A DNA stretch of 64,000 bases. Origin: Caenorhabditis remanei (taxonomy: Eukaryota; Nematoda; Chromadorea; Rhabditida; Rhabditidae). The translations under genes and the position numbers were made by a program. The notes under the pieces were generated by a model. It worked only from the letters and a program-made list of their open reading frames with translations. It was not told the DNA's origin and did no database searches. The number at the start of each line of letters is the position of its first letter. The first letter of the stretch is position 1. The stretch spans positions 1,240,001 through 1,304,000 of the forward strand of contig NC_071329.1 of assembly GCF_010183535.1 (NCBI RefSeq), given 5' to 3'. This document shows, in pieces, positions 1 through 64,000 of this stretch.

Positions 1-510
1 TTATCATTACATATTCACATTTTGATTCAATTTTAAATGTTTATTCGAAAACTATACTTTTTTCAAAAAATTTCCAAAAAAAATTCAAAAACTCAAAATG
101 TTTTGAAAAAATGTTTCAAAACGGGCCGAGCGGGCCGGGCCGGGCCGAGATTTTTCCTGATTTCGGCCCGGCCCGGCCCGGCCCGTGACAAGTATGACAA
201 GAACTTCGTATGTCAAAACTTTGCAGCTGGGAAAATGAGTTAAACAACCGCTAAAACTCGAAAATTCGTGGCAAAATATGAAAATTGGATGTGAAAATGC
301 TAGAAAACGCACAATAAGCGTCAAAATTGAGAAATTTTCCGTAATTTCTTCAAGAAAAACTATCAAAAATCAAATTGGAGCAATTTTCAGAAAATTCCAA
401 TAAAAAACCTCAAAAAATGTCAAAATTTGAAAGTCCGCAATTTTGCGTGAGTGTTTACGGCCGTGGCGTCACAGTGTCTCCTATATTACGAAAATTTCTC
501 ATTAATGTCT
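1..510. repeat. Diverged repeat DNA with GGGCC palindrome
   Basis: No gene is supported here. Positions 121-186 form a GC-rich palindrome of GGGCC units followed by GGCCC units, ending in TGACAAGTATG at 196. That end matches the right end of the GGGCC-type MITEs seen elsewhere in the window (for example 23061-23072), so this is probably the right part of another such MITE. The rest is a diverged copy of the 366-bp repeat that dominates 1165-4150; GTGTTTACGGCCGTGGCGTC at 451-470 is a recognisable piece. Short open frames across the GGGCC tracts are composition artefacts. Confidence 0.6.
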
Positions 511-518
511 GTTTCTAC

Positions 519-1164
519 CAGAGTTGCAACGGGCCGGGCCGGGCCGAAATCAGAATTTCTCCGGCCCGGCCCGGCCCGGTTCGGCCCGGATTTTCAGTAC
601 TAAAAAAATTCAATTTTTTTTTCGAAAATTTTTCAATTTTTTTGGCAAAAATTTTTTAAATGGGGACACAACTAGTTCTAAATTGAGGGTTATTGATATG
701 AATCAATTCAGAAAGCCAGGAAAAAGATACATTTCTTTTGGTTTCATGTCTGAAAATGCGTCTAAAGCGAGTTATGAGACCTCAAAATGCCAAAAATCTA
801 TGCTAGTCGTGCACTTTTTCAGTACATTTCAATAGAAATTCTCCTCGTCCTACACGTGAAAGCAATATTTTCAAAAATTTTCAAGAAAAAATTCGAAAAA
901 TGAACATTTATGAATGCATTTCCCGTTCAGACGCGGAGAATTTCTATCGAAATGTACTGAAAATATGACGATGGGGAGCGATTTTTGGAATTTTGAGGTC
1001 TCATAACTCGCTTAAAACTGATTTTTTGATTTTCTTGAGAAAAAATTTGGAAAATTTTCAGACAAAAAAATTATTGAAAAAAAAATTCGTGAAAAAAATT
1101 CAAAAATTCAAATCCGGGCCGACCGGGCCGGCCCGGCGGGCCAGCCCGGAATTTTGCAAGTATG
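519..1164. mobile_element. hAT-like MITE, GGGCC type, with 8-bp TSD
   Basis: The element begins CAGAGTTGCAACGGGCC and ends TTTTGCAAGTATG, an imperfect inverted pair. It is flanked on both sides by GTTTCTAC (511-518 and 1165-1172), an 8-bp target duplication typical of hAT transposons. The surrounding 366-bp repeat gives empty sites: at 3355-3380 and 3720-3745 the same repeat reads through TTTCTACTTT uninterrupted. The interior is AT-rich with GGGCC hairpins at both ends and no transposase frame, so it is non-autonomous. Confidence 0.82.
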
Positions 1165-1609
1165 GTTTCTACTTTGAAAAGTGATCGGCATCTCAGAAAA
1201 CGATAATTATTATTATGAAAAGCAACGGGAAACCAGCGGACAATAATTACTATTCAAAAATTATAAATTTTCTGATTAAAATCAGCGAAACCTGTGAAAA
1301 AAACGGTCGACGACGCGCAAAAATGAGAAAATCACAATCGAAAGGAGCGAAAACCGACAAATTAGTGAAAAAGTCAACTTTGAGCAAATATCAGTAAATT
1401 TCAATAAAAACTCTCGAAAAAATATCAAAATTCTGAATTTCAGATGCCAAAATGTCAAGTGATCGACATCAGAAAACTAGTCAAATGCCTGTCAAATTGG
1501 AGCAATTTTCAGAAAATTCCAATAAAAAACCTCAAAAAATGTAAAAATTTGAAAGTCCGCAATTTTGGGTGAGAGTGTTTACGGCCGTGACGTCACAATC
1601 AGTGTGTGC
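1165..1609. repeat. Diverged copies of the 366-bp repeat
   Basis: Recognisable pieces of the 366-bp family recur here: the GTTTCTACTTTGAAAAGTGAT segment, the GAAACCAGCGGACAA segment, and GTGTTTACGGCCGTGACGTC at about 1577. No coding region is supported; the open frame at 1215-1397 lies inside the repeat. Confidence 0.6.
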
Positions 1610-1700
1610 TTACCGATAATTACTTATCGGTAAATGCCCTTTTCGGTAAATTACCGGTATTTACCGAATTTACCGGTAATTTACCGGTAAAAAGTGCGGA
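1610..1700. repeat. Short ACCGGTAA-rich repeat
   Basis: The motif TTACCGGTAA and its variants occur repeatedly in both orientations. The same motif recurs at about 2098-2122, so 1610-2127 may be one insertion into the 366-bp repeat, which resumes with TTTCTACTTTG at 2130. I could not define exact ends. Confidence 0.45.
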
Positions 1701-1817
1701 GAGTTATTTCGGAGCATCGTTGTTTTTCATCGTTGAAAAAAAAGTCCGTTCATCCAGGCCGACCGGGCCGGGCCGGGCCGGTGAAAATCATGCATCATAA
1801 AAGTACATTATTAGTAC

Positions 1818-1859
1818 ACCAGCCTGTCTCCCCCGCCTTCGGCGGTTGAGCCGGCTGGT
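1818..1859. repeat. Strong hairpin next to a tRNA-like sequence
   Basis: ACCAGCC at 1818-1824 pairs with GGCTGGT at 1853-1859, and an inner CCGCC-TTC-GGCGG stem closes the top. The stem is GC-rich in an AT-rich setting. It lies about 35 bp upstream of a tRNA-like sequence and may belong to the same tRNA-derived insertion. Confidence 0.4.
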
Positions 1860-1895
1860 CTCTCTTCATTCACGTAGTCATTGACTTTCGAATGT

Positions 1896-1966
1896 GCCAG
1901 CATGGCCTAGTGGTCTAAAGCGGCTGTCGCTGTCCAATGCACGCCAGTTCGGTTTTGCCCACTGGC
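1896..1966 (+). tRNA. tRNA-like sequence, probably a relic or SINE head
   Basis: TGGCCTAGTGG at 1903-1913 fits the tRNA A box and GTTCGGTTTTG at 1947-1957 is an imperfect B box at suitable spacing. GCCAG at the start can pair with CTGGC at the end. Two of seven acceptor pairs fail and I cannot place a convincing anticodon, so a functional tRNA is unlikely. A tRNA-derived repeat or pseudogene is the best reading. Confidence 0.3.
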
Positions 1967-2148
1967 TCAGTTTCTCTTCTCTTTCCAAAACCGCTGCGGA
2001 CAGTGCCTCAGACAAACAGACAAACACCACTTGTCTTTTATATATAAGAATGATTTCACATATCAATTTATAGAGATAAATCCAAACCTATTGACTTTTT
2101 ACCGAAATTTACCGGTAATTTATTGTCGGTTTCTACTTTGAAAAGTGA

Positions 2149-2697
2149 TTAAAGGAGGACTGAAGTGATATTTTTTATTTCAGATTCTGATACTTCAGAA
2201 AATTCTGAGCAACTTTCATCATTGGAGTATATGCTAAAAATCGCTCTAAATGCCCTAAATTCACGTTTTCCCGGCTCAAAAGGAGCTTAGGTGGAAGAGT
2301 TTTCCCACGCGAATATTTTCCCCCGTGTAGTCCTCTCGGACAAAAATATTTCTTTTTATATCTCGATTTTTCGTTTTCTTGCTATTTTCAACAAATTTCC
2401 GTGTTTTTTCTTCTTTTTTACAATATAAATTGAAAAAAACACGGAAATTTGTTGAAAAAAGCAAGAAAACGAAAAATCGAGATATAAAAAGAAATATTTT
2501 TGTGCGAGAGGACTACACGGGGGCGAAAATTCGCGTGGGAAAACTCTTCCACCTAGGCTCCTTTTGAGCCGGGAAAACGTGAATTTAGGGCATTTAGAGC
2601 GATTTTTAGCACATGCTCCAACGATGAAAGTTGTTCAGAATTTTCTGAAGTATCAGAATCTCAAATAAAACAAAATATGACTTCAGTCCTCCTTTAA
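2149..2697. mobile_element. Palindromic MITE, TTAAAGGAGGACT ends
   Basis: The 549-bp segment starts TTAAAGGAGGACTGAAGT and ends in the reverse complement of that sequence. Most of each arm is self-complementary around about 2423, giving one long hairpin. Two mirror-image open frames (about 2276-2464 minus and 2379-2567 plus) arise from this symmetry and are not genes. The ends overlap TTAA, compatible with TTAA- or TA-target elements, but I cannot assign the superfamily. Confidence 0.7.
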
Positions 2698-4150
2698 TAT
2701 CTCCGAAAATGAGTATTACAATTAAAAAGGTAATGGAGAAGCAGTGGACAAGAATTAATGTTCAAAAATATATATTCTCTGATGAAATCAGCGAAACCTA
2801 TTTAAAAAACGGCCGACGAAGCATAAAAACGAAGTAGACACGATCGGAAGGAGCAAAAATTGATAAATTAGTGAAAAAGTCAACTTTGAGCAAATATCAG
2901 TAAGTTTCCAAGAAAACTATCAAAAAATATGAAAATTTTGAATTTCAGACGTCAAAATGTCTCATATCTTACGACAACTTTTTATTAATCTATTTTTTTA
3001 CTTAAAAAAGCGATCAATATCTCTGAAAATAAGCATGATGATCATTAAAAGCAGCGAAGAATCTGCGAAAAAGTAAAAATCAATATTTTGAAGCTCTCTA
3101 ACTAAAATCGGCAAAACCTGAATTAAAAACGGGCAGCGAAGCGTTAAAAATGAGATAAACTCGATCAGAGAGGATGAAAATCATAAATTAGTTCTAAAAA
3201 TGCACAATAAGCGGCAAAATTGAGCAATTTTCAGTAAATTTCCACAGAAATTCTCAAAAATCATCAAAATTTTAAAGGTCCGCATTTTTGCGTGACGGTG
3301 TTTACGGCCGTGACGTCACAATGTCTCATATCTTACGACAATTTCTCATTATTTTCTGTTTCTACTTTAAAAAGTGACCGACATCTCAGAAAATCAGCAT
3401 TATGATAATAAAAAGCTACGGAGAAGCAGCGGACAAGAATTAATATCAAATAAATAATAATGCCCTATTTAAAATCAGAGAAATCTAATTAAAAACGGTC
3501 GCCGAAGCGTTAAAAATGAGATAAACTCGATCAAAGAGGATTAAAATCAAAAATTAGTTCTAAAAATGCACAATAAGCGGCAAAATTGAGCAATTTTCAG
3601 TAAATTTCCACAGAAATTCTCAAAAATCATCAAAATTTTAAAGGTCCGCATTTTTGCGTGACGGTGTTTACGGCCGTGACGTCACAATGTCTCATATCTT
3701 ACGACAATTTCTCATTATTTTCTGTTTCTACTTTAAAAAGTGACCGACATCTCAGAAAATCAGCATTATGATAATAAAAAGCTACGGAGAAGCAGCGGAC
3801 AAGAATTAATATCAAATAAATAATAATGCCCTATTTAAAATCAGAGAAATCTAATTAAAAACGGTCGCCGAAGCGTTAAAAATGAGATAAACTCGATCAA
3901 AGAGGATTAAAATCATAAATTAGTTCTAAAAATGCACAATAAGCGGCAAAATTGAGAAATTTTCAGTAAATTTCCACAGAAATTCTCAAAAATCATCAAA
4001 ATTTTAAAGGTCCGCATTTTTGCGTGACGGTGTTTACGGCCGTGACGTCACAATGTCTCATATCTTACGACAACTTCTCATTATTCTCTGTTTCTACTTT
4101 AAAAAGTGATAAACATCTCAGAAAATGAGTATTATGATTATAAAAAGCAG
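2698..4150. repeat. Tandem repeat, 366-bp unit
   Basis: Identical segments recur every 366 bp: TTCTACTTTAAAAAGTGA falls at about 3360, 3726 and 4092. The best copies cover about 3180-4150, about 2.7 units, with older diverged units upstream back to the window start. Each unit contains TTTACGGCCGTGACGTCACA, hence a TGACGTCA palindrome. No gene is seen. Confidence 0.85.
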
Positions 4151-4654
4151 CGGACAAAAATTGATAATTTTTAAACATTGTCTAATTTGAAATCCTCGAA
4201 AACTATGCAAAAACGGGCGGCGGAGCGAAAAAAAAAGAGAAAACCTTGATCGGAAGGAGTTAAAATCGAAAAATTTGTGGAAAAAAGCAAAAGAAGCGTG
4301 AAAAATAGAGCGATTTTCCGTAAATTTCAGCGAAAAATTTCAAAAAATATCAAAGTTCTCTTTTTTAATGTTTTCAGGCAAATTTATTCGTTGGTTTTTA
4401 CTTTTTATTAATAAACATTGTTTTACTTTGTTTCTTATTCAGTTTTATGCAGAAAATTCCAGAAAAATTAGTGAAAAACAAGGATTTTAAGCGAAAAATC
4501 AGTTAATTAAATTAATTTTTTGTTGAAAATACAGTAAGATTAAAGGCGCACACCCGAAATTCTGTGTTGGGTCTCGACACGATTGAAAGGATTACTGTAA
4601 TAAATTTCTTTTTCTTTTCTTTTTTAATTGATTTTCAATCAAATTTCCGGAGAA
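4151..4654. other. Upstream region of the TAF3-like gene
   Basis: AT-rich sequence with no supported open frame. It ends with TTTTTAATTGATTTTCAATC about 30 bp before the start codon. A promoter presumably lies here, but I see no clear TATA box or convincing trans-splice acceptor. Confidence 0.35.
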
Positions 4655-7600
4655 ATGAATGAGGAAGATATCGTTTTATCAGTAAGTGAATAAAAAAATA
4701 TAAATTTATCGATTTTTTTCTGCAGAATTTACGCGATTCGGTGAGTCGAATCGTCGACAATCTGAAATTCAACTACATCGACGAGGCGGCACACGCCAAA
4801 TTAGTCGGATTAATGGCCGATAAGCTGTTCTTGATGAGTCACACGTGTCGAGCGCTTCTGGAAAATAGTAAGAAAATTTAGAGCAAAAAATTTAAAATTT
4901 GAAAAAAAAAATTTTTTAATCGAAATTTTTTCCCGAATTTCAGTCGAAAAACATGATTTTTATAGTAAAAATAGCCTATAATTTAAGTTTTTCAGCTGAA
5001 AATGTGAATAAAACCCACTAAAAACTTCAAAAACCAAAAAAAAAAAAAAAAATTGAAAAAAAAATTTTTTTTTGCGATTTTCACTCAAAAATATATGTTT
5101 TATGCTGAAAATAGCTGATAATAGATATTTTTTGAGTTGAAAATCAGTTTAAAATCACCGAAAACCCCTCGGAAACCACTAAAAACTGAAAAAAAACCTT
5201 TTTAAAATTTGAATTTTTTTCAAATTTTTCTTCGAAAAAACATGATTTCTACCCCCAAAAACTGTCAAAAATTATGATTTTATGCTCAAAAACATTCAAA
5301 AATCATTCAGAAACCACTCCAAAACACCTTAATACCTCATAGACGCAAACCACGCAGCAAAACTGCGAAAAAATGGGCGTGGCCTATTTTTAAACACTCT
5401 AAACAAAAATTTCGGTTTCCAAATGGTGGGAAATTGATTTTTCTGCCTAAAAACAACTAAAAAACGTCGAAAAATGCTGAAAAACAATACAAAATACGCA
5501 TTTTTTGAAAATTTAAAAACCATGCGGCGAAATTGCAAAAAAGTGGGCGTGGCTTATGTAAAAATCGATTTTTCCGCCTAAAAACATCTAAATAACGTCG
5601 AAAAATGCTGAAAAACAACACAAAATACGCATTTTTTAAAAACCATGCGGCAAAATTGCAAAAAAGTGGGCGTGGCCTATGTAAAAATCGATTTTTTCAC
5701 ATAAAACAACTAAATAACATCGAAAAATGCTGAAAAACAACACAAAATACGCATTTTTTGAAAATTTGAAAACCATGCGGCGAAACTGCAAAAAGTGGGC
5801 GTGGCTTGTGTAAAAATCGATTTTTCTGCTTAAAAACAACTAAATAACGTCGAAAAATGCTGAAAAACAACACAAAATACGCATTTTTTGAAAACCATGC
5901 GGCGAAACGGCAAAAAGTGGGCGTGGCCTATGTAAAAATCGATTTTTTCACATAAAACAACTAAATAACATCGAAAAATGCTGAAAAACAACACAAAATA
6001 CGCATTTTTTGAAAATTTGAAAACCATGCGGCGAAACTGCAAAAAGTGGGCGTGGCTTGTGTAAAAATCGATTTTTCTGCTTAAAAACAACTAAATAACG
6101 TCGAAAAATGCTGAAAAACAACACAAAATACGCTTTTTTTTTTGAAAATTTGAAAACCATGCGGCGAAATTGCAAAAAGTGGGCGGCGCCTATGTAAAAA
6201 TCGATTTTTTTCACATTTTTTTTGCAGCTGGAAGAATCGGATCGGCACTAAACGCGAGTGTCGACATCAAACATCTCTTCCGAATCCATCGTGTCGATTT
6301 ACGACAGCTCGTCGATTATACGCAACAAGTTCGACCATTTCCGCCGAATGTACGCTAAAAATTATGGAAAAATCGAATTTTTCAGGCTGAAAATGCTCGA
6401 AAAACGCTTTTTTCCGCTAAAAATAAGCTAAAACTCACATTTTTGTTATTTTCCAGAAATGCGACAATCATGGAGAATATGTGGCTGAAAAAGAGGTCGA
6501 CAAGACAGCTGAAAACGAGAAAAATACGGTGGAAATTGAGGAAATAGCGGTGAAACCACCACAGCCGACACCGCGGGTTTTTAGGTAAAAAAAAATGAAT
6601 TTTTACATAGAAAATTTGAAAAATTTCATGGAAAAACGAGATTTTTACACTTTTTAGCCATCCGGATGTATAGATAGACACTTTTTGCATTAAAATCCGT
6701 GATTTTCCATCTAGAATTTTATTTTTCTGTTGTTTGGGACAATTCTTACCACAAATATCTGAAAATTTGGTTTAAAAAAGAGGATTTTAGAATAAAACCA
6801 TGTTAATTAGTGGCAAATGCGCTCTAATGATAATCGGATGTGAAAATTCTGTGAAAATCATGGAATTTTCACCAGATTATCAATAGAGCGCATTTAGTCA
6901 CGCGTAGGCGGAAGCTATGCTCAAATTTTTATATTCATCATGTTTTCCGTTCTATTTGATGAAATTTTGAACTATTTTGAATTCTAATATATGGTGAATG
7001 CGCTCTACTGACAAAATTTTGGTTTTCCACACCAAAAAACTGCTTTTGGAGTTAAAAATTGCTGAAAACCTGTGGCAAATGCGCTCTAGTGATAATCTAG
7101 TGGAAATTCTGGTATTTTTTGATAAAAATATCGCAATTTTCACTCGGATTATCAGTAGAGCGCATTTAGTCACGCGTATGCGGAAGCTATGCTCAAATTT
7201 CTAGTTTTCGTCTGGAATTTCGAATTTTTAAAGCTTTAATTGTGACAAATGCGCTCTAATGATAATAATGTAGAAATAGTGAATAAAATTGGATCAAAAG
7301 TGTGGAAAACGCGCTCTGATGAGAATTTGGCACTAAAGTTTGGTGATTTTGAACGTTTTTGTCGGAATGTGAATTTGAAACAGTGACAAATGCGCTCTAA
7401 TGTTAATGTTATGTGAAACTTCTGTAGAAATCCCGGAATGTTTTTCTGGATTCTCTATAGAGCGCGTTTGTGTCCAAATTTTTAAATTTTGAATATAAAC
7501 TTGTGGCAAGTGCGCTCTAGTGATAATCTCGTATGAAAATGCAGGAATTTTCACATAGATTATCAATAGAGCGCATTTAGTCACGCGTAGGCGGAAGATA

Positions 7601-10600
7601 TGCCCAAATTTCTGTTTTTGAGGCAAAACTTGTCGGTTTTTGAGTATATTTTGAATTTTTCGTGCAGAAAATGCTCTCAAATAAGAATTTGGTTAGAATT
7701 TCGTTATTTTTGAGTGAAAATAGCGGAAATTTTGCTGTTTAGCGATGAAACACCTCTAGAGTATCGACTTTCTTGAATATAGGGATCCACCACGTAACCT
7801 ACAGTAATCCAGTGGATTTTATTAGAGGTTACTGTAGTCGATTATAGTCAAAACGTGCTCTAATCTGATTATCAACATCAAGTTTTCTCCCATTGTTTAA
7901 AATTCAAATTTCTGTGGCAAATGCGCTCTAGTGATAATCTGGTGAAAATTCTGTGAACATCCAGGAATTTTTAACTCAGATTATCAATAAAGCGCATTTA
8001 GTCACGTGTAGGCGGAAGCTATGCCCAAATTTTTTTTCAAAAAATTTTAAATTTCGATTCAGAAAACGGATTCAGAATCCTCACGGCGTCAGCTTTCTGA
8101 TTTTCACAAAATTAGAAGGCTGTAGAGCGCACTTGCACACACGATTATATCAAATCGGTTCAAATTCCGAAGTTTCTGGGATAGATTACAGTAGCCACCG
8201 TGTTCTACAGTAATCTAACTAATAATCCGATAATTAGATGCTCAATTTAGACGAATTTAGAGCGATTTCTAGTTTTTCGCATAAATTTAAAGTGTTCCAG
8301 CTGGAATTTCAACAACTTTCAACTCAAATTTGTGGCAAATGCGCTCTAATGATAATTTGGTGAAAATTGCAGTATTTTCTTATCGGAATACCGTAATTTT
8401 TATATCGATTATCAATAGAGCGCATTTAGTCACGCATAGGCGGAAGCTATGCTCAATTTTTTTTAAACTTCTGTAGAAATCCCGGAATGTTTTTCTGGAT
8501 TCTCTATAGAGCGCGTTTGTGCCCAATTTTTTTAAATTTTGAATGCAACCCAGTGGCAAATGCGCTCTAATGATAATCTAATATGAAAATGCAGGAATTT
8601 TCAATAAGATTATCAATAGAGCGCATTTAGTCACGCGTAGGCGGAAGCTATGCCCGAATTTTCATTTTTCATTTTTATTTTTCAAATTTTTTCCAGTTTC
8701 CCCGTATTCGATGACATGTCCGACTGGGAACTCGGTTTCGGCCACCACTCTGACACCGACTCGGCCATGTCGGAGCCACCGACGCCCCGCCCACTTTCTT
8801 CGTCCGCCCGTCTCCTCGAACCACCGCCACCACCGCCACCGATCCCCCCGCTCTTCTTCTATTCTCCAGAATTTCCAGATTTCGAATCGAAATATCGCCC
8901 AGAACCGATCGAAAAGCAGCTGAAAATATTCAAAGCCGATCCGCCGCTGTATTCGCCGGCGAAAGTGGCAAAAGACACGTGGAAATATGAAAAATACGAA
9001 AAATACGAGAGAAATCGAGCGAAAACGAGTCAAAAACTGGAAAAAACGCCGTCAAACTCGTCGTTGGCACCGAAAATGACGAAAAAGCGTCTGATGCAAA
9101 CGAACTACGAGCGGCGGCTCCGAAATGAGCAAATGGCTGAGGAGGAGAGGAAACGGGAGAAAAAACGAGAGAAAACTGAACGGAAATCGATGAAAATTGA
9201 GAAAAAAGAGGCGATACAACAGAAGCAGAAGTTTAAGGAGAGAGTGATTAGGAATAAGAGGGGTACGGACTGGAAATTTTAGAAAAATCGAAGAAAATAG
9301 ACCCAAAAAATCGAAAAAATGAAGAAATTTGGTCTAGAAATCTCTAAAATTGGAATTTTGGATTTCTAGACCACCAAATTTAGGCCGGAAATCGCTAAAT
9401 AGACCATCAAAATTGGAAAAAAAAGAGAAAACTGTCGAAAAACAGTATATGGCCGAGTTTTGGATTCCTAGGCCATCAGAAAATGGTGGCCTAGAATTTC
9501 TGATTTTGATATTTTCAACCTTTTTCAGCAAAAATGAGTCAAATTGAGTCAAAATCATCCATGGCCGAGTTTTGGGTTTCTAGGCCACCGAGAGATTGGT
9601 GGCCTAGATATCCAAAATGTCAAGTTTTTAACTTTTTTCCGAAAAAAAAACGCCGAAAAACTGTCGGAAACAGCATATGGCCGAGTTTTGGGTTTCTAGG
9701 CCACCAGGTGATCGGTGGCCTAGAAATCCAAAATGTCAAGTTTTTAACTTTTTTCCGAAAAAAACGCCGAAAAACTGGCGGAAACAGCATATGGCCGAGT
9801 TTTGGGTTTCTAGGCCACCAGGTGATCGGTGGCCTAGATATCCAAAATGTCAAGCTTTTAACTTTTTTCCGAAAAAAAACGCCGAAAAACTGGCGGAAAC
9901 AGCATATGGCCGAGTTTTGGATTTCTAGGCCACCAATTCAACGGTGGCCTAGAAATCCGAAATTTCACGTTTTTCAAGCCGAAAAACTGTCTTAACACAG
10001 TAAATGGCCGAGTTTTGGATTGGTGGCCTAGAAATCTTCAAATTTGGTAACCTAGGCCATCGAGACTTTTTCAACCGATGGCCTAGAAAACCAACTAGTC
10101 GTTGTTATAGTCGTCATGGCCTAAGATTCGAATGCCTTGGTTTCCTAGGCCACCAGATGAAACTAGCTTCTGAAAAGGAATTTTCAATTTCCGGGGGCCA
10201 CCGGAAGCTCCGCCCCCTCACCAATTTCCTGAAAGTTGCCATTTGTTACGCGCTTTTTGGATATCTATGAGTGAATTCAAAATTCTGAGTCATTTCTCGC
10301 CGAAAAGACCTCACATATCACACTTTCCAGGTGATTTTGAGTTTTCAGCTTCTAGTATGAATATAGGCCACGCCCCTTTTGGTGTAACATGAAGGATACG
10401 AAAATGTCACTAGTTTTGCATAGAAAATCGCTGGAAATTTTGAAATTTAAGCCAAAAAAAACGGATATTTTGACGCAAATGGTGTCGTTTTTATTGGAAA
10501 TCGTAGGAATTCTTTCAAAATCAATGATATGAGCTGAAAAATGAATCAAAATATAGCTTATAGATACATTTTTCAGCTTATATCATTGATTTTGATGAAA

Positions 10601-13447
10601 ATTTCTACGATTTCCAATGAAAACGACACCATTTGCGTCAAAATCCCCGTTTTTTGCTTAAATTCCCAAATTTTCAGCGATTTTCTATGCAAAACCAATG
10701 AAATTTTCGTATCCTTCATGTCTAGGGGGCGTGGTCAGTGTATTCATACTAGAATCTGAAAACTCCAAATCACCTGGAAAATGTGATATGTGAGGTCTTT
10801 TTTTGGAGAAAATACTCAGAATTTAGACATTTCTTCGCTCCGCCCACTTTTGCAATCTGCCGCACGGTTTTTATCCGACAACTCGGCCATCACGGTATCT
10901 CGCCACGAAAATGATGACACAGCTGGAAACGAGTGCTACCGTAAGATTTTTGAAGCGGGAAGTTTGAATTTTATTTGAGTTTTCAATGATACGATGAAAA
11001 CCAAAATAAATTTCAAATTTCCCGCTCGAAAATGTTACGGTAGCACTCGATTCCCCCTGTGTCTTCATTTTCGTGGTGAGATATCACTATGGCCGAGTTG
11101 TCGGATTCTAGGCCATGACTTCTTAAAACTGAAAATTCCAAGTTTTGAATTAAAACCAGTGGCAAATGCGCTCTAATGATAATCGGATGTGAAAATTCTG
11201 TAAAAATTACGGAAATTTCAGACAGATTATCAATAGAGCGCATTTAGTCACGCGTAGGCGGAAGCTATGCCCAAATTTACATTTTTTGCAGATAACGCGC
11301 TCTAATGATAATTTATTTTAAAAAATTGCGACTTTTTTCAAAAATCGGTGAAAAATGCGCTCCAATAATAATTTGGTGAAAAATCCCGTAAAAATCTTGT
11401 AGCTATTCTCTATAGAGCGCGTTTGTGCCCAAATTTTCAATTTTGAATGCAACCCAGTGGCAAATGCGCTCTATTGATAAACTGATGTGAAAATCCCAGA
11501 ATTTTCCCATCAGATTATCAATAGAGCGCATTTAGTCATGCGTAGGCGGAAGCTATGCCCAAATTTCTAGTTTTCGTCTGGAATTTGACCAATTTTGACT
11601 GGAATTTCGAATTTTTGAAAGCTTTAATTGTGACAAATGCGCTCTAATGAAAATATGTAGAAATAATGAATAAAATTTAATCAAAAGTGTGGAAAACGCG
11701 CTCTGATGAGAATTTGGCACTAAAATTTGGTGATTTAGAACTTTTAGTCGGAATGTGAATTTGAAACAGTGACAAATGCGCTCTAATGTTAATGTTATGT
11801 GAAACTTCTGTAGAAATCCCGGAATGTTTTTCTGGATTCTCTATAGAGCGCGTTTGTGTCCAAATTTTTAAATTTTGAATGTAAACTAGTGGCAAATGCG
11901 CTCTAGTGATAATCGGATGTGAAAATTCTGATTATCAATAGAGCGCATTTAGTCACGCGTAGGCGGAAGCTATGCCCAAATTTTTTTTTCGATAAGATAG
12001 GTTGCAAAAGTGGGCGGAGCAATTTTTTTGATTTTTTTTCAAAATCCAAATTTTTTTATTCAAAAAAATTTCCAGAACATGTTGCACCCAATCGAGTTCC
12101 CAACATCGATGAGAACGACAACAAACTGAAGTCCTCGGAAATCACACCGCCGCCGACGAAAAAAATGAAGACGGAAGAGGCTCCGCCCACTCAGCCGCCA
12201 CTCATCAAAATGTTGATTAGTTTCAAGAGAGAGCGTCAGGGTAAGTGACAATGGTGGCCTAGGAAACCAAAACTCGGCCATGGGTGAAAATTTGGATTTC
12301 TAGGCCATCAGTTTTTTGTTGGTGGCCTAGGAAACTAAAACTCGGCCATAGATGATTTCGACCCGATTTTTCTCGTTTTTTGACCGGAAAATGTTTGAAA
12401 TTTCAGAATTAGATTTTCTATGGGGTTTTCTAGGCCACCATTATTCCAGATGGCCTAGGAACCCAAAACTCGGCCACCTACCGTTTTTACTCATTTTTCA
12501 AAGTTTTTCTTGTCTGCAAGGCGAGCCTAAATTCGGATTCCTCGGCCACCAATTGAGTTTTCTAGGCCACCAGATAGGGAAACGTTAATAATATGAAAAT
12601 CCGAATTTCTAGGTCATCAGTTTTTTGGTGGCCTAGGAATCCAAAACTCGGCCACAGTTGATTTTGACTCAATTTTGCTCGTTTTTGCCCGGAAAACGTC
12701 TAATATTTCAGAATTAGATTTTCTATGGGGTTTTCTAGGCCACCAATATTCCGATGGCCTAGGAAACCAAAACTCGGCTACCTACCGTTTTTTATCGTTT
12801 TTATCGTTTTTTTAAACTTCTATGGCCTAGAAAACTTAATTTTCGGAAAGTTAGGCCACCAACAATTCGGTGGCCTAATTTTGGTGGCCTAACATCCCAA
12901 AACTTCTAATTTAGCGATTTCAAGGCCAAATTTTTCGAATTTTCTCGCGTTTTTCTGTAAATTTTTTAGGCCACTAATATTTCGATGGCCTAGGAATTCA
13001 AAACTCGGCCACCCACCGTTTTCACTCATTTTTCGAAGTTTTTCTTGTAAAAATGATAGTTTAAAACTAGAATAAGCAAAATACAAAGTATTTTTTCGAC
13101 ATTTTTCCAAAAAAATTTTCAGGATTCCGTATCAAAAAAGTGGAAACGACAATATACAACGAAGTGGTGAACGGAGAGTGGAAACCGCTGCTCCAGACGT
13201 GGAAAAGCTCGATTGGAATCTATTCGGAGCCGGTACGTCTTGGCTCCGCCCACTTTAAGCCACGCCCACTTTTTTGTGAAAAAATCGAAAAAAATTAGCG
13301 ATTTTTTGAATAAAAAGTGAGTTTTTTTTGCAGAAATACCCAATCCGACCGCCAAAACGAGCCATCAGTGAAGACGACGGAAAACCGAAAATACCGAAAC
13401 TGAAATTGATAAAAAATGCGGATAATAATTACTCGAAAGTCTCTTGA
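4655..13447 (+). CDS. Histone-fold (BTP) protein, TAF3-like, 8 exons
   Basis: Exons are 4655-4681, 4726-4867, 6228-6349, 6457-6584, 8697-9262, 12076-12240, 13123-13232 and 13334-13447. All junctions are GT-AG, every phase closes, and the product is 457 aa. Residues of about 8-97 read as a histone fold of the bromodomain-associated TAF type: SVSRIVDNLKF, then a helix with LVGLMADKLFLM, then VDLRQLVDYTQQVRPFPP, which resembles the end of the TAF3 fold. TAF3 pairs with TAF10 in TFIID. A proline-rich stretch (PPPPPPPIPP), a lysine/glutamate-rich probable coiled coil, and a basic tail follow. No PHD finger is present, unlike full-length TAF3 of other animals, so TAF8 or another BTP-domain protein remains possible. 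Reading through the donor at 9263 gives an alternative stop at 9280-9282. The introns total about 7.4 kb, nearly all repeats. Confidence 0.72.
4868..6227. repeat. Intron 2 with a tandem repeat of about 121-131 bp
   Basis: The motif ACCATGCGGCGAAA or a close variant recurs at about 5519, 5641, 5772, 5893, 6024 and 6154, with a degenerate copy near 5345. Each unit also carries GTGGGCGTGGC and AAAAATCGATTTTT. Spacing alternates near 121 and 131 bp, suggesting duplication of two-unit blocks. Minus-strand frames across it (for example 5830-6090) repeat with the same period and are not genes. Confidence 0.85.
6780..8660. repeat. Intron 4: GCGCTCTA...TAGAGCGC hairpin family
   Basis: About eight copies of a module of about 120-160 bp: GTGGCAAATGCGCTCTAATG, ATAATC, a spacer, then GATTATCAATAGAGCGCATT, often followed by TAGTCACGCGTAGGCGGAAG. 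The two ends are complementary, so each module can fold. Good copies begin near 6806, 7072, 7504, 7915, 8333 and 8553. The same family is found at 11158-11985 and 49885-50300. Confidence 0.8.
9320..10180. repeat. Intron 5: minisatellite with GGCCTAG/CTAGGCC
   Basis: A unit of about 110 bp contains ATGGCCGAGTTTTGG, TTTCTAGGCCACC, then GGTGGCCTAGA and CCGAAAAA tracts. Copies run from about 9447 to 9990 with spacing near 115 bp, and looser copies continue to about 10180. CTAGGCCACC and GGTGGCCTAG flank a short loop in each unit. Long frames on both strands are shadows of the repeat. Confidence 0.8.
10279..10824. mobile_element. Long palindromic repeat in intron 5
   Basis: AAATTCTGAG near 10279 pairs with CTCAGAATTT at 10815-10824. 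Inside, GACCTCACATATCA pairs with TGATATGTGAGGTC and GGCCACGCCCC pairs with GGGGCGTGGTC. Arms of roughly 240 bp around about 10552 make it a palindromic MITE. No target duplication could be fixed. Confidence 0.65.
10873..11106. mobile_element. Palindromic MITE, ATCCGACAACTCGGCC ends
   Basis: ATCCGACAACTCGGCCAT at the left pairs with ATGGCCGAGTTGTCGGAT at the right, and CGAGTGCTACCGTAA pairs with TTACGGTAGCACTCG nearer the centre. A second copy is at 49623-49838 inside the duplicated segment. Non-coding. Confidence 0.75.
11158..12000. repeat. More GCGCTCTA hairpin modules before exon 6
   Basis: Four to five modules of the family described at 6780-8660 are present here, each with GTGGCAAATGCGCTCT and TAGAGCGCATTTAGTCA. 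The block is reproduced at 49885-50300 with internal deletions. Confidence 0.75.
12241..13122. repeat. Intron 6: GGCCTAGG minisatellite
   Basis: Repeated ATTTCTAGGCCACCA, GTGGCCTAGGAAACC and AAAACTCGGCCA units, related to those in intron 5. The corresponding intron of the truncated copy (50576-52111) is longer because one group of units (about 50950-51240) recurs at about 51620-51870. Confidence 0.8.
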
Positions 13448-13732
13448 ATTATCGATTGATTCGCTCTCTCCTAATATGTACCATTCTTTATTTACAGAAA
13501 ATTTAAATTCCTCTTTTTTGTATGACTGTTTTATAATTTTAAGTAGATGAATTTTCATTCTAATTCAAAGGTTCACAATTTAGAAAAAACGATACCACGT
13601 GAACTTAGCATAGCCTTTTCATTAAAAAAAGTGACCTCCGATGCTCTAAAAAAGTTTTAAAAAATGGGGGTAAGGAAAAATTTCATCATTCCCATAAAAA
13701 TCTCGAGTTTCCATCAAAATCTCGAACTAGAA
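13448..13732. other. Shared 5' flank of unknown gene A
   Basis: From ATATGTACCATTC (about 13473) to the start of gene A, this segment is closely matched at 19488-19737 and 52471-52729, each time ahead of a copy of the same unknown gene. It contains CCACGTGAAC (a CACGTG E-box) and the near-invariant AAAAAATGGGGGTAAGGAAA. It probably holds the promoter of that gene family and marks the left edge of the duplication unit. Confidence 0.55.
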
Positions 13733-14506
13733 ATGAGTGGTGCACATCTTCCAGCTAAGTAAGTGTACTCGACAAGATTAATCATTGTTCGAGAAGATGA
13801 TTTCTTTCTATGTTTCAGCCATTCTGATTGTAAAAAGGAGGCCATTGAATCTTTGGTCGGAAGAGAACAACTCATCACACAGCTCTTCAACAGCGGAGTT
13901 GCATCAGATGCTTTATTGTCAGATTTATTGAGAACAGTTCGAGAGACGACTGAAATCTGTGTCAGACAGCAAACTTCGTGCCGCAATCCGTGCACAATGA
14001 GCCCATTCCGTAAGTTTACTGTATCTGGTCTCTAGAGCAAAATCAGAGATATTTTCAGAACCTCTTCCTCATATGGTCATGTATGGGGGAATCATCGAAG
14101 ACTTTATTAACCGATATCCAACAACTGTCGCCTGCTCAGTGTGGAGAAGATCTGATAATGAAACCATTTTTCAACGAGGAATATTCTTCAATCTCACTGT
14201 AAGAAATGTAAAGTGTTGGTTGATTTAATGTATTTTTTCCCGCAGAACCTGGAGAAACAAGATCTGGAGAAGTTCTTCGGACCGAAAAAGACGGGAAGGA
14301 ACAAGAGGGTCACGTTGGCACAAGAGTTATTCAACCTTGTCGTTCACCGGGGCTTGATATTTGGTGAATCAGCTGCTTTCTTCTACATGACGGTCTTGAA
14401 GACTAACCGAGTATTCATTGCACTCTTCGGTACCATATCCTACATGTCCTTCGACAAAGCAGCATTCGTACTGGAAGAAGTAGTCAAAAACGAAGAAGAA
14501 AACTGA
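13733..14506 (+). CDS. Unrecognised nematode protein, copy A, 4 exons
   Basis: Exons are 13733-13758, 13819-14009, 14059-14198 and 14246-14506, all GT-AG with consistent phase, giving 205 aa. Introns are 47-60 bp. I do not recognise the family. The protein has no signal peptide or membrane helix. It has five cysteines in exons 1-2, including RNPC and SDCK contexts, a NETIF..GIFFNLT segment, and a basic patch near FFGPKKTGRNKR in exon 4. The same architecture and spacing recur in copies B (19738-20510) and B' (52730-53502), with residues such as FGPK, NKR and FFNLT kept, so this is a real gene family. It lies just outside the near-identical recent duplication and is clearly diverged from B. 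Confidence 0.7.
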
Positions 14507-14825
14507 TGAGTGAACAGTAGAGTAAAGTGTCGACAAATGATAAAGATAAAGTTCTTAGATTGTAAACTAAGTTACAGATAAAGAGGTGGTGGTGGAAAAG
14601 GGGAAACAAGAGTAAGTAAAAGGAACAAAGGTGGGATCAAGGAGATCGGCCTGGAATGAGTTTTCGCTCGGCCTTATATACTGGTGCGGGAGGGTTAGAC
14701 ATTGGCGCCCGCGGTGGTAGGGCAAACGGGAGAAGTCAAATGGTGGGACGATAACTAAGGGTGATAGATAGAAGTGCGCGTGGAGACGCAGACAATGAAA
14801 GTTCGAATAATCAGTCCGTTGAATC
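14507..14825. other. Intergenic, no gene seen
   Basis: The 3' flank of unknown gene A. The minus-strand frame at 14567-14944 runs into the GGGCC MITE and shows no protein-like features. Confidence 0.4.
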
Positions 14826-15149
14826 CAGACTTGCAAGATTCCGGGCCGGCCCGCCGGCCCGGCCCGGTGGGCCCGGATTTGAATTTTTGAACTTTTTTCA
14901 CTACAATTTTTTGTCCAAAAATTTATTTTCTGAAAATTTTTCATATTTTTCCTGGAGTATATTTTTCAAAACCTTCGAAACCTACAAAAAATTGTTTTTA
15001 AGAAATATTTTTCAAAAAAATCTGGAAATTTTCGAAAAAAAAAATTTGAATTTTTTAAGTACTGAACTTCCGGGCCGACCGGGCCGGGCCCTGGTAATTT
15101 TCATTCCGGCCCGGCCCGGCCCGGCCCGGCCCGGCTCGTTGCAAGTCTG
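14826..15149. mobile_element. hAT-like MITE, CAGACTTGCAA ends, 8-bp TSD
   Basis: Ends are CAGACTTGCAA and TTGCAAGTCTG, perfect inverted repeats. The flanks GTTGAATC at 14818-14825 and 15150-15157 form an 8-bp target duplication. GGGCC/GGCCC tracts follow each end and the core is AT-rich with no transposase. It belongs to the same group as the element at 519-1164. Confidence 0.88.
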
Positions 15150-15249
15150 GTTGAATCCAGTCGATACCGTACAATGTGAGAACTGAATGTTAGTAAAATG
15201 AAATTAATGAAAGTATGATGAATGTTTAGTATATTAATACTGGAAAATT

Positions 15250-15610
15250 CTATTTTTGGTGGCCCAGAAGTCCAAAAATCGGCCATCTTCGGTCAGTACC
15301 AGTAGTGAGCGCGGGAAGGCAAAGGTCGCTCAAAGATATCTGCGTCTCTCGCTATCGTGAGTTGCGGCGGCGCGCCCTCTGGTCATCTGACTCTATTCTT
15401 TCTCCCACTGTCTGACCGTCGTCGCCACGAGAAACGCCGAGAAAGGCGAGAGAGTGTGTAATACAACAAGGGGCCTCCCTTCCCTACACGTAGAGCGTGC
15501 CTTAACGCTAACTGGGTCATTTTCGACTTTTTTTGTGTAAATTCATTCAAAATTAATGTGAATAACAGAAAAAGACACATATATTTGGATTTCTCGGTCA
15601 GCAGTGAAGT
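15250..15610. repeat. Intergenic block repeated three times
   Basis: The segment containing GCGGCGGCGCGCCCTCTGG, GAAAGGCGAGAGAGTGTGTA and CTACACGTAGAGCGTGCC is also present at 20575-20890 and 53567-53882. In each case it separates an unknown-family gene from the 3' end of an F-box gene. The minus-strand frame across it (15383-15616) is conserved only because the DNA is. Function unknown. Confidence 0.6.
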
Positions 15611-15617
15611 AATCAAT

Positions 15618-16306
15618 TTATCGATTTATTGGAATCGAACAGACAAATACCTTCTCAACAACAACATTATCTTTGATATATTGCAATTCCTCTTTGGTTA
15701 TCGCTTCACCTCCGTTTAAAAAAAGAGTTTTGCAGACTGGGAAAATGGGAATAAATCTGAGAAAATCGTTGATTTTATCCGGCATGAGAACCACTTCTAG
15801 CGGTAGTTTGAACACATCTTTCAAGTGATCTACAACTATTTTCAACGGTTTTTCTGGGTTTTCAACAGCTTCAATTTGAAATCCGCACTCGTGAATTTTC
15901 CTGAAAAGAAAACTTTATTTCTTATGTATGTATCTGTGGACTTACGCAATTCTAACATCCACACCACCAATTGTATCGACCCAATATTTAAAAGAATCAT
16001 TTTTCCGTCTCCTCGCAACCGTCCAAAACGAGCACTGTGCGCGATCTCTGTTCATGATAAAAATGGACATATTCTTTCGATGGAGGTAGATTTGAATATA
16101 AGCTGGCTCAGGACATCGGACGCTTTGAACGATTCTCTTTGATCTACGGGAGCACAGAGAGAGTTCGGTTCTAAAGCGGAAAATATATATCATTTTTGAA
16201 GTTCTTTTTAATATACTTACATTTCAGTACAACTCATGTGATATACAATATTTTGAATAGTCAGAAATGGTAGTTTTAGAAATGGAAACGAAGGGGAGTC
16301 AGGCAT
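15618..16306 (-). CDS. F-box protein 1, three exons
   Basis: Minus-strand exons are 16306-16221, 16170-15946 and 15900-15618, giving 197 aa. The start is the ATG in the shared exon 1, MPDSPSFPFLKLPFL. Residues of about 5-45 form an F-box (PFLKLPFLTIQNIVYHMSC, then LSLCSRRSKRIVQSVR), which normally binds Skp1-like SKR proteins of SCF ubiquitin ligases. The C-terminal half (VVDHLKDVFKLPLEVV... IPIFPVCKTLF...) resembles the F-box-associated (FBA_2-like) domain thought to bind substrates. This exon and phase plan is shared by every F-box gene here. The FBA_2 assignment is from pattern memory. Its upstream motif is at about 16345-16402. Confidence 0.75.
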
Positions 16307-16344
16307 CCTTCTATTGGAAAGGAATCAATGAATAGAAAGGGCAC

Positions 16345-16402
16345 AACGTCTTCAAACAAGAGTCCAATGGAGCGTACTTGCAACAATTTATTGATTGTGT
16401 GA
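16345..16402 (-). promoter_or_regulatory. Shared upstream element of the F-box genes
   Basis: A segment of about 55 bp (CTTCAAACAAGAGTCCA, then GAGCG, then AACAATTTATTGATTGTG) lies about 40-100 bp upstream of F-box gene 1. Similar sequences stand at the same place before the other F-box genes: about 17850, 19078, 21645, 23620, 24858, 46255 and 48066, plus the copies beyond 52 kb. Such conservation in otherwise drifting DNA suggests a promoter element. CAATCAAT resembles a PBC/HOX-type site, which is speculation. Confidence 0.55.
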
Positions 16403-17025
16403 GGAGTATGCATATCCGTATTCCTTAGACCTCCCTGTACTACGGCCCAGTGACGTCATCCATACCTTGGTCTTTTCCCAGGGGATGGGTTGTACAGAAA
16501 GGGCTCTAATATTGCCTTTTCCTCCTCCGGGAATAACACACTATCTCCCAACGGTATCTCTGCAAGGAATCTAGATATCCAAACTCCATTAGAGAGATGT
16601 CCAGGACAGTTATGCACTCTTCGGTTATCGCTTATAAAAAAAGATTTTTGTGAAGATTTTCAAAAGAAAAATCCTATGCTGTTCATAACACCTTTACGAC
16701 AAAATGAAGAAAAATTTAAAAACGAATTCCTTGTTACTTTCAAGAAGTTCAAAATTGAAGATTTGTATGAATTTTTGACTGAAAAGTCGATTTTCAAGAA
16801 TATTTCCAGTGACATATGATCACTAACATATGACGACTGCCTCCATCTTCCTCAACGTTTCTAATTCAGAAAATCTCATCTTGAGAAGTTTGAAAAAAGA
16901 GAAATTTGGCAACATTAGGGAAAAATTTCTGATCTGCAAGACAAGACATACCCGATTTGTCATTTGTTTTAAAAAATAACAAGAATGCCTTCACTGTATG
17001 ATATTGAAAAACAAATTTATGAACA
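16403..17025. other. Intergenic; segment repeated near 19125 and 21690
   Basis: GAGGAGTATGCATATCCGTA, a TGACGTCATCC site and GGGGATGGGTTGTACAG (16403-16690) recur at 19122-19417 and, more diverged, at 21694-21860 and 54686-54850, always upstream of an F-box gene. The open frame 16490-16819 starts inside this repeat and its tail is not shared. I do not support it as a gene. The remainder is unique AT-rich DNA. Confidence 0.45.
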
Positions 17026-17772
17026 TCAAGTGTCGGATGTGTGATACTCAGCCACCCACTCTACAACCACATTATCTTTGATAAATTGCAATTCCTCTTG
17101 TGATATCTTATCAGAACTGTACACATACAAACGATAACAAACTGGAAAAATGGGAAGAAATCTGCGATAATTCTCTAATCCAAATGGCTCGAACATCACT
17201 GTAAGCGGTAGTTTGAACACGTCTTTCAAGTGATCTACAAGAGCTTTCATCGCATTCTCCGGCTGTTGGGGAGCGTCAATTCGGAATCTTGTCTGGCTGA
17301 GTTTTCTGGAAAAAGTGTCATTGAGAACACAAAGTTTAATTCTTAGAACTCACAAAACTCGGACAGCAACACCTCCAATAGCATCGTCGCGGTAGAGATG
17401 TTGACATTTTCCATCTTTCGCCTGAATTGCCCATAATGAACAGACAAAGGATCGTTTCACAAGGGAAACATACATCAGGCGTCGATAGATGGTTATTTCA
17501 ATGTGGGTGGGCTCTGGGTGTCGGATGCTCTGCATTAATCATTTTGATCTACGAGAGCACAGAGAGAGTTCGGTTCTGAAATAGAGGAAATATATAATTG
17601 ATTGGAGATGATATCAAAAATAGTGCTGAAATCGAGGAGCTCTACTTTTTCAGTAGCTGACTACCTTGCCGTCTAAAATAACTCACATTTCAGTGCAACT
17701 CAAGTTATGTACAATATTTTGAATAGCCAGGAATGGTAGCTTTAGAAATGGAAACGAAGGGGAGTCAGACAT
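17026..17772 (-). CDS. F-box protein 2, three exons
   Basis: Minus-strand exons are 17772-17687, 17575-17354 and 17305-17026, giving 195 aa. It has the same plan as F-box gene 1 but belongs to a second C-terminal subtype: KALVDHLKDVFKLPLTVMFE, then ENYRRFLPIFPVCYRLYVYS, ending VVEWVAEYHTSDT. The same subtype is seen in genes 5, 8 and 9. The F-box reads LPFLAIQNIVHNLSC and LSLCSRRSKRLMQSIRHPEP. Intron 1 is longer (111 bp) than usual here. The upstream motif is at 17850-17895. It should act as an SCF substrate receptor; the target is unknown. Confidence 0.75.
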
Positions 17773-17849
17773 TTCTCTCCGAATAGGACAGTGGAGAGCG
17801 GGGGAGAACAATCAATGAATAGAGAAGGTAAATAGAGCAGACATGTTCA

Positions 17850-18336
17850 AACAAGAGTCCAGTGGAGCGCATTTGTAACAATTTATTGATTGTTACCACC
17901 AATGCTGTGGACAGTATAATTAACACGGCTTACAACCGCGCTCTTCCGAAACCTACCGAAAGCGAAATTGAGAGATTCAGAAAAAAAGAGACAAGGAAAT
18001 TTTGGTGGGGCGCAGTTGTAAGAACTGTGCCGAGCTGTTACCTCTAGCACAGATTTCATAATTTTTTGGAAAATCAATATGAAAAATAGCCAGGATATGT
18101 CAAAAACTGTAGAAATCTGTGCGTCTCTCTCTGCCGATACTCTCTCGTTAACGATGGGGCGCAGTTGTAATTAAAACGCTCCGTTAATAAAGAGAAGTGT
18201 GGGTTGTTTGGACTATGAGATTGCAAAGACATTTCATTTAATAAATTCATTTTAAATTAATATATTATAAAAATAAAGAAGACACATATGCACTTTTGGG
18301 TTTCTAAGCGAAGTAAAACTGAGAATAATCAAAATA
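17850..18336. other. Spacer between F-box genes 2 and 3
   Basis: Starts with the shared upstream motif of gene 2 (17850-17895). The rest (GAAACCTACCGAAA, TGGGGCGCAGTTGTAA, GTCTCTCTCTGCCGATACTC) matches the spacer between genes 5 and 6 at 23640-24104 and its copy at 56632-57096, showing that genes 1-3 and 4-6 are an old block duplication. Short frames on both strands are not supported as genes. Confidence 0.55.
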
Positions 18337-19033
18337 TCAATTTATTGGAATTGAACAGTCAAATACCTTCTCAACAACAACATTATCTTTGATATATTTC
18401 AATTCTTCTTTGGTTATTGCTTCAGCTCCATTTAGAAAAAGAGTTTTGCATACGGGGAAAATGGGAATAAATCTGAGAAAATCATTGATTTTATCCGGCA
18501 TGAGAACCACTTCAAGCGGTAGTTTGAATACATCTTTCAAGTGATCTACAACTAATTTCAACGGTTTTTCTGGATTTTCAACAGCTTCAATTTGAAATCC
18601 CCACTCGTGAAGTTTCCTGGAAAGATAACTATTATTTCTTATGTATGTATATTTCTTTTCTGTGGACTTACGCAATTCTAACATCCACACCACCAATTGT
18701 ATCGACCCGATATTTAAAAGAGTCATTTTCCCGTCTCTTCGCAACCGTCCAAAACGAGCACTGTGCGCGATTTCTGTTCATGATAAAAATAGACATATTC
18801 TTTCGATGGAGGTAGATTTGAATATAAGCTGGCTCAGGACATCGGACGCTTTGAACAACTCTCTTTGATCTACGGGAACACAGAGAGAGCTCCGTTCTGA
18901 AACAGAAAAATATATATCATTTGTGAAGTTATTTTCAAAATACTTACATTTCAGTACAACTCATGTGATGTACAACATTTTGAATAGTCAGAAATGGTAA
19001 CTTTAGAAATGGAAATGAAGGGGAGTCAGGCAT
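18337..19033 (-). CDS. F-box protein 3, three exons
   Basis: Minus-strand exons are 19033-18948, 18896-18672 and 18616-18337, giving 196 aa. It is closest to genes 1 and 6, sharing the NMSIFIMNR segment in exon 2 and VVLMPDKINDFLRFIPIFPV in exon 3, and ends FDCSIPIN. Exon 1 encodes the start of the F-box, exon 2 its end plus the linker, and exon 3 the FBA_2-like region. Both introns are 51-55 bp. The position matches gene 6 in the parallel block (A,1,2,3 versus B,4,5,6). Confidence 0.75.
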
Positions 19034-19077
19034 CTTTCTATTGGAAAGGAATCAATGAATAGAAAGGGCACAACGTC

Positions 19078-19486
19078 TTCAAACAAGAGTCCAATGGAGC
19101 GTACTTGCAACAATTTATTGATTGTGTGAGGAGTATGCATATCCGTATTCCTTAGACCTCCCTGTACTACGGCCCAGTGACGTCATCCATACCTTGGTCT
19201 TTTCCCAGGGGATGGGTTGTACAGAAAGGGGCTCAAATATTGCCTTTTCCTTCCCCGGGAAAAACACACTATCTCCCAACGGTATCTCTGCAAGGAATCT
19301 AGATATCCAAACTCCATTAGAGAGATGTCCAGGACAGTTATGCACTCTTCGGTTATCGCTTATAAAAAAAGATTTTTGTGAAGATTTTCAAAAGAAAAAT
19401 CCTATGCTGTTCATAAGGAAAAAATGTTTTTGTGTTCGTTGCACCTATTGGAATTGCGTGGGAGAAAAAATAATAGTATTGTCCGG
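19078..19486. other. Upstream element of F-box gene 3 and shared spacer
   Basis: The shared F-box upstream motif occupies 19078-19125. The following 290 bp copy the segment described at 16403-16690. Neither the plus-strand frame at 19122-19532 nor its minus-strand counterpart is kept in the more diverged copies, so neither is called as a gene. Confidence 0.5.
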
Positions 19487-19737
19487 AATATGTACCATTC
19501 TTTATTTACAGAAATTCCTCTTTTTTGTATGACTGTTTTATAATTTTAAGTAGATGAATTTTCATTCTAATTCAAAGGTTCACAATTTAGAAAAAAGATA
19601 CCACGTGAACTTAGCATAGCCTTTTCATCAGAAAAAGTGACCTCCGATGCTCTAAAAAAGTTTTAAAAAATGGGGGTAAGGAAAAATTTTGTCATTCCCA
19701 TTAAATAAATCGTAGACTCGGCACCGTCTTCCAGCCA

Positions 19738-20510
19738 ATGAATATGCAACAACCAGCACACGAGTAAGTGTACTAAAGATTCATCATTGTTCGAGAAGAA
19801 GAGTTCTCACTTTCTATGTTTCAGCCATTCGAATTGTGTAAGAGATGCTATGCGCACACTTCAACAGAGAGCCATTATTCTCAATAGAAATTTTGAAAAC
19901 GGAAGAGAAACTGATCAGCTATTCCCAACTTTGCATGAAAACGTCCGTGATATGTTGGAGATAGTGCGTAGAGATCCCGCGAATTGTCTGGCTCCTTGTC
20001 CAATGCCACAATTTCGTAAGTTTACTGTGTTTGGTCTCTAGAGCGAAATCAGAAATTTTCAGCACAACAGCCCCATCTTGTAAATTATACGAACGTGATC
20101 GACCAATTTTTGAATAGTAATCCCACGATTGGAGCGTGCTCTGTTTTTAGACTTTCCGATAATGAGACAATTATTAGGAATGGATTCTTTTTCAACTTAA
20201 CTGTAAGAAATTTAAAGTTTTGGTTGATTTTATGTGTTTTTTCTTGCAGAACGCTGAAAAATCGGAGTTGGTGTCATATTTCGGACCAAAGAGAAATGCA
20301 AAAAATAAACGAATCACACTTGACAACGAGACATTTCGATTCTGTGCTCACAAAATGATACTGTACGGGAACACGGAAAATGAGTTCTATTACTTCACTT
20401 GCCTCAAAACGAAACGAGTCGTTATCGCGTTTTTCGGGCGAAGGAGTTTCATGCAATTACACAGACCGGTATGGTGGCTTGGTGAAAATCTAAAGAATCA
20501 AGAGAACTGA
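19738..20510 (+). CDS. Unrecognised nematode protein, copy B, 4 exons
   Basis: Exons are 19738-19763, 19825-20015, 20063-20202 and 20250-20510, the same lengths (26, 191, 140, 261 nt) as copy A, giving 205 aa. It is a soluble-looking protein with cysteines at HSNC, ANCLAPCP, GACS, RFCAH and FTCLK, a FFNLT motif at the end of exon 3 and a basic FGPKRNAKNKR run in exon 4. It is clearly diverged from A and much closer to B'. No known domain is recognised. It lies between F-box genes 3 and 4 and faces away from both. The preserved frame across three copies argues that it is expressed. Confidence 0.72.
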
Positions 20511-20903
20511 GTACTATGTGTTGTGAATATTAGAAAATGAAGGTTGAGAGTAGTAGAAAACATTTCTGTTTTTCGTGGCCTAGATGTCCGAAAATCGGCC
20601 ATCTCCGGTCAGTGCCAGTAGTGAGCGCGAGAAGGCATTGCGGCGGCGCGCCCTCTGGTCATCTGACTCTATTCTTTCTCCCACTGTCTGACCGTCGTCG
20701 CCACGAGAGACGCCGAGAAAGGCGAGAGAGTGTGTAATACAACAAGGGGCCTCCCTTCCCTACACGTAGAGCGTGCCTTAACGCTAACTGGGTCATTTTC
20801 GACTTTTTTTGTGTAAATTCATTCAAAATTAATGTGAATAACAGAAAAAGACACATATATTTGGATTTCTCGGTCACCAGTGAAACCGAGAACAATCAAT
20901 TTA
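20511..20903. repeat. Intergenic repeat block, second copy
   Basis: 20575-20890 is the second copy of the block described at 15250-15610, with a short internal deletion. No gene is supported. Confidence 0.55.
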
Positions 20904-21602
20904 TCAATTTATTGGAATCGAACAGTCAAATAAATACTCAACAACAACATTACCTTTGATATATTCCAATTCTTCTTTGGTTATCGCTTCACCTCCGTTT
21001 AGAAGAAGAGTTTTGCAGACTGGGAAAATGGGAATGAATCTGAGAAAATCTTTGATTTTATCCGGCATGAAAACCACTTCAAGCGGTAGTTTGAACACAT
21101 CTCTCAAGTGATCTACAACTAATTTCAACGGTTTTTCTGGGTTTTCAACAGCTTCAATTCGAAATCCCCACTCTTGAATTTTCCTGCAAAGAAAACTTTA
21201 TTTCTTATGTATTTATTCCTTTCTGTGGACTTACGCAATTCTAACATCCACACCGCCAATTGTATAGACCCGATATTTAGAAGGGTCCTTTTTCCCTCGT
21301 TGTATCATCGCAACCGTCCAAAACGAGCACTGTGCGCGATTTCTGTTCATGACATAAATGGACATATTCTTTCGATGGAGGTAGATTTCAATATAAGTCG
21401 GTTCAGGACATCGGACGCTTCGAACAATACTCTTTGATCTACGAGAGCACAGGGAGAGCTCCGTTCTGAAACAGAAAAATATATATCATTTGTGAAGTTC
21501 TTTTTAAAATACTTACATTTCAGTACAACTCATGTGATGTACAACATTTTGAATAGCCAGGAATGGTAGCCTTAGAAATGGAAACGAATTGGAGTCGGGC
21601 AT
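20904..21602 (-). CDS. F-box protein 4, three exons
   Basis: Minus-strand exons are 21602-21517, 21465-21235 and 21183-20904, giving 198 aa. The subtype is that of genes 1, 3 and 6: VVDHLRDVFKLPLEVVFMPD, then IKDFLRFIPIFPVCKTLLLN, ending YLFDCSIPIN. The F-box exons are intact. It occupies the position of gene 1 in the parallel older block. The near-identical copy 4' is at 53896-54594. The upstream motif is at 21645-21694. Confidence 0.75.
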
Positions 21603-21644
21603 CCTTCTATTGAAAAGGAATCAATGAATATAGGAGGCACAACG

Positions 21645-22361
21645 TCTTCAAACAAGAGTCCAGCAGAGCGCACTTGTAACAATTTATTGATTGTCTGAGG
21701 AGTATGCAAATCCGTATTCCTTAGACCTCTCTGTACTACGGTCTAGTGACGTCACCCATTCCTTGGTCTCTTCCCAGGGGATGGGTTATACAGAAAGGGC
21801 TCAAATATTGCCTTTTCCTCCTCCGGGAAAAACATACTATCTCCCAACGGTATTACTGCAAGAAAGCTAAATATCCAAAAACAACTGTTTTGTACGGACA
21901 CCCCCTAGAGAGCTATATATATGGACAATGTAATTTCTCTTTCAAATCGTCCCATTTCAGTGCAAAATACAGTGATTTTGAGATGTTCCCTTAAAATTAC
22001 AATAACTCTCTAGGGAGTGTCCGTACAAAAAAGTTGTCAACTGCAAAAATAAAGCTCTTCTTTAGTTTTCTAGGGTTTATACAATAATTTACTTTTTTGG
22101 ACAATTGGGAATACCGAGAAATTCTCTCAAAGTTGGAATTTTCATCTGGAAACACCAAAACTGTTATAGCTGCTTGTAGTGTACTGTATAAGATCATTAG
22201 GGAGCTAGAATGTTATACCTTCATTATACAAAACCAATATCAATGAATAATAACAAATGCATAGCCGTAAAACAGGAAGAAATAGAATACAAAGACATGA
22301 GCCGTGACGTCACTTAATTCTGTAGAAATGAGACAGTACATCAACAAAATAAGTGAATAAA
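21645..22361. other. Upstream element, spacer and small palindromic MITE
   Basis: 21645-21694 is the F-box upstream motif of gene 4. 21887-22030 is a palindromic MITE with TTTTGTACGGACACCCC at one end and GGGAGTGTCCGTACAAAA at the other. The minus-strand frame 21997-22197 starts upstream and runs into the MITE end; it shares a VDNFFVR stretch with the frame at 43554-43817, so both may derive from one older repeat. No gene is firmly supported. Confidence 0.5.
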
Positions 22362-23544
22362 TTACTTCTTTGATTTGTAAAATTCAGTCAGCCACTCTAC
22401 AACCACATTATCTTTGAAAAATTGCAACTCCTCTTCTGATATCTTATCAGAACTGTACACATACAAACGATAACAAACTGGAAAAATGGGAAGAAATCTG
22501 CGATAATTCTCTAATCGAAATGGCTTAAAATATACTGTAAGCGGTAGTTTGAATACGTCTTTCATGTGATCTACAAGAGCTTTCATTGCATTCTCCGGCT
22601 GTTGTTGAGCGTCAATTGTGAAATGCGATCCTTCAAACTTTCTGGAAAGAAAATTAACCGATATGCTTCAATATACGAACGTAATCTTTTTTTGCATACT
22701 TGTCAACCGGGCCGAAACGGGCCGACACGGGCCGGCGCGTAACTCGCGTCAAAATGAATATTATGAGCGGAAAAATATACTAAAATGTAGATCTCGACGA
22801 GTTCTATGTTCGTGAACTACTACGGGCCGGATGGCTATTCGTTAATGTGCCGCGGGCCGGGAAAAAGTGCCAAAAAACGCGAAAATGACCAAAAAGCCAT
22901 TCTAGCCCGGCCCGCGGCATATTAACGAATAGTCATCCGGCCCGTAGTAGGTCACGGGCATAGAACTCGTCGAAATCTACATTTTGGTATATTTTTCAGC
23001 TCATAATATTCATTTTGACGCGAGTTACGCGCCGGCCCGTGTCGGCCCGTTTCGGCCCGGTTGACAAGTATGTTTTTTTGGAATGTAAACTCACAAAACT
23101 TTAATATGAACGCTTCCAATCGCACCATCACGTAAGAGTTTTCGAAAATTTTCATCGTTTGATCCAGTTTTTATGATGGACCATATTGAACAAACTTCGA
23201 ATCCGTTCATTAGTGCAACATACATACGAAGTCGATCGATAGTTATCTCAATGCCAGTGGGTTCTGTGTGTCGGATACTTTGCATTAACCGTTTTGATCT
23301 ACGGGAGCACAGGGAGAGTTCGGTTCTGAAGTAGAGGAAATATATAATTGATTGAAGATGACATTACAAATAGTGCTGAAATCGAGGATTTCTACTTTTC
23401 CACCAATTTTATCTTTAGGGCGCACTTGCTGAATATCTTGTCGACTAAAACAACTCACATTTCAGTGCAACTCAAGTTATGCACAATATTTTGAATAGCC
23501 AGGAATGGAAGTCTTAGAAATGGAAACGAAGGTGAGTCAGACAT
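22362..23544 (-). CDS. F-box protein 5, intron carrying a MITE
   Basis: Minus-strand exons are 23544-23459, 23325-23095 and 22641-22362, giving 198 aa. The subtype is that of genes 2, 8 and 9 (KALVDHMKDVFKLPLTVYFK, ENYRRFLPIFPVCYRLYVYS), ending EWLTEFYKSKK. The F-box reads PFLRLPFLAIQNIVHNLSC and LSLCSRRSKRLMQSIRHTEP. Intron 2 is 453 bp rather than about 50 because a 378-bp hAT-like MITE inserted in it. Splice sites remain intact, so function is probably retained. The copy 5' is at 55354-56536. Confidence 0.75.
22695..23072. mobile_element. hAT-like palindromic MITE in F-box gene 5
   Basis: It begins CATACTTGTCAACCGGGCC and ends in the reverse complement, with an 8-bp duplication TTTTTTTG at 22687-22694 and 23073-23080. 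Nearly the entire element is one imperfect hairpin, with a second inner palindrome around CCGCGGGCCGGG and CCGGCCCGCGG. A second copy is at 55687-56064 in the duplicated segment, and a related older element lies at about 44910-45610. Confidence 0.85.
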
Positions 23545-23619
23545 TTCTCCCCGAATAGGATAGTGGAGAGCGGGGGGTGAACAATCAATGAATAGTGAAG
23601 GTACATAGAGCAGACATGT

Positions 23620-24104
23620 TCAAACAAGAGTCCAGTAGAGCGCATTTGTAACAATTTATTGATTGTTACCACCGATGCGGAACATTGTTAGCGCGGTAGG
23701 CTTCATACAACATCTCCACCGAAACCTACCGAAAAAGAAATTGAGAGATACAGAGAAAAAGAGACAAGGGAATTTCAGTGGAGCGCAGTTGTAAGAACTG
23801 TGCCGAGCTTTTACCTCCAGCACAGATTCCATAATTTTTTTGGAAAATGAAAAATAGCCAGAATATGTCAAAAACTGTAGAAATCTGTGCGTCTCTCTCT
23901 GCCGATACTCTCTCGTTAACGATGGGGCGCAGTTTTAATAAAAATGCACCGCTAATAACGAGGAGTGTGGATTGTTTGGACGATGAGATTGCAAAGACAT
24001 TTCCTTTAATAAATTCATTTTGAATTAATATATTATAAAAATAAAGAAGACACATATGCACTTTTGGGTTTCTAAGCGAAGTAAAACTGAGAATAATCAA
24101 AATA
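23620..24104. other. Spacer between F-box genes 5 and 6
   Basis: Begins with the F-box upstream motif of gene 5 (23620-23667). The remainder is homologous to 17896-18336 between genes 2 and 3. No gene is seen. Confidence 0.5.
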
Positions 24105-24799
24105 TCAATTTATTGGAATCGAACAGACAAATACCTTCTCAACAACAACATTATCTTTAATATATTCCAATTCCTCTTTGGTTATCGCTTCACCTCCGTT
24201 TAAAAAAAGAGTTTTGCATACGGGGAAAATGGGAATGAATCTGAGAAAATCTTTGATTTTATCCGGCATGAGAACCACTTCAACCGGTAGTTTGAATACA
24301 TCTTTCAAGTGATCTACAACTAATTTCATCGGTTTTTCTGGGTTTTCAACAGCTTCAATTTGAAATCCGCACTCGTGAATTTTCCTGAAAAGAAAACTTT
24401 ATTTCTTATGTATGTATATTTCTTTTCTGTGGACTTACGCAATTCTAACATCCACACCACCAATTGTATCGACCCGATATTTAAAAAGGTACTTTTTCCC
24501 TCTTATCGCAACCGTCCAAAACGAGCACTGTGCGCGATCTCTGTTCATGATAAAAATGGACATATTCTTTCGATGGAGGTAGATTTGAATATAAGCTGGC
24601 TCAGGACATCGGACACTTTGAACGATTCTCTTTGATCTACGGGAGCACAGAGAGAGTTCGGTTCTAAAGCGGAAAATATATATCATTTGTAAAGTTATTT
24701 TCAAAATACTTACATTTCAGTACAACTCATGTGATGTACAACATTTTGAATAATCAGAAATGGTAGTTTTAGAAATGGAAACGAATTGGAGTCAGACAT
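24105..24799 (-). CDS. F-box protein 6, three exons
   Basis: Minus-strand exons are 24799-24714, 24663-24439 and 24384-24105, giving 196 aa. The subtype is that of genes 1, 3 and 4, very close to gene 3. Exon 3 reads VVDHLKDVFKLPVEVVLMPD and IKDFLRFIPIFPVCKTLFLN, ending FVCSIPIN. It is divergent to F-box gene 7, whose start is 186 bp away; the two share a single copy of the upstream motif. The copy 6' is at 57097-57791. Confidence 0.75.
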
Positions 24800-24857
24800 T
24801 GTTTCCTGGATAGGACCATAGAGAGCGGGGGAACAATCAATGAATAAAGCAAGCATA

Positions 24858-24905
24858 TAGGATAATCAATAAATTATTGCAATCGCGCTCTGCTAGACTC
24901 TTGCT
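24858..24905 (+). promoter_or_regulatory. Shared element between divergent F-box genes 6 and 7
   Basis: AATCAATAAATTATTGCAAT followed by CGCGCTCTGCTAGACTCTTG is the F-box upstream element in the orientation of gene 7. It lies 60 bp from gene 6 and 80 bp from gene 7. As the only copy between the two starts, it may serve both. Confidence 0.5.
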
Positions 24906-24984
24906 CAAATACGTCACATCTGTCTGCATTATACGCCTTCCTCATTTATCGAACGTTCTCCCATTTCTTCCTTTTGCTGGTAAA

Positions 24985-25660
24985 ATGTTATATTTTCCAT
25001 TTCTAAAGTTACCATTCCTGGCTATTCAAAATATTGTACACAACTTGAGTTGCACTGAAATGTAAGTATTTCATCAAAAACTTCACAAATGATATATTTT
25101 TCTGTTTTAGAATTGAGCTCTCTCTGTGCTCCCGTAGATCAAAACGATTAATGCAAAGCATCCGACACCCAGAGCCCACCCACATTGAAATAATTATTGA
25201 TCAATATCGTATGTATGTTGCACTTCGGAATGGAATCAAAAAATGTTCATTCTGGTCAATCGAAACGGATGAAGAGAGACCCCTAAAATATAACCGAGTT
25301 GATACTATTGAAAACGATCGTGTTCGAGTTTTGTAAGTTTTTGAGGAAAGGGGGTTGTTTCTTGAATCTCATTTTTCCAGGAAACTCACTGAACCAAATT
25401 TCATGATCGATGGTACTCACGATCCGGAAACAGTTATGAAAGCTCTCGTGGATCACTTGAAAGATGTATTCAAAGTTCCTCTCGAAGTGAATTTTAAACC
25501 ATATAAAATGGAGAATTTCTTCAGATTTCTTCCCGTTTTTCCAGTCTGCAAACGTTTTTATTTTCATGCAACTGAAGGGGTGTCAGAAGAAGAACTAAAG
25601 TACGTCAAAGATAATGTTGTTGTAGAGCAATGGGCTTATTACTACACAGCTGATAATTGA
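24985..25660 (+). CDS. F-box protein 7, three exons
   Basis: Exons are 24985-25061, 25111-25332 and 25381-25660, giving 192 aa. Exon 1 is 77 rather than 86 nt, starting MLYFPFLKLPFLAIQNIVHN without the short MPDS/MSDS leader. Exon 2 has LSLCSRRSKRLMQSIRHPEP and IEIIIDQYRMYVALRNGIK. Exon 3 defines a third C-terminal subtype, VDHLKDVFKVPLEVNFKPYK and ENFFRFLPVFPVCKRFYFHA, ending VVEQWAYYYTADN. Gene 10 is its nearest relative within copy 1. The copy 7' is at 57977-58652. The mobile element starts 136 bp after the stop codon. Confidence 0.76.
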
Positions 25661-25790
25661 GGCTTCTTGTCTTTCATATTGATTTACTACTCAAAAGTTT
25701 AAAAATAAAGTTTGTCTTCTTGTTGTAATGGTTGATAAATCAGAGAATACATGATATCGGGTGCGGTTTTTAATCTTTTTTCCTTCATTG

Positions 25791-25796
25791 CAGTTA
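25791..25796. repeat. Left target-site duplication CAGTTA
   Basis: CAGTTA directly precedes the element end AGTAGTATAATGG and recurs directly after the other end at 43220-43225. The duplicated locus without the element has a single CAGTTA at 58783-58788. Six base pairs is the target duplication length known for Maverick/Polinton elements. Confidence 0.95.
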
Positions 25797-26060
25797 AGTA
25801 GTATAATGGAGGATTTCCCCCCCACCCCCCGGGATTTTCCCCCCGAGAATTTTTTTACAGTTGTTTTTTACAGTTGTTTTTTACAGTTGTTTTTTGAATT
25901 GTGTTTTTTACAGTTGTTTTTTACAGTTGTTTTTTGAAACTGTTTTATAGCTGTTTTTTTGAAACTGTTTTTGGAACTGTTTTTTATAGCTGTTTTTTGG
26001 AACTGTTTTTTTTAGAACTGTTCCTAATGCTGTTTTTTCAAAATTATTTCAAAAATTATT
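25797..26060. repeat. Left terminus: C-tract and ACAGTTGTTTTTT repeats
   Basis: After the AGTAGTATAATGGAGGATTT end comes a run of C residues interrupted by A (25816-25843). Then TTTTTTACAGTTG-type units of about 13-16 bp repeat about ten times, degrading to GAACTGTTTTT forms by 26030. Subterminal arrays of this kind can act as transposase/integrase or replication-initiator sites; that role is inference. The mirror copy is at 42956-43219. Confidence 0.7.
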
Positions 26061-26159
26061 AAATTTTGTGTAAAAGCAGTTTTTGTCAAATTAATGTTTG
26101 TAATCCTTCTAAAACTTTGCCCAATTTTGTATGTCAAAAGAAAACAGATGCCGTGTAGT

Positions 26160-26345
26160 AAATGGGTTTACTTCAACAAACGAGTTTTACATGGAGGAGA
26201 CATGGAAATTTTGAGGAGGCCCACAGTAATGGTCACCAGTGAGTATGGCAAGAAACATTTAAAATGAAAGTTTTAAATAAAATGGGGCGGAGTTAATGTT
26301 TGATTGAAAAAGGGGCGGAGCTTATATTCTAAGGTTGGGGATAAT
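26160..26345 (-). pseudogene. Deletion fragment of the neighbouring zinc-motif gene
   Basis: 26172-26345 repeats the two ends of the gene at 26370-26786 without its middle: the 3' coding end (sense CTCGTTTGTTGAAGTAA, at about 26172-26188), the GGTCACCAGTGAG start-site region and the upstream GGGCGGAG segment. It is a partial tandem duplicate that lost most of the reading frame. The mirror copy is at about 42671-42856. Confidence 0.55.
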
Positions 26346-26369
26346 ATGATCTTGACAAACTAACACTTT

Positions 26370-26786
26370 TTACTTCAACAAACGAGTTTTACATGGAGAA
26401 CACAAAGAAATTTTGAGGAGGCCCTCTTCAACTTTGATTGTATCCTTACATTCCATACACAAGGTGATGCAGACAAATGCTCGCCCATCTCGCAATGTCA
26501 CTCCCCTCTGTTTTGGAGTTCTGGGCTTTCTAGATTTCATGGAAATCATTTGTTTTCCATTCTTCCTTTTGGTTGGTGTGGCAGGCGGAGGCGATGGAGG
26601 TAGTGGAACTGAAATTGTACATTTTTTAATGAACAAGTGTGAGGGAAACATACTTTCAGATGGTGATGGCGGTGGTGGTTCTGGTTGTGGAGATGGTGAT
26701 AAACTTGGTAGCCATCTATCGTATTGGACACTATAATATCCTCTGTTGACATTGGCAGGGCTTGGGTCGGGGAGTTGAGAATACAT
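26370..26786 (-). CDS. Small proline-rich protein with C-x15-C-x2-C motif (Z3, left arm)
   Basis: This is the mirror image of the gene at 42230-42646. The minus-strand exons are 26786-26654 and 26608-26370, separated by a 45-bp GT-AG intron, giving 123 aa. The N-terminal half is proline-rich (QPEPPPPSPSE, PLPPSPPPATP), the middle is basic (RKPRTPKQR), and the C-terminus holds CMEC, a 15-residue spacer, then CSPC. This looks like a treble-clef or ribbon-type zinc site. It is one of three neighbouring genes with the same spacing. The function is unknown; nucleic-acid binding is a guess. Confidence 0.62.
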   Translation of the reverse strand: MYSQLPDPSPANVNRGYYSVQYDRWLPSLSPSPQPEPPPPSPSESMFPSHLFIKKCTISVPLPPSPPPATPTKRKNGKQMISMKSRKPRTPKQRGVTLRDGRAFVCITLCMECKDTIKVEEGLLKISLCSPCKTRLLK

Positions 26787-26989
26787 GGTCACCAGCGAGT
26801 GTGACAAGAAACGTTTGAAATGAAAGTTTAGAAATTTGAAGGGACGGAGCCAATGTCTAATTGCTCTAGATTGCAAAAGGGCGGAGTTTAAATCCTAAGA
26901 TTGATAAATGAGTCGTTGAGCTCTTCAGTGACGTCATCGCCCGAGTGGAGTTTGATTAAGTAATGCAACTCGCAATTTTAAGGACATCA

Positions 26990-27340
26990 TTAAGAGTTGG
27001 AATTCGTGATAAATGAGTTTCGGCCGTAGCAAGATGCACACAATTTGAATGACATCATATTATCCTCAATCTTCACACTGTTCCGGCAACACTCTTCTAG
27101 GAACAAAGAAAACACGGCGCCATTCCCCATTACAACTGATGGCATAACTGAAAATTTGCCTAAACCTCTATAGTCTTTATCAGCCAACTCACTTTTTTGC
27201 CATACAAAGTCTCCGGGTACTGGGTTTTGTCCAACCCATCGATATTGGTTTTCTAAAAATTAAAAAATTTCAGCATTTTTAAATTCAAACTTACCATAGA
27301 AAAACGTAAAGTTTCGTAGTACATTGTCGGGGTACTTCAT
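26990..27340 (-). CDS. Small protein with C-x15-C-x2-C motif (Z2, left arm)
   Basis: Mirror of 41676-42026. Exons are 27340-27295 and 27252-26990 with a 42-bp intron, giving 102 aa. The C-terminal part reads EECC, then 15 residues including VKIED, then CASC, the same spacing as in Z1 and Z3. Its start codon overlaps the stop codon of Z1 in an ATGA arrangement. The family is not recognised. Confidence 0.58.
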
Positions 27341-27486
27341 GGCATATGTTTTTTTTGACAGTCTATACAAAATTGGATTGTAGCAACATCATCCTGGAGT
27401 TTGAAAGTTTTGCGGCAGCAATTACCCAAACTGAATACCATGATGCCTGGCCCGCTGAAGGGAGCTTGGAGATAAACTTCAGGCAT
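27337..27486 (-). CDS. 49-aa protein with C-x15-C-x2-C motif (Z1, left arm)
   Basis: Mirror of 41530-41679. A single exon starts MPEVYLQAPFSGPGIM and contains GNCC, 15 residues including FKLQDD, then CIDC. It is very short, but the motif shared with Z2 and Z3, including the Lys-hydrophobic-acidic triad after the first cysteines, supports it. It may instead be an alternative first exon of Z2. Confidence 0.5.
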   Translation of the reverse strand: MPEVYLQAPFSGPGIMVFSLGNCCRKTFKLQDDVATIQFCIDCQKKHMP

Positions 27487-27710
27487 GATTTTGCAGAATG
27501 ACTATAGGCGACGAGAAAGTGAGGGGCGGAGTTTTAGACACATTTCAATTGACAAATTTCATTAATTTGAAGCAAACACTCAAGCAGACCATCTTCTGTG
27601 AGATTGACAAATGCAATCTTGTTAAATGAATCTTTTCAAAAGAGTGTTAGATTTATGTTGATAGAATATCACATTCGAACAGAAAAAAGTTGAATGTCAA
27701 AGCAATCGTC

Positions 27711-27839
27711 ATGTTTAAAAGACAAGCCATCGAGTTTTTACGGGAGTGCAACAGACATTTACTATCAAATCGGACCCATACTGAGCAAGATATGTATGAA
27801 AACAATATAAAGAATTGGAATGGCACTGGAGTGTTTTGA
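27711..27839 (+). CDS. Possible 42-aa ORF, uncertain
   Basis: An open frame starting MFKRQAIEFLRECNRHLL, with charged, helix-like composition unlike the low-complexity noise around it. The frame is open further upstream, to about 27650, so it could be an exon of a larger gene. The overlapping minus-strand frame (27653-27850) is hydrophobic and looks less protein-like. The mirror copy is at 41177-41305. Confidence 0.25.
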   Translation: MFKRQAIEFLRECNRHLLSNRTHTEQDMYENNIKNWNGTGVF

Positions 27840-28268
27840 TGGCATAACAAAACTTAAGTGACGAGCAACATTTGGGGCAATAATTAATTACACAAAAACA
27901 AAGATGTACCCCCGTACGTTTACCTAGTGTAAAAAGTGTAATAGTAAAGAGCTTCTACGCGCACCGCGCAGCTTCTGCATCACTCTTTAGCCTATTCGAC
28001 AGCGTTTATAGCCGTCTCCAAAGTTTTTGATTTTTATAGAATTCGTTTTTTCAAATAATATTTCGACACTCCAGGTTAGTTTTATTGTGCTCTGAATGCA
28101 AAAGATATTGAACAAACTCAGAACATTTCAGTTTTCCCAAATTGGATACATTTGTAAATTACAAGGATATAACTTTTGGAGAGTTGATTTGGAGAGGACA
28201 CGATTTTGGTTCGAGCCGATTTGACAAATTTGGCCAAAGATAGTGTTGAAAGAAAACAACTATTCAAC

Positions 28269-28761
28269 ATGGAGAGGACTTTGATAGAGGAGGACAAGCC
28301 AAGCTCAAAAACAAACAAACGGTAGAAGCAAAAAGTTTTTGAAGCAGTGCGGACTGGCCAAGCAAAAGTGTGATGTCTGCCACGAAATCTTCTACAGCCG
28401 AGCGTGCTATGTATACACAATTCAGCCTATCCGACTCCAGAAAACCAACAAATCAATGTTTGCGGTATCAATAGTGAGTTTTTTCATAAATTTTCAGATC
28501 ACTATAACCATTTTTTCAGTTGCGAAACGTGTTGCAAGTCTGTTCTACCACAACAATCACCATGATGGGAACGGAACCGGTCATCACCTACACAATTTTT
28601 GTCTTCACCGAAAAACTGAAAATGCATACAACGTCAGGGTTCCCAGATTATGTAAGTCTTTATCAAATGTTGACTTTTAGAATTTTATTTCAATTTGAAC
28701 TTTTTGCTATTTTCAGTTTCATCATCATGATCTGATCTACACCGTCATAATAATTGCCTAA
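28269..28761 (+). pseudogene. Cysteine-containing gene with an apparent frame break (left arm)
   Basis: An upstream frame (28188-28325, first ATG 28269) ends KPSSKTNKR and a TAG. A second frame, +1 relative to it, continues from 28288 through KQKCDVCHEIFYSRACYVY. It then splices at 28474-28519 (46 bp) and 28652-28716 (65 bp) to a stop at 28759-28761. Exon 2 has VCSTTTITMMG and FVFTEKLKM. A likely 57-bp 5' intron (about 28074-28131) precedes it. Either a 1-nt indel or an unrecognised start or splice explains the break. The identical break is in the mirror copy at 40255-40747. No known family is recognised. Confidence 0.4.
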
Positions 28762-29032
28762 ATCCTCCTTTACTCAAAAAATTAATTTCATTCCAAAACT
28801 TTCTACTTTACTTATATATTTTCACTTGATAAATTATGAGTATTCAATTTGAAAAATGATTCAAATACTATGGCAACACGTCCCACCACACAGTGTAATA
28901 CTGGAATGAAGAGAGGATACATTCAGAGTTCCTGAGTGCGCATTCAAAAAAAAGACAACTTTCTCTTTTAGAATGGAGGGTTAGTGAGTAAGTGAGAATG
29001 ACAGCTATCAAGTCAAATTTCAATTGTAAATC

Positions 29033-29282
29033 TCAAAATAATTCATTCAAACCCACCAGGGAATAAGACACGGATGCAGTGGATGAATCATCAGTGATTG
29101 CTCCTTTTGGGTTTCCAATCGGCTTGAAACAAGAAAACAGTTTAATCTTTAATAAACCCTAAACTTACTGTGCCGGAACTTTCAATTTGGAAAGGACGAT
29201 TTTTAGACATTTCAAGTGGGTATGAATCGTTTTCCTTATGCATTTCAGGGTTTGGGCCAACTGACTCCTTGGTAGAAGCCAT
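29033..29282 (-). CDS. 67-aa two-exon gene S (left arm)
   Basis: Mirror of 39734-39983. Minus-strand exons are 29282-29169 and 29122-29033, with a 46-bp intron. It starts MASTKESVGPNPEMHKENDS, is rich in serine and acidic residues and ends SLVGLNELF. It sits about 100 bp downstream of a TATA box and the 99-bp repeat array, so it is probably the gene that array controls. Function unknown. Confidence 0.5.
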
Positions 29283-29378
29283 TTCTTCCTGCGGTGATGA
29301 AGAATCACTTGAATGCATTCAGGGGTAGGCTGGTGGATGAAAAGTTTGATCATATGCCTCATTCTATTTGTCTTGGCT

Positions 29379-29386
29379 CTTTTATA
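29379..29386 (-). promoter_or_regulatory. TATA box of gene S (left arm)
   Basis: TATAAAAG on the minus strand, immediately downstream of the 99-bp repeats and about 97 bp upstream of the gene S start codon. A diverged copy of the same promoter lies near the palindrome centre (34003-34010). Confidence 0.6.
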
Positions 29387-29399
29387 CGCTAGGAAAAAT

Positions 29400-29786
29400 G
29401 GGCGGCGCCTCGAGGGCCATTAATCTTATCAACGCGTGGGCGTTGGAAATGACGGCACTTTTAATCGAAATGACGTCACTTTTTGTTCGAAATAGCAGTT
29501 GGCGGAGCCGTAGAGCCATTAATCTTATCAACGCGTGGGCATTGGAAATGATGTCACTTTTCGTTAAAATGACGTCACTTTTTGTTCGAAATAGCAGTTG
29601 GCGGAGCCGTAGAGCCATTAATCTTATCAATGCGTGGGCGTTGGAAATGATGTCACTTTTCGTTGAAATGACGTCACTTTTTGTTCGAAATAGCAGTTGG
29701 CGGAGCCGTAGAGCCATTAATCTTATCAATGCGTGGGTGTTGGAAATGATGTCACTTTTCTTTGAAATGACGTCATCTTTTGAAGA
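29400..29786. repeat. 99-bp tandem repeat, 4 blocks (left arm)
   Basis: Each block contains CCATTAATCTTATCAA, TGGAAATGATGTCACTTTT and AAATGACGTCACTTTT, then TTCGAAATAGCAGTTGGCGG. It thus carries a GATA-type site (TTGATAAG on the minus strand) and a CRE-like TGACGTCA. The unit is a multiple of three with no stop on either strand, so long frames appear in both directions, but the array sits between a TATA box and the polymerase exon and is better read as regulatory. The right arm has 12 blocks. Confidence 0.8.
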
Positions 29787-31506
29787 ACTTTATATGCACA
29801 CTATGGATCGTCAAAAAGATATTGAGAGTCATGGGTATAAAGTAACGGCTATATGGGAATGTCAAATCCGTCGAGAGTTAAAGGCGAGCAAGGAAATGAG
29901 AACCTTTTTTGAACATGTGAGTTTTGTAGCTGAAAATGAGTAAAAATATTAAAATTTTAGTGTCGGCATACCCACAATCTTGTGCCTCGGGAGAGCATGT
30001 TTGGAGGTCGAACGCAACCATTTCAAGCATACGCGAAGGCGGACGAAGACCACACAATCGAATATTTGGACTATTGTAGTTTGTATCCGTGGACGAATAT
30101 GAAGGGTGCCTTCTATCCGAAAGGCCAGCCAAATGTGATTAGGAGCGATTTCGAGAAAGTAGTTCCGGGAAAACCTTTGAGCTATCGTGGCATCGTGTTT
30201 TGTGACATCTTACCGCCGCTCAATCTAGAGTTTGGAGTGCTGCCTTTTCGAGCCGGAAACAAGCTGCTCTTCCCACTGTGTAGGACATGTGCCATTCAGT
30301 CTAACGGAAAACGATGCACACACAATGAGGAGAAGCAGCGCTATTTGACTGGCAGTTGGGTGTCGGAGGAGCTGAACTTGGCCATCGAGATGGGATACAA
30401 AGTGAAGAGGATCCATGAGGTGTGGCATTGGGAGGACTCCAAGTGGTTCAAAGGCGGGTTCTTTGAGAGCTTTTTGGCCCCACTCTTGAAGCTGAAGCAT
30501 GAGGCTTCTGGGTGGCCGAGGCCGGACATGAGCGACGAAGATAAGCAGAAACACATTGATGCCATCTTTAAAAACGATGGAATAAGGATTTGTGCTGAGA
30601 ATGTGAAAAAGAACCCGGCTCTCCGTCAATTGGCAAAGCTGTTCTTGAATAGTGCCTGGGGCAAATTTGCCCAGAATCCTCAGAAGACGGAAATTAAAAT
30701 GTTCCACATTCAAGATTCTGATGGCATTTTTGCATTCTTCAACCAGGCACTTTATGAACCAACGGGATTGGTCGAGTTTGGAGCCAATCACGTCATCGTC
30801 TCTCGGGAGCCGCTCAAGGAAGGATTGGTTGGAGCCAAGTTCACCAACATTGTGTATGGCTCAATCACCACAGCAATTGCTCGACTTCGACTCTTTGAGG
30901 CAATGAGGCTTGTCGGTCAGGAGAACCTCATTTATTGCGGTAAGTTTTTTATTTCCTGAATCTTTAAAAAATGTAAATTTTCAGATACTGATTCCGTCAT
31001 CTTCAAGCAAAAAATTGGAGAGGAACCACTCAAAGAATTGAAAGGAGATGGATTGGGGATGTTGACAGATGAGATTCCCGCAGGAACAAGAATCACAGAG
31101 GTTGTAACGGTGGCCCCAAAGTGCTATGCTTTGAAAATGGAAAGTGAGAATGGCAAGGTCAGCTACACTATAAAGTCCAAAGGAATGACCCTGAATTGTG
31201 CAACAATGGAGCATGTCTCTTTTGAGAAAATGAAAAAGATGGTGAGCTTTTATAATTCTTTCAAAATCAAAATTTTTAACTTTACAGATGGAGGATTATG
31301 TGGCAGGTGTGGAAGTTACACCGCTCTGCGGAACAAAGATGTCGATGAAGAGGCCGGCAAAGCGTCCGTTGGGCGAAATCACATCATCAATTTTGACAAA
31401 GAGGATGCGCCCCGTCACCGACAAGGGAGTCTTGGCTGATGAATGGACTCTTCCCTACGGCTGTCTGGATTGCGACACACAATTGGTGGAAAATTATCCA
31501 CATTAA
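29767..31506 (+). CDS. Protein-primed family B DNA polymerase, C-terminal part (left arm)
   Basis: Exons are 29767(?)-29916, 29961-30939, 30985-31241 and 31288-31506, with introns of 44-46 bp that keep phase. In order there are: GYKVTAIWEC and SMFGGRTQPF (typical of protein-primed polymerases just before motif A); motif A DYCSLYP; motif B KLFLNSAWGKFAQNP; motif C YCDTDS, created across the intron at 30940-30984; PKCYALKM with KSKGM; and a TLPYG end. Both catalytic aspartate motifs are intact. The N-terminal 3'-5' exonuclease domain and TPR-type upstream region of Maverick polymerases (usually around 1000 aa or more) are missing. The upstream frame runs into the 99-bp array, so the true start is uncertain. 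Confidence 0.8.
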
Positions 31507-33013
31507 AATGTGTTTGAATTGTGTTTATATTGTGAGTGAATATTGTACAGGTTTTTTACGTGTTTTTATTGAAAATGTTTTATAAATTCAAGTGTAATAT
31601 CGAGCTTTCTGGTACCCAGCTGGCCGAAGACACAGTGTAATCTTCCCATCGAACCAAGCATTCCCGCACACCTCTATGCACAGCACATCAATTCAATTTG
31701 TTCCACCAGTGTGATATGTGCACTTTGCCTGCTCTCTAGTGTAAATTCTACCCTAATCCTTATCACTATTTGTATCGACAACGTTATACAACACTGAGCG
31801 CCCGGGCAGCAATTTACTAACGCGAGAATCTCCCTTGCTCATAGCCTTGATCAAAAAACGCCTTTCGAAGCCAAACGCATATGATTTCCAACTCTGAACT
31901 AGTCATTTCACGATATTTTGATACACCTATAAAAATTTCATTCTATTTTCATGCGATGCGTGGTCACCCGTTGTAGAATGTTTTCTTCAAACATGATATG
32001 TTTTTTCAACCTTTTGTCACACACTTTATGAAAGCGACATATATTTTTCGCAAACACCCTAGATATTTTATCAATTTTGCACGTATTCTAAGTGTTTCAG
32101 TGTGTTGTTATGTCTTTGAAGAGAACATGTAGCTTCAACATCAGGGCAACGTTTCTTTTTTTACGCACCTAACGATATTTACAGTGATGCACACACTTTT
32201 TCGACAACGCATTCACATTTCCGTCACCAACCAATTAATATTTTCGCTTAATGAAAAAGAAGATTGATGATACGAGCACACATTTTTTGCACCCATGACC
32301 GTTTTTCGAGGAAAATTTCTAGTGTTTTTCACCAATTTCTTGGTTGAGACGTATGAGGCTTTATTTTTTATCGATATCCAATATTATTCGCTACAGTTTT
32401 TGTACATACGCATCTTTTTTTGAGCGGTAGTGTGCGCGGTGTACTATTTTTTATGGAGATATATAAGTCTGTCCAATAGTAGGTGCACCTTTGCTTACGA
32501 TTTTTTGATGGCAGGGTTATCTTCATCAAATTAGTTCGTTTGTCTGAGCATTGTTTTTCAAATAAATTGCGCTACATCTCTAAAAGTATGTGTGCTCCCT
32601 TTAAAATTTAATACCGCTCTGAGAAAAATGGGCTCAAACTAGTAAAACTTTCGTTTTTCACTCAAAGTTATGAATTGTGCACATTTTGATTTGGTTTGTT
32701 TTCGAATTGTGAACAATTTATTCAATTGTGTTTACAAAAAATATCGAGCAATTCATTTATTTTAACAAAGGTTGCCGTGATTAGCATTCATACAGATAGA
32801 TTTTGCAGAAGACTCGTATAGACGGATGGCTCTATGATAGTTAGGAATGATGTATAGTAGCTGTATTCAGAAGAAACATGTATATAGAAAGTTATGGTTA
32901 TTTTGAGTCGGGGGCCTAGGTATTTTTTGCAAAAAAAAGAACTATGGGTATGTCTTGTTCTTCAAAGCAACTTTCTCATATAGAAATCTTGGACTACAAA
33001 TCCTTGCTCACAG
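31507..33013. other. Non-coding stretch of the left arm
   Basis: About 1.5 kb with no convincing frame. Immediately after the polymerase stop the sequence (GAGCTTTCTGGTACCCAGCTGG) resembles 33234-33256 downstream of the polymerase relic, showing an old internal duplication. The mirror copy is at 35211-36717. Confidence 0.5.
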
Positions 33014-33136
33014 GCGTTTATTGAACAAATCATCAATTATGTGACTGGTGTTGACATCACTTCACTGTATGGAACTCCTGGCACCCATACTGGCAAAAAG
33101 GATGTCAAAAAACTAGTGGAAAATCTACTTTCTTAA
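33014..33136 (+). pseudogene. Relic of a polymerase 3' exon
   Basis: After an acceptor-like CACAG, 40 codons read AFIEQIINYVTGVDITSLYG and stop at 33134-33136. YVTGVDITSLYGT aligns with YVAGVEVTPLCGT at the start of the last polymerase exon (31288 onward), and the downstream DNA is also alike. It is a decayed, diverged second copy of the polymerase 3' end. The mirror copy is at 35088-35210. Confidence 0.5.
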
Positions 33137-34002
33137 CTCTAAGTAGATTGTGTCTATCTTGTGTTTACATCGTTTGAGTTTTACTTTTGTTATATTGTTA
33201 ATAAAAAAATTGTTTCAGGCTAGTGTAAAATTGGGCTTTTTGGAATCCAGCTGTTTGCGGACTCTGTATATCTGCCTCCATCCAAATAGACACTCTTGCA
33301 CTCCTCGGCGTTTCCTCTCTGAAATCACTGATCATTGCGTGGGTGCATGATGAAAAATTATGTCACTTCTAGTAGTTCATCTTTAACATGTCGATGAAAG
33401 AAAGGTCGTAATCTGGTATTGGTACCTGAAGCGATGTCACCTGTGCCAAGAATCAGAGTGCCAAAAAAAATAAAATGGTGTAATGTATTGGGTCGGAAGT
33501 TGCCGCAGGTCCCTTTGATATCAGAGAGGGGACATATGCCGTTTCCACAAATGACGTCATGTTTTCGATTGACAGCTGTTGACAAGCCCCTTCGACATCA
33601 GAGAAGCGAAATTTATCAAATCGCAGTGTGCCGTGAATTAAAATGACGTCACTTTTCGTGAAATGCGATCAGTCCAAAGCCAATAGGACAATCAGTAGGC
33701 TCATTAATCTTATCAGTGCTTTGGTGTTTGATGAAAATGATGTCATGGGTGGTACATTAGGACTACTAATCTTATCAATGCATCCGCAATGTCCGCATCA
33801 CTGCACATGATCTTTTTACAAGAGTCTCTCTCAGTGTATACAGATGTCTGAAAATCGTCAAAAAACAGTCAAAAATATGAGCTCAAAATGTCACATTTCA
33901 CACCGAACTGTCTATTTGTGTATCCAGATATTTCATCTGCCCTAGTTGATATCTGTGTGTACGAGGTTAGTGATCATATACTTCATTCAATTTGCCATGT
34001 CT
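33137..34002. other. Diverged repeat of the arm's own promoter region
   Basis: No intact gene. The block carries several TGACGTCA or TGATGTCA and CTTATCA sites (about 33553, 33643, 33706, 33738) like the 99-bp array, but more diverged. Frames at 33150-33350 and 33358-33646 have no recognisable features and are mirrored in the right arm. The mirror of the block is 34222-35087. Confidence 0.45.
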
Positions 34003-34010
34003 CTTTTATA
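34003..34010 (-). promoter_or_regulatory. TATA box left of the palindrome centre
   Basis: Minus-strand TATAAAAG followed by AGACATGGCAAATTGAATGA, closely matching the gene S promoter (TATAAAAG, then AGCCAAGACAAATAGAATGA). It points outward from the centre. No open gene follows it. Confidence 0.5.
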
Positions 34011-34054
34011 TGCTGAGAAAAAAGGGTGGAGTCATAGGACCATCAATCTTATCA

Positions 34055-34168
34055 ATGCGTGGGCGTTGGAAATGACGTCACTTTAATCAAAGTGACGTCA
34101 TTTTAATCAAATTTTAATCAAAATGACGTCACTTTGATTAAAGTGACGTCATTTCCAACGCCCACGCA
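34055..34168. repeat. Palindrome axis in clustered TGACGTCA sites
   Basis: The two arms meet at about 34112. The centre is AGTGACGTCATTTTAATCAA followed, after a few unpaired bases, by its near reverse complement. TGACGTCA stands at 34072-34079, 34093-34100, 34124-34131 and 34145-34152. Only about 2-4 bases around 34105-34119 fail to pair, so there is virtually no spacer. Confidence 0.85.
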
Positions 34169-34213
34169 TTGATAAGATTGATGGTCCTATGACTCCACCC
34201 TTTTTTCTCAGCA

Positions 34214-34221
34214 TATAAAAG
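34214..34221 (+). promoter_or_regulatory. TATA box right of the palindrome centre
   Basis: Mirror of 34003-34010. TATAAAAG directs transcription rightward, away from the axis. With its twin it makes a symmetric divergent promoter around shared TGACGTCA sites. Confidence 0.5.
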
Positions 34222-36717
34222 AGACATGGCAAATTGAATGAAGTATATGATCACTAACCTCGTACACACAGATATCAACTAGGGCAGATGAAATATCTGG
34301 ATACACAAATAGACAGTTCGGTGTGAAATGTGACATTTTGAGCTCATATTTTTGACTGTTTTTTGACGATTTTCAGACATCTGTATACACTGAGAGAGAC
34401 TCTTGTAAAAAGATCATGTGCAGTGATGCGGACATTGCGGATGCATTGATAAGATTAGTAGTCCTAATGTACCACCCATGACATCATTTTCATCAAACAC
34501 CAAAGCACTGATAAGATTAATGAGCCTACTGATTGTCCTATTGGCTTTGGACTGATCGCATTTCACGAAAAGTGACGTCATTTTAATTCACGGCACACTG
34601 CGATTTGATAAATTTCGCTTCTCTGATGTCGAAGGGGCTTGTCAACAGCTGTCAATCGAAAACATGACGTCATTTGTGGAAACGGCATATGTCCCCTCTC
34701 TGATATCAAAGGGACCTGCGGCAACTTCCGACCCAATACATTACACCATTTTATTTTTTTTGGCACTCTGATTCTTGGCACAGGTGACATCGCTTCAGGT
34801 ACCAATACCAGATTACGACCTTTCTTTCATCGACATGTTAAAGATGAACTACTAGAAGTGACATAATTTTTCATCATGCACCCACGCAATGATCAGTGAT
34901 TTCAGAGAGGAAACGCCGAGGAGTGCAAGAGTGTCTATTTGGATGGAGGCAGATATACAGAGTCCGCAAACAGCTGGATTCCAAAAAGCCCAATTTTACA
35001 CTAGCCTGAAACAATTTTTTTATTAACAATATAACAAAAGTAAAACTCAAACGATGTAAACACAAGATAGACACAATCTACTTAGAGTTAAGAAAGTAGA
35101 TTTTCCACTAGTTTTTTGACATCCTTTTTGCCAGTATGGGTGCCAGGAGTTCCATACAGTGAAGTGATGTCAACACCAGTCACATAATTGATGATTTGTT
35201 CAATAAACGCCTGTGAGCAAGGATTTGTAGTCCAAGATTTCTATATGAGAAAGTTGCTTTGAAGAACAAGACATACCCATAGTTCTTTTTTTTGCAAAAA
35301 ATACCTAGGCCCCCGACTCAAAATAACCATAACTTTCTATATACATGTTTCTTCTGAATACAGCTACTATACATCATTCCTAACTATCATAGAGCCATCC
35401 GTCTATACGAGTCTTCTGCAAAATCTATCTGTATGAATGCTAATCACGGCAACCTTTGTTAAAATAAATGAATTGCTCGATATTTTTTGTAAACACAATT
35501 GAATAAATTGTTCACAATTCGAAAACAAACCAAATCAAAATGTGCACAATTCATAACTTTGAGTGAAAAACGAAAGTTTTACTAGTTTGAGCCCATTTTT
35601 CTCAGAGCGGTATTAAATTTTAAAGGGAGCACACATACTTTTAGAGATGTAGCGCAATTTATTTGAAAAACAATGCTCAGACAAACGAACTAATTTGATG
35701 AAGATAACCCTGCCATCAAAAAATCGTAAGCAAAGGTGCACCTACTATTGGACAGACTTATATATCTCCATAAAAAATAGTACACCGCGCACACTACCGC
35801 TCAAAAAAAGATGCGTATGTACAAAAACTGTAGCGAATAATATTGGATATCGATAAAAAATAAAGCCTCATACGTCTCAACCAAGAAATTGGTGAAAAAC
35901 ACTAGAAATTTTCCTCGAAAAACGGTCATGGGTGCAAAAAATGTGTGCTCGTATCATCAATCTTCTTTTTCATTAAGCGAAAATATTAATTGGTTGGTGA
36001 CGGAAATGTGAATGCGTTGTCGAAAAAGTGTGTGCATCACTGTAAATATCGTTAGGTGCGTAAAAAAAGAAACGTTGCCCTGATGTTGAAGCTACATGTT
36101 CTCTTCAAAGACATAACAACACACTGAAACACTTAGAATACGTGCAAAATTGATAAAATATCTAGGGTGTTTGCGAAAAATATATGTCGCTTTCATAAAG
36201 TGTGTGACAAAAGGTTGAAAAAACATATCATGTTTGAAGAAAACATTCTACAACGGGTGACCACGCATCGCATGAAAATAGAATGAAATTTTTATAGGTG
36301 TATCAAAATATCGTGAAATGACTAGTTCAGAGTTGGAAATCATATGCGTTTGGCTTCGAAAGGCGTTTTTTGATCAAGGCTATGAGCAAGGGAGATTCTC
36401 GCGTTAGTAAATTGCTGCCCGGGCGCTCAGTGTTGTATAACGTTGTCGATACAAATAGTGATAAGGATTAGGGTAGAATTTACACTAGAGAGCAGGCAAA
36501 GTGCACATATCACACTGGTGGAACAAATTGAATTGATGTGCTGTGCATAGAGGTGTGCGGGAATGCTTGGTTCGATGGGAAGATTACACTGTGTCTTCGG
36601 CCAGCTGGGTACCAGAAAGCTCGATATTACACTTGAATTTATAAAACATTTTCAATAAAAACACGTAAAAAACCTGTACAATATTCACTCACAATATAAA
36701 CACAATTCAAACACATT
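34222..36717. other. Right-arm mirror of 31507-34002
   Basis: Exact reverse complement of the left-arm non-coding block, including the polymerase relic at 35088-35210 (minus). No additional genes. Confidence 0.7.
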
Positions 36718-38457
36718 TTAATGTGGATAATTTTCCACCAATTGTGTGTCGCAATCCAGACAGCCGTAGGGAAGAGTCCATTCATCAGCCAAGACTCCCT
36801 TGTCGGTGACGGGGCGCATCCTCTTTGTCAAAATTGATGATGTGATTTCGCCCAACGGACGCTTTGCCGGCCTCTTCATCGACATCTTTGTTCCGCAGAG
36901 CGGTGTAACTTCCACACCTGCCACATAATCCTCCATCTGTAAAGTTAAAAATTTTGATTTTGAAAGAATTATAAAAGCTCACCATCTTTTTCATTTTCTC
37001 AAAAGAGACATGCTCCATTGTTGCACAATTCAGGGTCATTCCTTTGGACTTTATAGTGTAGCTGACCTTGCCATTCTCACTTTCCATTTTCAAAGCATAG
37101 CACTTTGGGGCCACCGTTACAACCTCTGTGATTCTTGTTCCTGCGGGAATCTCATCTGTCAACATCCCCAATCCATCTCCTTTCAATTCTTTGAGTGGTT
37201 CCTCTCCAATTTTTTGCTTGAAGATGACGGAATCAGTATCTGAAAATTTACATTTTTTAAAGATTCAGGAAATAAAAAACTTACCGCAATAAATGAGGTT
37301 CTCCTGACCGACAAGCCTCATTGCCTCAAAGAGTCGAAGTCGAGCAATTGCTGTGGTGATTGAGCCATACACAATGTTGGTGAACTTGGCTCCAACCAAT
37401 CCTTCCTTGAGCGGCTCCCGAGAGACGATGACGTGATTGGCTCCAAACTCGACCAATCCCGTTGGTTCATAAAGTGCCTGGTTGAAGAATGCAAAAATGC
37501 CATCAGAATCTTGAATGTGGAACATTTTAATTTCCGTCTTCTGAGGATTCTGGGCAAATTTGCCCCAGGCACTATTCAAGAACAGCTTTGCCAATTGACG
37601 GAGAGCCGGGTTCTTTTTCACATTCTCAGCACAAATCCTTATTCCATCGTTTTTAAAGATGGCATCAATGTGTTTCTGCTTATCTTCGTCGCTCATGTCC
37701 GGCCTCGGCCACCCAGAAGCCTCATGCTTCAGCTTCAAGAGTGGGGCCAAAAAGCTCTCAAAGAACCCGCCTTTGAACCACTTGGAGTCCTCCCAATGCC
37801 ACACCTCATGGATCCTCTTCACTTTGTATCCCATCTCGATGGCCAAGTTCAGCTCCTCCGACACCCAACTGCCAGTCAAATAGCGCTGCTTCTCCTCATT
37901 GTGTGTGCATCGTTTTCCGTTAGACTGAATGGCACATGTCCTACACAGTGGGAAGAGCAGCTTGTTTCCGGCTCGAAAAGGCAGCACTCCAAACTCTAGA
38001 TTGAGCGGCGGTAAGATGTCACAAAACACGATGCCACGATAGCTCAAAGGTTTTCCCGGAACTACTTTCTCGAAATCGCTCCTAATCACATTTGGCTGGC
38101 CTTTCGGATAGAAGGCACCCTTCATATTCGTCCACGGATACAAACTACAATAGTCCAAATATTCGATTGTGTGGTCTTCGTCCGCCTTCGCGTATGCTTG
38201 AAATGGTTGCGTTCGACCTCCAAACATGCTCTCCCGAGGCACAAGATTGTGGGTATGCCGACACTAAAATTTTAATATTTTTACTCATTTTCAGCTACAA
38301 AACTCACATGTTCAAAAAAGGTTCTCATTTCCTTGCTCGCCTTTAACTCTCGACGGATTTGACATTCCCATATAGCCGTTACTTTATACCCATGACTCTC
38401 AATATCTTTTTGACGATCCATAGTGTGCATATAAAGTTCTTCAAAAGATGACGTCAT
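36718..38457 (-). CDS. Protein-primed family B DNA polymerase, C-terminal part (right arm)
   Basis: Reverse-complement twin of 29767-31506. Minus-strand exons are 38457(?)-38308, 38263-37285, 37239-36983 and 36936-36718. Motifs A, B and C and the TLPYG end are all unchanged relative to the left copy. Both copies read toward the centre of the element, so the two genes converge. As on the left, the upstream in-frame sequence is the 99-bp array, here long enough to open a 455-codon frame of 33-residue repeats; I do not count those repeats as part of the enzyme. Confidence 0.8.
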
Positions 38458-39616
38458 TTCAAAGAAAAGTGACATCATTTCCAACACCCACGCATTGATA
38501 AGATTAATGGCTCTACGGCTCCGCCAACTGCTATTTCGAACAAAAAGTGACGTCATTTCAACGAAAAGTGACATCATTTCCAACGCCCACGCATTGATAA
38601 GATTAATGGCTCTACGGCTCCGCCAACTGCTATTTCGAACAAAAAGTGACGTCATTTTAACGAAAAGTGACATCATTTCCAATGCCCACGCGTTGATAAG
38701 ATTAATGGCTCTACGGCTCCGCCAACTGCTATTTCGAACAAAAAGTGACGTCATTTTAACGAAAAGTGACATCATTTCCAATGCCCACGCGTTGATAAGA
38801 TTAATGGCTCTACGGCTCCGCCAACTGCTATTTCGAACAAAAAGTGACGTCATTTTAACGAAAAGTGACATCATTTCCAACGCCCACGCATTGATAAGAT
38901 TAATGGCTCTACGGCTCCGCCAACTGCTATTTCGAACAAAAAGTGACGTCATTTTAACGAAAAGTGACATCATTTCCAACGCCCACGCATTGATAAGATT
39001 AATGGCTCTACGGCTCCGCCAACTGCTATTTCGAACAAAAAGTGACGTCATTTTAACGAAAAGTGACATCATTTCCAATGCCCACGCGTTGATAAGATTA
39101 ATGGCTCTACGGCTCCGCCAACTGCTATTTCGAACAAAAAGTGACGTCATTTTAACGAAAAGTGACATCATTTCCAATGCCCACGCATTGATAAGATTAA
39201 TGGCTCTACGGCTCCGCCAACTGCTATTTCGAACAAAAAGTGACGTCATTTCAAAGAAAAGTGACATCATTTCCAACGCCCACGCATTGATAAGATTAAT
39301 GGCTCTACGGCTCCGCCAACTGCTATTTCGAACAAAAAGTGACGTCATTTTAACGAAAAGTGACATCATTTCCAACGCCCACGCATTGATAAGATTAATG
39401 GCTCTACGGCTCCGCCAACTGCTATTTCGAACAAAAAGTGACGTCATTTTAACGAAAAGTGACATCATTTCCAATGCCCACGCGTTGATAAGATTAATGG
39501 CTCTACGGCTCCGCCAACTGCTATTTCGAACAAAAAGTGACGTCATTTCGATTAAAAGTGCCGTCATTTCCAACGCCCACGCGTTGATAAGATTAATGGC
39601 CCTCGAGGCGCCGCCC
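38440..39616. repeat. 99-bp tandem repeat, 12 blocks (right arm)
   Basis: Same unit as 29400-29786, expanded by exactly eight units (792 bp). Reading rightward, each block is GATAAGATTAATGGCTCTAC, GGCTCCGCCAACTGC, TTCGAACAAAAAGTGACGTC, AAAAGTGACATCATTTCCAA. Single-base variants (GCGTTGAT or GCATTGAT, TTTTAACG or TTTCAAAG) are shared among blocks in patterns that suggest multi-unit duplication. The array ends 14 bp before a TATA box. Confidence 0.88.
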
Positions 39617-39629
39617 ATTTTTCCTAGCG

Positions 39630-39637
39630 TATAAAAG
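39630..39637 (+). promoter_or_regulatory. TATA box of gene S (right arm)
   Basis: TATAAAAG just downstream of the 12-block array and 97 bp upstream of the gene S start codon. This makes the array a plausible upstream activating region. Confidence 0.62.
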
Positions 39638-39733
39638 AGCCAAGACAAATAGAATGAGGCATATGATCAAACTTTTCATCCACCAGCCTACCCCTGAATG
39701 CATTCAAGTGATTCTTCATCACCGCAGGAAGAA

Positions 39734-39983
39734 ATGGCTTCTACCAAGGAGTCAGTTGGCCCAAACCCTGAAATGCATAAGGAAAACGATTCATACCCAC
39801 TTGAAATGTCTAAAAATCGTCCTTTCCAAATTGAAAGTTCCGGCACAGTAAGTTTAGGGTTTATTAAAGATTAAACTGTTTTCTTGTTTCAAGCCGATTG
39901 GAAACCCAAAAGGAGCAATCACTGATGATTCATCCACTGCATCCGTGTCTTATTCCCTGGTGGGTTTGAATGAATTATTTTGA
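39734..39983 (+). CDS. 67-aa two-exon gene S (right arm)
   Basis: Exons 39734-39847 and 39894-39983 flank a 46-bp intron (GTAAGT ... TTTCAAG), giving 67 aa. The start ATG has the context GAAGAAATGG. The product is acidic and serine-rich, with no cysteines and no hydrophobic segment. Another ATG frame (39654-39851) crosses the same DNA, but it is basic, overlaps the donor site and gives no spliced continuation, so I prefer this frame. Neighbours are the 99-bp array and TATA box upstream and the frame-broken cysteine gene downstream, on the opposite strand. Not recognised. Confidence 0.52.
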
Positions 39984-40254
39984 GATTTACAATTGAAATT
40001 TGACTTGATAGCTGTCATTCTCACTTACTCACTAACCCTCCATTCTAAAAGAGAAAGTTGTCTTTTTTTTGAATGCGCACTCAGGAACTCTGAATGTATC
40101 CTCTCTTCATTCCAGTATTACACTGTGTGGTGGGACGTGTTGCCATAGTATTTGAATCATTTTTCAAATTGAATACTCATAATTTATCAAGTGAAAATAT
40201 ATAAGTAAAGTAGAAAGTTTTGGAATGAAATTAATTTTTTGAGTAAAGGAGGAT

Positions 40255-40747
40255 TTAGGCAATTATTATGACGGTGTAGATCAGATCATGATGATGAAAC
40301 TGAAAATAGCAAAAAGTTCAAATTGAAATAAAATTCTAAAAGTCAACATTTGATAAAGACTTACATAATCTGGGAACCCTGACGTTGTATGCATTTTCAG
40401 TTTTTCGGTGAAGACAAAAATTGTGTAGGTGATGACCGGTTCCGTTCCCATCATGGTGATTGTTGTGGTAGAACAGACTTGCAACACGTTTCGCAACTGA
40501 AAAAATGGTTATAGTGATCTGAAAATTTATGAAAAAACTCACTATTGATACCGCAAACATTGATTTGTTGGTTTTCTGGAGTCGGATAGGCTGAATTGTG
40601 TATACATAGCACGCTCGGCTGTAGAAGATTTCGTGGCAGACATCACACTTTTGCTTGGCCAGTCCGCACTGCTTCAAAAACTTTTTGCTTCTACCGTTTG
40701 TTTGTTTTTGAGCTTGGCTTGTCCTCCTCTATCAAAGTCCTCTCCAT
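40255..40747 (-). pseudogene. Cysteine-containing gene with a frame break (right arm)
   Basis: Mirror of 28269-28761 with the same apparent frame break and splice sites. Because the break is identical in both arms, it predates the inverted duplication or was homogenised between arms. Confidence 0.4.
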
Positions 40748-41176
40748 GTTGAATAGTTGTTTTCTTTCAACACTATCTTTGGCCAAATTTGTCAAATCGG
40801 CTCGAACCAAAATCGTGTCCTCTCCAAATCAACTCTCCAAAAGTTATATCCTTGTAATTTACAAATGTATCCAATTTGGGAAAACTGAAATGTTCTGAGT
40901 TTGTTCAATATCTTTTGCATTCAGAGCACAATAAAACTAACCTGGAGTGTCGAAATATTATTTGAAAAAACGAATTCTATAAAAATCAAAAACTTTGGAG
41001 ACGGCTATAAACGCTGTCGAATAGGCTAAAGAGTGATGCAGAAGCTGCGCGGTGCGCGTAGAAGCTCTTTACTATTACACTTTTTACACTAGGTAAACGT
41101 ACGGGGGTACATCTTTGTTTTTGTGTAATTAATTATTGCCCCAAATGTTGCTCGTCACTTAAGTTTTGTTATGCCA

Positions 41177-41305
41177 TCAAAACACTCCAGTGCCATTCCA
41201 ATTCTTTATATTGTTTTCATACATATCTTGCTCAGTATGGGTCCGATTTGATAGTAAATGTCTGTTGCACTCCCGTAAAAACTCGATGGCTTGTCTTTTA
41301 AACAT
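41177..41305 (-). CDS. Possible 42-aa ORF (right arm), uncertain
   Basis: Mirror of 27711-27839. No further evidence. Confidence 0.22.
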   Translation of the reverse strand: MFKRQAIEFLRECNRHLLSNRTHTEQDMYENNIKNWNGTGVF

Positions 41306-41529
41306 GACGATTGCTTTGACATTCAACTTTTTTCTGTTCGAATGTGATATTCTATCAACATAAATCTAACACTCTTTTGAAAAGATTCATTTAACAAGAT
41401 TGCATTTGTCAATCTCACAGAAGATGGTCTGCTTGAGTGTTTGCTTCAAATTAATGAAATTTGTCAATTGAAATGTGTCTAAAACTCCGCCCCTCACTTT
41501 CTCGTCGCCTATAGTCATTCTGCAAAATC

Positions 41530-41679
41530 ATGCCTGAAGTTTATCTCCAAGCTCCCTTCAGCGGGCCAGGCATCATGGTATTCAGTTTGGGTAATTGCTG
41601 CCGCAAAACTTTCAAACTCCAGGATGATGTTGCTACAATCCAATTTTGTATAGACTGTCAAAAAAAACATATGCCATGA
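41530..41679 (+). CDS. 49-aa protein with C-x15-C-x2-C motif (Z1, right arm)
   Basis: Mirror twin of 27337-27486. GNCC and CIDC are separated by 15 residues. The TGA stop overlaps the ATG of Z2 (ATGA at 41676-41679). In a eukaryotic host such overlap would need reinitiation, leaky scanning or a separate transcript. Confidence 0.5.
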   Translation: MPEVYLQAPFSGPGIMVFSLGNCCRKTFKLQDDVATIQFCIDCQKKHMP

Positions 41680-42026
41680 AGTACCCCGACAATGTACTAC
41701 GAAACTTTACGTTTTTCTATGGTAAGTTTGAATTTAAAAATGCTGAAATTTTTTAATTTTTAGAAAACCAATATCGATGGGTTGGACAAAACCCAGTACC
41801 CGGAGACTTTGTATGGCAAAAAAGTGAGTTGGCTGATAAAGACTATAGAGGTTTAGGCAAATTTTCAGTTATGCCATCAGTTGTAATGGGGAATGGCGCC
41901 GTGTTTTCTTTGTTCCTAGAAGAGTGTTGCCGGAACAGTGTGAAGATTGAGGATAATATGATGTCATTCAAATTGTGTGCATCTTGCTACGGCCGAAACT
42001 CATTTATCACGAATTCCAACTCTTAA
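41676..42026 (+). CDS. Small protein with C-x15-C-x2-C motif (Z2, right arm)
   Basis: Exons 41676-41721 and 41764-42026 with a 42-bp GT-AG intron give 102 aa. The middle has RWVGQNPVPGDFVWQK; the C-terminal motif is EECC-x15-CASC. It is the twin of 26990-27340. The spacing identity with Z1 and Z3 argues for tandem duplication of one ancestral gene followed by strong divergence outside the motif. Confidence 0.58.
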
Positions 42027-42229
42027 TGATGTCCTTAAAATTGCGAGTTGCATTACTTAATCAAACTCCACTCGGGCGATGACGTCACTGAAGAGCTCAA
42101 CGACTCATTTATCAATCTTAGGATTTAAACTCCGCCCTTTTGCAATCTAGAGCAATTAGACATTGGCTCCGTCCCTTCAAATTTCTAAACTTTCATTTCA
42201 AACGTTTCTTGTCACACTCGCTGGTGACC

Positions 42230-42646
42230 ATGTATTCTCAACTCCCCGACCCAAGCCCTGCCAATGTCAACAGAGGATATTATAGTGTCCAATACGATAG
42301 ATGGCTACCAAGTTTATCACCATCTCCACAACCAGAACCACCACCGCCATCACCATCTGAAAGTATGTTTCCCTCACACTTGTTCATTAAAAAATGTACA
42401 ATTTCAGTTCCACTACCTCCATCGCCTCCGCCTGCCACACCAACCAAAAGGAAGAATGGAAAACAAATGATTTCCATGAAATCTAGAAAGCCCAGAACTC
42501 CAAAACAGAGGGGAGTGACATTGCGAGATGGGCGAGCATTTGTCTGCATCACCTTGTGTATGGAATGTAAGGATACAATCAAAGTTGAAGAGGGCCTCCT
42601 CAAAATTTCTTTGTGTTCTCCATGTAAAACTCGTTTGTTGAAGTAA
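42230..42646 (+). CDS. Small proline-rich protein with C-x15-C-x2-C motif (Z3, right arm)
   Basis: Exons 42230-42362 and 42408-42646 with a 45-bp intron give 123 aa. The start MYSQLPDPSPANVNRGYY follows ACTCGCTGGTGACC. An open frame extends 30 codons upstream, but that part runs through non-coding repeat and is rejected. The proline-rich N-terminus, basic centre and CMEC-x15-CSPC end are as in the left arm. A deletion duplicate of this gene follows at 42671-42856. Confidence 0.62.
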   Translation: MYSQLPDPSPANVNRGYYSVQYDRWLPSLSPSPQPEPPPPSPSESMFPSHLFIKKCTISVPLPPSPPPATPTKRKNGKQMISMKSRKPRTPKQRGVTLRDGRAFVCITLCMECKDTIKVEEGLLKISLCSPCKTRLLK

Positions 42647-42670
42647 AAAGTGTTAGTTTGTCAAGATCAT

Positions 42671-42856
42671 ATTATCCCCAACCTTAGAATATAAGCTCCG
42701 CCCCTTTTTCAATCAAACATTAACTCCGCCCCATTTTATTTAAAACTTTCATTTTAAATGTTTCTTGCCATACTCACTGGTGACCATTACTGTGGGCCTC
42801 CTCAAAATTTCCATGTCTCCTCCATGTAAAACTCGTTTGTTGAAGTAAACCCATTT
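42671..42856 (+). pseudogene. Deletion fragment of Z3 (right arm)
   Basis: Mirror of 26160-26345. The promoter-side segment and the last codons of Z3 are joined, with the middle missing. Confidence 0.55.
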
Positions 42857-42955
42857 ACTACACGGCATCTGTTTTCTTTTGACATACAAAATTGGGCAAA
42901 GTTTTAGAAGGATTACAAACATTAATTTGACAAAAACTGCTTTTACACAAAATTT

Positions 42956-43219
42956 AATAATTTTTGAAATAATTTTGAAAAAACAGCATTAGGAACAGTT
43001 CTAAAAAAAACAGTTCCAAAAAACAGCTATAAAAAACAGTTCCAAAAACAGTTTCAAAAAAACAGCTATAAAACAGTTTCAAAAAACAACTGTAAAAAAC
43101 AACTGTAAAAAACACAATTCAAAAAACAACTGTAAAAAACAACTGTAAAAAACAACTGTAAAAAAATTCTCGGGGGGAAAATCCCGGGGGGTGGGGGGGA
43201 AATCCTCCATTATACTACT
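42956..43219. repeat. Right terminus: AAAAAACAACTGT repeats and G-tract
   Basis: Mirror of 25797-26060. AACAACTGTAAAA units precede CCCGGGGGGTGGGGGG and the terminal CCTCCATTATACTACT. Confidence 0.7.
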
Positions 43220-43225
43220 CAGTTA
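43220..43225. repeat. Right target-site duplication CAGTTA
   Basis: Second copy of the 6-bp duplication; the host sequence CCGTACTATCTTCC resumes immediately, as at the empty site 58789 onward. Confidence 0.95.
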
Positions 43226-44553
43226 CCGTACTATCTTCCAGAGAAGTTGCTGCCTTTTGAGATTTTTAAAAGTTCACTGAACAACTAACTTTTCTAGACA
43301 TTCTGTTTGCTCTTCTAAATGCTCTACTAATCACGCTGATTCTAATCAGAGTCATGGAAAATGACCAGGAGATGACTAGTGGCGAATTTTGATCATGTTG
43401 GAGGTACCATTATAATACAGGTGCCGTTGTATGACAGTTTTTACGGTTTCTGAAAAATATTGATGTTGTGTCTATTCAGGCAGCTATTATTGTGACCTAA
43501 TCCGGGAAAGTTGTTTACAAAAGCGAGTGACGCACAGGGAAAATAGCTATTTCTCAAGAAACATTCAGTGGGCCAGACTTGTGGTATGCACCCAGTACAT
43601 CAGTGTTCACCAGAGCTGTGTAGAATTCCTTCCGTCTTCCAACTTCAGTTTTGAAAATGTCACTTCCAGCTTCCGTGTAAAATCTTCTAAAAATTTTTGA
43701 ATTTTCGACAGAAATTTTGGCTCGTACAAAAAAGTTGTCAACTTCAAAAATAGAGCACTGTTTTTGATATGTACGATTTATAAAAAAGGAACTTTGTTGG
43801 ACGAGCAGTGATACCATGACAACCTCTTAAAAATGAACATTTTCAAATCAAAAAGATCAAATTTTATGTGTTACTGCACGATACTGTAGTCATGTTATAC
43901 TATTCAGAAACATTGATAGAGGAACTGCAAAAACAAAAACTGGGAGGTGCTGGCAGTGTTTGAGAAAAACCTTTGAAATTGTTCAGTTGTTCTGGGAAAT
44001 GAAAAAAAAAAACATTTATATAATTACACAGCAAGATTTTTTAAAACATAAACAAGGGAGCTTAACATCTAACTAAGGAAGGCCCTCGACTCGGTCTGGA
44101 ATTATGGTACGTGATCTATATCATTGGAAAGCTGAGAAAATGCTGATTCCAAATATATATTCAGTTTTTGCCCTCGAGGCCTAGTATTCGAGAAAAACAA
44201 GGTCAAAGTTAGAAAAAGACAAATTATTGCCTTTTTAACACGCGAAAATCGCAAAAAAATTTCAAAACATTTTTCGCTTGTTAAAAAGGCAATAATTTGT
44301 CTTTTTTCTAACTTTGACCTTGTTTTTCTCGAATACCAGACCTTGAGGGCAAAAACTGAATATATATTTGGAATCAGCATTTTCTCAGCTTTTCAATGAT
44401 ATAGATCACGTACCATAACACCAGGCCGAGTCGAGGGCCTTCCCTAGTAAGAGCTGTGGTTCAGTACATTTACACAGCGAAAGAGAATAAACAAAGGGTA
44501 ATTTGTGCAATTTTTAATTAGTTTCAAGAAATAACAAATCAACAGAATTAAAA
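43226..44553. other. Intergenic, with a thrice-repeated segment
   Basis: 43226-43760 resembles 48975-49570 and 58789-59340. It holds a minus-strand frame of 87 codons (43554-43817) containing VDNFFVRAKISVENSKIF, present in all three copies. Because the neighbouring non-coding DNA is equally conserved, coding status is doubtful. 44077-44443 is a separate palindromic MITE. 43820-44070 shows nothing recognisable. Confidence 0.45.
44077..44443. mobile_element. Palindromic MITE, GGAAGGCCCTCGACTCGG ends
   Basis: GGAAGGCCCTCGACTCGG pairs with CCGAGTCGAGGGCCTTCC. ACAAGGTCAAAGTTAGAAAA and TTTTTTCTAACTTTGACCTT pair inside, leaving a loop near 44258. The second copy is at about 59640-60006. Confidence 0.8.
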
Positions 44554-46214
44554 TTACTTCTCAGATGTGTAATATTCAGCCCACCACTCCACAACTACAT
44601 TATCTTTAATAAACTGCAACTCCTCTCCAGATATCTTATCAATGCCGTAGAAAAAGAAACGATAACAGACTGGAAAAATGGGAAGAAATCTGCGATAATT
44701 CTCAATTTCAGTTAGTTTGAAATATACTGTAAGCGGTAATTTGAATACGTCTTTCAAGTGATCTACAAGAGTTTTAATGAAATTCTCTGGCTGTCGTGGA
44801 GCGTAGATAAGGAAGCATGAGTCGTTGAATTTTCTGGAAAATAATGAAGTAATAAATCATTTGCTTTAGAAAAATGTAGCTCCAGAATTTCAGCAAAACT
44901 TGAATGGCTATGAGCTGAAAAATATACCAAAGTGTAGATTTCGACGAGTCCATCTCCGTGGCTTACTACGGGCCGGATGGCTATTCGTTAATGTGCCGCG
45001 GGCCGGGCTAGAAAGGCTCGTGTTTTTTGGCACTTTTGCCCGGCCCGCGGCACATTAACGAATAGTTATCCGGCCCGTAGCAGAGATGTTGGAAAGTGAA
45101 AATTTTCTTATCCGGAAGTCGGATGTCGGAAGTAAAATAAACACCCGGAAGTCGGAAGTCGGAATTTCCAACAACACTGGCCCCAGGGTTGGGAAATTCC
45201 GGGCCGGCCCAGACTCCTCAACCTCAGCCCGGCCCGGCTTCAAAAATGAGCACAATTTTTTCACAATTTTTTGAAAATTTTTATAAAATAATAGTTGAAA
45301 TTCTTGTACGCTTCAGTTTTTATCGGTTTTCCATAAAATTGTAGAAAATTCGACGTTTTTTTGCAAAAAATCAAAAAAATTTTCAAAAAATTTTCAACAA
45401 TATTCAAATTTCTACAGGAGCCGGGCCGAAGAAAATTTTTCAGTCGGCCCGGCCCGGAATTTCCCAACCCTGACTGGCCCGTAGTAGGTCACAGACATAG
45501 AACTCGTCGAGATCTACAATTTGGTATATTTATCAGCTAATAATATTTATTTTAATGCGAGTTACGAGGCGGCCCGTGTCGGCCCGCGTCGGCCCGTTGA
45601 CAAGTATGTTTAAACTTTTTTATTCATCATTTGAAGCTTTTATCAGTAAAAATACCCTAAAAACAGAGTTTGGAGTGTCGTTGTCTCCGGTATTCTTCGA
45701 AATTCTCCGACTTTTTTTTCGGAGAATTTCGGAGAATTTCTCCGAAAAAAGTCGGAGAATCGGAGATGTCGGATATCTGATTCTCCGACTCCGAGCAAGC
45801 CTGGTTGACCCATGTCGGGCCCGTTTTGCAAGTATGCTTTAAATAAAGAGATGACTCACATCACTTTAACATTAACTCCCCCCAGATCATCGTCCCGGTA
45901 GAGATGTCGGAATGATTCCACTTCTAGTTCCGTCTTGATGGACCAACTCAAGCAATCTTCCATTCTATTCTTAAGTGTTACATACATACGAAGTCGATCG
46001 ATAGTTATTTCAATGTCGGTAAGGCCCGGATGACGAATGCTTTGCATTAATCTTTTGGATCTACGGGAGCACATAGAGAGTTCGGTTCTAAATTAGAAAA
46101 ATATATCATTTTTGAGGTTTTTTATAAAAATACTTACATTTCAGTACAACTCATGTGATGTACAGTATTTTGAATAGCCAGAAATGGTAGTTTTAGAAAT
46201 GGAAACGAAGGCAT
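44554..46214 (-). CDS. F-box protein 8, long intron 2
   Basis: Minus-strand exons are 46214-46138, 46087-45860 and 44833-44554, giving 194 aa. Exon 1 is the short 77-nt form (MPSFPFLKLPFL). The C-terminal subtype is that of genes 2, 5 and 9 (FKLPLTVYFK, ENYRRFLPIFPVCYRFFFYG), ending EWWAEYYTSEK. Intron 2 is 1026 bp, enlarged by nested MITEs, yet splice signals are kept. It is divergent to F-box gene 9, 130 bp away, with one upstream motif between them (46255-46307). The copy 8' is at 60117-61778. Confidence 0.72.
44910..45840. mobile_element. Nested MITE complex in intron 2 of F-box gene 8
   Basis: The outer element resembles the one at 22695-23072: it has the TATTCGTTAATGTGCCGCGG palindrome and ends in CCCGTTGACAAGTATG near 45608, but its left end is truncated or diverged. 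It is interrupted by a younger MITE at 45184-45472. A stretch rich in GGAAGTCGGAAGTCGG (45110-45165) precedes the young MITE, and TTCTCCGAAAAAAGTCGGAG palindromes at 45690-45800 follow. Confidence 0.65.
45184..45472. mobile_element. hAT-like MITE, CAGGGTTGGGAAATTCC ends, 8-bp TSD
   Basis: Perfect ends CAGGGTTGGGAAATTCCGGG and its complement, with ACTGGCCC duplicated at 45176-45183 and 45473-45480. The core is AT-rich and non-coding. The twin is at 60747-61036. It inserted inside an older MITE. Confidence 0.9.
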
Positions 46215-46254
46215 CATTCTATTGAAAAGGAATCAATGAATATAGGAGACACAA

Positions 46255-46307
46255 CGTCTTCAAACAAGAGTCCAGCAGAGCGTACTTGCAACAATTTATT
46301 GATTGTG
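46255..46307. promoter_or_regulatory. Upstream element shared by divergent F-box genes 8 and 9
   Basis: AACAAGAGTCCAGCAGAGCG followed by ACTTGCAACAATTTATTGAT, the F-box upstream motif in gene 8 orientation. It is the only copy between two starts 130 bp apart. Confidence 0.5.
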
Positions 46308-46344
46308 TCCCTACGAAGCGGAGGACAGTGTTATCTTCAGAAAA

Positions 46345-47714
46345 ATGGTTGAGTCTTCTAGTTTCCCATTTCTAAAGCTTCCATTCCTAGCTATCCAAAA
46401 TGTTGTACATTGTATGAGCTGCACCGAAATGTGAGTTTTCATTTTATTTGTATTTTGAAAACGGTATCTACTTTTTCCAACACTGAAATGCTTAGAATTC
46501 ATTCGATTCTCTTCAATATAAGTCTCTTCGTTTTCAGAACCGAACTCTCCCTGTGCTCTCGTAGATCAAAACGGTTAATGCAAAGCATTCGACACCCAGG
46601 ACTCACTCGTATTGAAATAACTATTGATCGACTTCGTATGTATATCGCACTTCTGAAAGGACTTGAAATCTGTTCAATTTGGAGCGTGACAAAAGAGTTA
46701 TTCTCGACAACAGATTATCGTGAAGACGTTATTGATAAGGTTTCCATTCGAATTCTGTGAGTTCTTATTTTTCAATAGATTTATTTGACCGGACTGTACA
46801 ATCAAGTACATGCTTATTATGTATCACTATCAGGGCTGGGCAAATTATTTGTTTGATTATTTGAATTATTTGAAATTTGGGTTAAAAGTCAAATAAATTG
46901 CTTCAAATAATTATTTGAACTTTTTTTTCAAACAAATTGTTTGACCAAATAATGTTTGACAAATTCATATCAAATAAAATTATTTGACCAAATTATTTGA
47001 AAATTTTCAAATAATTTGAAACCAATTTCTTTGTATCATTTATGAATTTTTCTCTTCAAACTGCCGAATGGTTAGGGGAAAATAATTACTTCGAACTCGA
47101 GAAAGTCTGTCAGGACGGAAAATTTAACAAAAAATAGTATTTTTCCTTGATTTTTACATGTTTTAAAATATAACGTACTGTTTTTTTTTCTTTTTACTGC
47201 CTTTTTATTGGCAATAAAACATTTTCTTGAGTTGTTTGAAATTATTTGAAATTATTTGATTATTTGAGAAAAAATTTCAAATAATGTTTGGTCAAATAAA
47301 TTATTTGAAAAATAAATTCAAATATTATTTGATCAAATAAACTGTTTGGAAAAAATATTCAAACATTATTTGGTCAAACAATTTATTTGACCTCTCAAAC
47401 AATGCCCAGCCCTGATCACTATATTGTTTTTCAGACGTCTTGGAAACTCCAACTTTCAAATCGATGCACCAACTCAACCGGAGAAAGCAATAAAAGCTCT
47501 TGTAGATCACATGAAAGACGTGTTCAAACTACCGCTTACAGTGATGTTCGAGCCATTTGGATTAGAGAATTATCGCAGATTTCTTCCCATTTTTCCAGTT
47601 TGTTATCGTTTGTATGTGTACAGTTCTGATAAGATATCAGAAGAAGAATTGCAGTTCATCAAAGATAATGTGGTTGTAGAGTGGCAGGCTGAATTTTACA
47701 AATCAAAGAAGTAA
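46345..47714 (+). CDS. F-box protein 9, intron carrying a hAT MITE
   Basis: Exons are 46345-46430, 46538-46756 and 47435-47714, giving 194 aa. The F-box runs from FPFLKLPFLAIQNVVHCMSC into LSLCSRRSKRLMQSIRHPGL; the C-terminus is of the LTVMFEPFGLENYRRFLPIF subtype, ending EWQAEFYKSKK, nearly the same as genes 2 and 5. Intron 2 (678 bp) holds a 584-bp MITE. The copy 9' is at 61909-63277. Confidence 0.76.
46831..47414. mobile_element. hAT-like MITE, CAGGGCTGGGCA ends, 8-bp TSD
   Basis: Ends CAGGGCTGGGCAAATTATTTG and the near complement; ATCACTAT is duplicated at 46823-46830 and 47415-47422. The interior is built of ATTATTTGA and TCAAATAAT units in both orientations, so it folds extensively. 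The twin is at 62395-62977. Confidence 0.92.
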
Positions 47715-48168
47715 TTTATTCACTTATTTTGTTGATGTACTGTTTCATTTCTACAGAATTAAGTGCCGTTACGGCTCATGTCTTTGTCTTTTCAATTTCT
47801 TCCTGTTTTTACGGCTCGTAAATGTTGTATCCTCTGCATTTGTTAAAAATTGATTAATTTTTTTTGGTGTTTATTTACTTGTTCAGTTTTTACCATCTCA
47901 AAAAGTGTTATCTCAACCCTGCAGCTATTATTCTTATATATAAAACGCACTGTCAATCCGTCGTAATTCCCTCAACTTTTGATATGTAATTTACACCGCT
48001 TTCATTTCAAACAACTTTTTTCCTCTGATAAATAAAAAAGAAATTGCCAGGTAATTTGTTCCTTACAATCAATAAACTAATGCAAGCGCGCTCTGCTAGA
48101 CATCTGTCTCCACTATATACCTTCCTCATTTATCGAGCGTTCTCCCATTTCTTCCTTTTGCTGGTAAA
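47715..48168. other. Spacer with upstream element of F-box gene 10
   Basis: Unique AT-rich DNA with no gene. The F-box upstream motif (CAATCAATAAACTAATGCAA, then GCGCGCTCTGCTAGACAT) is at about 48067-48106. Confidence 0.5.
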
Positions 48169-48838
48169 ATGTTATATTTTCCATTTCTAAAGCTTCCATT
48201 CCTACCAATTCAAAATATTGTACACAACTTGAGTTGTACTGAAATGTAAGTATTTTATCAAAAACTTCACAAATGATATATTTTTCTGTTTTAGAATTGA
48301 GCTCTCTCTGTGCTCCCGTAGATCAAAACGATTAATGCAAAGCATCCGACACCCAGAGCCCACCCACATTGAAATAATTATTGATCAATATCGTATGTAT
48401 GTTGCACTTCGGAATGGAATCAAACAATGTTTATTCTGGTCAATCAGAACGGAATCGCATATAAAATATAACCGAGTTGATACTATTGAAAACGTTCGTG
48501 TTCGAGTTTTGTCAGTTTTTGAGGAATAATAATTGTTTCTTGAATCTCATTTTTCCAGGAAACTCACTGGACCAAATTTCATGATCGATGGTACTCACGA
48601 GCCAGAAACAGTTCTAAAAGCTCTCGTGGATCACTTGAAAGATGTATTCAAAGTTCCTCTCGAAGTGAATTTTAAACCATATAAAATGGAGAATTTCTTC
48701 AGATTTCTCCCCGTTTTTCCAGTCTGCAAACGTTTTTATTTTCATGCGACTCAAGGGGTGTCAGAAGAAGAACTAAAGTACGTTAAGGATAATGTTGTTG
48801 TAGAACAACAGGCTTATTACTACACAGCTGATAATTAA
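48169..48838 (+). CDS. F-box protein 10, three exons
   Basis: Exons are 48169-48245, 48295-48510 and 48559-48838, giving 190 aa. It is very close to gene 7, including MLYFPFLKLPFL and ENFFRFLPVFPVCKRFYFHA. Exon 2 is 6 nt shorter and the intron 2 donor is GTCAGT instead of GTAAGT, a weaker site. If that site were not used, translation would stop at codon 73 of exon 2. A partial copy 10' starts at 63731. Confidence 0.72.
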
Positions 48839-50404
48839 GGCTTCTTGTCTTTCATATTGATTTACTACTCAAAAGTTTAAAAATAAAGTTTGTCTTCTTG
48901 TTGAAATAGATGAATAATAAGAAAAGATACATGATATCGGATGCGGTTTTTAATCCTTTTTCCTTTATTGCAGTTACCGTAAAAAACTGTATTATAACGA
49001 CATGCTGTTATATTTTTCAACTACCTTCCAGAGAAGTTGCTGCCTTTTGAGACTTTTAAAATTTCACTGAACAACTTTTCTAGACATTCTGTTTGCTCTT
49101 CTAAATGCTCTACTAATCACGCTGATTCTAATCAGAGTTATGGAAAATGACCAGGAGATGACTAGTGGCGAATTTTGATCATGTTGGAGGTACCATTATA
49201 ATACATGTGCCGTTGTATGACAGTTTTTACGGTTTCTGAAAAATATTGATGTTGTGTCTATTCTTGCAGCTATTATTTTGATCTAATCCGGGAAAATTGT
49301 TTACAAAAGCGAGAGACGCACAGGGAAAATAGCTATTTCTCAAGAAACATTCAGTGGGCCAGACTTGTGGTATGCACCCAGTACATCAGTGTTCACCAGA
49401 GCTGTGTAGAATTCCTTCCGTCTTCCAACTTCAGTTTTGAAAATGTCACTTCCAGCTTCCGTGTAAAATCTTCTGAAAATTTTTGAATTTTCGACAGAAA
49501 TTTTGGCTCGTACAAAAAAGTTGTCCACTTCAAAAATAGAGCACTGTTTTTGATATATACAATTTATAGCCACTGGTTTTAATTCAAAAGTTGAAAATTT
49601 CAGTTTTAAGAAGTGGCCTAGGATCCGACAACTCGGCCATCACGGTATCTCACCACGAAAATGATGACACATCGAGTGCTACCGTATTATTTTGGAGCGA
49701 GAAATTTGAATTTTATTTTCATTTTTCGCCTTAAAATAAAAATTCAAACTTCCCGCTTCAAAAATCTTACGGTAGCACTCGTTTCTCCCTGTGTCATCAT
49801 TTTCGTGGTGAGATACCGCGATGGCCGAGTTGTCGGATCCTAGGCCACTTCTTAAAACTGAAATTTTCAACTTTTGAATTAAAACCAGTGGCAAATGCGC
49901 TCTAATGATAATCGAATGTGAAAATTCTGTAAAAATTACGGAAATTTCACACCGATTATCAATAGAGCGCATTTCGTCACGCGTAGGCGGAAGCTATGCC
50001 CAAATTTACATTTTTTGCAGATAACGCGCTCTAATGATAATTTATTTTAAAAAATTGCGACTTTTTTCAAATAATCGGTGAAAAATGCGCTCCAATAATA
50101 ATTTGGTGAAAAATCCCGTCAAAATCTTGTAGCTATTCTCTATAGAGCGCGTTTGTGGCCAATTTTTTAAATTTTGAATGCAACCCAGTGGCAAATGCGC
50201 TCTATTGATAAACTGATGTGAAAATCCAGGAATTTTCCCATCAGATTATCAATAGAGCGCATTTAGTCACGCGTAGGCGGAAGCTATGCCCAAATTTTTT
50301 TTCGATAAGGTAGGTTGCAAAAGTGGGCGGAGCGATTTTTTTTTCAGAAAATCAGAAAATTTTTTTTTTCAAAATCCAAATTTTTTAATGCAAATTTTTT
50401 TCAG
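48839..50404. repeat. Spacer leading into the duplicated TAF3-like segment
   Basis: 48975-49570 repeats 43226-43760. From about 49580 the sequence matches the intron upstream of exon 6 of the TAF3-like gene: the palindromic MITE at 49623-49838, then GCGCTCTA modules at 49885-50300. The left breakpoint of that duplication lies near 49570. The minus-strand frame 49340-49573 is a truncated form of 43554-43817. Confidence 0.6.
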
Positions 50405-52444
50405 AACATGTTGCACCCAATCGAGTTCCCAACTTCGATGAGAACGACAACAAACTGAAGTCTTCCTCGGAAATCACACCGCCGCCGACGAAAAAAATGA
50501 AGACGGAGGAGGCTCCGCCCCCCACTCAGCCGCCACTCATCAAAATGTTGATTAGTTTCAAGAGAGAGCGTCAGGGTAAGTGTGGTGGCCTAGGAAACCA
50601 AAACTCGGCCATGGGTGAAAATTTGGATTTCTAGGCCACCATTATTCAAGATGGCCTAGGAAACCAAAACTCGTAATTTTAGATTTTTAGTCCACCAGTT
50701 TTTTTTAGTGGCCTAGGAATCCAAAACTCGGCCATAGATGATTTTGACTCGATTTTGCTCGTTTTTTGCCCGGAAAACGTCGAATATTTCAGAATTAGAT
50801 TTCTAGGCCACCATTATTCAAGATGGCCTAGAAAACCAAAACTCGGCCGCCTAACTTTTTTTTTCTTTTTTCCAAATTTTTATGAAAAAAAAGAGAAAAA
50901 TTGTAATTTTACATTTTTAGACCACCAGTTTTTTTGGTGGCCTAGGAATCCAAAACTCGGCCACAGTTGATTTTGACTCAATTTTGCTCGTTTTTTACCC
51001 GGAAAATGTTTGAAATTTCAGAATTCGATTTTCTATGGGGTTTTCTAGGCCACCATTATTTCGATGGCCTAGGAATCCAAAACTCGGCCACCTACCGCTT
51101 TTTATCATTTTTTGAAGTTTTTTTAAACTTCTATGGCCTAGAAAGCATAATTTTCGGAAAGTTAGGCCATCAACAGTTCGGTGGCCTAGAAATCCAAAAC
51201 TCGGCCACCTACCGTTTTCACTCATTTTTCATCGTTTTTCTTGTAGAAATGATAGTAAAAAACCAGAATAAGCAAAATACTGATTTCTAGTCCACCAGTT
51301 TTTTGTTGGTGGCCTAGGAATCCAAAACTCGGCCATAGATGATTTTGACTCGATTTTTCTCGTTTTTTGCCCGGAAAACGTTTGAAATTTCAGAATTCGA
51401 TTTTCTATGGGGGTTTCTAGGCCACCGATATTTCAATGGCCTAGAAATACAAAACTCGGCCACCTACCGTTTTTACTCATTTTTAAAAGTTTTTCTTGTC
51501 TGCAAGGCGAGCCTAAATTCGGATTCCTCGGCCACCAATTGAGTTTTCTAGGCCACCAGAAAGGGAAACGTTAATAATATGAAAATCCGAATTTCTAGGT
51601 CATCAGTTTTTTGGTGGCCTAGGAATCCAAAACTCGGCCACAGTTGATTTTGACTCAATTTTGCTCGTTTTTTACCCGGAAAATGTTTGAAATTTCAGAA
51701 TTCGATTTTCTATGGGGTTTTCTAGGCCACCATTATTTCGATGGCCTAGGAATCCAAAACTCGGCCACCTACCGCTTTTTATCATTTTTTGAAGTTTTTT
51801 TAAACTTCTATGGCCTAGAAAGCATAATTTTCGGAAAGTTAGGCCATCAACAGTTCGGTGGCCTAATTTTGGTGGCCTAACTTCCCAAATCTTCGAATTT
51901 AGCGATTTTTGGGTCAAATTGTTCGAATTTTTTCGCGTTTTTCTGAAAAAAATGTTTAGGCCACTAATATTTCGATGGCCTAGGAATCCAAAACTCGGCC
52001 ACCTACCGTTTTCACTCATTTTTCGTCGTTTTTCTTGCAGAAACGATAGTTTAAAACTAGAATAAGCAAAATACAAAGATTTTTTCGACATTTTTCCAAA
52101 AAAATTTTCAGGATTCCGTATCAAAAAAGTGGAAACGACAATATACAACGAAGTGGTGAACGGACAGTGGAAACCGCTGCTCCAGACGTGGAAAAGCTCG
52201 ATTGGAATCTATTCGGAGCCGGTACGTCTTGGCTCCGCCCACTTTAAGCCACGCCCACTTTTTTGTGAAAAAATCGAAAAAAAAACTGAAAATTATCGAT
52301 TTTTTGAATAAAAAGTGAGTTTTTTTTCAGAAATACCCAATCCGACCGCCAAAACGAGCCATCAGTGAAGACGACGGAAAACCGAAAATACCGAAACTGA
52401 AATTGATAAAAAATGCGGATAATAATTACTCGAAAGTCTCTTGA
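50405..52444 (+). pseudogene. Truncated copy of the TAF3-like gene (exons 6-8)
   Basis: Exons 50405-50575, 52112-52221 and 52331-52444 match exons 6-8 of the gene at 4655-13447. Two in-frame 3-bp insertions and a few substitutions occur in exon 6 (for example an extra TTC-type codon near 50434 and CCC near 50520). Splice sites and the stop are intact, so the reading frame is preserved, but exons 1-5 with the histone fold are missing and no promoter is evident. It may be recent debris or part of a chimeric gene if an upstream exon is recruited. Confidence 0.78.
50576..52111. repeat. GGCCTAGG minisatellite in the truncated copy
   Basis: Same repeat as intron 6 (12241-13122) but expanded. The stretch at about 50950-51180 is repeated almost exactly at about 51620-51855, explaining near-identical frames at 50967-51290 and 51644-51880. 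Confidence 0.8.
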
Positions 52445-52729
52445 ATTATCGATTGATTCGCTCTCTCCTAATATGTACCATTCTTTATTTACAGAAAATT
52501 TAAATTCTTCTTTTTGTATGACTGTTTTATAATTTTAAGTAGATGAATTTTCATTCTAATTCAAAGGTTCACAATTTAGAAAAAAGATACCACGTGAACT
52601 TAGCATAGCCTTTTCATAAGAAAAAGTGACCTCAGATGCTCCAAAAAAGTTTTAAAAAATGGGGGTAAGGAAAAATTTCGTCATTCCCATTAAATAAATC
52701 GTAGACTCGGCACCGTCTTCCAGCCATTG
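52445..52729. other. Junction into recent duplication, copy 2
   Basis: The TAF3-like tail runs directly into the 5' flank of unknown gene B'. The arrangement matches 13448-13732 rather than 19487-19737 at its left edge, so the junction of the recent tandem duplication lies near 52470. Confidence 0.55.
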
Positions 52730-53502
52730 AATATGCAACAACCAGCACACGAGTAAGTGTACTCGAGAAGATTCATCATTGTTCGAGAAGAAGAGTTCTC
52801 ACTTTCTATGTTTCAGCCATTCGAATTGTGTAAGAGATGCTATGCGCACACTTCAACAGAGAGCCATTATTCTCAATAGAAATTTTGAAAACGGAAGAGA
52901 AACTGATCAGCTATTCCCAACTTTGCATGAAAACGTCCGTGATATGTTGGAGATAGTGCGTAGAGATCCCGCGAATTGTCTGGCTCCTTGTCCAATGCCA
53001 CAATTTCGTAAGTTTACTGTGTTTGGTCTCTAGAGCGAAATCAGAAATTTTCAGCACAACAGCCCCATCTTGTAAATTATACGGACGTGATCGACCAATT
53101 TTTGAATAGTAATCCGACGATTGGAGCGTGCTCTGTTTTTAGACTTTCCGACAATGAGACAATTTTTAGGAAAGGATTCTTTTTCAACTTAACTGTAAGA
53201 AATTTAAAGTTTTGGTTGATTTTATGTGTTTTTTCTTGCAGAACGCTGAAAAATCGGAGTTGTTGTCATATTTCGGACCGAAACGTAATGCAAAGAACAA
53301 AAGAATCACCCTTGACAACGAGACATTTCGATTCTGCGCTCACAAGATGATACTGTACGGACAAACGGAAAATGAGATCTATTACTTCACTTGTCTCAAA
53401 ACGACACGAGTCGTTATTGCTTTTTTCGGGAGAAGGAGTTTCATGCAAGTACACAGACCGGTATGGTGGCTTGGTGAAAATCTAAAGAATCAAGAGAACT
53501 GA
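52730..53502 (+). CDS. Unrecognised nematode protein, copy B', 4 exons
   Basis: Exons are 52730-52755, 52817-53007, 53055-53194 and 53242-53502, giving 205 aa, with the plan of copy B. Exons 1-2 are identical in the coding part to B. Exons 3-4 differ at many positions (about ten percent in exon 4), with changes such as VSYFG to LSYFG, GNTENEFY to GQTENEIY and CLKTKR to CLKTTR. The flanking DNA is nearly identical, so this is a local divergence tract. No domain is recognised. Confidence 0.72.
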
Positions 53503-53895
53503 GTACTATGTGTTGTGAATATTAGAAAATGAAGGTTGAGAGTAGTAGAAAACATTTCTGTTTTTCGTGGCCTAGATGTCCGAAAATCGGCCATCTCCGG
53601 TCAGTGCCAGTAGTGAGCGCGAGAAGGCATTGCGGCGGCGCGCCCTCTGGTCATCTGACTCTATTCTTTCTCCCACTGTCTGACCGTCGTCGCCACGAGA
53701 GACGCCGAGAAAGGCGAGAGAGTGTGTAATACAACAAGGGGCCTCCCTTCCCTACACGTAGAGCGTGCCTTAACGCTAACTGGGTCATTTTCGACTTTTT
53801 TTGTGTAAATTCATTCAAAATTAATGTGAATAACAGAAAAAGACACATATATTTGGATTTCTCGGTCACCAGTGAAACCGAGAACAATCAATTTA
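53503..53895. repeat. Intergenic repeat block, third copy
   Basis: Copy of 20511-20903; no gene. Confidence 0.55.
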
Positions 53896-54594
53896 TCAAT
53901 TTATTGGAATCGAACAGTCAAATAAATACTCAACAACAACATTACCTTTGATATATTCCAATTCTTCTTTGGTTATCGCTTCACCTCCGTTTAGAAGAAG
54001 AGTTTTGCAGACTGGGAAAATGGGAATGAATCTGAGAAAATCTTTGATTTTATCCGGCATGAAAACCACTTCAAGCGGTAGTTTGAACACATCTCTCAAG
54101 TGATCTACAACTAATTTCAACGGTTTTTCTGGGTTTTCAACAGCTTCAATTCGAAATCCCCACTCGTCAATTTTCCTGCAAAGAAAACTTTATTTCTTAT
54201 GTATTTATTCCTTTCTGTGGACTTACGCAATTCTAACATCCACACCGCCAATTGTATAGACCCGATATTTAGAAGGGTCCTTTTTCCCTCGTTGTATCAT
54301 CGCAACCGTCCAAAACGAGCACTGTGCGCGATTTCTGTTCATGACATAAATGGACATATTCTTTCGATGGAGGTAGATTTCAATATAAGTCGGTTCAGGA
54401 CATCGGACGCTTCGAACAATACTCTTTGATCTACGAGAGCACAGGGAGAGCTCCGTTCTGAAACAGAAAAATATATATCATTTGTGAAGTTCTTTTTAAA
54501 ATACTTACATTTCAGTACAACTCATGTGATGTACAACATTTTGAATAGCCAGGAATGGTAGCCTTAGAAATGGAAACGAATTGGAGTCGGGCAT
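53896..54594 (-). CDS. F-box protein 4' (copy of gene 4)
   Basis: Exons 54594-54509, 54457-54227 and 54175-53896, 198 aa. It differs from gene 4 by a handful of bases, for example CTCGTCAA versus CTCTTGAA near the start of exon 3. Intact. Confidence 0.75.
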
Positions 54595-54636
54595 CCTTCT
54601 ATTGAAAAGGAATCAATGAATATAGGAGGCACAACG

Positions 54637-55353
54637 TCTTCAAACAAGAGTCCAGCAGAGCGCACTTGTAACAATTTATTGATTGTCTGAGGAGTATGCA
54701 AATCCGTATTCCTTAGACCTCTCTGTACTACGGTCTAGTGACGTCACCCATTCCTTGGTCTCTTCCCAGGGGATGGGTTATACAGAAAGGGCTCAAATAT
54801 TGCCTTTTCCTCCTCCGGGAAAAACATACTATCTCCCAACGGTATTACTGCAAGAAAGCTAAATATCCAAAAACAACTGTTTTGTACGGACACCCCCTAG
54901 AGAGCTATATATATGGACAATGTAATTTCTCTTTCAAATCGTCCCATTTCAGTGCAAAATACAGTGATTTTGAGATGTTCCCTTAAAATTACAATAACTC
55001 TCTAGGGAGTGTCCGTACAAAAAAGTTGTCAACTGCAAAAATAAAGCTCTTCTTTAGTTTTCTAGGGTTTATACAATAATTTACTTTTTTGGACAATTGG
55101 GAATACCGAGAAATTCTCTCAAAGTTGGAATTTTCATCTGGAAACACCAAAACTGTTATAGCTGCTTGTAGTGTACTGTATAAGATCATTAGGGAGCTAG
55201 AATGTTATACCTTCATTATACAAAACCAATATCAATGAATAATAACAAATGCATAGCCGTAAAACAGGAAGAAATAGAATACAAAGACATGAGCCGTGAC
55301 GTCACTTAATTCTGTAGAAATGAGACAGTACATCAACAAAATAAGTGAATAAA
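54637..55353. other. Spacer, copy of 21645-22361
   Basis: Holds the F-box upstream motif (about 54637-54686) and the small palindromic MITE at 54879-55022. No gene. Confidence 0.5.
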
Positions 55354-56536
55354 TTACTTCTTTGATTTGTAAAATTCAGTCAGCCACTCTACAACCACAT
55401 TATCTTTGAAAAATTGCAACTCCTCTTCTGATATCTTATCAGAACTGTACACATACAAACGATAACAAACTGGAAAAATGGGAAGAAATCTGCGATAATT
55501 CTCTAATCGAAATGGCTTAAAATATACTGTAAGCGGTAGTTTGAATACGTCTTTCATGTGATCTACAAGAGCTTTCATTGCATTCTCCGGCTGTTGTTGA
55601 GCGTCAATTGTGAAATGCGATCCTTCAAACTTTCTGGAAAGAAAATTAACCGATATGCTTCAATATACGAACGTAATCTTTTTTTGCATACTTGTCAACC
55701 GGGCCGAAACGGGCCGACACGGGCCGGCGCGTAACTCGCGTCAAAATGAATATTATGAGCGGAAAAATATACTAAAATGTAGATCTCGACGAGTTCTATG
55801 TTCGTGAACTACTACGGGCCGGATGGCTATTCGTTAATGTGCCGCGGGCCGGGAAAAAGTGCCAAAAAACGCGAAAATGACCAAAAAGCCATTCTAGCCC
55901 GGCCCGCGGCATATTAACGAATAGTCATCCGGCCCGTAGTAGGTCACGGGCATAGAACTCGTCGAAATCTACATTTTGGTATATTTTTCAGCTCATAATA
56001 TTCATTTTGACGCGAGTTACGCGCCGGCCCGTGTCGGCCCGTTTCGGCCCGGTTGACAAGTATGTTTTTTTGGAATGTAAACTCACAAAACTTTAATATG
56101 AACGCTTCCAATCGCACCATCACGTAAGAGTTTTCGAAAATTTTCATCGTTTGATCCAGTTTTTATGATGGACCATATTGAACAAACTTCGAATCCGTTC
56201 ATTAGTGCAACATACATACGAAGTCGATCGATAGTTATCTCAATGCCAGTGGGTTCTGTGTGTCGGATACTTTGCATTAACCGTTTTGATCTACGGGAGC
56301 ACAGGGAGAGTTCGGTTCTGAAGTAGAGGAAATATATAATTGATTGAAGATGACATTACAAATAGTGCTGAAATCGAGGATTTCTACTTTTCCACCAATT
56401 TTATCTTTAGGGCGCACTTGCTGAATATCTTGTCGACTAAAACAACTCACATTTCAGTGCAACTCAAGTTATGCACAATATTTTGAATAGCCAGGAATGG
56501 AAGTCTTAGAAATGGAAACGAAGGTGAGTCAGACAT
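55354..56536 (-). CDS. F-box protein 5' (copy of gene 5)
   Basis: Exons 56536-56451, 56317-56087 and 55633-55354, 198 aa; same protein as gene 5 as far as I can read. The hAT-like MITE at 55687-56064 is in the same intronic place, so that insertion predates the duplication. Confidence 0.75.
55687..56064. mobile_element. hAT-like palindromic MITE, copy
   Basis: Same element and TTTTTTTG target duplication as at 22695-23072. Confidence 0.85.
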
Positions 56537-57096
56537 TTCTCCCCGAATAGGATAGTGGAGAGCGGGGGGTGAACAATCAATGAATAGTGAAGGTACATAG
56601 GGCAGACATGTTCAAACAAGAGTCCAGTGGAGCGCATTTGTAACAATTTATTGATTGTTACCACCGATGCGGAACATTGTTAGCGCGGTAGGCTTCATAC
56701 AACATCTCCACCGAAACCTACCGAAAAAGAAATTGAGAGATACAGAGAAAAAGAGACAAGGGAATTTCAGTGGAGCGCAGTTGTAAGAACTGTGCCGAGC
56801 TTTTACCTCCAGCACAGATTCCATAATTTTTTTGGAAAATGAAAAATAGCCAGAATATGTCAAAAACTGTAGAAATCTGTGCGTCTCTCTCTGCCGATAC
56901 TCTCTCGTTAACGATGGGGCGCAGTTTTAATAAAAATGCACCGCTAATAACGAGAAGTGTGGATTATTTGGACGATGAGATTGCAAAGACATTTCCTTTA
57001 ATAAATTCATTTTGAATTAATATATTATAAAAATAAAGAAGACACATATGCACTTTTGGGTTTCTAAGCGAAGTAAAACTGAGAATAATCAAAATA
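56537..57096. other. Spacer, copy of 23545-24104
   Basis: Begins with sequence up to the F-box upstream motif of 5' (about 56612-56659), then the shared spacer. No gene. Confidence 0.5.
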
Positions 57097-57791
57097 TCAA
57101 TTTATTGGAATCGAACAGACAAATACCTTCTCAACAACAACATTATCTTTAATATATTCCAATTCCTCTTTGGTTATCGCTTCACCTCCGTTTAAAAAAA
57201 GAGTTTTGCATACGGGGAAAATGGGAATGAATCTGAGAAAATCTTTGATTTTATCCGGCATGAGAACCACTTCAACCGGTAGTTTGAATACATCTTTCAA
57301 GTGATCTACAACTAATTTCATCGGTTTTTCTGGGTTTTCAACAGCTTCAATTTGAAATCCGCACTCGTGAATTTTCCTGAAAAGAAAACTTTATTTCTTA
57401 TGTATGTATATTTCTTTTCTGTGGACTTACGCAATTCTAACATCCACACCACCAATTGTATCGACCCGATATTTAAAAAGGTACTTTTTCCCTCTTATCG
57501 CAACCGTCCAAAACGAGCACTGTGCGCGATCTCTGTTCATGATAAAAATGGACATATTCTTTCGATGGAGGTAGATTTGAATATAAGCTGGCTCAGGACA
57601 TCGGACACTTTGAACGATTCTCTTTGATCTACGGGAGCACAGAGAGAGTTCGGTTCTAAAGCGGAAAATATATATCATTTGTAAAGTTATTTTCAAAATA
57701 CTTACATTTCAGTACAACTCATGTGATGTACAACATTTTGAATAATCAGAAATGGTAGTTTTAGAAATGGAAACGAATTGGAGTCAGACAT
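57097..57791 (-). CDS. F-box protein 6' (copy of gene 6)
   Basis: Exons 57791-57706, 57655-57431 and 57376-57097, 196 aa; no difference from gene 6 seen. Divergent to 7' with one shared upstream motif at about 57850-57897. Confidence 0.75.
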
Positions 57792-57976
57792 TGTTTCCTG
57801 GATAGGACCATAGAGAGCGGGGGAACAATCAATGAATAAAGCAAGCATATAGGATAATCAATAAATTATTGCAATCGCGCTCTGCTAGACTCTTGCTCAA
57901 ATACGTCACATCTGTCTGCATTATACGCCTTCCTCATTTATCGAACGTTCTCCCATTTCTTCCTTTTGCTGGTAAA

Positions 57977-58652
57977 ATGTTATATTTTCCATTTCTAAAG
58001 TTACCATTCCTGGCTATTCAAAATATTGTACACAACTTGAGTTGCACTGAAATGTAAGTATTTCATCAAAAACTTCACAAATGATATATTTTTCTGTTTT
58101 AGAATTGAGCTCTCTCTGTGCTCCCGTAGATCAAAACGATTAATGCAAAGCATCCGACACCCAGAGCCCACCCACATTGAAATAATTATTGATCAATATC
58201 GTATGTATGTTGCACTTCGGAATGGAATCAAAAAATGTTCATTCTGGTCAATCGAAACGGATGAAGAGAGACCCCTAAAATATAACCGAGTTGATACTAT
58301 TGAAAACGATCGTGTTCGAGTTTTGTAAGTTTTTGAGGAAAGGGGGTTGTTTCTTGAATCTCATTTTTCCAGGAAACTCACTGAACCAAATTTCATGATC
58401 GATGGTACTCACGATCCGGAAACAGTTATCAAAGCTCTCGTGGATCACTTGAAAGATGTATTCAAAGTTCCTCTCGAAGTGAATTTTAAACCATATAAAA
58501 TGGAGAATTTCTTCAGATTTCTTCCCGTTTTTCCAGTCTGCAAACGTTTTTATTTTCATGCAACTGAAGGGGTGTCAGAAGAAGAACTAAAGTACGTCAA
58601 AGATAATGTTGTTGTAGAGCAATGGGCTTATTACTACACAGCTGATAATTAA
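57977..58652 (+). CDS. F-box protein 7' (copy of gene 7)
   Basis: Exons 57977-58053, 58103-58324 and 58373-58652, 192 aa. One amino-acid change from gene 7 is visible (ETVMKAL to ETVIKAL) and the stop is TAA instead of TGA. Confidence 0.76.
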
Positions 58653-58782
58653 GGCTTCTTGTCTTTCATATTGATTTACTACTCAAAAGTTTAAAAATAA
58701 AGTTTGTCTTCTTGTTGTAATGGTTGATAAATCAGAGAATACATGATATCGGGTGCGGTTTTTAATCTTTTTTCCTTCATTG

Positions 58783-58788
58783 CAGTTA
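58783..58788. other. Empty insertion site CAGTTA
   Basis: Single CAGTTA within TTCATTGCAGTTACCGTACT. It corresponds to the duplicated CAGTTA flanking the 17.4-kb element at 25791-25796 and 43220-43225. Confidence 0.93.
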
Positions 58789-60116
58789 CCGTACTATCTT
58801 CCAGAGAAGTTGCTGCCTTTTGAGATTTTTAAAAGTTCACTGAACAACTAACTTTTCTAGACATTCTGTTTGCTCTTCTAAATGCTCTACTAATCACGCT
58901 GATTCTAATCAGAGTCATGGAAAATGACCAGGAGATGACTAGTGGCGAATTTTGAACATGTAGGAGGTACCATTATAATACAGGTGCCGTTGTATGACAG
59001 TTTTTACGGTTTCTGAAAAATATTGATGTTGTGTCTATTCTTGCAGCTATTATTTTGATCTAATCCGGGAAAGTTGTTTACAAAAGCGAGTGACGCACAG
59101 GGAAAATAGCTATTTCTCAAGAAACGTTCAGTGGGCCAGACTTGTGGTATGCACCCAGTACATCAGTGTTCACCAGAGCTGTGTAGAATTCCTTCCGTCT
59201 TCCAACTTCAGTTTTGAAAATGTCACTTCCAGCTTCCGTGTAAAATCTTCTAAAAATTTTTGAATTTTCGACAGAAATTTTGGCTCGTACAAAGAAGTTG
59301 TCAACTTCAAAAATAGAGCACTGTTTTTGATATGTACGATTTATAAAAAAGGAACTTTGTTGGACGAGCAGTGATACCATGACAACCTCTTAAAAATGAA
59401 CATTTTCAAATCAAAAAGATCAAATTTTATGTGTTACTGCACGATACTGTAGTCATGTTATACTATTCAGAAACATTGATAGAGGAACTGCAAAAACAAA
59501 AACTGGGAGGTGCTGGCAGTGTTTGAGAAAAACCTTTGAAATTGTTCAGTTGTTCTGGGAAATGAAAAAAAAAAACATTTATATAATTACACAGCAAGAT
59601 TTTTTAAAACATAAACAAGGGAGCTTAACATCTAACTAAGGAAGGCCCTCGACTCGGTCTGGAATTATGGTACGTGATCTATATCATTGGAAAGCTGAGA
59701 AAATGCTGATTCCAAATATATATTCAGTTTTTGCCCTCGAGGCCTAGTATTCGAGAAAAACAAGGTCAAAGTTAGAAAAAGACAAATTATTGCCTTTTTA
59801 ACACGCGAAAATCGCAAAAAAATTTCAAAACATTTTTCGCTTGTTAAAAAGGCAATAATTTGTCTTTTTTCTAACTTTGACCTTGTTTTTCTCGAATACC
59901 AGACCTTGAGGGCAAAAACTGAATATATATTTGGAATCAGCATTTTCTCAGCTTTTCAATGATATAGATCACGTACCATAACACCAGGCCGAGTCGAGGG
60001 CCTTCCCTAGTAAGAGCTGTGGTTCAGTACATTTACACAGCGAAAGAGAATAAACAAAGGGTAATTTGTGCAATTTTTAATTAGTTTCAAGAAATAACAA
60101 ATCAACAGAATTAAAA
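58789..60116. other. Intergenic, copy of 43226-44553
   Basis: Includes the doubtful minus-strand frame at 59117-59380 and the palindromic MITE at about 59640-60006. No supported gene. Confidence 0.45.
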
Positions 60117-61778
60117 TTACTTCTCAGATGTGTAATATTCAGCCCACCACTCCACAACTACATTATCTTTAATAAACTGCAACTCCTCTCCAGATATCTT
60201 ATCAATGCCGTAGAAAAAGAAACGATAACAGACTGGAAAAATGGGAAGAAATCTGCGATAATTCTCAATTTCAGTTAGTTTGAAATATACTGTAAGCGGT
60301 AATTTGAATACGTCTTTCAAGTGATCTACAAGAGTTTTAATGAAATTCTCTGGCTGTCGTGGAGCGTAGATAAGGAAGCATGAGTCGTTGAATTTTCTGG
60401 AAAATAATGAAGTAATAAATCATTTGCTTTAAAAAAATGTAGCTCCAGAATTTCAGCAAAACTTGAATGGCTATGAGCTGAAAAATATACCAAAATGTAG
60501 ATTTCGACGAGTCCATCTCCGTGGCTTACTACGGGCCGGATGGCTATTCGTTAATGTGCCGCGGGCCGGGCTAGAAAGGCTCGTGTTTTTTGGCACTTTT
60601 GCCCGGCCCGCGGCACATTAACGAATAGTTATCCGGCCCGTAGCAGAGATGTTGGAAAGTGAAAATTTTCTTATCCGGAAGTCGGATGTCGGAAGTAAAA
60701 TAAACACCCGGAAGTCGGAAGTCGGAATTTCCAACAACACTGGCCCCAGGGTTGGGAAATTCCGGGCCGGCCCAGACTCCTCAACCTCAGCCCGGCCCGG
60801 CTTCAAAAATGAGCACAATTTTTTCACAATTTTTTGAAAATTTTTATAAAATAATAGTTGAAATTCTTGTACGCTTCAGTTTTTATCGGTTTTCCATAAA
60901 ATTGTAGAAAATTCGACGTTTTTTTTGCAAAAAATCAAAAAAATTTTCAAAAAATTTTCAACAATATTCAAATTTCTACAGGAGCCGGGCCGAAGAAAAT
61001 TTTTCAGTCGGCCCGGCCCGGAATTTCCCAACCCTGACTGGCCCGTAGTAGGTCACAGACATAGAACTCGTCGAGATCTACAATTTGGTATATTTATCAG
61101 CTAATAATATTTATTTTGATGCGAGTTACGAGGCGGCCCGTGTCGGCCCGCGTCGGCCCGTTGACAAGTATGTTTAAACTTTTTTATTCATCATTTGAAG
61201 CTTTTATCAGTAAAAATACCCTAAAAACAGAGTTTGGAGTGTCGTTGTCTCCGGTATTCTTCGAAATTCTCCGACTTTTTTTTCGGAGAATTTCGGAGAA
61301 TTTCTCCGAAAAAAGTCGGAGAATCGGAGATGTCGGATATCTGATTCTCCGACTCCGAGCAAGCCTGGTTGACCCATGTCGGGCCCGTTTTGCAAGTATG
61401 CTTTAAATAAAGAGATGACTCACATCACTTTAACATTAACTCCCCCCAGATCATCGTCCCGGTAGAGATGTCGGAATGATTCCACTTCTAGTTCCGTCTT
61501 GATGGACCAACTCAAGCAATCTTCCATTCTATTCTTAAGTGTTACATACATACGAAGTCGATCGATAGTTATTTCAATGTCGGTAAGGCCCGGATGACGA
61601 ATGCTTTGCATTAATCTTTTGGATCTACGGGAGCACATAGAGAGTTCGGTTCTAAATTAGAAAAATATATCATTTTTGAGGTTTTTTATAAAAATACTTA
61701 CATTTCAGTACAACTCATGTGATGTACAGTATTTTGAATAGCCAGAAATGGTAGTTTTAGAAATGGAAACGAAGGCAT
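60117..61778 (-). CDS. F-box protein 8' (copy of gene 8)
   Basis: Exons 61778-61702, 61651-61424 and 60396-60117, 194 aa. Intron 2 carries the same nested MITEs, including the young one at 60747-61036. Homopolymer length differences are the main changes. Confidence 0.72.
60747..61036. mobile_element. hAT-like MITE, copy of 45184-45472
   Basis: Same ends and the same ACTGGCCC duplication (60739-60746 and 61037-61044). Confidence 0.9.
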
Positions 61779-61908
61779 CATTCTATTGAAAAGGAATCAA
61801 TGAATATAGGAGACACAACGTCTTCAAACAAGAGTCCAGCAGAGCGTACTTGCAACAATTTATTGATTGTGTCCCTACGAAGCGGAGGACAGTGTTATCT
61901 TCAGAAAA

Positions 61909-63277
61909 ATGGTTGAGTCTTCTAGTTTCCCATTTCTAAAGCTTCCATTCCTAGCTATCCAAAATGTTGTACATTGTATGAGCTGCACCGAAATGTGAGT
62001 TTTCATTTTATTTGTATTTTGAAAACGGTATCTACTTTTTCCAACACTGAAATGCTTAGAATTCATTCGATTCTCTTCAATATAAGTCTCTTCGTTTTCA
62101 GAACCGAACTCTCCCTGTGCTCTCGTAGATCAAAACGGTTAATGCAAAGCATTCGACACCCAGGACTCACTCGTATTGAAATAACTATTGATCGACTTCG
62201 TATGTATATCGCACTTCTGAAAGGACTTGAAATCTGTTCAATTTGGAGCGTGACAAAAGAGTTATTCTCGACAACAGATTATCGTGAAGACGTTATTGAT
62301 AAGGTTTCCATTCGAATTCTGTGAGTTCTTATTTTTCAATAGATTTATTTGACCGGACTGTACAATCAAGTACATGCTTATTATGTATCACTATCAGGGC
62401 TGGGCAAATTATTTGTTTGATTATTTGAATTATTTGAAATTTGGGTTAAAAGTCAAATAAATTGCTTCAAATAATTATTTGAACTTTTTTTTCAAACAAA
62501 TTGTTTGACCAAATAATGTTTGACAAATTCATATCAAATAAAATTATTTGACCAAATTATTTGAAAATTTTCAAATAATTTGAAACCAATTTCTTTGTAT
62601 CATTTATGAATTTTTCTCTTCAAACTGCCGAATGGTTAGGGGAAAATAATTACTTCGAACTCGAGAAAGTCTGTCAGGACGGAAAATTTAACAAAAAATA
62701 GTATTTTTCCTTGATTTTTACATGTTTTAAAATATAACGTACTGTTTTTTTTCTTTTTACTGCCTTTTTATTGGCAATAAAACATTTTCTTGAGTTGTTT
62801 GAAATTATTTGAAATTATTTGATTATTTGAGAAAAAATTTCAAATAATGTTTGGTCAAATAAATTATTTGAAAAATAAATTCAAATATTATTTGATCAAA
62901 TAAACTGTTTGGAAAAAATATTCAAACATTATTTGGTCAAACAATTTATTTGACCTCTCAAACAATGCCCAGCCCTGATCACTATATTGTTTTTCAGACG
63001 TCTTGGAAACTCCAACTTTCAAATCGATGCACCAACTCAACCGGAGAAAGCAATAAAAGCTCTTGTAGATCACATGAAAGACGTGTTCAAACTACCGCTT
63101 ACAGTGATGTTCGAGCCATTTGGATTAGAGAATTATCGCAGATTTCTTCCCATTTTTCCAGTTTGTTATCGTTTGTATGTGTACAGTTCTGATAAGATAT
63201 CAGAAGAAGAATTGCAGTTCATCAAAGATAATGTGGTTGTAGAGTGGCAGGCTGAATTTTACAAATCAAAGAAGTAA
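61909..63277 (+). CDS. F-box protein 9' (copy of gene 9)
   Basis: Exons 61909-61994, 62102-62320 and 62998-63277, 194 aa; the protein is indistinguishable from gene 9 by eye. Intron 2 carries the MITE at 62395-62977. Confidence 0.76.
62395..62977. mobile_element. hAT-like MITE, copy of 46831-47414
   Basis: Same CAGGGCTGGGCA ends and ATCACTAT duplication (62387-62394 and 62978-62985). Confidence 0.92.
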
Positions 63278-63730
63278 TTTATTCACTTATTTTGTTGATG
63301 TACTGTTTCATTTCTACAGAATTAAGTGCCGTTACGGCTCATGTCTTTGTCTTTTCAATTTCTTCCTGTTTTTACGGCTCGTAAATGTTGTATCCTCTGC
63401 ATTTGTTAAAAATTGATTAATTTTTTTGGTGTTTATTTACTTGTTCAGTTTTTACCATCTCAAAAAGTGTTATCTCAACCCTGCAGCTATTATTCTTATA
63501 TATAAAACGCACTGTCAATCCGTCGTAATTCCCTCAACTTTTGATATGTAATTTACACCGCTTTCATTTCAAACAACTTTTTTCCTCTGATAAATAAAAA
63601 AGAAATTGCCAGGTAATTTGTTCCTTACAATCAATAAACTAATGCAAGCGCGCTCTGCTAGACATCTGTCTCCACTATATACCTTCCTCATTTATCGAGC
63701 GTTCTCCCATTTCTTCCTTTTGCTGGTAAA
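63278..63730. other. Spacer, copy of 47715-48168
   Basis: No gene; the F-box upstream motif of 10' lies at about 63629-63668. Confidence 0.5.
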
Positions 63731-64000
63731 ATGTTATATTTTCCATTTCTAAAGCTTCCATTCCTACCAATTCAAAATATTGTACACAACTTGAGTTGTA
63801 CTGAAATGTAAGTATTTTATCAAAAACTTCACAAATGATATATTTTTCTGTTTTAGAATTGAGCTCTCTCTGTGCTCCCGTAGATCAAAACGATTAATGC
63901 AAAGCATCCGACACCCAGAGCCCACCCACATTGAAATAATTATTGATCAATATCGTATGTATGTTGCACTTCGGAATGGAATCAAACAATGTTTATTCTG
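63731..64000 (+). CDS. F-box protein 10' (partial, cut by window end)
   Basis: Exon 1 is 63731-63807 and exon 2 starts at 63857 and is cut at 64000. It is identical to gene 10 over the visible part. Confidence 0.7.

What the first reader, a model, noticed from the sequence alone, without database searches (positions are those of the whole stretch)
25797..43219. A 17.4-kb Maverick-like element that is one giant palindrome
Mavericks known to me are linear 15-20 kb elements with terminal inverted repeats of at most about 1 kb. Here both ends, the target duplication and the polymerase are Maverick-like, but the inverted repeat covers the whole element. Every gene is present twice in mirror image, and the unique sequence is only about 8.3 kb. 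This could be an isomer produced by protein-primed replication, a non-autonomous derivative, or a new lineage whose mobile form is a snap-back molecule.
Basis: partly seen in the sequence, partly recalled or inferred. Interest (0 to 1): 0.95.

Follow-up and report, generated by a model that had tools for sequence, protein, structure and literature searches.

The report
Palindromic polymerase-only Maverick transposons
A 17.4-kb virus-like jumping element in a roundworm chromosome is one giant mirror image; at least 18 other mirror-image elements of the same kind lie in the same genome, and they likely arise when a Maverick's DNA copying folds back on itself and then likely travel with an integrase borrowed from ordinary Mavericks.

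Summary
25797-43219 is a palindrome. Outside a 99-bp minisatellite (3.7 vs 11.7 units, an exact 8-unit difference) the arms differ at 2 of 7,949 positions, both within 7 nt of the axis. It inserted as one unit: a 6-bp target duplication (CAGTTA) flanks it, and a tandem paralogue in the window keeps the empty site with one CAGTTA. Its nearest relative (C2:4.84-4.86 Mb) shares its termini, has a 6-bp duplication, and is an ordinary Maverick: one polymerase, an integrase, a capsid protein. Genome-wide, 19 loci carry polymerase pieces in exact mirror image; none has a capsid or integrase match within 20 kb, whereas 30 of 69 non-mirrored polymerase loci have one within 16 kb. Four palindromes follow four different ordinary Mavericks through the polymerase and stop near the integrase 3' end. 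One palindrome sits at three sites with identical spacings. Nine palindromes share an axis and differ by 5-17% in larger segments, yet the two arms of each stay (nearly) identical. I read this as a recurrent class of palindromic, capsid-less Maverick derivatives, likely formed by fold-back during protein-primed replication and moved by a borrowed integrase. The window's copy is itself defective: it lacks the exonuclease domain.

The parts
25791..25796 (.). target-site duplication, left copy (CAGTTA)
43220..43225 (.). target-site duplication, right copy (CAGTTA)
25797..34111 (+). left arm of the palindrome (8,315 bp)
34113..43219 (-). right arm of the palindrome (9,107 bp; longer by 8 x 99 bp)
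25797..25859 (+). 63-nt terminus identical to the left terminus of the ordinary Maverick at C2:4838559 (48 nt identical to its right terminus); mirrored at 43157-43219
28209..28544 (+). decayed fragments of the polymerase N-terminal part; mirrored at about 40472-40807
29416..29781 (+). 99-bp minisatellite, 3.7 units
38443..39600 (-). 99-bp minisatellite, 11.7 units (mirror of 29416-29781)
29961..31439 (+). family B DNA polymerase palm region in two open stretches (29961-30959, 30960-31439) separated by a probable short intron; exonuclease domain absent
36785..38263 (-). mirror copy of the polymerase palm region
31589..31898 (-). remnant of the integrase 3' end (residues 299-410 of the 410-aa integrase of the ordinary relative, in three pieces); mirrored at 36326-36635
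31901..34111 (+). inner spacer; in the ordinary relative only its minisatellite-related end has a match; short stretches match the inner arm of another palindrome family; mirrored at 34113-36323
34066..34158 (.). axis: quasi-palindromic TGACGTCA-bearing repeats related to the 99-bp unit; 15-nt loop in the predicted hairpin
52992..64000 (+). tandem paralogue of the insertion locus with an empty site at 58783-58788 (one CAGTTA)

Best explanation
The 17,423-bp element at 25797-43219 is a palindromic derivative of a Maverick (Polinton) that carries a polymerase fragment twice and neither a capsid nor a complete integrase gene, was inserted as one unit with a 6-bp target duplication, and likely arose by fold-back (snap-back) synthesis during protein-primed replication of the polymerase-side half of an ordinary Maverick. 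Shown: the palindrome, the precise insertion with an empty paralogous site, the ordinary relative with matching termini, and 18 further mirror-image loci without capsid or integrase matches. Inferred: a growing or displaced strand folds back on a hairpin-prone repeat inside the element and primes its own copying back to the end, giving a giant hairpin that is duplicated into a linear palindrome with the same terminus at both ends. Inferred: an integrase from an ordinary Maverick, which recognises the same termini, inserts it. Inferred: because each half can template the other, the arms are made identical again in each cycle. This element lacks the exonuclease domain and is probably a dead-end or fully dependent member of the class.
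For: Palindrome and axis. Target duplication and empty site: the left flank 20000-25796 matches 52992-58788 (34 mismatches in 5,797), the right flank 43220-48438 matches 58783-64000 (11 mismatches and 3 gaps in 5,220), and 300+300 bp of joined flanks with one CAGTTA align over 600 of 600 bp without gaps (7 mismatches). Ordinary relative C2:4838559-4857462: target duplication TTCGAG, first 63 nt identical; integrase with chromodomain (over the Pfam cut-off) and rve (under it) and DNA_pol_B_2 polymerase; [quoted passage not shown] Mirror census: 17 of 65 clusters from all 150 rows; 18 of 87 loci after adding all 136 rows of the exonuclease search; one more axis, 19 in all, from the Pfam search. 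None of the 104 integrase and 84 capsid rows lies within 20 kb of any of the 19 axes, while 30 of the 69 non-mirrored loci have one within 16 kb. All 18 polymerase/exonuclease axes face inward and none outward. Independent origins and a common breakpoint region: palindromes C2:5.48, C2:16.89, C4:3.92 and the window follow four different ordinary elements at 98.5, 97.2, 94.2 and 89.8% identity and stop 37 bp inside, 56 bp short of, 100 bp inside and 337 bp inside the integrase 3' end. Mobility as a palindrome: C2:1.16, C4:5.19 and C4:23.73 have equal spacings at three sites. Arm identity against copy divergence: 7 mismatches in 18,550 bp over five held arm pairs of other palindromes, while copies of the family sharing one axis region differ by 5-17% in their larger segments.
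Against: No replication intermediate was seen. Arm identity could also come from gene conversion inside the chromosome. The axis sequence is in hand only for the window's element. Three loci of the large family (C2:14.88, C4:20.27, C79) show one arm only. Two palindromes have slightly unequal arms: C122 (242.8 vs 238.7 bits) and C3:4.63 (4607 vs 4574 bits). A short inverted polymerase pair at C3:5.19 Mb, not counted among the 19, has arms only 98.6% alike over 655 bp and unequal matches (479.5 vs 332.9 bits). No sequencing reads were available.
Confidence: 0.62

Rival explanations
1. Head-to-head joining: two truncated linear Maverick molecules were ligated or recombined at their broken inner ends, and the product was then integrated.
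For: The inner spacers of the palindromes compared are mostly unrelated to one another and to the ordinary elements, as if other DNA had been captured; the 790-bp spacer piece of C4:3.92 was found nowhere else in the genome.
Against: In the window the spacer itself is mirrored to within a 15-nt predicted loop. Two independently broken ends would rarely stop at the same base. For the 16 axes with both palm and exonuclease pairs, the two give the same coordinate sum.
Confidence: 0.17
2. Chromosomal origin and upkeep: the palindrome formed or was homogenised in the chromosome by inverted duplication and arm-to-arm gene conversion, without a hairpin mobile form.
For: Adjacent perfect inverted repeats can be kept identical by gene conversion (general knowledge), and arm identity is very high in the five other held pairs.
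Against: A target duplication flanks the whole palindrome and an empty site exists, so it arrived as a palindrome. One palindrome with equal spacings lies at three chromosomal sites. The 8-unit array difference shows that conversion has not erased everything. This explains arm upkeep better than origin.
Confidence: 0.13
3. Assembly artefact: chimeric palindromic reads or wrong paths through repeats produced the mirror structures.
For: No reads could be inspected. The assembly also holds an odd contig (C40) with ordinary Mavericks mirrored about 86 kb apart.
Against: Both flanks carry the same 6-bp duplication and an empty paralogue exists. The arms differ by an exact 8-unit array difference. 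The same axis region recurs in nine copies that differ by 5-17% in larger segments. The polymerase mirror pairs are confined to polymerase-side halves: 0 of 19 have a capsid or integrase match within 20 kb.
Confidence: 0.05
4. Nested or back-to-back insertion of two separate elements in opposite orientation.
For: Ordinary Mavericks are common here, so close insertions are possible.
Against: No terminal sequence lies at the axis: the exact terminal 16-mer occurs only at the two outer ends of this element and of its ordinary relative. The arms differ at 2 of 7,949 aligned positions.
Confidence: 0.02

Closest known systems
Maverick/Polinton transposons, here the ordinary element at C2:4838559-4857462
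   Same: Termini AGTAGT/ACTACT, 6-bp target duplication, family B polymerase of the DNA_pol_B_2 type, 17.4 against 18.9 kb, polymerase reading inward from one end.
   Different: Palindromic throughout; polymerase (palm) present twice; no capsid gene, no complete integrase gene and no match to three further ORFs of the relative; the polymerase-side half is present twice.
Palindromic defective genomes of other protein-primed replicons (symmetric adenovirus defective DNA; palindromic derivatives of yeast pGKL linear plasmids): recalled, not found stated in the papers searched (listings, and passages of two papers)
   Same: One parental end present twice around an axis, a by-product expected of fold-back synthesis on a linear protein-capped template.
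   Different: Those, as recalled, are extrachromosomal; these are integrated, recur in several lineages and in part have multiplied as families.
Foldback or palindromic non-autonomous DNA transposons (recalled)
   Same: Long inverted arms, no complete transposase of their own.
   Different: The arms hold a replicative polymerase; termini and target duplication are of Maverick type; arms of about 8-10 kb.

Membership tests
Maverick/Polinton | 6-bp target-site duplication | tested here: met
   CAGTTA on both sides and one copy at the empty site; 6-bp duplications are part of what PMC8097293 calls intact elements (passages seen)
Maverick/Polinton | terminal inverted repeats with (AGT)2//(ACT)2-type ends | tested here: met
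   AGTAGT...ACTACT; end motif reported for vertebrate Mavericks in the passage of PMC8097293 seen
[quoted passage not shown]
   palm region present (PF03175), with dN/dS 0.07 against the ordinary relative; exonuclease domain absent (no row at this locus); priming not testable
Maverick/Polinton | retroviral-type integrase | tested here: not met
   only a 3' remnant at 31589-31898; no row of the 104 integrase matches within 20 kb of the axis
Maverick/Polinton | major capsid protein | tested here: not met
   no match of the relative's capsid protein in the arm and none of 84 rows within 20 kb of the axis
Maverick/Polinton | protease and other morphogenesis proteins | tested here: inconclusive
   the relative's 328-aa, 635-aa and 387-aa ORFs have no match in the arm, but their protease and minor-capsid labels are my reading and no family model confirmed them (the 387-aa ORF was not scanned). 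The packaging ATPase was not tested.
Fold-back (snap-back) defective genome of a protein-primed replicon | one parental end present twice around an axis, collinear with the parent up to a breakpoint | tested here: met
   for three other palindromes from their exonuclease/palm region inward, and for the window in two blocks (25849-29171 and 29779-31900); the ends of the other three were not read
Fold-back (snap-back) defective genome of a protein-primed replicon | hairpin-prone sequence at the axis | tested here: met
   for the window only; other axes were not read
Fold-back (snap-back) defective genome of a protein-primed replicon | hairpin or palindromic linear molecule seen outside the chromosome | not testable with these tools
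   needs DNA from worms

The most novel reading that the evidence does not exclude
C. remanei carries a self-perpetuating class of palindromic, polymerase-only Mavericks. They multiply as snap-back DNA, make their arms identical in every replication cycle, and use the integrase (and perhaps the capsids) of ordinary Mavericks, as integrated counterparts of defective interfering genomes. They have arisen repeatedly from different Maverick lineages, and at least one has become a lasting family with its own accessory genes in mirror image.
Probability: 0.5. Interest if true: 0.88.

Novelty: new variant of a known kind. Interest (0 to 1): 0.8.

Why it matters
How Mavericks replicate is, to my knowledge, inferred almost wholly from their polymerase. 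Palindromes that keep one end and the polymerase and lose the rest are what protein-primed strand displacement with fold-back would be expected to leave behind, so they make that replication mode testable from genome sequence. They also suggest that virus-like transposons have satellites that keep a polymerase but borrow integration. They show, too, that palindromes of about 17 kb or more can be inserted and kept in an animal chromosome.

Tried and rejected
Nested insertions: rejected, since no terminal sequence lies at the axis. A plain assembly artefact: rejected by the empty site, the array difference and the recurrence of one axis region in diverged copies. A search for relatives in viral contigs with a 15-row polymerase alignment gave 26 pattern matches and no confirmed relative, so nothing is known here about palindromes outside this genome. 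RNA families: no match in the window. Searches for published palindromic Mavericks/Polintons (20 of 56, 20 of 111, 12 of 23, 15 of 41, 12 of 69 and 15 of 82 papers listed; titles and starts of abstracts seen) listed nothing that describes them. The paper that I recall on nematode Polinton polymerases (msad274) is not held and was not seen, so prior description cannot be excluded. Palindromic adenovirus and pGKL forms are recalled; searches listed no paper stating them, and passages of PMC9415595 and PMC6831550 did not either. The terminal 16-mer with up to 2 mismatches gave 59 places against 75 for the reversed control; only the four exact ones are meaningful.

Results that weaken the reading: three one-armed loci of the large family; unequal arms at C122 and C3:4.63; a decayed inverted pair at C3:5.19; the window element's polymerase is truncated, so it is no evidence for a working palindrome; mirror pairs of other genes also exist (integrase C92, C174, C114; capsid fragments at C6:3.69 Mb; and a looser capsid pair on C76), so mirror structures are not wholly confined to polymerase halves.
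Full report
WHAT IS THERE. The arms run 25797-34111 and 34113-43219 around base 34112. Outside a 99-bp minisatellite, 7,949 positions of the two arms were compared and 2 differ, both within 7 nt of the axis. The minisatellite has 3.7 units on the left and 11.7 on the right; the 792-bp difference is exactly 8 units. The central sequence consists of TGACGTCA-bearing quasi-palindromes related to the 99-bp unit, and 301 nt around the axis fold as single-stranded DNA into one long hairpin with a 15-nt loop.

IT CAME IN AS ONE PIECE. CAGTTA stands on both sides. The window also holds a tandem segmental duplicate of the insertion locus without the element: 20000-25796 matches 52992-58788 at 99.4% and 43220-48438 matches 58783-64000 at 99.7%, with a single CAGTTA at 58783-58788. 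Flanks joined in a script (300+300 bp, one CAGTTA) align to 58489-59088 over 600 of 600 bp without a gap. The flank duplicates differ by 45 mismatches in 11,017 positions (0.41%). If the arms were as old as that duplication and evolved freely, about 32 differences would be expected in 7,949 bp; 2 are seen. Either the insertion is younger than the duplication or the arms are kept alike. If the duplicate were an uncollapsed second haplotype, the insertion would be polymorphic; the empty-site argument is the same.

THE ORDINARY RELATIVE. The exact terminal 16-mer occurs at four places in the 130.5-Mb assembly: both ends of this element and both ends of C2:4838559-4857462. That element begins with the same 63 nt at its left end and 48 nt at its right end, is flanked by TTCGAG on both sides, and carries one polymerase (DNA_pol_B_2 matches for the exonuclease and palm parts), an integrase (rve 28.1 bits, under the Pfam cut-off of 32.6; chromodomain 30.1 bits, over its cut-off of 25.1) and a 510-aa ORF. 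Public homologues of that ORF (31 proteins, 88 to 23% identical in the listing; 24 aligned) give a model of one of them, P0003, with mean pLDDT 82.8. [quoted passage not shown] Protease and minor-capsid labels for two further ORFs are my own reading. Its two ends share inverted homology in interrupted pieces reaching about 3.3 kb into the left end and about 3.7 kb into the right end, the outer 600 bp at 88%.

WHAT THE WINDOW ELEMENT KEEPS. Its outer 3.3 kb resembles the left end of the relative (91.7%). From 29779 to 31900 it follows the relative at 89.8% through the polymerase palm and into the 3' part of the integrase, where it stops 337 bp inside that gene; a remnant of the integrase C-terminus remains at 31589-31898. 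The exonuclease domain is missing (no row at this locus; only positions 210-403 of the Pfam profile), and decayed N-terminal fragments lie at 28209-28544. The capsid ORF and the 328-aa, 635-aa and 387-aa ORFs of the relative have no match in the arm. The palm compared with the relative has dN 0.019 and dS 0.258 over 330 codons, dN/dS 0.07, so it was constrained for most of the separation; this does not show that it has been constrained since the palindrome formed. The spacer 31901-34111 matches the relative only at its minisatellite-related end near the axis.

A GENOME-WIDE CLASS. A search with the palm gave 150 rows; in 65 clusters built from all of them, 17 hold inward mirror pairs (scores within 4.5 bits, lengths within 3). 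With all 136 rows of the exonuclease search added (and 88 palm rows that stand for the same 65 clusters), 87 loci resulted: 18 mirrored and 69 not. Against all 104 integrase and 84 capsid rows, 30 of the 69 have a row within 16 kb and none of the 18 (an earlier count with part of the rows gave 18 of 53 and 0 of 18). The Pfam search (131 rows) added one more axis at C2:19.21 Mb, making 19; the 44 rows re-checked were chosen because they looked paired, so that call confirms axes and is not a census. None of the 104 integrase and 84 capsid rows lies within 20 kb of any of the 19 axes. As a control for mirror pairs as such, integrase rows gave one inward and three outward pairs and capsid rows one inward and one outward (71 of 104 and 68 of 84 rows used); polymerase/exonuclease rows (88 and 69 rows) gave 18 inward and none outward. 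The searches themselves score only their best candidates, so counts are lower bounds.

REPEATED ORIGINS AND ONE KIND OF BREAKPOINT. In 17 loci polymerase and integrase converge with matches 601-1,113 bp apart. Palindrome C2:5.48 follows C4:1.95 at 98.5% and stops 37 bp inside the integrase; C2:16.89 follows C4:19.31 at 97.2% and stops 56 bp before the integrase 3' end; C4:3.92 follows C5:18.92 at 94.2% and stops 100 bp inside; the window follows C2:4.85. These comparisons cover the held stretches (about 3.7-4.0 kb around the palm), not the outer ends. The ordinary elements belong to different polymerase lineages: the palms at C5:18.92, C4:19.31 and C4:1.95 are 52 to 59% identical to the window's palm, the C2:4.85 one 96%. 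So the palindromes most likely arose at least four times, each keeping the polymerase side. C5:16.14, whose exonuclease and palm parts lie in open stretches, and the C1:15.15/C4:1.88/C122 group are further lineages whose ordinary parents I did not find.

PALINDROMES THAT MULTIPLIED. Nine loci share one axis region: both arms match the same query up to its inner end, leaving 435-549 bp between them. C2:1.16, C4:5.19 and C4:23.73 have equal spacings in all matched polymerase features and nearly all others. Copies differ from the C1:2.72 query by 5-8% over the inner 1.45 kb and by 9-17% in outer segments of 550 bp or more (C3:4.63 by 8% overall; shorter, repeat-rich segments by up to 28%; the one-armed C4:20.27 by 25% over 1.07 kb), while the two arms of each copy give equal bit scores, except C3:4.63 with 4607 vs 4574. 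A 174-aa accessory protein is mirrored around 11 axes and a distant paralogue 7-8 kb further out around 12, to within 1 bp of the polymerase axis, plus one more locus, C108, mirrored for the paralogue alone. The nine palindromes therefore span at least 18.7-19.7 kb, and the C1:15.15 and C4:1.88 ones at least 16 kb. The accessory protein has two database clusters, both C. remanei, and a 44% partial match in an ordinary element on C43. Three loci of this family show one arm only (C2:14.88, C4:20.27, C79).

ARM IDENTITY. Five further arm pairs in hand have 0/3,118, 1/3,984, 2/3,984, 2/3,765 and 2/3,699 mismatches. Together with 5-17% divergence between copies, this means the arms evolve in concert or are remade identical when the element moves. 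A small decayed pair at C3:5.19 Mb (98.6% over 655 bp) shows that arms can drift apart.

HOW IT LIKELY WORKS. A linear, protein-capped Maverick is thought to replicate by strand displacement from its ends (expected for this polymerase class; recalled). A strand that folds back on an internal hairpin-prone repeat copies itself back to the end where it started; resolving that hairpin gives a palindrome with the same end twice. Selection or chance keeps those that retain the polymerase. Ordinary Mavericks supply integrase, which fits the identical termini and the 6-bp duplication. These steps are inferred. Arm-to-arm gene conversion in the chromosome remains a serious alternative for arm upkeep but does not explain the presence of one palindrome at several sites.

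RELATION TO KNOWN KINDS. It is a Maverick derivative by termini, target duplication and polymerase; it fails the tests for integrase and capsid genes, so it is not an autonomous Maverick. It looks like a fold-back defective genome of a protein-primed replicon that has become an integrated, in part multiplying element. Six literature searches listed no description of palindromic Mavericks; most subscription papers are not held.

Noticed in passing
window 15362-64000: The insertion lies in a tandemly duplicated region: the sequence right of the insertion (43220 on) recurs 15.56 kb further on at 99.7%, and the left flank at 99.4%, with many smaller, more diverged repeats; it could be a recent segmental duplication or an uncollapsed haplotype.
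   Followed up: partly
G000 contig C40, about 56-146 kb: Two ordinary Mavericks face each other about 86 kb apart with 2 mismatches in 3,990 bp and equal coordinate sums for polymerase and integrase (not for the capsid gene): a large inverted duplication or a contig-level artefact.
   Followed up: no
window 29350-29943 and 38281-39666: The 99-bp minisatellite (33 codons) stays open in the reading frame just upstream of the polymerase palm, in both the 4-unit and the 12-unit array, and is also open on the other strand.
   Followed up: no
G000 C174:10602-16174, C92:12480-18052: Distant integrase genes (28% identity) stand in outward mirror pairs with equal 4.7-kb spacing on two contigs; possibly palindromes of another Maverick family.
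   Followed up: no
G000 C6:3693488-3708070: Cluster of capsid-gene fragments in both orientations.
   Followed up: no
G000 C2:14877782-14887143, C4:20267145-20276502, C79: Single arms of the large palindrome family without a detected mirror partner; truncated palindromes, assembly gaps or an unseen ordinary form.
   Followed up: no
L050:1766-2290 and mirror loci: Accessory 174-aa protein family with only C. remanei matches in the protein search, carried in mirror image by the palindromes and distantly by an ordinary element on C43.
   Followed up: partly
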